A DNA stretch of 32,055 nucleotides, from the IMG/VR virus record IMGVR_UViG_3300013006_002374, positions 1-32,055 of that record; one strand, written 5' to 3'. Below the pieces are notes generated by a model. It searched no databases and had not been told where the DNA came from. It saw only the letters and a program-made list of their open reading frames with translations. This DNA is from a virus. Made by a program: the position numbers and the translations under genes. Of the stretch, positions 1 through 32,055 are shown in pieces (positions within the stretch are counted from its first letter, which is position 1; each line of letters starts with the position of its first letter).

Positions 1-1
1 A

Positions 2-940
2 TTAACCACTCTGGTTGTTTTGGCTCTGGTGGGTCATAGTGCCTTTGCTTCTGTTGTGTCATTTGTAAAAAATGATGTGTATAGCATCAAAGATACAAAC
101 AAAGTTACAACTACTCTGAATGACAAAGTGGAGCCAGACACTCAAATAGGCACCGGTGCACAAAGCATGTGTGAATTGTCACTAGATGATAAATCAGTAA
201 CACGCATAGGAGCCAATGCTGTCTTCACATTTGTAGAACAAGAGCGCTTGGTTAAATGTGACAAGGGAGCATTTCTGGTTTCCAAAGACCCTGCAACAGA
301 CACCATGACAGTTACCACAGGCAGTGTTACTGCTGCTGTTAATGGCAGCACTGTGATGTTTGATGTGACAGGTGATGCAACCCATGTTGCTGTGGCTGAA
401 ACAACTACTGGAGTTGTTGTGACAGATAAGAATGGTAAATCTGTCACATTGCAATCTGGGGAAGGTATTTCTGCAACACCTGCAGGCATGGCATCTGCCA
501 CTCCCAGATCTGTGGACGTTAAAGACCTAACATCTTCACCTCTGTTTACAGAAGCAGGGTTAGCTCCTCTGGCCAATAATGCTTTGATTAAGGGTGTTAT
601 AGGCGCACAAGAATCCGCAAAAGCTACAGGTATATCTTTTACAAGTGAAATTAATGATGTAGTAGCAGGTAGAATTGATAGCGCTACTGCTTTGGCTAGA
701 GCAGGAGGCATGGATACCCCTGGTGTGGATGTGCCTGATATTGATACTGCTGCAGGAGGTGAAGCTGCAGGCAGTAATGCTGCAGCAGGTAGCGGAGCAG
801 GGGCCATCTCTGGTTCACAACAATTCAATCCATTAATGAATCCTCTGTTGAATCCTAACCTTGTGCCACCTGTAACTTCCTCTCCCCTGCCTTCACTAGC
901 TACACCAATAGGAAGTGATATCACTCCCTTTCCTAGATAG
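2..940 (+). CDS. FecR-domain secreted protein, 5' truncated
   Basis: The reading frame is open from the window edge, so the start lies upstream; the TTG at 20 is not a convincing start. The visible N-terminus (LTTLVVLALVGHSAFAS) is the hydrophobic core and cleavage region of a signal peptide, so the product should be exported. About residues 10-150 follow the FecR pattern: a V-x-G/D-x-V opening, the GTGAQSMCELSLDDKS segment resembling the family's 'I-x-T-G-x-x-S-x-x-x-L-x-x-x-D-G-S' stretch, and beta-rich repeats of T, V and G. The C-terminal third is Ala/Gly/Pro rich and low complexity (AAGGEAAGSNAAAGSGAGA), ending in a proline-rich tail. In bacteria FecR domains sense or bind at the periplasmic face; the role in a phage is unknown. 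Cell-surface or virion location is inference. Confidence 0.65.
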   Translation, partial: LTTLVVLALVGHSAFASVVSFVKNDVYSIKDTNKVTTTLNDKVEPDTQIGTGAQSMCELSLDDKSVTRIGANAVFTFVEQERLVKCDKGAFLVSKDPATDTMTVTTGSVTAAVNGSTVMFDVTGDATHVAVAETTTGVVVTDKNGKSVTLQSGEGISATPAGMASATPRSVDVKDLTSSPLFTEAGLAPLANNALIKGVIGAQESAKATGISFTSEINDVVAGRIDSATALARAGGMDTPGVDVPDIDTAAGGEAAGSNAAAGSGAGAISGSQQFNPLMNPLLNPNLVPPVTSSPLPSLATPIGSDITPFPR

Positions 941-960
941 TCAGGTAAGAACGGACCAAT

Positions 961-1548
961 TTAGGCAAAAATATCTTTACCCTCTGTAACCAGCTGACGC
1001 AACTGTGACAAGGTCTTGCCTGTTCTATATTCAAAATGCGGATAGTCCTTAAACGATTTCCAATTACCACCCCACTCAATATTATATTTTTCTGCAACAA
1101 CTGCAGCTTTGTTATGAAATGCTTCTGCTTCCGAAGGCTTTAATCCATCTAGATATTTACCATCCTTAAAAACACCCATATCAACTGCAATGCCATAATT
1201 GTGATTACTGTACCCGGGCTTTGCATTAGTTACAATCTTACCCGGGGATGTTCTTCCTTGGGCATAAATCTTGGCTTGTTCATCCCACGTTCTATTTCCC
1301 GAAATTGCCTTATACTCATAACCATGTGCAGCTGCCATAATTTGGCATTCTGCTATCCAATTTTTAAAGACTTGTTGCACCTTTGAATGCAATGTTGCTA
1401 CATTTTTTGAACTTCTTTCATCTAAAACAGATAAGTCCTGCTTCTCATCAACCATAGGTATTGATTTGGGGGTACTCTCTACTGGTTTAGCTACAGATCT
1501 CTCAGGAACGTTTTTGCGTAGATTATTATCTCTAGATGACCAGCCCAT
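961..1548 (-). CDS. M15-family peptidoglycan peptidase (endolysin)
   Basis: 195 residues. The C-terminal half is a zinc D,D- or L,D-peptidase of the M15 (VanY/L-alanyl-D-glutamate peptidase) type: SNHNYGIAVD contributes His116 and Asp123, and YPHFEY contributes His171, the usual zinc ligands; RTWDEQAKIYAQGRT matches the family's substrate-side 'R-s-x-x-e-Q' segment. It should cut stem peptides of peptidoglycan at lysis. The N-terminal 50 residues are polar and unassigned. I chose ATG at 1546-1548 because AAGGA lies seven bases upstream; an in-frame TTG two codons earlier would sit directly against the AAGGA and is unlikely. It is the last gene of a minus-strand lysis block and starts just after the stop of the 49-residue lipoprotein gene. 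Confidence 0.88.
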   Translation of the reverse strand: MGWSSRDNNLRKNVPERSVAKPVESTPKSIPMVDEKQDLSVLDERSSKNVATLHSKVQQVFKNWIAECQIMAAAHGYEYKAISGNRTWDEQAKIYAQGRTSPGKIVTNAKPGYSNHNYGIAVDMGVFKDGKYLDGLKPSEAEAFHNKAAVVAEKYNIEWGGNWKSFKDYPHFEYRTGKTLSQLRQLVTEGKDIFA

Positions 1549-1550
1549 TA

Positions 1551-1700
1551 TCAATCCTTAAATAATTTTCCAGTAGTTGCATCTTCTGCTGCTTGCATTG
1601 TGGGTGTTTCAGGATATTTTGTAGGCTCAGATTTATATTCAGAAACCGGTGAACAGCTTGTTACAGAGAGTAATATAAGACCTAATAAAGCCTTGTTCAT
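1551..1700 (-). CDS. 49-residue lipoprotein in lysis module
   Basis: A short gene that a length cut-off would miss. The product starts MNKALLGLILLSVTSCSPV: a lysine, a hydrophobic stretch and a lipobox (SVTSC, Cys16), so a lipid-anchored envelope protein of about 34 residues after processing, polar and proline/threonine containing. Its ATG overlaps the TGA of the upstream lipoprotein gene (ATGA), and its TGA lies three bases before the endolysin start codon, so translational coupling is likely. Position next to the endolysin and small lipoprotein character fit an outer-membrane spanin subunit (Rz1-like), but I see no overlapping Rz partner in another frame, so the spanin role is inference. 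Confidence 0.7.
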   Translation of the reverse strand: MNKALLGLILLSVTSCSPVSEYKSEPTKYPETPTMQAAEDATTGKLFKD

Positions 1701-2116
1701 TTGATTAAATCTTTTGTTTTATCCCAAATGGAATCAGGTTCTTTTCCATCTTTACGCCACGAATTTAATATGGCATAATACACTAAATGCTGCTGATCTA
1801 TGATATAGAGCTTATTATTAAGTTTATCAGTATATTCTGTAATACCGTCATTATCGTTAAGTTCTACCCCTTTAAAGGACCTAAATCTTACCTTATACGC
1901 TTTGATGAGGGTATTGTAGCGGAGCAAACCAAAAGGAGTAATAAGACCCCGTCCGTCGTCAGTAAAGCCAATAAAGCCAGAATTTTGTACATCATATCCT
2001 TTGGGCGTTGTTGCATCATATGAGGCTATTTCATCTTTTACTTTATCAGGTGTAACTGTTGTACACGAGCATAATAAAAAACTACTCAGAGAGAATATCG
2101 CGAATTTTTTTAACAT
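1697..2116 (-). CDS. Lipoprotein of lysis module
   Basis: 139 residues with a clear lipoprotein signal: MLKKFAIFSLSSFLLCSC, lipobox FLLCSC, so membrane anchored after processing. The mature part is mixed alpha/beta with aromatic residues (FIGFTDDGRGLITPFGLLRY) and has no motif I recognise. AAGGA lies five bases before the ATG. The 5' end overlaps the end of the upstream one-TM gene by 35 bases and the 3' end overlaps the next gene by four bases (ATGA). The lysis context is sure from neighbours; a specific role (spanin, antiholin partner, or superinfection-exclusion lipoprotein) cannot be decided. Confidence 0.7.
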   Translation of the reverse strand: MLKKFAIFSLSSFLLCSCTTVTPDKVKDEIASYDATTPKGYDVQNSGFIGFTDDGRGLITPFGLLRYNTLIKAYKVRFRSFKGVELNDNDGITEYTDKLNNKLYIIDQQHLVYYAILNSWRKDGKEPDSIWDKTKDLIK

Positions 2117-2282
2117 CTTTATCCTTTATTGCCTTCTCAATTTCATCATTATAGTCAGCTTCTTTTTGCTGTACTTGAGCTTTCTTCATCTCTGGAGTAT
2201 TTTTTGCACCAAAAACATTATTGATGGCAGAAAAAATACCAGCAATAGCACTCACTACTGCTTCAAAAATACCTGTGGGCAT
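2082..2282 (-). CDS. Small one-TM protein with charged helical tail
   Basis: 66 residues. Residues 4-26 (GIFEAVVSAIAGIFSAINNVFG) form a single membrane-length, Ala/Ile/Phe-rich helix; residues 30-66 are highly charged and helical (MKKAQVQQKEADYNDEIEKA), like a short coiled coil. This layout fits either an inner-membrane spanin subunit with a very short periplasmic rod or a small class holin. It lies between two lipoprotein genes in the lysis block and overlaps the following one by 35 bases. ATG at 2280-2282 is used; no strong ribosome site is visible, only GAG nearby. No family recognised. Confidence 0.6.
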   Translation of the reverse strand: MPTGIFEAVVSAIAGIFSAINNVFGAKNTPEMKKAQVQQKEADYNDEIEKAIKDKDVKKIRDILSE

Positions 2283-2286
2283 AATG

Positions 2287-2730
2287 TTACTCTACGTAAC
2301 TTGAAGTTGCGTCCTTACATCCTTTGGCAATAGCATTCAACACATCAATGGCGAGTTTTGTATTGCCACCAATTTTATTGAATTGTGTTGCATAGAGATC
2401 CTTAATCGATGTAATGTAGTTTACCCAGTGAGTTTTTTCTGCAGGAAGATAATCTGTCAAAGCTTTCTGTAGCTGCTCTGGGGTTGGAGCTGTGCCTTTT
2501 GTTAAACCCTCTACAATTGTTGCAACATGATTAATCATTTTGGCCTTCTCTGCTCTATCAGCTGGCGATAGTGCTTTGTCAAGAACAATGGTGCATGTTA
2601 ATGTAACAGCCGGGGCAATATAAGGCAACGCGTTTTCTGTTGTTTGAGCTGGATCAATTCTACCAGTCTCTGTGGTTGCACAGCCTACTACAAAAAAGGG
2701 AACTAAGATAAACGGTAAAAGATTTTTCAT
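2287..2730 (-). CDS. Lipoprotein, helical, lysis-associated
   Basis: 147 residues from the ATG at 2728-2730 (MKNLLPFILVPFFVVGCATT). The lipobox FVVGC places the lipidated Cys at residue 17; the mature part is mainly helical with two further Cys residues (TLTCTIVL and KGCKDATS). An upstream TTG seven codons earlier is less likely because it would put charged and polar residues before the signal. Starts seven bases after the stop of the holin-like gene, so it is probably the second gene of the lysis transcript. No conserved family recognised; envelope location is supported by the signal, function is not. Confidence 0.65.
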   Translation of the reverse strand: MKNLLPFILVPFFVVGCATTETGRIDPAQTTENALPYIAPAVTLTCTIVLDKALSPADRAEKAKMINHVATIVEGLTKGTAPTPEQLQKALTDYLPAEKTHWVNYITSIKDLYATQFNKIGGNTKLAIDVLNAIAKGCKDATSSYVE

Positions 2731-2734
2731 AAAG

Positions 2735-2992
2735 CTATTTAGTAGTTTCAACTAATAATTCTACTGCCTTATTTTTTTTGTCTTTATGTTGATGTTGTAC
2801 ACGCGAGATGGTCTGATCTATATATGCCCTGACTGCTATTAGCCCCTGTAATACTACATTTGAGATTATAATTATTGCCGCTATTCCAGATATTTCGCTA
2901 AATGATTTATACTTACTTAGATCTGTAATAACCGCTGGCAAAGCTGCAATTGCAAAGTATAACACACCTCTTAACCATGCACAATCTTTCAT
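2735..2992 (-). CDS. Putative holin
   Basis: 85 residues. Two predicted membrane helices, about residues 7-25 (VLYFAIAALPAVITDL) and 33-52 (IAAIIIISNVVLQGLIAVRA), with a short loop and a strongly basic, polar tail (QHQHKDKKNKAV). This is the general shape of a class II holin. I chose ATG at 2990-2992 because an AATAAATA late-promoter motif lies five bases upstream; an alternative ATG at 3014-3016 would add MNDKINNI. It heads the minus-strand lysis block. The holin call rests on topology plus context, as no sequence family is recognisable. Confidence 0.6.
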   Translation of the reverse strand: MKDCAWLRGVLYFAIAALPAVITDLSKYKSFSEISGIAAIIIISNVVLQGLIAVRAYIDQTISRVQHQHKDKKNKAVELLVETTK

Positions 2993-2997
2993 TATAT

Positions 2998-3005
2998 TAT
3001 TTATT
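2998..3005 (-). promoter_or_regulatory. T4-type late promoter for lysis block
   Basis: AATAAATA on the minus strand, five bases before the chosen holin start codon. It matches the T4 late -10 element TATAAATA at seven of eight positions. It would make the lysis module late-expressed, as expected. Confidence 0.5.
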
Positions 3006-3061
3006 TTGTCATTCATTTTCTTTGTTGATTTATTATACTTATACGTTATTATTAAAAAATG

Positions 3062-3069
3062 AAAGGAGG
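3062..3069 (+). promoter_or_regulatory. Consensus ribosome binding site
   Basis: AAAGGAGG, seven bases before the ATG at 3077; far stronger than the sites of most genes here and decisive for the start of the 65-residue gene. Confidence 0.8.
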
Positions 3070-3076
3070 AATTAAT

Positions 3077-3274
3077 ATGTCGATTGATTATACAAGTAAG
3101 GATCTTCGCCCGAAGACGTTCTACGTTAAGATGGAACGTGCTCGTAATGGCGAATTCACCGTCAAGCGCGCCCGAGTCTTGGAGCAAAAGAACCAATTTG
3201 CTACCACGATCCGTCGCGTAGATGCTCGTGATCTAACCCGTGCCATTCGCAAGAGTGGTTTGCAGGTTGCCTAA
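3077..3274 (+). CDS. Small arginine-rich protein, highly translated
   Basis: 65 residues, basic, rich in Arg (all ten Arg codons are CGN, no AGA/AGG), starting MSIDYTSKDLRPKTFYVKM and ending RAIRKSGLQVA. Base composition is clearly more GC-rich than the neighbours. The start is set by a textbook ribosome site, AAAGGAGG at 3062-3069, seven bases before the ATG; an earlier in-frame ATG at 3059 overlaps that site and is rejected. It is monocistronic: divergent from the lysis block and closed by a strong terminator. The features fit an abundant nucleic-acid-binding or structural phage protein. I do not recognise a family. Confidence 0.75.
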   Translation: MSIDYTSKDLRPKTFYVKMERARNGEFTVKRARVLEQKNQFATTIRRVDARDLTRAIRKSGLQVA

Positions 3275-3304
3275 TTCCTCCGCCTGCGACGGTTTCGCAG
3301 ATTT

Positions 3305-3337
3305 AAATACCGGATAGCAATATCCGGTATTTTTTTT
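3305..3337 (+). terminator. Intrinsic terminator
   Basis: A perfect 12-bp stem (AAATACCGGATA / TATCCGGTATTT) closed by a GCAA tetraloop and followed by a run of T to 3337. It lies 30 bases after the 65-residue gene. A second small hairpin (CTGCGA / TCGCAG, 3284-3300) precedes it. Confidence 0.93.
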
Positions 3338-3372
3338 CTAGCAATACGTACATATACAGCTAAAATACTATC

Positions 3373-4164
3373 TTGAATAAAAAATATATTATCTTCAATT
3401 GTACTGCACGCCCGGCAGGTGGGTTAGCAGACCGACTCAAAGGCTTAGTTTCCACATATGCCTTATCTAAGAAATTAAATCGTGAATTTATTGTTAACTG
3501 GACATTTCCACAAAAGCTAAATACCGTCCTAGAACCAAACAAATACAACTGGTTGCCTCGCCCCATTCAAGGCTTTACTCAAAAAGATTACTTTTTAATT
3601 GATAATGATAGCTTCAATCAACATAAACATCTCTTCTCACCAGTAAGTGAAATGAATTTTCCAGAGGATCTTGTTACCATTAGAACAAATATTAATTTTT
3701 TACCCTTACTCAATATGACAGAAAGCTTTGCCGATCTATTTGAAGAACTCTTTAAACCAAAATTTACAATTCCTTCCTTACAAGAATATGTTGGCTTCAG
3801 TGCGCGGTTTGGCGGCACACAAAGTAATTGGGCGGACTCAGATTTTGATAGAGTTGTAACTTATGATTATGCTTTTGAAAGCTTGCAGGAGCAAATGTCT
3901 AAAAATAAAAATAAAAAACTTTTTATCTGTACAGACAGTAGCGCTTTTTTAGAATTTTTAAAAGATAAAGGTGTAGATTTTCTTACAACTGAAGGCTATG
4001 CCGAACATATCGACCATGAGGGCTGCACTGAGCAGGGATTCAAAAAGGTATTTGAAGATTTCTTTATATTAAGACAGTGTGATCCTATATTAACAATTAA
4101 GGGAGAATTTGCCAAGACTGTAATTGGTTCTTTCCCTACTAGCAAAACGCTAGTAACTCTGTAA
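3373..4164 (+). CDS. Fucosyltransferase-like glycosyltransferase (NodZ/FUT8 type)
   Basis: 263 residues from a TTG start (in-frame stop 12 bases upstream; no ATG nearby and no clear ribosome site). The N-terminus CTARPAGGLADRLKGLVSTY followed by ALSKKLNREFIVNW matches the 'G-G-L-G-D-R-L-x-G-L-x-x-A-x-x-L-A' opening of NodZ/FUT8-like GT-B fucosyltransferases, and FICTDSSAFLEFLK resembles their late 'x-x-T-D-s' nucleotide-sugar motif. Expected to move fucose or a similar deoxysugar from a GDP-sugar to a glycan acceptor in the cytoplasm. First gene of the glycan island, just before a small gene and the tmRNA. Family call fairly secure; donor and acceptor are not. Confidence 0.7.
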   Translation: MNKKYIIFNCTARPAGGLADRLKGLVSTYALSKKLNREFIVNWTFPQKLNTVLEPNKYNWLPRPIQGFTQKDYFLIDNDSFNQHKHLFSPVSEMNFPEDLVTIRTNINFLPLLNMTESFADLFEELFKPKFTIPSLQEYVGFSARFGGTQSNWADSDFDRVVTYDYAFESLQEQMSKNKNKKLFICTDSSAFLEFLKDKGVDFLTTEGYAEHIDHEGCTEQGFKKVFEDFFILRQCDPILTIKGEFAKTVIGSFPTSKTLVTL

Positions 4165-4171
4165 ATAGATT

Positions 4172-4393
4172 ATGGGCGCAGCAAAAGTAACAGCAAGACC
4201 TGGATCAAAAAACTCCATACATAGGAGTCGATATTTGTTAGTTAATAACGAAAAACAATTAGTTGCTCCCATATGGTATCATGGATCGCGAGAAGGACAC
4301 GGCAATTATATGGCTGGTACGGTTGGTGGCAGTACAGTAGAGGATAATACTGGTCGACCCATTCCTTTCAGACAGATTGGCTTTGTAGAATAA
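4172..4393 (+). CDS. Small conserved-looking protein, unknown function
   Basis: 73 residues (starts MGAAKVTARPGSKN, ends RQIGFVE), Gly/Arg rich with a central WYHGSREGHGNYMAG. No signal peptide or membrane helix. It begins seven bases after the fucosyltransferase-like gene and ends 24 bases before the late promoter of the tmRNA, so it could share the upstream transcript. The composition suggests a compact beta-rich structural protein, but I recognise no family and give no function. Confidence 0.55.
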   Translation: MGAAKVTARPGSKNSIHRSRYLLVNNEKQLVAPIWYHGSREGHGNYMAGTVGGSTVEDNTGRPIPFRQIGFVE

Positions 4394-4416
4394 GCTTGAT
4401 CTCTTGCGAATTGCAT

Positions 4417-4425
4417 CTATAAATA
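4417..4425 (+). promoter_or_regulatory. T4-type late promoter of tmRNA
   Basis: CTATAAATA exactly matches the T4 late consensus TATAAATA. A start about six bases downstream would give a leader of roughly 30 nt before the mature 5' end at 4464, to be removed by RNase P. The leader contains a small TAAAGC/GCTTTA hairpin (4431-4445). Confidence 0.7.
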
Positions 4426-4463
4426 AATTGTAAAGCAAAGCTTTATATTGTTCTTTATCAACT

Positions 4464-4869
4464 GGGGCTGTAATGGTATCGATTGAATGGTGGAGTTTGT
4501 GAGTGCAGGTACTGGGGCATGCCAGTATAAAATAGCAACAAACCTTAAATGCCGAAGACAACTTCGACATGGCTATGAGTCTCGAAGAGGCTGATGCAAT
4601 TCTTGCTCAGCATGGCTTTGTTGACGCAGAAGCTGAACTCGAACTAGTTTAGTTCGATCGTTCTACTGTAGACTGAAGCTTGTAAAGTAGAGCGTGTTAC
4701 TAGCTTTCGTATAAATTGGGTTTTAACAATTAATAGTTTATACGTATAAAATTGTTATCAGTAAGGGCTTTTTGTTTAGTTTAATCCTTATGAAAGTTCA
4801 ACTAAAATAAACTTGTAGTACTTATAAGTGAAATTATTCAAGACGAGAGTTCAATTCTCTCCAGCTCCA
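4464..4869 (+). ncRNA. ssrA: Phage-encoded one-piece tmRNA
   Basis: About 406 nt. The acceptor stem GGGGCTG (4464-4470) pairs with CAGCTCC (4862-4868), followed by discriminator A; CCA is not encoded. The T arm is GAGAG-TTCAATT-CTCTC (4845-4861). Helix 2 includes TTGAAT (4483-4488) with ATTCAA (4836-4841). A PK1 stem TACTGG/CCAGTA is at 4510-4527. PK2 (4662-4667/4686-4691 with 4675-4680/4702-4707), PK3 (4708-4715/4737-4744 with 4724-4730/4751-4757) and PK4 (4761-4766/4786-4791 with 4775-4781/4800-4806) all form. The tag frame runs from GCC at 4551 to TAG at 4650-4652; the stop lies at the loop of helix 5 (4639-4644/4652-4657), as in bacterial tmRNA. It rescues stalled ribosomes by alanine charging and template switch. 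The tag begins AEDNF but is 33 residues long and ends in ELELV rather than AA. Confidence 0.95.
4551..4652 (+). other. tmRNA tag reading frame, 33 residues
   Basis: Resume codon GCC, then a peptide starting AEDNFDMAMSLEEADAIL and ending AQHGFVDAEAELELV, stop TAG. The opening resembles the common bacterial A-(N/E)-D-N-(F/Y) start. The rest is acidic and helix-prone and has no terminal Ala-Ala, the usual ClpXP signal. Codons are GC-richer than the surrounding genes. Confidence 0.85.
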
Positions 4870-4881
4870 GGTACTTAAAAA

Positions 4882-5370
4882 TTATTTTTCTCCAAAAATA
4901 GCAAACGAGTTGTTTAAATCTACACCGGAATTAAAGACATTTTTATAACCTCTTGAAATCATATAATCCTTTATAATAGTAGAAGAAAAAATATGCTTGT
5001 GTTTTCTATTGTTCCAAGGTCTCCAGTATTCCTGGGAATAGTCGGGTAAATACAGAAAGAGAACCCCACCCACCCTCAAGGTATTGTACCAATAATCCAT
5101 AACATCAACCCAATTGTCTATGTGCTCCAAACAATGGCTGGAAAAGATATAATCTATATTTTGCTCCGGAAGATTGAGAGCATGATACCCATCATTAAAA
5201 CTAATATCAATAGGACGAGATCCAGGAAATGCCCATTCTATTTTCATGCATCCTACATCAACCCCTCTCCCTTCACATACTTGTTGTGCAAAAGGCATAA
5301 TAAACTTTGCCGCGTTTCCTTGTGATTGATATTTTGGATAAAATTTTTTATTGAATTCAATTAATTCCAT
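4882..5370 (-). CDS. SAM-dependent methyltransferase
   Basis: 162 residues from ATG at 5368-5370 (MELIEFNKKFYPKYQS). A compact class I (Methyltransf_11-like) fold: motif I GRGVDVGC, acidic second strand PIDISF, motif IV region DYIFSSHCLEHIDNW, and motif VI-like LRVGGVLFLYLPD. The glycine-rich loop is shorter than usual (VDVGC rather than LDVGCGxG), common in sugar or glycan-cluster methyltransferases. Longer starts would run into the divergent gene at 5440 and are rejected. Located in the glycan island, so methylation of a sugar or glycan end is a reasonable inference. Its end is 12 bases from the tmRNA 3' end on the other strand. Confidence 0.75.
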   Translation of the reverse strand: MELIEFNKKFYPKYQSQGNAAKFIMPFAQQVCEGRGVDVGCMKIEWAFPGSRPIDISFNDGYHALNLPEQNIDYIFSSHCLEHIDNWVDVMDYWYNTLRVGGVLFLYLPDYSQEYWRPWNNRKHKHIFSSTIIKDYMISRGYKNVFNSGVDLNNSFAIFGEK

Positions 5371-5439
5371 ACTTGATTTAATGTATAACCCATAGTTTTC
5401 AAGTACTTGAAAATTTAGTATTGTCACTATACTTAATAG

Positions 5440-6042
5440 ATGGATATAGCGTATTACTGTCTTCATCATCCTGCTTTGTATGATCGTAGACAAAATATCC
5501 AATCACAATTAGATAAACTAAACTTAGCCGTTGAATGGGTTTGTTCTTTTTTACCTAAAGAAATCGAAATACCGGCAACCGCTTATTTTAAGAATAAGAA
5601 TGAATACTCTCTCTACTTAAAGCAGCAATACTGTATTGAACAACAAGTGCAAAAAGAAATTCCTTTGATTATTATATTAGAAGATGATGTTTTGTTGCCA
5701 GAAAATTTTTGTAGCTTTGTTAATAACTGTATAGAAGAGTTTACTTCACTACAAGGGGATTTATTATTTCTTGGAACATGCTGCAATATAACTGCCCGTA
5801 ATATTCAACCAGGTAAAAGTGTTTATTATGAACCTGATTATAAGAGTAGATGTGCGCACTGTTATGCAGTTACTCTATCAGCTGCGAGGGCTATAATGAA
5901 ACATATTAATAGTCAGCAGTGTGCTTATGACTTTAAATTAAACCAAATTATTGCACAGGAGTCTCTCCGTGTATGCTATGCTGAGCCCGGCATACTCCAG
6001 GCCACAGAGGAAAGATTAATAAAATCATCACTACAACTATGA
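5440..6042 (+). CDS. GT25-like glycosyltransferase
   Basis: 200 residues. It has the opening 'x-Y-Y-C-L-x-H-x-x-x-x-D-R-R-x-x-I' typical of LPS glycosyltransferase family 25, the IIILEDDVLLPENF stretch giving the acidic metal/nucleotide motif EDD, and CAHCYAVTLSAARAIM, the family's 'x-A-Y-x-i-s-x-x-g-A-x-x-l' region. Acts on the cytoplasmic side with a nucleotide sugar. It is the first gene of a plus-strand block whose next three genes begin inside the previous stop (ATGA), so they are translationally coupled. Divergent from the methyltransferase; the 69-base gap at 5371-5439 should hold promoters but I cannot fix one. Confidence 0.78.
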   Translation: MDIAYYCLHHPALYDRRQNIQSQLDKLNLAVEWVCSFLPKEIEIPATAYFKNKNEYSLYLKQQYCIEQQVQKEIPLIIILEDDVLLPENFCSFVNNCIEEFTSLQGDLLFLGTCCNITARNIQPGKSVYYEPDYKSRCAHCYAVTLSAARAIMKHINSQQCAYDFKLNQIIAQESLRVCYAEPGILQATEERLIKSSLQL

Positions 6043-6926
6043 ATACATTAAAAGTCTATTTCGAAGATATGTGGGGGTATGATATATATCAGTTTAACCC
6101 ACACGACAATTATTTTGTAAACTTATTTAAACAAGACTATAATGTTGTTATTGATTCAAATCCAGACATTTTAATATATTCAGTATTTGGCTCTAATAAT
6201 AGACGGTACAATTGTAAAAAAATCTTTTTTTGTGGCGAAAATATAGGTCATAATTTTAAACATCCAAAAGACGAACAATGTGATGTTTCACTTTCACAGT
6301 TTGCAGATGATGGTAAGAATATATATTTTCCTTTATGGTGCATATTTGTTAACTGGTTTAATGAGCAACAACCAAGACCACTCCCCTCAAACCCTACATT
6401 CCATACAAATATACAAGATCTAATATCACCACCCCTTTACCCTAAAACTAAATTTTGTGCTTTTATTAATAATAATCCTATTGAAAATCGTATGAAAATA
6501 TTTGAGTTATTATCCAAATATAAAAAAGTGGATAGCTACGGCAATCTCTTTAATAATGTAGGCACCGTCTTGAGAGGGTCAGAGCAAGCAAAGATTGATA
6601 TTCTTAAAGACTATAGATTTACTATTGCTTTTGAAAATTCCTACCATTCAGGATATAACACAGAAAAAATTATTCAACCACTTTCAGTTAATTGCATTCC
6701 TTTATATTGGGGTGGAGAACAAGTTAAAGACTATTTTAATATGAGCAAGATAGTTTTTGCAGATAATTTTACTAGTCTCGAGCATATGGCGGAAGTCGTC
6801 ATTAATATGGATAAAGATAGTACAGTATATGATTATACCCAGACCCTACCAGGCATACAGGACACATTTTTTAATTTTGCTCCAGAGAAAATTCTTTCAA
6901 GACTAAAAACAGCTCTACACCTATGA
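6039..6926 (+). CDS. GT10 alpha-1,3-fucosyltransferase-like protein
   Basis: 295 residues. The C-terminal domain carries the family 10 signature: YRFTIAFENSYHSGYNTEKI followed by an IPLYWGG segment, matching 'F-x-i-a-f-E-N-s-x-x-x-g-Y-x-T-E-K-i-x-x-a-l-x-x-x-x-v-P-v-y-w-G'. KFCAFINNNP is the start of the donor domain. Predicted to transfer fucose (or a related deoxysugar) from GDP-fucose. No signal or TM segment, so cytoplasmic. Overlaps its neighbours by four bases at both ends. Together with the NodZ/FUT8-like gene, the island encodes two fucosyltransferase-type enzymes, which argues for a fucose-like sugar in the product. Confidence 0.88.
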   Translation: MNTLKVYFEDMWGYDIYQFNPHDNYFVNLFKQDYNVVIDSNPDILIYSVFGSNNRRYNCKKIFFCGENIGHNFKHPKDEQCDVSLSQFADDGKNIYFPLWCIFVNWFNEQQPRPLPSNPTFHTNIQDLISPPLYPKTKFCAFINNNPIENRMKIFELLSKYKKVDSYGNLFNNVGTVLRGSEQAKIDILKDYRFTIAFENSYHSGYNTEKIIQPLSVNCIPLYWGGEQVKDYFNMSKIVFADNFTSLEHMAEVVINMDKDSTVYDYTQTLPGIQDTFFNFAPEKILSRLKTALHL

Positions 6927-7885
6927 AGACTATTGCGTTCTATCAACCACATCTAGACATTCAAGGTACAGGTGTAAGCTATTTTGATTATGCATTTTAC
7001 AATGAAAAAATTCTCGGTAATCGATCGATAATGATATGTGATAAGAATGATCGCCGCACACATCCACTGGCAGAACAAAAATTTAAACAGAATCTTGAAG
7101 TATTAGAATTAAGCAGTCAAGAGAATATGAATGAGCTTGAAACTGTCTGTAAGGATCAAAAGGTAGATGCTCTGTATATTCAGAAATGTGGCAGACCTGA
7201 TGACGGTAGATTCATACATACTGTGCCAACTTTTATCCATGTTGTTGGTGCAGTTAAGGAACCACACGGCACGGTCTATGCATATGTAAGTGAATGGTTG
7301 AGCAAGCATTGCAGCAATAGTGAACTGCCGTTTGTGCCGTATATGATTAATCTTCCTGAATGTAATACAGACTTTAGAGCACAATTAAAAATACCCACAA
7401 ATGCAATAGTATTCGGCCGAACTGGTGGACCCTACTCTTGGAATATACCCTTTGTTAATGATGTAATAAATCAAATTCTTAATGAAAAAAACAATTATTA
7501 TTTTCTGTTTGCTAACACAGAAAAGTTTATTAATCATGAAAGGGTTTTGTTTGTTGAACCATTTGCCGATCTGAATATAAAGCGTCGATTTATTAATACT
7601 TGCGATGCAATGTTGCATGCGCGTAATGAAGGTGAGTCGTTTGGAGCTGCAGTAGCAGAATTTTCTATATGCAATAAACCTATTATTACATACGCAAATT
7701 CACCAGAAAAAAATCATATCTTTACTCTAAAAGATAAAGGATTATATTACAACGATTATAACACACTTTACAATATCTTAAATAATTTTGAACTACAACC
7801 AGAAAGAGACTGGAATGCTTATACTGCATTTTCTCCTAAAAACGTTATGAAACAGTTTCAGGAAGTCTTTATAGATAAATTATGA
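6923..7885 (+). CDS. GT-B glycosyltransferase (GT4-like)
   Basis: 320 residues. A two-Rossmann-domain enzyme: the N-terminal half opens AFYQPHLDIQGTGVSYFDYA, and the C-terminal half has FGRTGGPYSWN at the start of the second domain and DAMLHARNEGESFGAAVAEF, the 'x-x-x-x-a-r-x-x-G-E-s-F-G-x-x-x-x-E-x' donor-sugar motif of the GT4 group, followed by NKPIITY. Substrates unknown. Four-base overlaps on both sides tie it to the GT10 gene and the next gene. Confidence 0.8.
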   Translation: MKTIAFYQPHLDIQGTGVSYFDYAFYNEKILGNRSIMICDKNDRRTHPLAEQKFKQNLEVLELSSQENMNELETVCKDQKVDALYIQKCGRPDDGRFIHTVPTFIHVVGAVKEPHGTVYAYVSEWLSKHCSNSELPFVPYMINLPECNTDFRAQLKIPTNAIVFGRTGGPYSWNIPFVNDVINQILNEKNNYYFLFANTEKFINHERVLFVEPFADLNIKRRFINTCDAMLHARNEGESFGAAVAEFSICNKPIITYANSPEKNHIFTLKDKGLYYNDYNTLYNILNNFELQPERDWNAYTAFSPKNVMKQFQEVFIDKL

Positions 7886-8619
7886 AAACTGCAATCATTA
7901 AGCAGGCTGCTGGTCTAGGAGATATTCTATTTTGTCAGAAAATTGCAATAACGTTACAGCAAAAATACAATGTTGTGTGGCCGGTTATAACGCAGTTTTT
8001 AGGTATTAAATCTTACTTACCACATATTAACTTTGTAGATATTAATTCTAATTTTGAGTATAGAGATCTTTATTTTAGCTGCCCAAAAGGTAGAATCATC
8101 GAAAACGATAACTGCATTATAATTGGCATAGATGGTACTGTTATTGATGACCTCGGCATAATGACATCCAAATATAAATTAGTTGGTATAGACTATGTTG
8201 ATTGGTTAGATTATTTCAAATTAAACCGTAACCACACCAAAGAGAATGAATTGTTTCATACAATCCTACAGCTCAAAGATACCGAAGAATATATTGTGAC
8301 AAACGATATCATTGGATCACCCGGCCATGAGAGTAAATGGATCATACCTCACCCAACAGATAAAAAAATAATTAGGGTACAACAATATGATGGCTATGAA
8401 GTGTTTGACTGGTGTAAAGTTTTTGAAAATTGTTCTGAATTTCATATCATTGATACGTGTATTTCATACATAATTGAAAAAATTAAAACTACAGAAAAAG
8501 TGTTTAAAATGTATCATCGTTGCAATTCTAGCGATAAAAGTTTTATAGACTTTAAAAAGCTATATAAAAAACCACAAAGCCATATTGGTAGTGAGAACCT
8601 TCAGCCACCTGTTGCATAA
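7882..8619 (+). CDS. GT-B/heptosyltransferase-like protein
   Basis: 245 residues. MKTAIIKQAAGLGDILFCQK resembles the N-terminal 'R-x-x-x-x-G-D-x-l-x-x-x-P-x-x-x-x-l' motif of GT9 and related GT-B enzymes. The C-terminal half contains IIRVQQYDGYEVFDWCKVFE followed by HIIDTCIS, where family members place the second-domain 'x-s-x-x-g-x-a' segment. The chain stops soon after, so the donor domain may be reduced. ATGA overlap with the previous gene. The glycan context is solid; the activity is uncertain. Confidence 0.6.
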   Translation: MKTAIIKQAAGLGDILFCQKIAITLQQKYNVVWPVITQFLGIKSYLPHINFVDINSNFEYRDLYFSCPKGRIIENDNCIIIGIDGTVIDDLGIMTSKYKLVGIDYVDWLDYFKLNRNHTKENELFHTILQLKDTEEYIVTNDIIGSPGHESKWIIPHPTDKKIIRVQQYDGYEVFDWCKVFENCSEFHIIDTCISYIIEKIKTTEKVFKMYHRCNSSDKSFIDFKKLYKKPQSHIGSENLQPPVA

Positions 8620-8643
8620 CTGACTAATATTCTTAAATTAAAG

Positions 8644-9588
8644 ATGGTACACGCTAGTTTTATTATTTCATTTGATAAAGTAGTATTTTTTAATCACGGT
8701 CACCTAGGCGACACGCTAATTGCCAAAATATTTATGAAAGAGCTGATAAAGCAGTTTCCTAATAAAAAAACTGCAATTGCCAATAATTACAACTATCATT
8801 ATATAAAAGATGTAGTAGACGAACATATCGATATTAACAGTATACCTATTGGTCAAGGTGAATCAGAGAGATCTGTAGAGTTTAAAATAGTAGACCGTAC
8901 GCTGTATATTAATACATGGTTTGCACCCCCATGCGTACAGCCGTCCGATTCTACTAAGGGTGCTGAGTTTGTAAAGGATATTCGTAACGAAGATGGTATT
9001 GTCTACAACTATGATTTGCATTTAAAATGCTTTGAACAAGTTGTTAGCAACATGAATGCTACTTACAATACAAACTTTGATTTAAGTCATATGTGGAAAA
9101 ATAAAGACGAATATTTGCTAGAACTATATAATGAAGATTTTGATTTAAACTCGATACCTTTTATAAATGATTTAAATTATAAAAAAATTCTTATTTTTAA
9201 TCAAATAGCTACATCTGGTCAATCAGATAACGCCAATTTCTCACCTTTTATTGACGAACTTAAAAACAACGAGCATGTTATTATTTACACCAGTCAACCA
9301 AGCGTTGTTAGACATCCAAGGGTTATAAATTTACGCGATTATTATGGAGAGCCTGATCTCTTTAAAACTGCTAAAGTTAGTATGAATTGTAATATTATTT
9401 GTGGTCCTAGTAACGCTACAGTAATAACTACTTGGGTCAAACCAAACCTTAAGAATGAAAAAAAGCATTACATTATTATTAACCGCAACAACCCGGGCGA
9501 AGCAATATTGTTTAAAGAGTTGGCTTGTAAGACCACTGTTGTGAGTACCACACACGCATTATTCGACAAAATAAAGGAATTAATATAA
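8644..9588 (+). CDS. GT9-like glycosyltransferase
   Basis: 314 residues. FFNHGHLGDTLIAKIFMKEL is a GT9/GT-B opening ('x-x-x-G-x-l-G-D-x-l-x-x-x-p-x-x-x-x-L'). The middle has KILIFNQIATSG at the start of a second nucleotide-binding domain, and NIICGPSNATVITTW matches the family's 'x-x-x-x-i-x-x-d-S-g-x-x-h-x-A' position with Gly-Pro-Ser. Likely transfers a sugar onto a lipid- or protein-linked glycan. Its stop TAA shares a base with the ATG of the next gene. Confidence 0.65.
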   Translation: MVHASFIISFDKVVFFNHGHLGDTLIAKIFMKELIKQFPNKKTAIANNYNYHYIKDVVDEHIDINSIPIGQGESERSVEFKIVDRTLYINTWFAPPCVQPSDSTKGAEFVKDIRNEDGIVYNYDLHLKCFEQVVSNMNATYNTNFDLSHMWKNKDEYLLELYNEDFDLNSIPFINDLNYKKILIFNQIATSGQSDNANFSPFIDELKNNEHVIIYTSQPSVVRHPRVINLRDYYGEPDLFKTAKVSMNCNIICGPSNATVITTWVKPNLKNEKKHYIIINRNNPGEAILFKELACKTTVVSTTHALFDKIKELI

Positions 9589-9848
9589 TGGCAAATTTAT
9601 ATAGCATAGCTGAGTTAATTGATAAGCTTATAATTGAAAATATTAAAATCTTCACTAGTAGGGAGAAGATACATAATAAGTCTATATCTGATGAAGAATA
9701 CGTTCAAAATGAGAACAAGATGAATGTATTAAACGAGAATAGGGGTATTATTATACGGTTTCTTGATGAAAAGATTACTAACGTAATAAATGAAACTGAA
9801 CAAAATACCCACGTCAAAAATGTCAAAACCTACTACAATTCCAAATAA
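9588..9848 (+). CDS. Small helical protein, pair member A
   Basis: 86 residues, almost entirely helical: SIAELIDKLIIENIKIFTSR then an NE-rich linker and LNENRGIIIRFLDEKITNVI. The pattern I-x-x-L-I-x-x-L ... N-x-x-x-L-x-x-x-R-x-x-I-x-x-x-L is repeated in the next gene, so the two look like diverged copies. Similar short helical proteins occur in sugar clusters (DUF4254-like), but I cannot assign the family firmly. Shares one base with the GT9-like gene and overlaps the next gene. Confidence 0.55.
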   Translation: MANLYSIAELIDKLIIENIKIFTSREKIHNKSISDEEYVQNENKMNVLNENRGIIIRFLDEKITNVINETEQNTHVKNVKTYYNSK

Positions 9849-10035
9849 AATAGTTGATTTGATAATGGAGCTAACAGAGCTTTGGATTACATGGATGCAG
9901 AACCACAATATATCAAACAACACTAATATACCTCTTGAGGACCGCAGAGCTGGTGGTGAAAAATGTGAATGTTTGCAGCGCCGTCGCCAAGAAATTCTCA
10001 TTGAATTGAATGAAGAGTTTAATACTATTTTATGA
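9820..10035 (+). CDS. Small helical protein, pair member B
   Basis: 71 residues from ATG at 9820 (MSKPTTIPNKIVDLIMELTE); an alternative ATG at 9790 would add ten residues and lengthen the overlap with the preceding gene. The first helix (KIVDLIMELTELWITWMQNH) and last helix (CLQRRRQEILIELNEEFNTI) align in spacing with those of pair member A. It contains ECLQRRR with a CEC pair. Its stop overlaps the ATG of the reductase gene (ATGA). Unknown function; perhaps a partner or scaffold of the glycan enzymes. Confidence 0.55.
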   Translation: MSKPTTIPNKIVDLIMELTELWITWMQNHNISNNTNIPLEDRRAGGEKCECLQRRRQEILIELNEEFNTIL

Positions 10036-10919
10036 ATTATAAAATTTGGATTATTGGTTGCGGCGGAATGCTTGGCAAAGCATTTTACAATAATTTTTCT
10101 AGTACATGTTCTATAGATGCTTATGATATAGATGTGAACGAGAAATGGTTAAAGTATGGCGATATTACTGATTATAATTTTTGCAATAAGAGTATAGAAG
10201 CCTTTAACCCTGATATAATAGTCAATTTTGCAGCACTCACAGATCTGGAGTATTGTGAAACTCATAAAGATCAGACCTACAGTACAAATGCTCTCGGTGC
10301 CGATATCGTTACTCATATAGCTAGAAAAAAGGATAAGCCCCTTATTCATATTTCAACAGCAGGTATCTTTGACGGCAAACAAAACGCTTATACTGAGTAT
10401 GATACACCTATCCCACTAAGTGTATATGGTAAGAGTAAGTTTGAAGGCGAAAAAGCTGTGTTAAGATATAAAAATGCATATATTTTTCGGGCTGGCTGGA
10501 TGATGGGTAGCTTGCAAAAAGATAAAAAATTTATTAAAAAGATATACAATCAAATTCTTGAGGGTAAAAAAGAAATTTTTGCTGTTACCGATAAATTAGG
10601 TACCCCAACGTATACTAATGAATTTTCGCTAAACATCATACGATATGCTCAGTCCGGATTACTACCAGGTTTATATCACTTAGTCTGCGGTGGCGATTGC
10701 AGCCGCTTTGATGTAGCAAAACACTTTTGTAATCTTGTGGACCCAAGCATTGCCGTGACACCTACAACATCAGATTATTTTAGCAAGGAATATTTTGCCG
10801 AACGTCCATATTCTGAAGCATTAGTAAATTTTAAACTCAATTCGTTAAAGCAAAACTATATGCGCGATTGGAAAGACTGTCTTAACGATTATACCAAAGA
10901 CTTACTAGCTGTTAAGTAA
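10032..10919 (+). CDS. RmlD-like dTDP-4-dehydrorhamnose reductase (extended SDR)
   Basis: 295 residues. IWIIGCGGMLGKAFYN is the NAD(P)-binding G-x-x-G-x-x-G loop; GDITDYN and IVNFAALTDLEYCE match the RmlD 'x-D-I-x-d' and 'V-V-N-x-A-A-x-T-x-V-D-x-x-E' segments; the catalytic YGKSKFEGE (Y-x-x-x-K) and ISTAGIFDG (S-T-x-x-V-F-D-G) are present; FRAGWMMG follows. It should reduce a 4-keto-6-deoxy nucleotide sugar such as dTDP-4-keto-rhamnose; no RmlA, B or C is in the window, so the precursor would come from the host or from elsewhere in the genome. Ends converge with the exostosin-like gene (15-base overlap). Confidence 0.82.
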   Translation: MNYKIWIIGCGGMLGKAFYNNFSSTCSIDAYDIDVNEKWLKYGDITDYNFCNKSIEAFNPDIIVNFAALTDLEYCETHKDQTYSTNALGADIVTHIARKKDKPLIHISTAGIFDGKQNAYTEYDTPIPLSVYGKSKFEGEKAVLRYKNAYIFRAGWMMGSLQKDKKFIKKIYNQILEGKKEIFAVTDKLGTPTYTNEFSLNIIRYAQSGLLPGLYHLVCGGDCSRFDVAKHFCNLVDPSIAVTPTTSDYFSKEYFAERPYSEALVNFKLNSLKQNYMRDWKDCLNDYTKDLLAVK

Positions 10920-11684
10920 TAAATTTTCATAGAAAAGAAAATCTGCTAACTCTGTACTTTTAGCAATTGTTTTATTGTAATTTTCTTGTAAGAAAGTTTC
11001 TGTTATCTGTGACCAATCATTAATAAAGAGTATTGGACAATTCTTAAAATATACCATCGGTAGACTCTTAAGACAGATAGGAACTGTCTTGACATAGATA
11101 GACTCCCAAACTCTATGACAGTCAATACTATTACCTGGCGGTGATATCACATACTTGTAGCTGCTAAGCTTTTCGATATATTCCTCAAAGGAGTGTAAAT
11201 TAAAATCAAAATCAATAAAATCACATCCTCTCAACATCTCAAGTGCCTTCATACGCTCAGAAGTATTAGTTTCAATCTTATAATTACAGTACACCAATCT
11301 AGTTTTAGGTGTATCTTTTCTAAGAACACGTACAAGAGCATTTATATCCCCATGTGGCCATTCTGCGTTAGCTAATCCAATTGGTATTGCTTGTATCTTT
11401 TCATGCAATATATGTACATTCATTCCATACCATTTCTTAAGAAATGGGCTATTTAAAATATGCTCATAGTTACCCGGTATTTGATAATCTGATTCGTGCG
11501 TAATAAGAGTAAATGGGTAATAGATTTTTGGCAATATATTGCTAGCAAAAAACTCTAAAAAATCTGTTTTAACAAAGAATATATTTTTTTCAGGCGTAAT
11601 ATCAATGTAGGTCTTTTTTCTTGATATATAATTTGTTGATAATTCTAGAAATTTATCCGAAGTAATAATATTTTCACTATTCAT
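10905..11684 (-). CDS. Exostosin-like glycosyltransferase
   Basis: 259 residues. KYVISPPGNSIDCHRVWESI followed by YVKTVPI is the characteristic exostosin/GT47-type stretch ('s-P-x-G-n-g-x-d-c-x-R-x-w-E-a-l-x-x-G-x-i-P-v'). ITHESDYQIP and IPIGLANAEWPHG fall where the related phage and bacterial proteins carry their first-domain loop. It overlaps the upstream gene by four bases (ATGA at 11681-11684), so it is the third gene of a coupled minus-strand trio. Confidence 0.75.
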   Translation of the reverse strand: MNSENIITSDKFLELSTNYISRKKTYIDITPEKNIFFVKTDFLEFFASNILPKIYYPFTLITHESDYQIPGNYEHILNSPFLKKWYGMNVHILHEKIQAIPIGLANAEWPHGDINALVRVLRKDTPKTRLVYCNYKIETNTSERMKALEMLRGCDFIDFDFNLHSFEEYIEKLSSYKYVISPPGNSIDCHRVWESIYVKTVPICLKSLPMVYFKNCPILFINDWSQITETFLQENYNKTIAKSTELADFLFYENLLLNS

Positions 11685-12613
11685 GAAAGAAATTTTTCTA
11701 TAATTTGTTTGTTATGTAGGTGCAGATTATACAAAGGAATCTGTTTACCCTCATAGATAACAAATGGCTTTTTATCAAACACAACTTCTATTTGTTTTGA
11801 AATAATCTCTCGACCAATAAAATGAGCCGGTTCAATATAGCCTTGCGGATGACCATTATTAGTGCCCCCGAGAAATTGACCATAAGAAGCAGGGTCAAAC
11901 AGCATATTAAATTGATCAAAATTTTGTGATTGTTCACCAACAGGTAGGCTTGGTAACAATTTAAAAAACTTTTGTCCACGCGCAATTACGTCAAGAAAAT
12001 TCATATCTGTAATATAATCAAAATGAACTCCTGTTGCTTGCTTTATAGCAGCTTCTCCTTTTATAAGAAGTTTTACAATTCTATTAATAAAATTATTACC
12101 TGCTTTGCTATCTTTAAAGTATAAAATTCCAGGTGCAGCAACAAAGGGCGAAACAACACTATAACCGAATTCACCTTCGTTGAATACAGAGTTAAATTGT
12201 GTAAGATTATCAGAGTAAACAAGATTATCAGCTTCTAAATGTACTATATTTTCTAGGTTATTCTTCTCTACAAAAATGCCTAAGATTATTAAGCGCATAA
12301 ACGCATGATATAGAAAAACCTCATTTTTGTAGCGAGGCCAAAGAGATTCTAATAATTGTAATATAACTTTAAATTCATCCGTGCAGAGAACACTCTCTTC
12401 AATAGAAATAAGATTAATATTTGACGGTACACGGGTCTTAATTTTGTCAATCTCACTCTGTTGTAATAAGAAATAGCTATTATTAAAGTTTTTTGAATTA
12501 TACTCTATAGTTTTAAGATAATAATCAGGAAGACAAGCATAACTATAAGTTTTCTTATCACTTACGTTGCTATTAAATTCACTATTAAGAAAAACGTATA
12601 CCAGGTTACTCAT
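11681..12613 (-). CDS. GT-A-like glycosyltransferase
   Basis: 310 residues. The N-terminal half has YVFLNSEF, then ENIVHLEADNLVYSDNLTQF, where LEADN stands at the D-x-D metal/nucleotide position of GT-A enzymes; APGILYFKDSKAGNNFI resembles the acceptor-side loop. C-terminal NGHPQGYIEPAHFIG is rich in His and Gly. I cannot name a CAZy family. Coupled by ATGA to both neighbours in the minus-strand trio. Confidence 0.6.
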   Translation of the reverse strand: MSNLVYVFLNSEFNSNVSDKKTYSYACLPDYYLKTIEYNSKNFNNSYFLLQQSEIDKIKTRVPSNINLISIEESVLCTDEFKVILQLLESLWPRYKNEVFLYHAFMRLIILGIFVEKNNLENIVHLEADNLVYSDNLTQFNSVFNEGEFGYSVVSPFVAAPGILYFKDSKAGNNFINRIVKLLIKGEAAIKQATGVHFDYITDMNFLDVIARGQKFFKLLPSLPVGEQSQNFDQFNMLFDPASYGQFLGGTNNGHPQGYIEPAHFIGREIISKQIEVVFDKKPFVIYEGKQIPLYNLHLHNKQIIEKFLS

Positions 12614-13386
12614 TCGAATTGAACTTTATATTGGTCAAGGGCATCACCACATTGGGCAAGGACGCTCCTATGATGCATGAATAATTGACCATACTTGGAC
12701 TTATCATTTATTAAGTGGTTTCCCCATTGAGAAGGCTCCCGTGACACAGGTAATTTGTACTTTATGGCCATTAATGATAGAATGGATTGATCGTGCCGAT
12801 GCTGTCGAAACGCTGGATAATCTTTACCTAATACGCTTGGCTCATCTGTTATAATAGTACCTGTTTCACACCATGTGAGATATTCATTAAAGAACTCAAC
12901 AGAAAATTTATTTTTCTGTACTAAGACATATGACCCATCAATTTGATTCCCATTAACATATTCCTCAGTATTACACTGCATAGTCTCAAAGCAATCGAAC
13001 TTGGTCCACATATCATTCTTCCATACACCACCCCCTGGGCAGCCATCTCTATTATCGAAAAACAAAACACCACGACTATCACGGGTACAAATATCAAATA
13101 GAGGGGTTATATCACCTGTAACCAGATTACCACTATCCACATAAAACAAAAAGTCACCGTCAGAAAGCATTGAAAGTACTTTTTGTATAATATAAGGCTT
13201 CCACAACCAGAATCCACCACCTCTTGAAAGGTTGAAAATATGCTTATTTTTCTGCTTAAACTCTTCATCAATTAACTCTGGTGTATATGAAGCATGCGCA
13301 TCAAAATACGGCTTTGATGATGCTACCAGATATTGTTGGCTCAAATAATAATTCGGAGTGGCGTAGCTTACAAGTACTTTCTTCAT
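12610..13386 (-). CDS. Capsular-polysaccharide-type glycosyltransferase
   Basis: 258 residues. RGGGFWLWKPYIIQKVLSML and GDFLFYVDSGNLV are the hallmark 'G-x-x-x-W-K-P-x-x-i ... G-D-x-x-x-Y-x-D-s-G' segments of a group of polysaccharide-cluster GT-A transferases; DSG would be the acidic motif. EPSVLGKDYPAFRQHRHDQS is the later 'R-H-D-Q-s' part. First gene of the coupled minus-strand trio, divergent from the GT-D-like gene; the 57 bases between them must carry both promoters. Confidence 0.7.
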   Translation of the reverse strand: MKKVLVSYATPNYYLSQQYLVASSKPYFDAHASYTPELIDEEFKQKNKHIFNLSRGGGFWLWKPYIIQKVLSMLSDGDFLFYVDSGNLVTGDITPLFDICTRDSRGVLFFDNRDGCPGGGVWKNDMWTKFDCFETMQCNTEEYVNGNQIDGSYVLVQKNKFSVEFFNEYLTWCETGTIITDEPSVLGKDYPAFRQHRHDQSILSLMAIKYKLPVSREPSQWGNHLINDKSKYGQLFMHHRSVLAQCGDALDQYKVQFE

Positions 13387-13443
13387 GTCATAATTTTATT
13401 ATGTATTCAATGGATTTCAACAGGCTATATCTTAATATACTAT

Positions 13444-14310
13444 ATGAGTTTTAACGTTTTAGGGTTTTTGGATGGTGCGGTTGAAATTTTAGAGAAGTTT
13501 AAGAGTAAAGACCCTTTTTGCATAGGTAAGATTGGCAATGCAGAATTAATGTGTGCTTACAACTACTTTCTTGCAAAGCACAAAAATGAAAATCCAATTG
13601 TGTGGAGCCCACTAATTGAACGTGAAATCTTTATTAATGCAGGTGTATTTCCACAAACGGAGGAGGCAAGAATCTACTTTGCAGAACAGCTCTCTGATGC
13701 TGTTGCCAACACGGATATAATATCCCCATGGAATAGAGGTCTAGGAGATTTTGAGCTTCGCTTTATTAAGAGCCGCAACCCTAACAGTGTGTTAGTTGAC
13801 CTACAATCTCTTGAGCCTTTTTACAGCGGAATTCCTTGGAGTAGCACTCTGGAGGGTAAGAATGTTTTGGTTATAAGCCCGTTTGTCGAGACTATTAAAA
13901 AGCAGTATGAACAACGAAGGAATATATGGGCTAATTCTAAAGTCTTACCAGAGTTTAACTTAAAAACAATTTATCATCCAACGAGTAAAGCAATTTCTGG
14001 TAATAAAAATAAATATAGTACTTGGAAAGAGATGGTGGATGATATCAAGCAACAAATGTCTAGTGTTGAGTTTGATGTGGCGTTAATTGGAACCGGTGCA
14101 TCCTCCCTTCCATTGACATCATTCGCAAAACAAATCAAAAGGCAAGCCATTCATTTAGGTGGCTCTTTACAACTTATGTTTGGTATTAAGGGTAAGAGAT
14201 GGGAGCAGATGAAGATATTTAACCATTTTTATAACGACTCTTGGACAAGACCTTCTGCAGAAGAAACCCCGGAGGGTTATAAGCTTGTTGAAGATGGTAC
14301 TTATTGGTAG
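13444..14310 (+). CDS. GT-D-fold glycosyltransferase-like protein
   Basis: 288 residues from ATG at 13444. FCIGKIGNAELMCAYNYF is like the 'f-x-R-f-G-d-G-E-l' opening of GT-D (DUF1792) enzymes, and ALIGTGASSLPLTSFAKQ followed by AIHLGGSLQLMFGIKGKRW is the conserved late block ('G-x-G-x-x-x-x-P-l-a-x-x-l-k-x-x-g-k-x-x-i-D-i-G'). An earlier in-frame start at 13333 would overlap the divergent gene and adds unrelated sequence. Its last ten bases overlap the convergent gene. Assignment by pattern only. Confidence 0.62.
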   Translation: MSFNVLGFLDGAVEILEKFKSKDPFCIGKIGNAELMCAYNYFLAKHKNENPIVWSPLIEREIFINAGVFPQTEEARIYFAEQLSDAVANTDIISPWNRGLGDFELRFIKSRNPNSVLVDLQSLEPFYSGIPWSSTLEGKNVLVISPFVETIKKQYEQRRNIWANSKVLPEFNLKTIYHPTSKAISGNKNKYSTWKEMVDDIKQQMSSVEFDVALIGTGASSLPLTSFAKQIKRQAIHLGGSLQLMFGIKGKRWEQMKIFNHFYNDSWTRPSAEETPEGYKLVEDGTYW

Positions 14311-15191
14311 TGTCCGGCAGTTTGTAGATATTGCGTTGCAAGTTTGCGCTGGAACTCTTCATATGACCAGTAGTTGTTCTTAAACCACTCATCATTAAAA
14401 TACAATTTCTCTAATTCTGCTTCGTTGGGATGTGGCTGCCAATAATTCTGCCCAGGACGAACTAACAGTACATTAAACAAGTAGTTGTGCCACATGTCTA
14501 CATCAAATTTACATGGCTGCCAATATAGATTATTATTATAATCCAGATCAGCGGAAGAGTATTGTGTACCCTCACCGTGTTTAATATGGAATGTGGGTGG
14601 TGGCCAATCATTACAAAATCTTGAATTACCATGTCTCAAGCAAAGTGTTGCATAATGAACATCCCAGCAAGGATGACCTAATATATAATTTGGAAATTTT
14701 TGTGAATTTTGCTTCCACCAATTTGTTTTTAAAATAAAGGTGTCGAACCCCGCTACTTGATAATGGTCCCCTGTGATTGGATCGGAAAGAGTGGAAACCG
14801 GGTCGATTGCCAACCTGCTTGCAGGCCATGTGTCATAATCTGTTTCTTGAAAAAACTTTATTAGTCGATCTGACACTATTATATCATCATTGGTAAAAGC
14901 AAAATATTCATAATTTAATTCAGCCAACCTATCAAAAATTTCACGCATCAAAGGAATAGTTCTTTCTGAAGTAGGGACATAGGTTTTATTAGATTCTTTG
15001 AGTACATATAACGTTTTAAACGCAGGGTGCTCCCTACCCACTATAGCTCTATCTTCGAACTGTATATTATATAAATCTATGATATCAGGAAATTTTTCCT
15101 TTAACTTAACCAAAGATTCGATACATAAATCTGAACGTATAGATTTTCCAAACAAGTTAACACCAAATGCTATTTTTGTATTTTGTGGCAT
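14301..15191 (-). CDS. GT-A-like glycosyltransferase
   Basis: 296 residues. IAFGVNLFGKSIRSDLCIES opens like a nucleotide-sugar fold; EYFAFTNDDIIVSDRLI gives the acidic NDD metal motif; NYILGHPCWDVHYATLCLRH is a probable acceptor or catalytic-base region. Trp-, Asn- and Tyr-rich C-terminus (PGQNYWQPHPNEAEL). It begins three bases after the stop of the GT2 gene and converges with the GT-D-like gene. CAZy family not recognised. Confidence 0.6.
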   Translation of the reverse strand: MPQNTKIAFGVNLFGKSIRSDLCIESLVKLKEKFPDIIDLYNIQFEDRAIVGREHPAFKTLYVLKESNKTYVPTSERTIPLMREIFDRLAELNYEYFAFTNDDIIVSDRLIKFFQETDYDTWPASRLAIDPVSTLSDPITGDHYQVAGFDTFILKTNWWKQNSQKFPNYILGHPCWDVHYATLCLRHGNSRFCNDWPPPTFHIKHGEGTQYSSADLDYNNNLYWQPCKFDVDMWHNYLFNVLLVRPGQNYWQPHPNEAELEKLYFNDEWFKNNYWSYEEFQRKLATQYLQTAGHYQ

Positions 15192-15194
15192 TTG

Positions 15195-16004
15195 TTAATC
15201 TCTTTTAGCGTGAAATCGCTGTATATCTTTTAACACCCGCTTTACCTTCTTGTCATCCATATCAGGTACACAACCTTGCCATGCTGGTAGATAGCCATGC
15301 TTTTGCTTAAAGAGTGTTACGCCTTGCTCAATATTTTTTCTCCAATCATCTCTGGGTCTAATTGCGCTACTTTTTTCTGAACATTCTATTTCATCGAGAT
15401 ACTCTGTACTGTTGGAAATATCTGGAAAATGCCAATATGGGGCACCCATACCAGCCTTAAAGACTCTATAATCGTGATCCACATGCTCGAAAGCATTAGT
15501 ATAATCCTCATCAATGTAACCAACCTTGTCAATAGCTTGCTTACTATAATAGGAAAATGCACCTACACTATGTCTGTTAAAGGCAATCTTTATTTCTCCA
15601 TAATCAACCACATAACGAGGCTTTGGTGGTCCACCTGAAACCCCATCTTTATTTGCAGGACCATGGTAGCCAAAATTAAAATGCTGAATGCCAGTTATAT
15701 CTTTTGCTCTAATGTATTCTTCAAATACACCTTCTTTCTTTATTATTATATCATCTTCAATTAAGAATAAATCTGTACAGCCCTTTTCAATAAGGTATCT
15801 CAACGCTTTATTTTTGGATTTACCTACCCCCAAGTTAATCTCATTATGAATGTAATGAAACGATCTTTCCTTTAATAGTTTAGACCAATCTTCAAAGTCG
15901 GACCCATCATTTACAACGACCAACTCTACATTCTTAGGTATTGCTCTAAAACATTTTATAAAGAAATGCGGCCTATTGCATGTTATTATTCCTATACCAA
16001 TCAC
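15195..16004 (-). CDS. GT2 glycosyltransferase
   Basis: 269 residues. IGIGIITCNRPHFFIKCFRA followed by VVVNDGSD is the classical family 2 opening (V-x-x-y-N-R-x-x-x-l-x-x-x-l ... D-x-S). INLGVGKSKNKALRYLIEKG and DLFLIEDDIII give the second acidic motif (EDD); GYIDEDYTNAFEHVDHDYR resembles the G-x-x-x-x-x-f-x-x-x-x-E-D-x-D-x acceptor loop. The start codon is GTG at 16002-16004; no ATG is available. First of the minus-strand pair with 14301-15191. Confidence 0.82.
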   Translation of the reverse strand: MIGIGIITCNRPHFFIKCFRAIPKNVELVVVNDGSDFEDWSKLLKERSFHYIHNEINLGVGKSKNKALRYLIEKGCTDLFLIEDDIIIKKEGVFEEYIRAKDITGIQHFNFGYHGPANKDGVSGGPPKPRYVVDYGEIKIAFNRHSVGAFSYYSKQAIDKVGYIDEDYTNAFEHVDHDYRVFKAGMGAPYWHFPDISNSTEYLDEIECSEKSSAIRPRDDWRKNIEQGVTLFKQKHGYLPAWQGCVPDMDDKKVKRVLKDIQRFHAKRD

Positions 16005-16051
16005 AACAATATTTTAAATAAAAATACTTGTATTGCAACTGCGTTATAGCA

Positions 16052-16059
16052 TATAAATA
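16052..16059 (+). promoter_or_regulatory. T4-type late promoter of adhesin gene
   Basis: TATAAATA, exact T4 late consensus, eight bases before the ATG at 16068. AAAGGA directly follows and would serve as ribosome site only if transcription starts unusually near the box. Confidence 0.65.
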
Positions 16060-16067
16060 AAGGATAT

Positions 16068-16883
16068 ATGCCAACATTTAATAATGTTAATATTAAAGAG
16101 CTAAATCAAGTCGAGGAGATAGTCAATGGTGATTATCTTATAACCGAGACAGAAAACGGTACAAATATAATTGACTTTAGAAATTTTGTTGTCGGTCCTA
16201 ACAATGTTAGTTTTTATACTGCTTTTGCTGCAGTTAGCACCCAAGTCGTTTCGTTAAGTGCAGATTTAGGTAATAAGCCTTCCGGGTTTACCGCGGCCTT
16301 GGTTTATAACAGTGGCACTGGCACAGTACCCATACCTTCTGGAGTTAAGAATTTGAAAGTTACTGTTGTGGGTGGCGGAGGCGGTGGAGGTGCTGCATCT
16401 GTTACAGGTGCAGCAGGTGCAGGCGGCGGTTCTGGAAGTTTGGCAATCAAGTACTTCACCAATGTGACTGGTTCATTTGTATACACTGTTGGTGCAGGTG
16501 GTGGCACAGGTGCTGCAGGCAATGCTTCAACCATTGTAGTTGGCTCAACAACTGTCACCGGCAATGGCGGTGGTGGTGGTAGTGCAGGTACGGCTAGTCA
16601 GGTGGTTGCAGGAGGCGCAGGTGGTACCACAGGTACAAATGGTGATTATAATGCTGTTGGTTCAGCAGGTGGAAATGGTATTGGAGGTGCTACTACTGCA
16701 ACATCAAGCGGTGGTAGTGGTGCGCAGGGATATTTGGGTATGGGCAGTGGTCGTGGTGGTTTCGGCAGTGGTGGTGTAGGTGCAAACGGTGCCACAGGCA
16801 CAGGTGCAGGTGGAGGTGGTAGTAGCGGAATTTCTGGTACAGGTGGAACAGGTGGCAGCGGTGTAGTTATAGTTGAATATTAA
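16068..16883 (+). CDS. Glycine-rich tail-fibre tip/adhesin
   Basis: 271 residues. The first 85 residues are ordinary (NVNIKELNQVEEIVNGDYLI, NIIDFRNF), like a phage fibre attachment domain. From about residue 100 the chain is dominated by Gly with short hydrophobic spacers (VVGGGGGGGAA, GNGGGGGSAG, GTGAGGGGSSG) and ends SGVVIVEY. Glycine-rich strings closed by such a hydrophobic beta end are typical of phage receptor-binding tips built of polyglycine-II helices (as in the S16 gp38-type adhesin). It is the first gene after the glycan island and is expressed from a late promoter. Ends on a TTAA palindrome shared with the convergent gene's stop. Confidence 0.72.
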   Translation: MPTFNNVNIKELNQVEEIVNGDYLITETENGTNIIDFRNFVVGPNNVSFYTAFAAVSTQVVSLSADLGNKPSGFTAALVYNSGTGTVPIPSGVKNLKVTVVGGGGGGGAASVTGAAGAGGGSGSLAIKYFTNVTGSFVYTVGAGGGTGAAGNASTIVVGSTTVTGNGGGGGSAGTASQVVAGGAGGTTGTNGDYNAVGSAGGNGIGGATTATSSGGSGAQGYLGMGSGRGGFGSGGVGANGATGTGAGGGGSSGISGTGGTGGSGVVIVEY

Positions 16884-17095
16884 TTGCTGTCTTTGTGAAA
16901 GGGCAAAGCACGAGTCATTTTGTGCAGAATCCTTTTATCATCAATCTTCATGGATTTTAACCGACTGTATTCTTTGTTAAACGCTTTAATAAATTCTTCT
17001 GATAAGGAGAAATTTCTAGGATAAAACAACCTACTAACAGTTTTGATAGATCTAAAATTTTCCATTAATAGATTGTATGTTTTGTCATAGAGCAT
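16880..17095 (-). CDS. Small basic protein with candidate capsid leader
   Basis: 71 residues, basic and helical. It opens MLYDKTYNLLMENFRSIKTV, in which NLLME|NF matches the (hydrophobic)-x-E cleavage pattern of T4 prohead-targeting leaders. A late-promoter motif (AATAAATA) sits four bases before the ATG. The stop shares TTAA with the convergent adhesin gene. No family recognised; a small internal head protein is the best guess. Confidence 0.5.
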   Translation of the reverse strand: MLYDKTYNLLMENFRSIKTVSRLFYPRNFSLSEEFIKAFNKEYSRLKSMKIDDKRILHKMTRALPFHKDSN

Positions 17096-17099
17096 CTAT

Positions 17100-17107
17100 T
17101 ATTTATT
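17100..17107 (-). promoter_or_regulatory. Late promoter motif
   Basis: AATAAATA, four bases before the ATG at 17095, within the 12-base arrangement [AG]ATAAATAATNN plus start codon that recurs at 18703, 22820 and 27729. Confidence 0.55.
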
Positions 17108-17801
17108 ACAAAATTCCCTTTTCTTTTGAAGCTAACCCCTGTTGCTCTCTTAGTAATTTCTCCATTTTAGCGATCTCATCCATATTTACTAAGCTTTGCT
17201 CTTCACCATACATATTGCCATCTTCATTAACATACATTGAAACAAGATCAATTCGTTCATTTAAACCGCCTTTTAATTCAATAAGTGCAGGGCTATCATT
17301 GGGTGGAAAAAACGGCGATACACCACTTGTCTGCAATTGACTGTATATCGCTCTAAAGATATTATCTGTCTCGGAAATATATGTGGGGTCAGTTTCTCTT
17401 ACATTATTACTCTCTGCCGGGCCCATCAAATCTCTTGAGCACCAAAAGATAATATCCAAATGTCTCATGCTTTCTTTCACTAGCTCAATACATTCATTAG
17501 TAAATGCATCGGTAAATCCTTTTTTACCTTTATCAAGCGCCCAGATTGTATAGACTATATTATCCAGACCACACCTATCAAACGCTACCTTATCATGAGC
17601 GGTATATTGTTTTTGCTGGTTAAGCATAAACTCAAGAATAGCTTTTTGTAATTTTTTATCTGTCTTTTTGCTGTGATTATTTTCTGAAATTAAAGATCTA
17701 TAAGTCTCTTGAGGTGTTTTATAGCTAGTCCATCTCTGAAGAAAAGTATTTAAAGTAGTTGTTTTACCTGTACAAGCAGCACCACTAAAAGCTATTCGCA
17801 T
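17106..17801 (-). CDS. P-loop nucleotide kinase-like ATPase (AAA_28/NadR-like)
   Basis: 231 residues. Walker A is GAACTGKTT (residues 7-15). VAFDRCGLDNIVY gives the D-R-x-x-x-D-x-x-x-Y segment common to AAA_28/NadR kinase domains and dNMP kinases; DIIFWCSR is the probable next strand. The charged C-terminal 60 residues (QSLVNMDEIAKMEKLLREQQ) are helical. It may phosphorylate a nucleoside or ribosyl-nicotinamide. The NadR relation is suggestive, as an NMNAT-like gene lies in the same block (25866-26492). No leader-like N-terminus, so it probably acts in the infected cell. The ATPase fold is certain; the substrate is not. Confidence 0.65.
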   Translation of the reverse strand: MRIAFSGAACTGKTTTLNTFLQRWTSYKTPQETYRSLISENNHSKKTDKKLQKAILEFMLNQQKQYTAHDKVAFDRCGLDNIVYTIWALDKGKKGFTDAFTNECIELVKESMRHLDIIFWCSRDLMGPAESNNVRETDPTYISETDNIFRAIYSQLQTSGVSPFFPPNDSPALIELKGGLNERIDLVSMYVNEDGNMYGEEQSLVNMDEIAKMEKLLREQQGLASKEKGIL

Positions 17802-17830
17802 ACCTTATTTTATAGGATTTATAGTAATTA

Positions 17831-18703
17831 TCAACGATTAAAAAGATTCGCTACACCGCCAAATGCTTTCGTTTCTTTGTTGGATTTTTGTGTCATTCTG
17901 TCTTGATACCTATTCTTTATGACTTGTGGAGCATTTTCTAAATCCTCTGGACTCTGGGGTACTCCCTGTGCCACCTGTGGTGTCTGCCCAGTGAATACTT
18001 GTTTTACTACATCCATAGGAGCTGTATTTGACGTATCTTTATATGCTGTTGGGCCATAGCCCTGAGAATATATACCACCCGGTCCTGTATTTACACCAAG
18101 AGGAACATCTTTCGGTTGACCATACTCTACACTACCCTTTTTGTACTGTTTGCTAAAATCTTTAAAGGAGGGTATTGGCGGTACATATTTAGGACTTACC
18201 TGACTGCCTGTAGCTGTTGCATCGACCGCAGCTTGTGTTGGCGGCGCTACAGTAGTTGATATCGGTTCTCTAGTTTTATCTGGAGAAATATCTGCTGTAG
18301 AGTTACTAGGTGTACTTGTTGTAGATGCTGTTTGACTTTGAGGCGTTGGCACAATAGTCTTTTGATCCGATTCAGGTCTAGGTGAAACTGTACCCGGTCG
18401 CATTTTAATATCTTTTTTTTCTGGCTCTGCTGCAGGAGAAAGTGTACCAGGTAACATCTTTTGCTTACTTGGTGCACTATCCGGCGAAACTTGTGGCTGT
18501 ACTGTTGGTGCAGATTGCTTAGATGTTATCCCATGATGTATTGCAAGTGCACCCCCTAGAGTAATCAGCGGTGCCAATAACCCGGTAATGATACTACCTA
18601 TAGCAGGAGCAGCTGCAGTTGCAGCAGGTAAGACCAAGGGGGCAGCTACAAAAAGCTCGTTTAGTAGTTGGTTTGTTTTATTCTCGAATCTATTATTAAG
18701 CAC
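17831..18703 (-). CDS. Pro/Ser/Thr-rich protein with N-terminal hydrophobic segment
   Basis: 290 residues, GTG start. The first 16 residues (MLNNRFENKTNQLLNE) form a candidate capsid leader ending L-N-E, followed by a long hydrophobic region (about residues 19-56, rich in Ala, Ile, Leu and Gly) that could span a membrane twice. The rest is disordered-looking P/S/T/Q sequence with a repeated motif (MLPGTLSP, MRPGTVSP). This layout (leader, membrane segment, flexible tail) suggests an ejected or internal virion protein, but no family is recognisable. A GATAAATA motif lies four bases before the GTG. Confidence 0.55.
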   Translation of the reverse strand: MLNNRFENKTNQLLNELFVAAPLVLPAATAAAPAIGSIITGLLAPLITLGGALAIHHGITSKQSAPTVQPQVSPDSAPSKQKMLPGTLSPAAEPEKKDIKMRPGTVSPRPESDQKTIVPTPQSQTASTTSTPSNSTADISPDKTREPISTTVAPPTQAAVDATATGSQVSPKYVPPIPSFKDFSKQYKKGSVEYGQPKDVPLGVNTGPGGIYSQGYGPTAYKDTSNTAPMDVVKQVFTGQTPQVAQGVPQSPEDLENAPQVIKNRYQDRMTQKSNKETKAFGGVANLFNR

Positions 18704-18707
18704 TAAT

Positions 18708-18715
18708 TATTTATC
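18708..18715 (-). promoter_or_regulatory. Late promoter motif
   Basis: GATAAATA, four bases before the GTG at 18703; same spacing as at 17095, 22820 and 27729. Confidence 0.55.
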
Positions 18716-18717
18716 AA

Positions 18718-18915
18718 TTAGCGATTAAGAACAGCCGAGAGCTTTTCACGAAATTGTGTTAAGAATTTCTGAACAAACCCTTCCAGAGCTTTATTACCAG
18801 CATCAAAACCTTCTGTCTTAATGATACCTGTCAGATCATCTTGATTAAGAAGGACTCTGTAAGATTCAACCCCACCGTTTTGACCAGTAATTTGTACATC
18901 AATTGTTACGTTCAT
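18718..18915 (-). CDS. Small protein of unknown function
   Basis: 65 residues: a beta-rich first half (MNVTIDVQITGQNGGVESYR) and a helical second half (GFVQKFLTQFREKLSAVLNR). No signal, membrane segment or known motif. It lies between queE and the P/S/T-rich gene, all on the minus strand. Upstream of its ATG is GATATAAACATACAC, a poor late-promoter match. Small phage structural or chaperone-like protein is a guess only. Confidence 0.5.
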   Translation of the reverse strand: MNVTIDVQITGQNGGVESYRVLLNQDDLTGIIKTEGFDAGNKALEGFVQKFLTQFREKLSAVLNR

Positions 18916-18948
18916 GTGTATGTTTATATCTCAGGTTAAACTAATCAA

Positions 18949-19695
18949 CTATACCTTTAAAGCTTTATCCCAAATAACAAGCTGCAATCGAGGGCTAAAA
19001 TTAAACATATGTTCCTTGCATAGTTCAGCAACCATAGCTGCTTTTTCGGCCAGCTCAGCACGACTGCCACAACATGGCATTAACCACACTCTATTACGAG
19101 GCACTCTGACATCTGGAGCGTCAATATAATTACTGAACACTTCATCAAGATCTTCCTGCTTACTGATAACAAATTTAAAGCCAGATCCATTTCTTGCATG
19201 CCACGCTAACACTTCAGGCTTATATCTCTTTTCTTTCGGATCACCATTGTTAGCAAGTTTCGGTGAAGTCGTAAATGTGGCTTTATACTTGTCTGCCCAT
19301 TCTTCACGTGGCATAATTGTTGCGTTGGTCTCGAAATCAATAATAGGGGTAACACCATAGCGCTCTACGAAAGCTTCTACCAGATCCAGAAGCTTGTTCT
19401 GTTGAATGAGAGGTTCACCACCTGTAATCTTCCATATTGCACCGCTGATCAATCGCTTATCATATCCATTCTCTTTTAAATAATCAAGAATCTCACTAAC
19501 TGTAAATTTATTTTTAATGGACCAACTCACAAAGCTATCACACCCATATGGAGCATCAGCTGATTTAAACCCCTGACACGTCAAATTACACATTGAAAGC
19601 CGCATGAAAACAGATGGAATACCTGCAAATTCACCTTCTCCCTCAATCGTATAAAAAATCTTATCGTCGCTTAAGAATATCGTAGAATCTTCCAT
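18949..19695 (-). CDS. queE: 7-carboxy-7-deazaguanine synthase (QueE)
   Basis: 248 residues, radical SAM enzyme that rearranges 6-carboxy-tetrahydropterin to 7-carboxy-7-deazaguanine. YTIEGEGEFAGIPSVFMRLS is the QueE opening (S-x-Q-G-E-G-x-x-x-G-x-P-x-x-F-x-R), and WKITGGEPL (residues 88-96) is the SAM/substrate GGEP motif. The [4Fe-4S] Cys set is unusual: Cys36-x3-Cys40-x11-Cys52 (MCNLTCQGFKSADAPYGCDS), with Phe43 where the common C-x3-C-x2-C motif has its third Cys. QueD and FolE lie nearby; QueC is not in the window. Divergent from the PhoH-like gene. Confidence 0.9.
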   Translation of the reverse strand: MEDSTIFLSDDKIFYTIEGEGEFAGIPSVFMRLSMCNLTCQGFKSADAPYGCDSFVSWSIKNKFTVSEILDYLKENGYDKRLISGAIWKITGGEPLIQQNKLLDLVEAFVERYGVTPIIDFETNATIMPREEWADKYKATFTTSPKLANNGDPKEKRYKPEVLAWHARNGSGFKFVISKQEDLDEVFSNYIDAPDVRVPRNRVWLMPCCGSRAELAEKAAMVAELCKEHMFNFSPRLQLVIWDKALKV

Positions 19696-19733
19696 ATCAA
19701 TATATAATAATATAACTTAAGACGAAATCAAGA

Positions 19734-19741
19734 CATAAATA
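19734..19741 (+). promoter_or_regulatory. Late promoter motif before phoH-like gene
   Basis: CATAAATA, seven bases before the ATG at 19749; seven of eight positions match TATAAATA. Confidence 0.4.
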
Positions 19742-19748
19742 TATGTAG

Positions 19749-20507
19749 ATGTCGAAAAAAGACAGGGCACTTAAGAAGGCCGCCAAGTTTGCAAAAGATC
19801 AAGATGGTATTATAAGGCCAGATATCTTTCTCAACTTTAAGATAGATCAAAAGTTTCATTTTAATGAGAGGCACAAAGCCTTGGTAGATAGAGCCATGGA
19901 TGAATCCTCACAAATCATTTTTTGTGATGGTCCTGCTGGTTCATCAAAAACGTATTGTGCGGTCTTTGTTGCATTAACAATGTTAAAGGAAAAGAAGATA
20001 GATGAAATCGTCTACATAAGAAGTATCGTTGAATCCGCTACTAGAAAATTGGGTAGCTTGCCAGGTGAGGTTGATGAAAAATTTAAACCTTGGAGTATTC
20101 CATTAGTAGAGAAGTGTGATGAACTTGTTGGGAAACAGATAACCAATATGTTATTTGATAGCAATTATATGAAGTGTATCCCAGTTAATTTTTTACGAGG
20201 TTCAACCTTTATGAATAGTGTAGTAATTGTGGATGAAGCTCAAAACTTAGAGCATAGTGAATTAGTAACTATTTTAACACGTTTTGGGAAAAATTGTAAA
20301 TTGTTTGTTATTGGAGATACTCGACAATCAGATATCTTTGGTAAATCTGGGTTTGAAAGAATTATGAATGCCTTCGATACAGAGGAAAGTCATGCAAATG
20401 GTATAAACGCATTTCATCTTACCGAAGAAGATATTACCAGGAGTAAGCTATTAAAATTTATTGTCAAGATAATCTCAACAATAAAGATAAAGACTAATAA
20501 AGATTAA
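19749..20507 (+). CDS. phoH: PhoH-like ATPase
   Basis: 252 residues. The PhoH P-loop is GPAGSSKT (residues 61-68), followed by the family's VYIRSIVE (the 'x-x-x-R-P-x-v' strand) and LGSLPGEVDEKFKPW, and Walker B VVIVDEAQNLEHSEL (Asp162-Glu163). IGDTRQSDIFGKSGF is the sensor motif with the Q-x-D stretch. PhoH homologues are common in T4-like marine phages; the cellular role is unsettled (RNA-related ATPase, sometimes phosphate-starvation linked). Its stop shares a TTAA palindrome with queD on the opposite strand. Confidence 0.92.
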   Translation: MSKKDRALKKAAKFAKDQDGIIRPDIFLNFKIDQKFHFNERHKALVDRAMDESSQIIFCDGPAGSSKTYCAVFVALTMLKEKKIDEIVYIRSIVESATRKLGSLPGEVDEKFKPWSIPLVEKCDELVGKQITNMLFDSNYMKCIPVNFLRGSTFMNSVVIVDEAQNLEHSELVTILTRFGKNCKLFVIGDTRQSDIFGKSGFERIMNAFDTEESHANGINAFHLTEEDITRSKLLKFIVKIISTIKIKTNKD

Positions 20508-21166
20508 GAGCCCCAGCTTGTACCACTATACGGGTTTCCCCAGCCAGAAGAAACCTTATTACCAACAACAGCACCATGATCTTTGTTTACAGCCGCCTGT
20601 ATTTCGGGTGATGGAGCGGCCACAACGTTAGCAGCTGGTTGTGAGTTAAAATTAAGTTCATATTGTTCCGCTACAACCTTTGCCTTATTATCTGATACAT
20701 AGGGATTATGAGCAGGCATGTGTGTGTAACCATAACTAACAATTGCAGAATTTTTATCATGCTCCCACACTTCAACTCTCTCTACCCAGCATCTATTTTT
20801 TGTAATACCTCTCACATGGGCATCAGCCACGTCAAAGCACCACTCTGCTGTTCTTTCAATTCCTACACCCTTTTCCATAACTCTCAAATCACAAGCACCT
20901 ACACTATGAAGCTGTTTAAACAACTCGAGCTGGGGATCATCCGCGGATACACAGAATGTATGATCAAACTGATTTTCTAAAACCTGCTTAAGCTCTTTGA
21001 GCCCACCGAAATCAACAACCCAATTTCTTTCATCTAACTTGTCACAACCAAACCAAAATTTTGCAACCAATCTATAGCCATGGATAAACTTGCAATGACT
21101 ATCTGCTCTCCATTGACGAAACGCACAACTTCCAAGTTCAATAATTTTAGTACTTTGATATTCCAT
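20504..21166 (-). CDS. queD: QueD/PTPS-like 6-carboxy-tetrahydropterin synthase with extended tail
   Basis: 220 residues; the core is about residues 1-150. VVDFGGLKELKQVL and FDHTFC (Asp68-His69) match the family 'm-x-D-F-x-x-L-K' and 'L-D-H-x-x-L' motifs, and EKGVGIERTAEWCFD is the substrate 'E-x-P-T-x-E' region. The zinc/catalytic segment reads FRQWRADSHCKFIHGYRL: the catalytic Cys25 is kept, but the first family His (F-x-A-x-H) and the second His of H-G-H (Tyr31 here) are replaced. The C-terminal 65 residues are low-complexity (NPYSGTSWGS at the end). It should turn dihydroneopterin triphosphate into 6-carboxy-tetrahydropterin for QueE, if active. Confidence 0.82.
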   Translation of the reverse strand: MEYQSTKIIELGSCAFRQWRADSHCKFIHGYRLVAKFWFGCDKLDERNWVVDFGGLKELKQVLENQFDHTFCVSADDPQLELFKQLHSVGACDLRVMEKGVGIERTAEWCFDVADAHVRGITKNRCWVERVEVWEHDKNSAIVSYGYTHMPAHNPYVSDNKAKVVAEQYELNFNSQPAANVVAAPSPEIQAAVNKDHGAVVGNKVSSGWGNPYSGTSWGS

Positions 21167-21213
21167 TCCTATATTATAATGTATATTAGTCTGTTTTCAA
21201 CTAATCTTTTATA

Positions 21214-21498
21214 TTAAGGATTTAACTTGTTCTCTTTACACTCTTCACACTCACTACAATCACAGCCTTCTTTAGCATACTTGCAATGTTTCTCTACTGT
21301 CATTCCTTCTCTAAAAAACTTCTCGAGGAAATTATTAACAGTTTCATCAAAACTTTCTTTTTTAAGAAACTCTTTAATCTTTTTTTCTGGCATTTTAGCG
21401 GCCGCCTTCTTTGCTGCTCCAGTTACCTTTGATTTGCCTTTTTTAGCACCCATAACGGCACCAAAAAATCTTTTTTGTTTTTCTGTTTTTGATGGCAT
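21214..21498 (-). CDS. DUF3008-like small basic protein with Cys-rich tail
   Basis: 94 residues. The opening MPSKTEKQKRFFGAVMGAKK followed by TGAAKKAA is the lysine-rich DUF3008 pattern found in many phages and bacteria (M-P-x-k-s-x-x-Q-x-x-f-x-x-x-x). The second half is acidic and ends in a cysteine cluster (HCKYAKEGCDCSECEECKEN, one His and five Cys) that could bind zinc. AGAGGAAA before the ATG is a good ribosome site. Its ATG overlaps the stop of the upstream 440-residue gene. Nucleic-acid binding is inference. Confidence 0.6.
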   Translation of the reverse strand: MPSKTEKQKRFFGAVMGAKKGKSKVTGAAKKAAAKMPEKKIKEFLKKESFDETVNNFLEKFFREGMTVEKHCKYAKEGCDCSECEECKENKLNP

Positions 21499-22820
21499 TA
21501 TATTTCCTCTTTTATTATTTTTATTACAACCTTCAATTTATTTAGTTTTTCAGCAACAGATTTTCCGGCAAAATCAGGTTCTTTCTTCAATTCTTCGAAA
21601 AAAGCAATCACATCAGCCAGTTTTGATTTATCGTAACCCTTGAGATCTTGTGCAAACCCCATGAGAATGTCACTAAATTGAGGTAACTTCTCAGCTTCTT
21701 GATATGAACCTTCAAATAGATCTTTCAAAAGACGTTTTGCACGCACGGCATGTATCAATCCTTTACTGCTTTCTGGTGATTTATCCGCCACATTATATTT
21801 GATTATCTTTACAAACCAGATATCTTGAGTTAATGTTATTTGTGCGGTACTGTATCGCTTTTGCCCATCTATAATAAAGATAGCTTTGCCGGTTTTGCGT
21901 GGATTATCAAGTACCGAAAAGTCTAACATTATTTTGTCTAGCTTTGGATAGCTCGGATTAATGTCCGAAACAACATATTTGATACCTTCTGCAGAATAAT
22001 TAGCAGAGGCAACACTACCTTTTAACTGATACTTTACAGGTCCTTGATTGTACGACAACTTGGGTAGACCTGTAAAGTATACAGTATTACCTTTATATGG
22101 TATGTGAGGGTATTCCCTTGAACGTAGCTTCAGGGACTTAAGATCTATGAGATCTTGAACGTTTAAGGTTTTTAAGAATGAGGAGAGACGCGCTACTATA
22201 TTGCGCTTGCCCAAAGCTAGCTCAGAAGCAGTGTCAATTGCAGAGGCTACCATACCTATACCTTTAGATATGCTACCACCATTTTCTAAGCTTTTAAGAA
22301 TACTGTTGGCCCTACTTTGCTTACGACCAAAAATCTCATCTAAATCATCACTTTGTGTTTCAGCAGGTTGTGCATTTGAGGCAGAGAGTGTAGCCGCCTC
22401 AGTAAATGTAGTGTTTAAAAGTGTTTCAGGATCGATGTTTGCCTGCTTCAAGAACGTTTCAACAAACTCTGGATTATTGCTTGCTTTAATTTGATTATAA
22501 ACAGGGCTTTCAGAACCATGCCCGGCTTTTATTAGTGCAGTCAGTAGGTTTCGTTTTAGGTTTTGAAAAGACGGATTTATTGTTGGTTCATCTACAGGCT
22601 CTATTTGTGAAGCGCCTACTTGCTGTATAGGACTAACATTTGGAGGAACATTTACAATATACACACTTACAGTTGTACCACATTCCTCCAACACATAACC
22701 TTCAAAGTGTGCTACATTCTCATATCCAAAAACTGGTAGTTCGGAAGGATCTACCTTTATTCTAACTCTCTTGAGCTTAGTGTTTCTAAGTGTGTTCTCA
22801 ATAAGTTTATTCAAAAGCAT
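21498..22820 (-). CDS. Large unknown protein with candidate capsid leader
   Basis: 440 residues. MLLNKLIENTLRNTKLKRVR: KLIE|N fits the leader cleavage pattern. The region after it has beta strands (VRIKVDPSELPVFGYENVAH); the middle is helical with low-complexity linkers; residues 250-340 are beta-rich (YFTGLPKLSYNQGPVKYQLK), suggesting an independent domain; the C-terminus is helical and lysine-rich. No known motif. A GATAAATA late motif lies four bases before the ATG, so it is probably a late virion gene. Best reading: internal head or structural protein. Confidence 0.55.
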   Translation of the reverse strand: MLLNKLIENTLRNTKLKRVRIKVDPSELPVFGYENVAHFEGYVLEECGTTVSVYIVNVPPNVSPIQQVGASQIEPVDEPTINPSFQNLKRNLLTALIKAGHGSESPVYNQIKASNNPEFVETFLKQANIDPETLLNTTFTEAATLSASNAQPAETQSDDLDEIFGRKQSRANSILKSLENGGSISKGIGMVASAIDTASELALGKRNIVARLSSFLKTLNVQDLIDLKSLKLRSREYPHIPYKGNTVYFTGLPKLSYNQGPVKYQLKGSVASANYSAEGIKYVVSDINPSYPKLDKIMLDFSVLDNPRKTGKAIFIIDGQKRYSTAQITLTQDIWFVKIIKYNVADKSPESSKGLIHAVRAKRLLKDLFEGSYQEAEKLPQFSDILMGFAQDLKGYDKSKLADVIAFFEELKKEPDFAGKSVAEKLNKLKVVIKIIKEEI

Positions 22821-22824
22821 ATAT

Positions 22825-22832
22825 TATTTATC
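22825..22832 (-). promoter_or_regulatory. Late promoter motif
   Basis: GATAAATA, four bases before the ATG at 22820; shared ATAAATAAT arrangement. Confidence 0.55.
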
Positions 22833-22866
22833 TTGATTAATGAAGTTTATTACTATAATAACTCAT

Positions 22867-23520
22867 ATGTCTAATAAGAACAAGTTTGCTTTTGCTAATC
22901 ATAACCACCCACACTCCAAAGAAGAGACAGCACAAATCATAGAAAACGCTGCTAAAGCTTATGAAGCCTATATGGATGCTTTAGGATACGATTGGAGAAA
23001 TGATCCTAATAGTTCCAATACACCGCATAGAGTTGCAAAAGCGTTTGTTGAGGACTTTGCCTGGGGATGTTATAGTAACCCCCCTAAAGTAACTGCGTTC
23101 GATAATGTTGACCATTATGATGGTATGGTATGTCAGAATAATATTAAGCTAACGTCATTATGTTCACATCATCATGCACCGTTTACCGGTCATGCTCATG
23201 TTGCTTATATACCTTCAACGGGTGGCAAGGTTATAGGATTAAGCAAGTTGAATAGAATTGTAGATTGGTTTGCCCGTAGGCCACAGGTACAGGAAAACCT
23301 TACAATGCAAATTCATGCTTATATTGATAAGGTTTGTGAAAAGAATAATGGTGTTGCAGTAATGATTGAAGCAGCTCATACATGCTGTTCGAACAGAGGC
23401 ATTAGACATGATTCAACTATGCGTACTGCTAGAATGTCTGGTGCGTTTTTAGATAATGATGATAATTCACGAGCAGAGTTTTATAAGTTTGTAGAGTTCT
23501 CTCAATCTAATCGAACTTAA
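22867..23520 (+). CDS. folE: GTP cyclohydrolase I
   Basis: 217 residues from ATG at 22867; an in-frame ATG at 22840 would add nine residues, and neither has a clear ribosome site. TPHRVAKAFVEDFAWG is the family opening; SLCSHHHAPFTGHAHVAYIP supplies zinc ligands Cys99 and His102; GLSKLNRIVDWFARRPQVQE is the conserved core; HTCCSNRGIR gives the third ligand, Cys173. It converts GTP to 7,8-dihydroneopterin triphosphate, the substrate of QueD; with QueD and QueE, three steps of 7-deazaguanine synthesis are present. Stop shares TTAA with the convergent gene. Confidence 0.92.
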   Translation: MSNKNKFAFANHNHPHSKEETAQIIENAAKAYEAYMDALGYDWRNDPNSSNTPHRVAKAFVEDFAWGCYSNPPKVTAFDNVDHYDGMVCQNNIKLTSLCSHHHAPFTGHAHVAYIPSTGGKVIGLSKLNRIVDWFARRPQVQENLTMQIHAYIDKVCEKNNGVAVMIEAAHTCCSNRGIRHDSTMRTARMSGAFLDNDDNSRAEFYKFVEFSQSNRT

Positions 23521-23933
23521 GATGTAAGGTTATTGTTAATATTGACATTAACAACACCACCATTTTGCTTAATAAAATCCTTACAAAGTAACACAGGATT
23601 ATCTTGGTTACTTCTATCAGCAAGACTGAAAGGAGTTTTATTAAATTGCTCTTTACCAATACTGCAATCCAACTCAACAACAACTCTATCGTTAACGTTA
23701 TTATTACCTGAAACTGTAATACTATCCTTGATGGGAAGTTCCAATACTTTATCACCAATAGTTTTGAATTTTACATGACCAGGTTTAGCATCTTTTAATA
23801 CTATGGCATGTAGAACGTTATACCCGCTATTACCTGTGTCTACAGTAGCTCGTACATTTCCAACATGTTGAATAGTAATACCTTCTGTTGATCCGAGTAT
23901 TTGTTCATAAAAAAATTCTTTAAAACTACGCAT
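23517..23933 (-). CDS. RimB-like retropepsin (PF05618-type) with capsid leader
   Basis: 138 residues. The first ten residues (MRSFKEFFYE) look like the leader of neighbouring genes. The body matches the retropepsin-like RimB/'Zn_protease' group: NVRATVDTGNSGYNVLHA (family x-A-x-I-D-T-G-A-x-t-S-x-l-h-A, catalytic Asp32-Thr33-Gly34), NDRVVVELDCSIG ('R-x-V-V'), and FSLADRSNQDNPVLLCKDFI ('F-x-l-x-x-R-x-x-x-x-x-p-v-L-l-G-R-x-f-l'). Such single-domain retropepsins are expected to work as dimers. RimB enzymes trim RimK-added glutamates; no RimK-like ligase is visible here. Upstream ACTAAATACTTAAT is a weak late-promoter match. Confidence 0.7.
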   Translation of the reverse strand: MRSFKEFFYEQILGSTEGITIQHVGNVRATVDTGNSGYNVLHAIVLKDAKPGHVKFKTIGDKVLELPIKDSITVSGNNNVNDRVVVELDCSIGKEQFNKTPFSLADRSNQDNPVLLCKDFIKQNGGVVNVNINNNLTS

Positions 23934-23949
23934 ATTAAGTATTTAGTAG

Positions 23950-23957
23950 TATAAATA
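23950..23957 (+). promoter_or_regulatory. T4-type late promoter
   Basis: TATAAATA, exact consensus, six bases before the ATG at 23964, in the 30-base divergent gap. Confidence 0.6.
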
Positions 23958-23963
23958 TATAAA

Positions 23964-24512
23964 ATGAGTAAGAAAAACGAGCTTATTAAAATTTCTGAAG
24001 CTTATAACGAAGTTGTTGTAAATGAATTAAACCTTGGACCTGGGCCGGAATCAACAGCAATGGCCCCTTCGAATAACACACCAACTGTCCTAAAGATAAG
24101 TGACAATAAAGCTTGTGAGGACTGTGAAGACGGCTGGGATGAAAAAACACCCACTGCAGGCACAGGAGAAACTGATGCAGATATGGCAAAGAATGAACTT
24201 TACAAGATGCATAACGCCTCAAAGCAATTATACAATTTAATTAAAGATGGTGAAGATCTCGAACCTTGGGTTTTCAGTAAAATTACAGTAGCAGCAAGTT
24301 ACATTGAAGGTGTAAGAAATTACTTAGAATATAATAAGTTTAAGAAGCAAGGTGAATTTGCACCTGATGGCGACGCACATGAATTTAAGATTGTTTCAAG
24401 AATCAGAGATATGCTACACGGTGAAAGTAAAGAGGTTCTCGAGACAGTATTGCGTCAAACTATTTTTAATCTTGAAGCCATCAAGACAATTGAAGAAAAT
24501 AAAGAAAAATAA
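23964..24512 (+). CDS. Virion-type helical protein with candidate leader
   Basis: 182 residues. N-terminus MSKKNELIKISEAYNEVVVN includes KISE|A, a good (I/L)-x-E|A leader pattern. A Cys-containing acidic stretch follows (ACEDCEDGWDEKTP). The C-terminal half is a long helical domain (MAKNELYKMHNASKQLYNLI, then EPWVFSKITVAASYIEGVRN) resembling a small domain I have seen in many T4-like marine phage proteins ('A-x-x-E-L-x-x-x-x-x-x-A-x-x-L-x-x-x-i ... l-e-x-W-v-x-x-K-I-x-x-A-x-x-y-i'). Exact late promoter upstream. Structural or internal virion role inferred. Stands alone on the plus strand between minus-strand genes. Confidence 0.6.
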   Translation: MSKKNELIKISEAYNEVVVNELNLGPGPESTAMAPSNNTPTVLKISDNKACEDCEDGWDEKTPTAGTGETDADMAKNELYKMHNASKQLYNLIKDGEDLEPWVFSKITVAASYIEGVRNYLEYNKFKKQGEFAPDGDAHEFKIVSRIRDMLHGESKEVLETVLRQTIFNLEAIKTIEENKEK

Positions 24513-24513
24513 A

Positions 24514-25869
24514 TTAAAATCTGCCACCCATCAGGCGATTCATTTTAGTAAAGTCTACCCGGTCAACAATCTTGACCTGATTATTGCCAACAAATAAAAC
24601 ATACCCTTCATCCTTAGCTTTTGCATAAGAACCATCAGGTAGCTGATAAAAGGCATGTGATGTTAATCTAGTGTCCAGCTGGGAAAGTATTTGCAGTATA
24701 AAAAACTTTACACGAACCATTTCATATGTGGCATGTATTAAACTTTCAAAACTTTTACGATGCATATCAAGAAATTTCATTATACTAGAAATCTTCTGTT
24801 CTCTTGCTGCTCTGCCTTTCTCGCCTAATTCCTCAATACCCTTACTGATGCGCTCATTAACAAATGCTTTGAACCCCTCATAGAACTGTGCTGTATCAAA
24901 CTTGGCACCTATCTTTGCGGCGCCAAAAATTCCATTATCCTCTAAATCTACCTGTTTATTTAAATAAATTTTTAATAGCGGCAATATCTGACCGCCTATC
25001 GATCCTTTTGCAGACGAAATATATTCTTGATCAAACTTATTATCAATACTATTGACATGCTTGGTAGCTGTAGCAATTGTTTTTTCTATATCATGTACCA
25101 TCTTGTCTGACATATCAAAAGCTACCTCACCGTAGTTACTACCTCTTATAAAGGCTTTAGTACCTTGACTGCTACTAATTAGTGACGATATGTTCTTTCC
25201 AGCTGGTTTTAATTTAATACTCTTACCGTTGTCACTGACAACCCCCGTGAACGAGTCATGAACTATAACACCAACATTGCTGCTATTAATACTAGCAAAC
25301 AACGGTGATTTGTCGTCAATAGGTACAGTATACATAATTGTATTTGGTTTAAACGCAATATATTCTTCATTCCCTATTCTGACTCTGCTCTTATCCGCAG
25401 GCGATGTAAAGAGGACGTCAGCTTGATATATTTTACCGCTGTTATCATATGCTGGTCTAAGATTTGAGAGCAAACTTTTTAGCTTAGTTGCAAGCTCTTG
25501 TTTGCCGCTGAAATTTTGGTCTATCTCTTGTTCACTATGTAATAGCTTGGCATTTTCTTTAAGGGTATCAGTACTTTCATCTATTACATATTTCAAAGCT
25601 ACAAAAAATTGTTTATTAGCTTCTGGACGAGGATCAGCACCAAACAAAATTGATGGTGCACCATCTATCTTTGCGTTAATCTCTTGCTCTGATTCAAATC
25701 CTTTTAATTTGTTTATTATGTTAGTAGCTTGTATAAGAAAATTATTAAACCCATTTTTTCCACCTTCTATAGCTAAATCTTCTAAATGTGAAAGGTGTGG
25801 CGAAAAGTAAGTATCTTTTTCGAGAAGAATTTCGTTTTCAGATAATATATAAGTTTTAAAACTAATCAT
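24514..25869 (-). CDS. KxDG ligase-like protein (DUF6267-like) with capsid leader
   Basis: 451 residues. MISFKTYILSE|NEILLEK fits the leader pattern (L-S-E). NAKIDGAPSILFG has the nucleotidyltransferase/ligase motif I K-x-D-G (Lys67, Asp69, Gly70), and FFVALKYV follows as in related phage proteins of the DUF6267 type. QADVLFTSPADKSRV could be the next ligase-like strand, YIAFKPNTIMYTVP another, and NQVKIVDRVDF near the end could supply a late Lys. Whether it adenylylates nucleic acid is not established. Start overlaps the stop of the NMNAT-like gene by four bases, so the two are coupled. Confidence 0.6.
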   Translation of the reverse strand: MISFKTYILSENEILLEKDTYFSPHLSHLEDLAIEGGKNGFNNFLIQATNIINKLKGFESEQEINAKIDGAPSILFGADPRPEANKQFFVALKYVIDESTDTLKENAKLLHSEQEIDQNFSGKQELATKLKSLLSNLRPAYDNSGKIYQADVLFTSPADKSRVRIGNEEYIAFKPNTIMYTVPIDDKSPLFASINSSNVGVIVHDSFTGVVSDNGKSIKLKPAGKNISSLISSSQGTKAFIRGSNYGEVAFDMSDKMVHDIEKTIATATKHVNSIDNKFDQEYISSAKGSIGGQILPLLKIYLNKQVDLEDNGIFGAAKIGAKFDTAQFYEGFKAFVNERISKGIEELGEKGRAAREQKISSIMKFLDMHRKSFESLIHATYEMVRVKFFILQILSQLDTRLTSHAFYQLPDGSYAKAKDEGYVLFVGNNQVKIVDRVDFTKMNRLMGGRF

Positions 25870-26492
25870 TTTACTAGCTTTCTGTAAATTTCTTGCTTAC
25901 CTTGAATTGCAATATCTGGTAAGAAAGTAAAGAATTTTGCTTCTTCTTTATTTTTTAATGCTTCTCTAGCCTGCGTGGCTGAAGCTAGTCTAGAAATATT
26001 ACCGCGACCGATCTTAGAAACATTTTTACCTACATAAATTTGTTTATTAGGACCAGTAAAGGCATTAAAGCGTACCAAATCTTCTTGACTTGCATATAAG
26101 TTTATAGTGTAAGGTGCAGGTGATCCTTGCAACATCTTTGCAATCTTGTCTGCATCAGGTAATGGATTAGCAACTTTCGGTGTTGGTGAAAATTGACCAT
26201 TATTCAATATATCAACAATCTGATAGATTGCAGTTACTGGAGACCCAGTAATAGTATGTATGTAGACATTTTCCGGCAGATACCCTTTATACATATTCCA
26301 AATCTCATATGAATCTGCCGTTGTAATACCATCTCGATCAGAACCTGAAATTAGTACAACAGCTATGTCGTTGTCGGTAGCCGCTTGTTTAGCAGTATCA
26401 AAATGTCCTTTGTGTGGTGGCTTAAATGCTCCTGGAAAAAAACCTATTGATGTACCGGTTGCTTCAAGTAAGAATTGTTTAAACGTTTTCAT
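25866..26492 (-). CDS. NMNAT-like nucleotidyltransferase with capsid leader
   Basis: 208 residues. The leader MKTFKQFLLE|ATG is nearly the T4 internal-protein form (MKTYQEFIAE|A). The enzyme body starts at once: IGFFPGAFKPPHKGHFDTAK gives the HxGH motif of nucleotidylyl transferases (His27-Lys-Gly-His30), VVLISGSDRDG is the next strand, and RLASATQAREALKN contains the late 'S-x-T-x-x-R' motif. NMNAT, nicotinate-nucleotide adenylyltransferase and cytidylyltransferase activities share these motifs; the substrate cannot be decided. Overlaps the upstream gene by 14 bases and the downstream one by four. Confidence 0.75.
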   Translation of the reverse strand: MKTFKQFLLEATGTSIGFFPGAFKPPHKGHFDTAKQAATDNDIAVVLISGSDRDGITTADSYEIWNMYKGYLPENVYIHTITGSPVTAIYQIVDILNNGQFSPTPKVANPLPDADKIAKMLQGSPAPYTINLYASQEDLVRFNAFTGPNKQIYVGKNVSKIGRGNISRLASATQAREALKNKEEAKFFTFLPDIAIQGKQEIYRKLVK

Positions 26493-27729
26493 CAGGCGTC
26501 CCTTGTGCAGGTTGAGGTTGTGAAGCTTGTACTGTAGTAGGAGCAGGGATAGGGGCAGATGTTGTTGTAGAGGAAGCAGGCGTTTCTGGTATTTTTCTTT
26601 GTTTTGTCTTAGTAGCTTTTGCTATTCCATCAGATGATTTACGTTTACCTATTAGCACCTTCGCACCATCATTAGCAGGTAATATATAAAATCTATTTTT
26701 CATTTTATTTAAGATTTCTGAAATTGATTCATTGTCTGTTATTTGTGCAGGTACACAATTTAAATAGGATGTTCTTTTATCTACAACAAGAAACCAATTT
26801 AGCCTATTTTTATTACAATATATTTTTAAAATTATTGCGCCAGCTATATCTCTACCTTCTTCAAACGACAAACTAGTCCTGTCACCTACAATGCTATTAA
26901 CTTCCGATTCAAAAGGCTTAAACGCATTATCTGCATATTTGTAATCTCCAAATGCTAAGTACTTTATTTTTTCTAATAGCGTATCTGGAGCAGTTATAAA
27001 ATATTCTTTTGGCTTCTTGTAATATATGCCGCTCTCCTTTATTCCCAACCTACCATCTATAGACTTAAGCTCTAACTTAATACCCCCTACCATTATATCG
27101 CCTTTTGAGTCTTCTTCACTAGATGAAGGTTCATCTTTAGAAGAGAGCTTTCTTCCATTAGCAAAAAAAGCTATAAAAACTTCTCCGGGGCCTACATTTT
27201 TACTCTGATCTTTTCTAGGTGCCTTATCTGTTGCTAGTAAATCATATAATTCGGTAATTTCGGGATAGCTAGCAATACTCTGCGCTGTAATATTTTGACC
27301 GTTAGCATTTAAGGCTTCAGCTAATACAGTTATAAATGAAATAAATGGTTGGTTCAATCTACTCAAAAAAAGTCTTTCACACTCTTTAAAAATTTCTTCC
27401 GTTAATGTAATATTAAGGGTTTGTAAAAAGTCTACTAATAAATTGTAGTTTCGAGCTGTGTAACAACCGGCATTTATTAATCTGTCTTTTACTATTTTTG
27501 CTAATTGATAATTACCACCTCTAGTTATTGCTGGAGAGATAACATCATCATAATATTCTTTATCTACTTCACCTTCTAGCGTAGCGGGATCATCTGCCTC
27601 CTGTTTATAGACTTTTATAGCGTCATCTTCTTCTTTTATAAACAAACGCACGCTTTGTCTAGGTAAGGGTGGAACTGGTTTACCTACAACATTTTCGGAG
27701 TATATCTCTTTTAAACTCTTATATGCCAC
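26479..27729 (-). CDS. PD-(D/E)XK-like protein with candidate leader
   Basis: 416 residues, GTG start. Opening MAYKSLKEIYSENVVG resembles the leaders of neighbours, though the site would be Y-S-E rather than L-x-E. GDIMVGGIKLELKSIDG holds Asp211, Glu220 and Lys222 with the spacing of a PD-(D/E)XK nuclease core, and Glu183 (GPGEVFIAFF) lies at the usual helix position. The N-terminal 170 residues are helical; the C-terminal 60 are Pro/Thr/Ala-rich and low complexity. A DNA-cleaving enzyme is possible but unproven. AATAAATA lies four bases before the GTG. It starts a coupled trio with the NMNAT-like and KxDG genes. Confidence 0.55.
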   Translation of the reverse strand: MAYKSLKEIYSENVVGKPVPPLPRQSVRLFIKEEDDAIKVYKQEADDPATLEGEVDKEYYDDVISPAITRGGNYQLAKIVKDRLINAGCYTARNYNLLVDFLQTLNITLTEEIFKECERLFLSRLNQPFISFITVLAEALNANGQNITAQSIASYPEITELYDLLATDKAPRKDQSKNVGPGEVFIAFFANGRKLSSKDEPSSSEEDSKGDIMVGGIKLELKSIDGRLGIKESGIYYKKPKEYFITAPDTLLEKIKYLAFGDYKYADNAFKPFESEVNSIVGDRTSLSFEEGRDIAGAIILKIYCNKNRLNWFLVVDKRTSYLNCVPAQITDNESISEILNKMKNRFYILPANDGAKVLIGKRKSSDGIAKATKTKQRKIPETPASSTTTSAPIPAPTTVQASQPQPAQGTPDENV

Positions 27730-27733
27730 GTAT

Positions 27734-27741
27734 TATTTATT
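27734..27741 (-). promoter_or_regulatory. Late promoter motif
   Basis: AATAAATA, four bases before the GTG at 27729; the best candidate promoter for the PD-(D/E)XK / NMNAT / KxDG trio. Confidence 0.55.
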
Positions 27742-27747
27742 AAAGCT

Positions 27748-28266
27748 TTATAAAGTTTTATGTTTATCTTCTTCTGTATCTTGCACATCATACCACCCAT
27801 CTTCTGTGGCATTAGGGAATCCATGCTCTTGATACCATGCATATTGAGATATAATCTCCATAGGGAAATCTTCATCACCAAACATGTTTCGTGCTGCCAA
27901 ACGAGGATTCTTGCGATTAGGCACCAATCTCTTCAATGTCTCTTGAAATGCCAAATCTAGCACTTTGTCTTGAGCTGCTCTGTTGCTTATATCCAGGTCT
28001 CTGGGCAAGAAAGCTGTGACCCATTCATAATCATATTTCAAACGCCTTTTGCCCGGGACTGTCTGTTCTGCATTTTCTTCTTTGCCCGCCTTTTTTGCAG
28101 CATGCTTGGCAGCAGCTTCAGGATTTTCCATCTTCCATTTGGCCCATCTCTTCTTGTTTATATCCCAACCCCTCTGTACTCTCTCCTTCTTTGCATCAGC
28201 ACTCTCTTCATTCTCTTGTAACTTGCTTCTGAATGCTTCAAATATCAAATGGTTGTCTTTGTTCAT
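27748..28266 (-). CDS. Basic protein with two candidate leader sites
   Basis: 172 residues. MNKDNHLIFEAFRSKLQENE contains two possible cleavage sites, I-F-E|A and L-Q-E|N. The next 70 residues are very lysine/arginine-rich (RGWDINKKRWAKWKMENPEA, then KHAAKKAGK), as in T4-type internal DNA-binding head proteins. The C-terminal 90 residues form a more ordered, acidic-aromatic part (YEWVTAFLPRDLDIS and HGFPNATEDGWYDVQ). AGTAAATA lies five bases before the ATG. Internal head protein bound to packaged DNA is the inference. Confidence 0.58.
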   Translation of the reverse strand: MNKDNHLIFEAFRSKLQENEESADAKKERVQRGWDINKKRWAKWKMENPEAAAKHAAKKAGKEENAEQTVPGKRRLKYDYEWVTAFLPRDLDISNRAAQDKVLDLAFQETLKRLVPNRKNPRLAARNMFGDEDFPMEIISQYAWYQEHGFPNATEDGWYDVQDTEEDKHKTL

Positions 28267-28270
28267 GTCA

Positions 28271-28624
28271 TTATTTACTTGTTTGTGTATTTACGTCTAA
28301 ATTAACAGCATCCATCTGCATCAACTTGATAATTTTGCTAAGCACTTCAGATGCATTCTTTTCATCAGTATCAGGTAAATCTTTCAGGACTTTAAGCTCT
28401 ATATCATCAGGGTTCATGAATAGTGCCTTCTTGAGTAGATTAATTAGAAAAACTTCACCTTCAGGAGTTAAAGGTTTTTGTTGTTGCGGCTCTGCTTGGG
28501 GTTCGGGAACTGCTTGCGGGGCAGCAACAGGTGCTTCAGCTGCAGGTACATTAATTTCAGGCTGTACAGGTGTTTGCTCAAGCAAATTACCGAATTTTGC
28601 TGCAATTAGATCATTAAATCTCAT
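28271..28624 (-). CDS. Small Pro/Gln-rich protein with candidate leader
   Basis: 117 residues. MRFNDLIAAKFGNLLEQTPV: N-L-L-E|Q fits the leader pattern. A proline/alanine/glutamine-rich linker follows (PEPQAEPQQQKPLTPEGEVF) and then a compact helical domain (FLINLLKKALFMNPDDIELK) to the end. Its ATG overlaps the stop of the upstream gene by four bases. No family known; likely a further internal or late virion protein. Confidence 0.52.
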   Translation of the reverse strand: MRFNDLIAAKFGNLLEQTPVQPEINVPAAEAPVAAPQAVPEPQAEPQQQKPLTPEGEVFLINLLKKALFMNPDDIELKVLKDLPDTDEKNASEVLSKIIKLMQMDAVNLDVNTQTSK

Positions 28625-28983
28625 GGAACTGTTGTTGGTGTAGTGGCGGTTGGTGTTGTGGCAGGAATTTGTGTTGATGCTTGTCTTAATTTACCAGTAG
28701 CTTCTTCAGCTTTCTTTTTTAACGCATCAGCAACTTGCTTATAAATTGTATCTAGTTCTAGCTTTTTCTTAGCAAGTTCAGGGTCTTGTTGTACCTTGAG
28801 AGTATCATCAATAACTTTTCCAAGATTAGGTGCTTGACTAGCAGATGAAGTCGAGGGTGTAGAAGGAGTTGAGGGTGTAGAAGGAGTTACACCAGCTATA
28901 CTTGATACATATTCCATAACCCATTGTGGCGGATCAATTTCTAATTTCTTGTACTTTTCAATAATTTGTAATAAAAACTTCAT
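28621..28983 (-). CDS. Small TPS-repeat protein with candidate leader
   Basis: 120 residues. MKFLLQIIEKYKKLEIDPPQ: I-I-E is a possible leader site, though a weak one. The centre carries a TPS repeat (TPSTPSTPSTPSTSS), partly built from an 18-base tandem repeat in the DNA; then a charged helix (ELAKKKLELDTIYKQVADAL) and a second P/T-rich tail (ATTPTATTPTTVP). Reads as a helix between flexible linkers. A CATAAATA motif lies seven bases before the ATG. Function unknown. Confidence 0.5.
   Translation of the reverse strand: MKFLLQIIEKYKKLEIDPPQWVMEYVSSIAGVTPSTPSTPSTPSTSSASQAPNLGKVIDDTLKVQQDPELAKKKLELDTIYKQVADALKKKAEEATGKLRQASTQIPATTPTATTPTTVP
28853..28888. repeat. 18-bp tandem repeat, two copies
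   Basis: GAGGGTGTAGAAGGAGTT occurs twice head to tail and encodes, on the minus strand, part of the TPS repeat of the 120-residue protein. A site of likely length variation between related phages. Confidence 0.85.
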
Positions 28984-28990
28984 TATAAGA

Positions 28991-28998
28991 TATTTATG
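28991..28998 (-). promoter_or_regulatory. Late promoter motif
   Basis: CATAAATA, seven bases before the ATG at 28983, overlapping the end of the upstream gene. Confidence 0.4.
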
Positions 28999-29539
28999 TT
29001 AAGAACAGCCCTAATTTTACCTTGAAATTACTATTCAATTCCCCTTGAATTTTTTGAATTCCGTTTTTTAATAAAAACTTATCCAGTTTTACGAGATCAG
29101 GTCGCTTGAGATGGCGTGCATATACAAAATTGACTCTAGCTCTAGCTTCTCGTCCTTCCCCTGTTGCTGCTGTCAATAGATCCACAAATTCAATAAACCC
29201 CATATCATCTACATATATACTTAGCGATAAAATTACAGACAGTTTGCGAAATAAATTAATTACAAACAGTTGATTGTCGCCTATATGTTCTGCTTGTAGT
29301 TCCTTAGGAATAAACAGCAAAAGCTTCTTACCACAACTAACATTATTACCTAATGTATCTAGAATAAAACTTACAACCCTGTAGACTATAAATCTTCTCA
29401 GCAGTCGGTTATTCTTTTCTAAATTGTATTTAAATACATCCTCTGTTACGCGTGGCTCAATTTCTTCAGTAAAAGCTCGCTGAATATCAATTAACTTGTA
29501 ATCAAGAGATTTTATGTCTTTAATATAACCCACGCCCAT
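28994..29539 (-). CDS. Unknown helical protein
   Basis: 181 residues. Mostly helical with hydrophobic cores (RRFIVYRVVSFILDTLGNNV, NLFRKLSVILSLSIYVDD). No leader, signal or recognised motif. Basic C-terminus (KVKLGLFLT). It begins 28 bases after the SegE-like gene's stop on the same strand, and its stop overlaps the late motif of the next gene. Position next to uvsY/uvsW suggests a replication or assembly role but nothing in the sequence proves one. Confidence 0.5.
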   Translation of the reverse strand: MGVGYIKDIKSLDYKLIDIQRAFTEEIEPRVTEDVFKYNLEKNNRLLRRFIVYRVVSFILDTLGNNVSCGKKLLLFIPKELQAEHIGDNQLFVINLFRKLSVILSLSIYVDDMGFIEFVDLLTAATGEGREARARVNFVYARHLKRPDLVKLDKFLLKNGIQKIQGELNSNFKVKLGLFLT

Positions 29540-29567
29540 ATTATAGATGAACTTATATAGCAGTCAA

Positions 29568-29981
29568 TTAAATTTTAAAATCCTTTGGAGGAGTACCAAT
29601 TCGGACATTAAGGATGCCGTTATAATATTCTTCACTGAGAATTACATCGCGATGTATTTGTTCTTTAATTTCTCTGTAGCCTAATTCCCATTTAGATCCG
29701 CAAAAGTGTAATATAGTAAAACGGAATTTATCTTTTCCATATTTCTCTATATCCGCATTTAGTTCATTTGAAGAGCCTGTATACATCTTCCAATCAGACT
29801 CTCTTAACTCTATTCTTTTATTCTTGCGCCCTTTGAGAGGTTTTCTTTTGAGCTTTGATATGCATTGCTTTTTACCAATATATTTTCTATTAGTCACAGT
29901 ATTGCAGATTTCATATATGAATCCAAATGCCCCTTCTTGAGGAGTAATACCTGGAGCTAATTCCCAGTGGCCGAAATTCAT
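29568..29981 (-). CDS. SegE-like GIY-YIG endonuclease
   Basis: 137 residues. GAFGFIYEICNTVTNRKYIG gives the FIY...YIG core (GIY-YIG variant), and LRESDWKMYTGSSNELNADI followed by EKYGKDKF and LSEEYYNGILNVRIG are the conserved later blocks of T4 SegE-type putative homing endonucleases. These cut DNA and help spread their own gene among phages; in T4-like phages the family is often a fixed free-standing gene. One base is shared with the stop of the leader-bearing gene upstream. No intron or split gene is visible. Confidence 0.8.
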   Translation of the reverse strand: MNFGHWELAPGITPQEGAFGFIYEICNTVTNRKYIGKKQCISKLKRKPLKGRKNKRIELRESDWKMYTGSSNELNADIEKYGKDKFRFTILHFCGSKWELGYREIKEQIHRDVILSEEYYNGILNVRIGTPPKDFKI

Positions 29982-30211
29982 TAGAAGTATTTAAACAAAC
30001 TTCTTCGTTGTACAAGAGGAACGCGCTTCTTTTTACCTTTTTTACCGACTACCGTTGCCCCTAAAAATTTAGGTATTCGCATATCACCTGGTGCATAAAA
30101 ATCGGAATTTCCTACTGCCCCACCATGTCCCATACTTGATGCATCACCGAAGACCCCACCTGCACCAGCAGTATTATCCTCTTGCATAACATATTCTTTA
30201 AACGTTTTCAT
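29981..30211 (-). CDS. Small Gly-rich protein with capsid leader
   Basis: 76 residues. MKTFKEYVMQE|DNTAGAG: a very T4-like leader. The body is glycine-rich (GGVFGDASSMGHGGAVGNSD), then FYAPGDMRIPKFLG and a basic tail (VVGKKGKKKRVPLVQRRSLF) that could bind DNA. The pattern fits a small internal head protein. Upstream on the minus strand lies CATAAATA (30244-30251, overlapping the uvsY start codon), a possible late promoter. Confidence 0.6.
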   Translation of the reverse strand: MKTFKEYVMQEDNTAGAGGVFGDASSMGHGGAVGNSDFYAPGDMRIPKFLGATVVGKKGKKKRVPLVQRRSLFKYF

Positions 30212-30249
30212 GGTATTGATTTTTGTATATATGAGTCTATAATGTATTT

Positions 30250-30645
30250 ATGAGTCTGCTACAGAAATATATATTAGAGTTAGAAGAGGATGTTAAGCTA
30301 GATGAACTTAACTTAAAGGAAGCCGCACTTATGTTACCAGCAAAGAAGGCAAAATGGGTATCACGTCTTATGCTTGAAAAAGCTGCTTTGAATGAATTAT
30401 TAAGAAAGAAGGAAAAAACAGCAAATGAAGTTGTAGATGAATTGCGCAAAGAATCGGCAGTAAAGTTAGCTTTACCGACGCTTCAAAATGCAGCTGAAAG
30501 ACATGGTCAGGTTATAGCAATTAGCAATGAAGTTAGAGAGCGTCAAGCTGTTATAGAGTTCTTGGAGCGGGTAGAGAAGACAATGCACAGTATTGGGTTT
30601 GATATTAAAAATTTAATCGAATTAATTAAGATGGAGACCGCATAG
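30250..30645 (+). CDS. uvsY: UvsY recombination mediator
   Basis: 131 residues, close to the 137 of T4 UvsY. LELEEDVKLDELNLKEAALM, then LPAKKAKWVSRLMLEKAALN and LRKKEKTANE, follow the T4 pattern of an N-terminal helical, lysine-rich part (D-V-x-I-D-x-x-x-L-x-x-E-A ... K-W-x), and IGFDIKNLIELIKMETA matches the C-terminal 'G-F-a-I-k-h-i' end. UvsY loads the UvsX recombinase onto gp32-covered single strands. The uvsW gene follows with its GTG on the last base of the uvsY stop, an arrangement kept near each other in T4-like phages. Confidence 0.82.
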   Translation: MSLLQKYILELEEDVKLDELNLKEAALMLPAKKAKWVSRLMLEKAALNELLRKKEKTANEVVDELRKESAVKLALPTLQNAAERHGQVIAISNEVRERQAVIEFLERVEKTMHSIGFDIKNLIELIKMETA

Positions 30646-32055
30646 TGGTATATTTTGATTTAGATAAAAATAAAACAACAGGCGTCCTCACAGGAGATCA
30701 TTTAAATGATGTTCGTGAACATTTCTCTGTAAAGAATGAGGGCGCTAGATTTGCTAGAATGAGAGGACGGTTCATACCATCTCGCACTTATGCTATTACA
30801 CCTGCAGGTCGATTAGACCCATGCTTGTTTTTTGAAATTACTAGGTTCTTACTTCAGAATGATTACTGCAAACAAGACCAAATTCGAGCATCAAAAGAGT
30901 TTCTTGAAGCTATTATACCTGGCCCAACTACATATCAAAAAGGTGTTCATTATACCAATCAACCATATAATAACCTTTCTCTAGAATTAAGGGATTATCA
31001 AAAAGCAGTTGTAACAAGATGTCTTGATACGGGAAGAGGAGTGGTTGTGCTAGCAACTGCAGGCGGTAAGACGCTAATTATGGCATCTCTTTTATCAAAT
31101 TTCTTTTACATGAAGAATAATTTTAAGTGTTTGTTAATAGTACCGGATTTAGGATTAGTTGAGCAAACGTTTTCTGATTTTACATCTTATAATGTACCAT
31201 TTTCAATTCGTAAGTGGACGGGAAGTAACCCTCTCGAAGGTGATAAAGGATGTGCCGCAAACGTTATTATTGCCAATCTAGGAATTTTACAGTCAGAAAA
31301 ATCTAATTTGGACTGGATTGAGGATATTGATATGCTGGTGTTTGATGAAATACATAAAGCTCGCCGGGGTAATCAGGTTAATAAAATTATTAAGAAAATG
31401 AAAACGAATATCCGATTCGGGTTTACTGGTACTATGCCTGAGGAAAAGCTTGATCAATGGAATATAATTGGTAAGATAGGGCCTATTATCTACGAGAAGA
31501 ACAGTTATCAGTTACGTAATGAGAAGTATATTTCCAACGTTAATGCAAATATTTTAGAAATGAATTACAATTCAAAGCCTCCAGCAATAACGGAGCTTTC
31601 TAATCCTGCAGAACGGTATAAAGCTGAGTTAGAATTTTTGTTTACTAATACTTTTCGCAACAACACAATTGCTGCTCTTTGTAATAATGCCCCTAATAAT
31701 GTACTAATACTAGTAGATTTTATTCGCCATGGTGAAGAGCTACAACAAGTATTAACATCTACTTGTAATCGAAAGAAAGTTTTCTTTATTCGAGGAGAAG
31801 TTGAAGTAAAAGATAGAGAGCAAGTACGAGATTTAATGGAGAAGAGTAACGATGTGGTTTGTGTTGCTATTAGTAAGATTTTCAGTACCGGGGTAAATAT
31901 TAAAAATTTACATTTTATTGTGTTTGCAGGCGGTGGCAAGGCGAAGGTACGCACCATTCAAAGTATTGGAAGAGGGTTGAGACTACATACATCCAAAGAG
32001 AAGCTGTATATCATTGACATAGCAGATCAATTTACATATGGTAAGCGTCATCAAC
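30645..32055 (+). CDS. uvsW: UvsW-like DNA helicase, 3' truncated
   Basis: About 470 residues are visible; the frame is open at the right edge. Start GTG at 30645 shares the last base of the uvsY stop. Superfamily 2 motifs: LRDYQ (Q/Ia region, residues 116-120), VVVLATAGGKT (Walker A, 137-143), MLVFDEIHKA (DEIH, motif II), RFGFTGTMP (motif III), and TIQSIGRGLR (motif VI). UvsW unwinds branched DNA and D-loops and supports the switch from origin- to recombination-dependent replication. The N-terminal part (YFDLDKNKTTGVLTGDHLND) fits the small UvsW N-terminal domain. Confidence 0.93.
   Translation, partial: MVYFDLDKNKTTGVLTGDHLNDVREHFSVKNEGARFARMRGRFIPSRTYAITPAGRLDPCLFFEITRFLLQNDYCKQDQIRASKEFLEAIIPGPTTYQKGVHYTNQPYNNLSLELRDYQKAVVTRCLDTGRGVVVLATAGGKTLIMASLLSNFFYMKNNFKCLLIVPDLGLVEQTFSDFTSYNVPFSIRKWTGSNPLEGDKGCAANVIIANLGILQSEKSNLDWIEDIDMLVFDEIHKARRGNQVNKIIKKMKTNIRFGFTGTMPEEKLDQWNIIGKIGPIIYEKNSYQLRNEKYISNVNANILEMNYNSKPPAITELSNPAERYKAELEFLFTNTFRNNTIAALCNNAPNNVLILVDFIRHGEELQQVLTSTCNRKKVFFIRGEVEVKDREQVRDLMEKSNDVVCVAISKIFSTGVNIKNLHFIVFAGGGKAKVRTIQSIGRGLRLHTSKEKLYIIDIADQFTYGKRHQ

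What the first reader, a model, noticed from the sequence alone, without database searches (positions are those of the whole stretch)
16880..30211. About a dozen unrelated proteins share a short leader resembling T4 capsid-targeting sequences
Leaders ending in (hydrophobic)-x-E occur in: MKTFKEYVMQE|D (30211), MKTFKQFLLE|A (26492), MISFKTYILSE|N (25869), MRSFKEFFYE|Q (23933), MAYKSLKEIYSE|N (27729), NLLE|Q (28624), HLIFE|A (28266), KLIE|N (22820), QLLNE|L (18703), KISE|A (24512), NLLME|N (17095) and IIE|K (28983, weakest). T4 internal proteins begin MKTYQEFIAE|A and are cut by prohead protease gp21 after (L/I)-x-E. The bodies differ: peptidase, nucleotidyltransferase, ligase-like, nuclease-like, DNA-binding. 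Inference: a broad capsid cargo delivered with DNA.
Basis: partly seen in the sequence, partly recalled or inferred. Interest (0 to 1): 0.85.

Follow-up and report, generated by a model that had tools for sequence, protein, structure and literature searches.

The report
Phage tags that load head cargo
Several unrelated proteins of this T4-like phage begin with the same short tag that phage T4 uses to load proteins into its virus head, and the same tag sits on dozens of other unrelated phage proteins, some already found inside virus particles, so it probably marks proteins that are injected into the host together with the DNA.

Summary
Five class-1 leaders (MKTFKEYVMQE, MKTFKQFLLE, MISFKTYILSE, MRSFKEFFYE, MAYKSLKEIYSE) exceed chance. 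A sixth (MNKDNHLIFE|A) belongs to a second class, MNxDxKLIFE|AY. The other six leaders are not individually above chance.

A scan of 2.9 million viral contigs for an N-terminal MKTFK[EQ]F gave about 80 unrelated bodies. Glu falls at residues 9-11 in 62/77, against 7/42 in bacterial genomes (P=1e-11). Glu sits two residues after a hydrophobic residue, tracking its position (P=2e-7), which is the T4 gp21 rule. T4 IPI itself begins MKTFKEF. A 92-kb near-identical relative encodes gp21, gp22 and gp23, and its scaffold starts MSTKTIKSILKE|A.

Published virion proteomics: in S-CREM2, 5 of 6 proteins fitting the T4 rule were detected in virions (P=0.003). Virion-detected cytidylyltransferases of S-CREM2, S-SCSM1 and S-SZBM1 all carry the leader. 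The genome-wide test in S-SCSM1 was not significant.

At one locus the leader is kept while the body is replaced. The 76-aa protein resembles the mature gp23 N-arm, in register with the predicted cut.

Verdict: a T4-type capsid-targeting propeptide on an unusually broad cargo. Cleavage and injection are untested.

The parts
29981..30211 (-). 76-aa protein, leader MKTFKEYVMQE|D (30179-30211); mature part resembles the mature N-arm of the major capsid protein gp23, then a basic tail (KKGKKKRVPLVQRR)
   Evidence: leader conserved in G001/G003/G004; 38% identity to gp23 of G001 over 56 columns, E11 aligned with gp23 E60 at the predicted cut, E=3e-5 for this single comparison; score 95 vs shuffled mean 36
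25866..26492 (-). Cytidylyltransferase/NMNAT-like protein, leader MKTFKQFLLE|A (26463-26492)
   Evidence: PF01467 E=6e-4 (just under cut-off), phrog_3462 NMN adenylyltransferase; leader variants MLPFKQFLIE, MKSFKLFVE, MKTFRQFLTE in relatives; proteins of the same kind are in virions of S-CREM2, S-SCSM1, S-SZBM1 and carry the leader
24514..25869 (-). DUF6267 protein with an invariant KxDG motif (ligase motif I-like), leader MISFKTYILSE|N (25837-25869)
   Evidence: PF19782 E=2e-50; leader MNSFVQFLKNE in G004, MMLDFKNFITE in phage C48C1; alignment. Not detected in the S-SZBM1 virion list, whose DUF6267 has no leader
23517..23933 (-). Small protein related to retropepsin-like/ATP-dependent zinc protease family, leader MRSFKEFFYE|Q (23904-23933)
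   Evidence: PF05618 E=7e-6, just under cut-off; leader MVSFKQFFYE in G004
26479..27729 (-). 416-aa protein (D...ELK, nuclease-like by eye), GTG start, leader MAYKSLKEIYSE|N (27694-27729)
   Evidence: GTG and leader conserved in G001, G003, G004, though G003 has G in place of the E; first 29 aa shared with a non-homologous body at the same locus of G003/G004, E=1e-8 and 5e-7
27748..28266 (-). 172-aa protein, second-class leader MNKDNHLIFE|A (28237-28266)
   Evidence: Leader MNRDNHLIFEAF kept in G001 while the adjacent segment is replaced; same MNxDxKLIFE|AY leader on several unrelated viral bodies
23964..24512 (+). 182-aa protein, leader MSKKNELIKISE|AY (23964-23999); moderate support
   Evidence: MSEKQEVVNLIE|AY in G004
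17831..18703 (-). 290-aa protein, GTG start, leader MLNNRFENKTNQLLNE|L (18656-18703); weak to moderate support
   Evidence: GTG and Glu conserved in G001 and G003
28271..28624 (-). 117-aa Pro/Ala-rich protein, MRFNDLIAAKFGNLLE|Q; unproven
   Evidence: E present in G004 (LIELNE|Q) but the pattern is not above chance
28621..28983 (-). 120-aa protein, MKFLLQIIE|K; unproven, weakest
   Evidence: Not kept in G004 (MRFLDSLHAKYSELQLE)
21498..22820 (-). 440-aa protein, MLLNKLIE|N; unproven
   Evidence: Identical only in near relatives; weak GmrSD_N-like match, E=1e-3 and below cut-off
16880..17095 (-). 71-aa protein, MLYDKTYNLLME|N; unproven
   Evidence: Whole protein conserved in near relatives, so leader conservation is uninformative

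Best explanation
The leaders are T4-type capsid-targeting propeptides. During prohead assembly the N-terminal amphipathic leader (hydrophobic at residues 4, 7 and 8) binds the scaffold core (gp22). The S77 prohead protease (gp21) then cuts after hydrophobic-x-Glu. The mature enzyme or effector stays in the head with the DNA and is presumably ejected into the host at infection. Shown here: the leader, its register, its attachment to unrelated bodies, the presence of gp21/gp22/gp23 in a near-identical genome, and published virion detection of leader-bearing proteins of related phages. Inferred: binding to gp22, actual cutting, and delivery.
For: 1) T4 control: the strict pattern hits only IPII, IPIII and gp24 of 65 T4 genes, and IPI starts MKTFKEF. 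Published T4 work puts targeting at residues 4 and 7 and processing at 8 and 10 (PMC9026906). Glu in residues 9-11: 62/77 viral vs 7/42 bacterial, P=1e-11. 3) Glu follows the hydrophobic residue: Phi8 with E10 33:5, non-Phi8 with E9 13:1, P=1.7e-7. 4) G001 encodes gp21 (E=1e-37) and gp23; its gp22 starts MSTKTIKSILKE|A and its gp23 cut is predicted at CIGE|A. gp23 sites of other leader-bearing contigs read FLTE|A, FLYE|A, FLSE|A, NLME|S. Six of seven leader-bearing contigs over 70 kb have gp23, one weakly. 5) S-CREM2: 5 of 6 strict hits are among the 52 of 219 proteins found in virions, P=0.003: SAM hydrolase, APH-like kinase, cytidylyltransferase and two unknowns. 6) Virion-detected NMNAT/cytidylyltransferases of S-SCSM1 (MKSFLQFLKE|A), S-CREM2 (MKNFSSFLTE|A) and S-SZBM1 (MRFRQFIIE|A). 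7) Leader kept, body swapped. 8) Leader bodies include ADP-ribosyltransferase (ART-PolyVal, 1e-23) and SAM lyase, kinds expected to act early in the host.
Against: S-SCSM1 shows no genome-wide enrichment (1/48 virion vs 2/234 others, P=0.43), and one textbook leader protein there (MKTFKQFMSE) was not detected. The relaxed pattern is not enriched in S-CREM2 virions (P=0.22). DUF6267 was not in the S-SZBM1 virion list, though that copy lacks a leader. G003 has Gly at the cleavage position of the 416-aa leader. Cyanophage authors could not exclude contamination of CsCl-purified virions. No virion data exist for this phage and no N-terminus was read.
Confidence: 0.85

Rival explanations
1. The leaders target the proteins to the prohead core and are cut, but the proteins act in assembly or inside the capsid and are not delivered to the host.
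For: T4 IPIII has a reported role in head morphogenesis; the 76-aa protein resembles the gp23 arm and could act on the shell.
Against: Bodies include enzyme kinds with obvious host targets (ADP-ribosyltransferase, SAM lyase, kinase, NMNAT). T4 internal proteins are injected and counter restriction (PMC12373910).
Confidence: 0.2
2. Chance: amphipathic N-terminal helices with a Glu are common, and the resemblance to T4 is coincidence.
For: The bare hydrophobic-x-E rule is met by about a quarter of shuffled N-termini, so several of the twelve listed leaders are probably chance.
Against: Enrichment over shuffles, bacterial controls and a permuted start; dependence of Glu on the hydrophobic position; virion data; leader kept with swapped body.
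Confidence: 0.05
3. The common N-terminus is a translation or expression element (start-region codon use, RNA structure) or a binding site for another phage protein, not a capsid signal.
For: Several genes lack Shine-Dalgarno sites, so sequence at the start could matter for translation.
Against: Conservation is at protein level, with amino acids 2-3 free (MKT/MLP/MKS/MRS/MVS) while F4, F7, hydrophobic 8 and E10 are mostly kept; the feature tracks virion presence in S-CREM2.
Confidence: 0.05

Closest known systems
T4 capsid-targeting sequence (CTS) of internal proteins IPI, IPII, IPIII (Tequatrovirus)
   Same: Same first residues (MKTFKEF/MKTYQEFIAE), same hydrophobic positions, same hydrophobic-x-E end, same attachment to unrelated bodies
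   Different: T4 IPs are mostly small anti-restriction proteins; here the cargo is mainly larger enzyme-like proteins in a distant T4-like lineage, with variable leader length and a second leader class
T4 Alt (head-packaged ADP-ribosyltransferase) and gp24 propeptides
   Same: Enzyme cargo cut by gp21; gp24 MAKINELLRE|S fits the same pattern; an ART-PolyVal protein carries the leader in L110
   Different: No Alt homologue seen in the window; gp24 is a shell protein
Virion-associated NMNAT/cytidylyltransferase and kinases of cyanomyoviruses (S-CREM2, S-SCSM1, S-SZBM1, S-SM1 T4-GC190)
   Same: Same kind of protein, same leader, in virions by mass spectrometry
   Different: The papers report presence and leave contamination open; no targeting signal was seen described in the parts read
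phiKZ/SPN3US head propeptides cut by divergent S77-like proteases
   Same: Cut C-terminal to Glu, many ejected internal proteins
   Different: Different protease branch and short motif; propeptides there have multiple cleavage sites and are not the short MKTF leader

Membership tests
T4-type capsid-targeting propeptide | N-terminal leader of 10-19 residues with hydrophobic residues at 4, 7 and 8 | tested here: met
   Four leaders directly; the 27729 leader has the same spacing shifted by two residues; variants in relatives keep these positions. Not met for 28624, 22820, 17095, 28983.
T4-type capsid-targeting propeptide | Ends in hydrophobic-x-Glu (gp21 rule) | tested here: met
   Glu position tracks the hydrophobic position across ~80 bodies, P=1.7e-7; gp23 sites of such phages share the context. 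Exception: G003 416-aa gene has Gly.
T4-type capsid-targeting propeptide | Same leader on unrelated proteins | tested here: met
   About 80 body clusters; leader kept with unrelated body at one locus
T4-type capsid-targeting propeptide | Phage encodes the S77 prohead protease, scaffold gp22 and gp23 | tested here: met
   In G001, ~89% identical to the window; gp22 is assigned by position between gp21 and gp23 and by sequence character. The window itself is a fragment and has no gp21
T4-type capsid-targeting propeptide | Leader-bearing proteins are in virions | tested here: inconclusive
   Published lists: S-CREM2 5/6 strict hits detected, P=0.003; S-SCSM1 1/3, P=0.43; both together P=0.003. 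No data for this phage.
T4-type capsid-targeting propeptide | Leader is removed at Glu by gp21 in the prohead | not testable with these tools
   Needs N-terminal proteomics or in vitro cleavage; indirect: the 76-aa protein aligns with gp23 in register with the cut
T4-type capsid-targeting propeptide | Leader suffices to target a foreign protein; cargo enters the host | not testable with these tools
   Experiment required
Sec signal peptide (considered) | Basic start, hydrophobic stretch of 7 or more residues, small-x-small cleavage | tested here: not met
   By reading the sequences: charged and polar residues interrupt the leader, which ends in Glu
DUF6267 (PF19782) | Profile match above curated cut-off | tested here: met
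   172.7 bits vs cut-off 27

The most novel reading that the evidence does not exclude
The T4 capsid-targeting leader is a general, portable loading signal of the whole T4-like superfamily, used by environmental phages to put dozens of unrelated enzymes and effectors into the head (with at least two leader dialects, MKTFKQFLxE|A and MNxDxKLIFE|AY), including a mini-protein that copies the mature N-arm of the phage's own major capsid protein.
Probability: 0.6. Interest if true: 0.8.

Novelty: new member of a known kind. Interest (0 to 1): 0.7.

Why it matters
It turns a 10-residue N-terminal rule into a predictor of which 'hypothetical' or 'auxiliary metabolic' proteins of abundant T4-like phages travel in the virion. 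It offers a mechanism for the repeatedly reported, unexplained presence of NMNAT-like, kinase and SAM-hydrolase proteins in cyanophage virions. It makes the question of what these phages inject directly testable, gives a list of candidate anti-defence or takeover effectors, and suggests leaders that could load chosen proteins into phage heads of other hosts.

Tried and rejected
- A bare hydrophobic-x-E rule is too loose: about 10 of 42 expected by chance.
- The relaxed pattern does not enrich for virion proteins in S-CREM2 (P=0.22).
- The S-SCSM1 genome-wide test failed and is reported as such.
- I expected the S-SZBM1 virion protein _139 to be DUF6267. It is not: DUF6267 is _141, undetected and without a leader.
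- AlphaFold2 models: the 416-aa protein had low confidence (39.1) and the DUF6267 model (67.0) gave no significant PDB fold match. Searches against PDB sequences gave nothing for DUF6267 or the 138-aa protein, and nothing convincing for the cytidylyltransferase.
- tblastn of the G001 gp22 found no phage record; the 76-aa protein found none by tblastn either.
- Pfam search for gp21 in the window itself was negative, as expected for a fragment.
- Sec signals rejected on composition.
- Literature searches found no description of such leaders outside T-even phages, but the library lacks most subscription papers, so priority is not established.
Full report
WHAT THE WINDOW IS. The window is a 32,055-base IMG/VR virus record. 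It carries UvsY, a SegE-type GIY-YIG gene and other T4-like genes. A 92-kb relative (G001) is ~89% identical over the right three quarters of the window and runs on, in its own orientation, to gp21, gp22 and gp23. Two further relatives are G003 (72 kb) and G004 (59 kb, more distant); G005 is remote.

THE OBSERVATION. All twelve leaders can be read. The gene behind 'KISE|A (24512)' is on the + strand at 23964-24512. Against residue shuffles, the window has 2 strict hits (0.10 expected), 7 relaxed hits (1.5 expected, two of them other genes) and 20 loose hits (10.3 expected). Deduplicated over 168 families of four genomes, strict hits are 3 against 0.29 (P=0.0024) and flexible hits 8 against 2.2 (P=0.0018). 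The core set is real. The six weakest leaders cannot be told from chance on their own.

CALIBRATION ON T4. T4 IPI begins MKTFKEF, IPII and IPIII MKTYQEFIAE, gp24 MAKINELLRE. The strict pattern hits only IPII, IPIII and gp24 of 65 genes tested. Reviews state that gp21 cuts after L/I-x-E, that targeting depends on residues 4 and 7 and processing on 8 and 10, and that the IPs share only this leader (PMC9026906, PMC3012670). A 2025 paper states that T4 Ip1-3 block different type IV restriction enzymes and share only the leader that directs packaging (PMC12373910).

SCAN OF VIRAL AND BACTERIAL SEQUENCE. It gave 126 reading frames and 80 unrelated body clusters. Among 77 likely-start clusters, Glu is at residues 9-11 in 62, against 7 of 42 in bacterial genomes found with the identical pattern (Fisher P=1e-11). 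A permuted start (MFKTFK[EQ]) is found in only 17 stretches, and that scan was complete. Residues 8-10 were not part of the search pattern. If residue 8 is hydrophobic the Glu is at 10 (33 of 38 unambiguous cases). If not, it is at 9, two after the fixed Phe7 (13 of 14; P=1.7e-7). That is the gp21 rule. Ala is the commonest next residue (9 of 39, against 6% elsewhere). Six of seven such contigs over 70 kb hold gp23, one of them only weakly. In the permuted-start control 2 of 6 contigs over 70 kb do.

INDEPENDENT VIRION DATA. S-CREM2 has a published virion proteome of 52 of 219 proteins (PMC10665884). The strict pattern hits six proteins and five are in the virion (P=0.003): SAM hydrolase MKDFDSFLEE, gp13 MKDLHSFLTE, APH-like kinase MKRFDAFLTE, a 237-aa protein MQTFSMFFSE and cytidylyltransferase MKNFSSFLTE|A. 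Its authors noted that such proteins might be contaminants. Other virion-detected NMNAT/cytidylyltransferases carry the leader too: S-SCSM1 MKSFLQFLKE|A and S-SZBM1 MRFRQFIIE|A. T4-GC190, detected in S-SM1 virions (PMC3037559), begins MKSFSQFLTE in P-SSM2. The same test in S-SCSM1 as annotated gave 1/48 against 2/234 (P=0.43), a negative result. Both phages pooled give P=0.003, driven by S-CREM2.

MODULARITY. The 416-aa gene at 26479-27729 and its G001 homologue share their first 29 residues, leader and GTG start included, with G003 and G004 (59-62% identity, E=1e-8 and 5e-7). The rest of the G003/G004 protein is a different, non-homologous body. The 172-aa gene keeps MN[KR]DNHLIFEAF while the following segment is replaced in G001. 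This second leader, MNxDxKLIFE|AY, occurs on several further unrelated viral bodies: 7 of 15 clusters found with a pattern that did not include the Glu. In phage C48C1 three annotated leader genes (DUF6267 MMLDFKNFITE, MLSFKQFVSE, MITFKKYLEE) lie beside a cytidylyltransferase whose unannotated upstream frame reads KNFSQYLLE.

THE SAME SITE IN HEAD PROTEINS. G001 gp22 starts MSTKTIKSILKE|A, with the spacing of MKTFKQFLLE|A, and its gp21 starts MALRLLVE. Predicted gp23 cut sites in other leader-bearing contigs are FLTE|T, FLTE|A, FLSE|A, FLYE|T, FLYE|A, NLME|S, MLTE|Q, LFE|D and IME|A. These are the same contexts as the cargo leaders.

A GP23-ARM LOOK-ALIKE. The 76-aa protein aligns with G001 gp23 over 56 columns (38% identity, E=3e-5 for this comparison). 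Its E11|D12 falls on gp23 E60|A61, and both continue into Gly-rich VFG and YAxGDxRxPKxL segments. Similar small leader proteins of other contigs (L031, L043, L056, L136) and S-SZBM1_134 match gp23 arms better than all 200 shuffles each. In S-SCSM1 a 61-aa protein annotated as virion protein is such a look-alike (AVGAGGFTGSSAAEGPTAGYDPLMKFQRR vs gp23 AVGSDGFQGGSADAGPTAGFDPVLISLIRR). An upstream ATG would give it the leader MDKTDRVIQLIRE. This supports the cut site and suggests a capsid-related role. It is my reading and untested.

CARGO FUNCTIONS. In the window: cytidylyltransferase-like, DUF6267 with KxDG (ligase-like by motif only), a zinc/retropepsin-protease-like protein, and a nuclease-like protein by eye. 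Elsewhere leaders sit on an ADP-ribosyltransferase (ART-PolyVal, 1e-23), SAM lyases, a lytic transglycosylase-like domain and cytidylyltransferases. One leader-like start belongs to an HK97-type capsid protein (PF05065) and is probably a chance match. Structure prediction did not help.

CONCLUSION. The class-1 leaders are T4-type capsid-targeting propeptides with high probability (0.85). Loading into the head is supported by comparative and published data. Cutting and injection are inferred. The kind is known; the breadth, the enzyme cargo, the second leader dialect and the gp23-arm look-alike were not found described in the papers searched.

Noticed in passing
window 18949-19695, 20504-21166, 22840-23520; G001 (L013/L014) 57306-58049: QueD-like (phrog_2389), QueE-like and GTP cyclohydrolase I-like genes, with a QueC-like gene in the relative: a 7-deazaguanine pathway, possibly for DNA modification
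   Followed up: no
window 18949-19695: The QueE-like protein has an unusual spacing of the cluster cysteines (CNLTCQGFKSADAPYGC)
   Followed up: no
window 3373-16004: Cluster of glycosyltransferase-like, sugar-reductase and methyltransferase-like genes, probably surface sugar or DNA decoration
   Followed up: no
window 29568-29981: SegE-type GIY-YIG gene overlaps the 76-aa leader gene by one base; the order is kept in three relatives. PHROG 447 calls this family 'NAD synthetase', apparently a wrong label
   Followed up: partly
S-SCSM1 (MK867354) 93121-93306: A 61-aa annotated virion protein copies the N-arm of its own gp23; the annotated start probably misses an upstream ATG and leader
   Followed up: partly
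S-CREM2 (OR473000) 7704-10313: The virion protein annotated as Cas9 nuclease has RFASFMAE|A at residues 18-25, a leader-like site after a possibly mis-set start
   Followed up: no
L194 and L208: Small contigs binned in a Saprospiraceae MAG carry MKTFK[EQ]F genes (two in one 3.4-kb contig): likely phage contigs in a bacterial bin
   Followed up: no
L096 6505-9422: Four unrelated proteins with MKTFKQF leaders in 3 kb of one 14-kb viral contig, a dense cargo island
   Followed up: partly
L061, L067, L106, L107, L113, L118, L122 and others; S-CREM2 gp6: A recurrent family with leader plus SSLSRIKSKSDKGG resembles the N-terminal part of the S-CREM2 SAM hydrolase; likely SAM lyases carried in the head (anti-restriction)
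   Followed up: partly
G005 (L025-L026) 35982-39532: A remote relative uses other leaders, MLINEIITE|A and MKINEIINE|A, close to T4 gp24 MAKINELLRE
   Followed up: no
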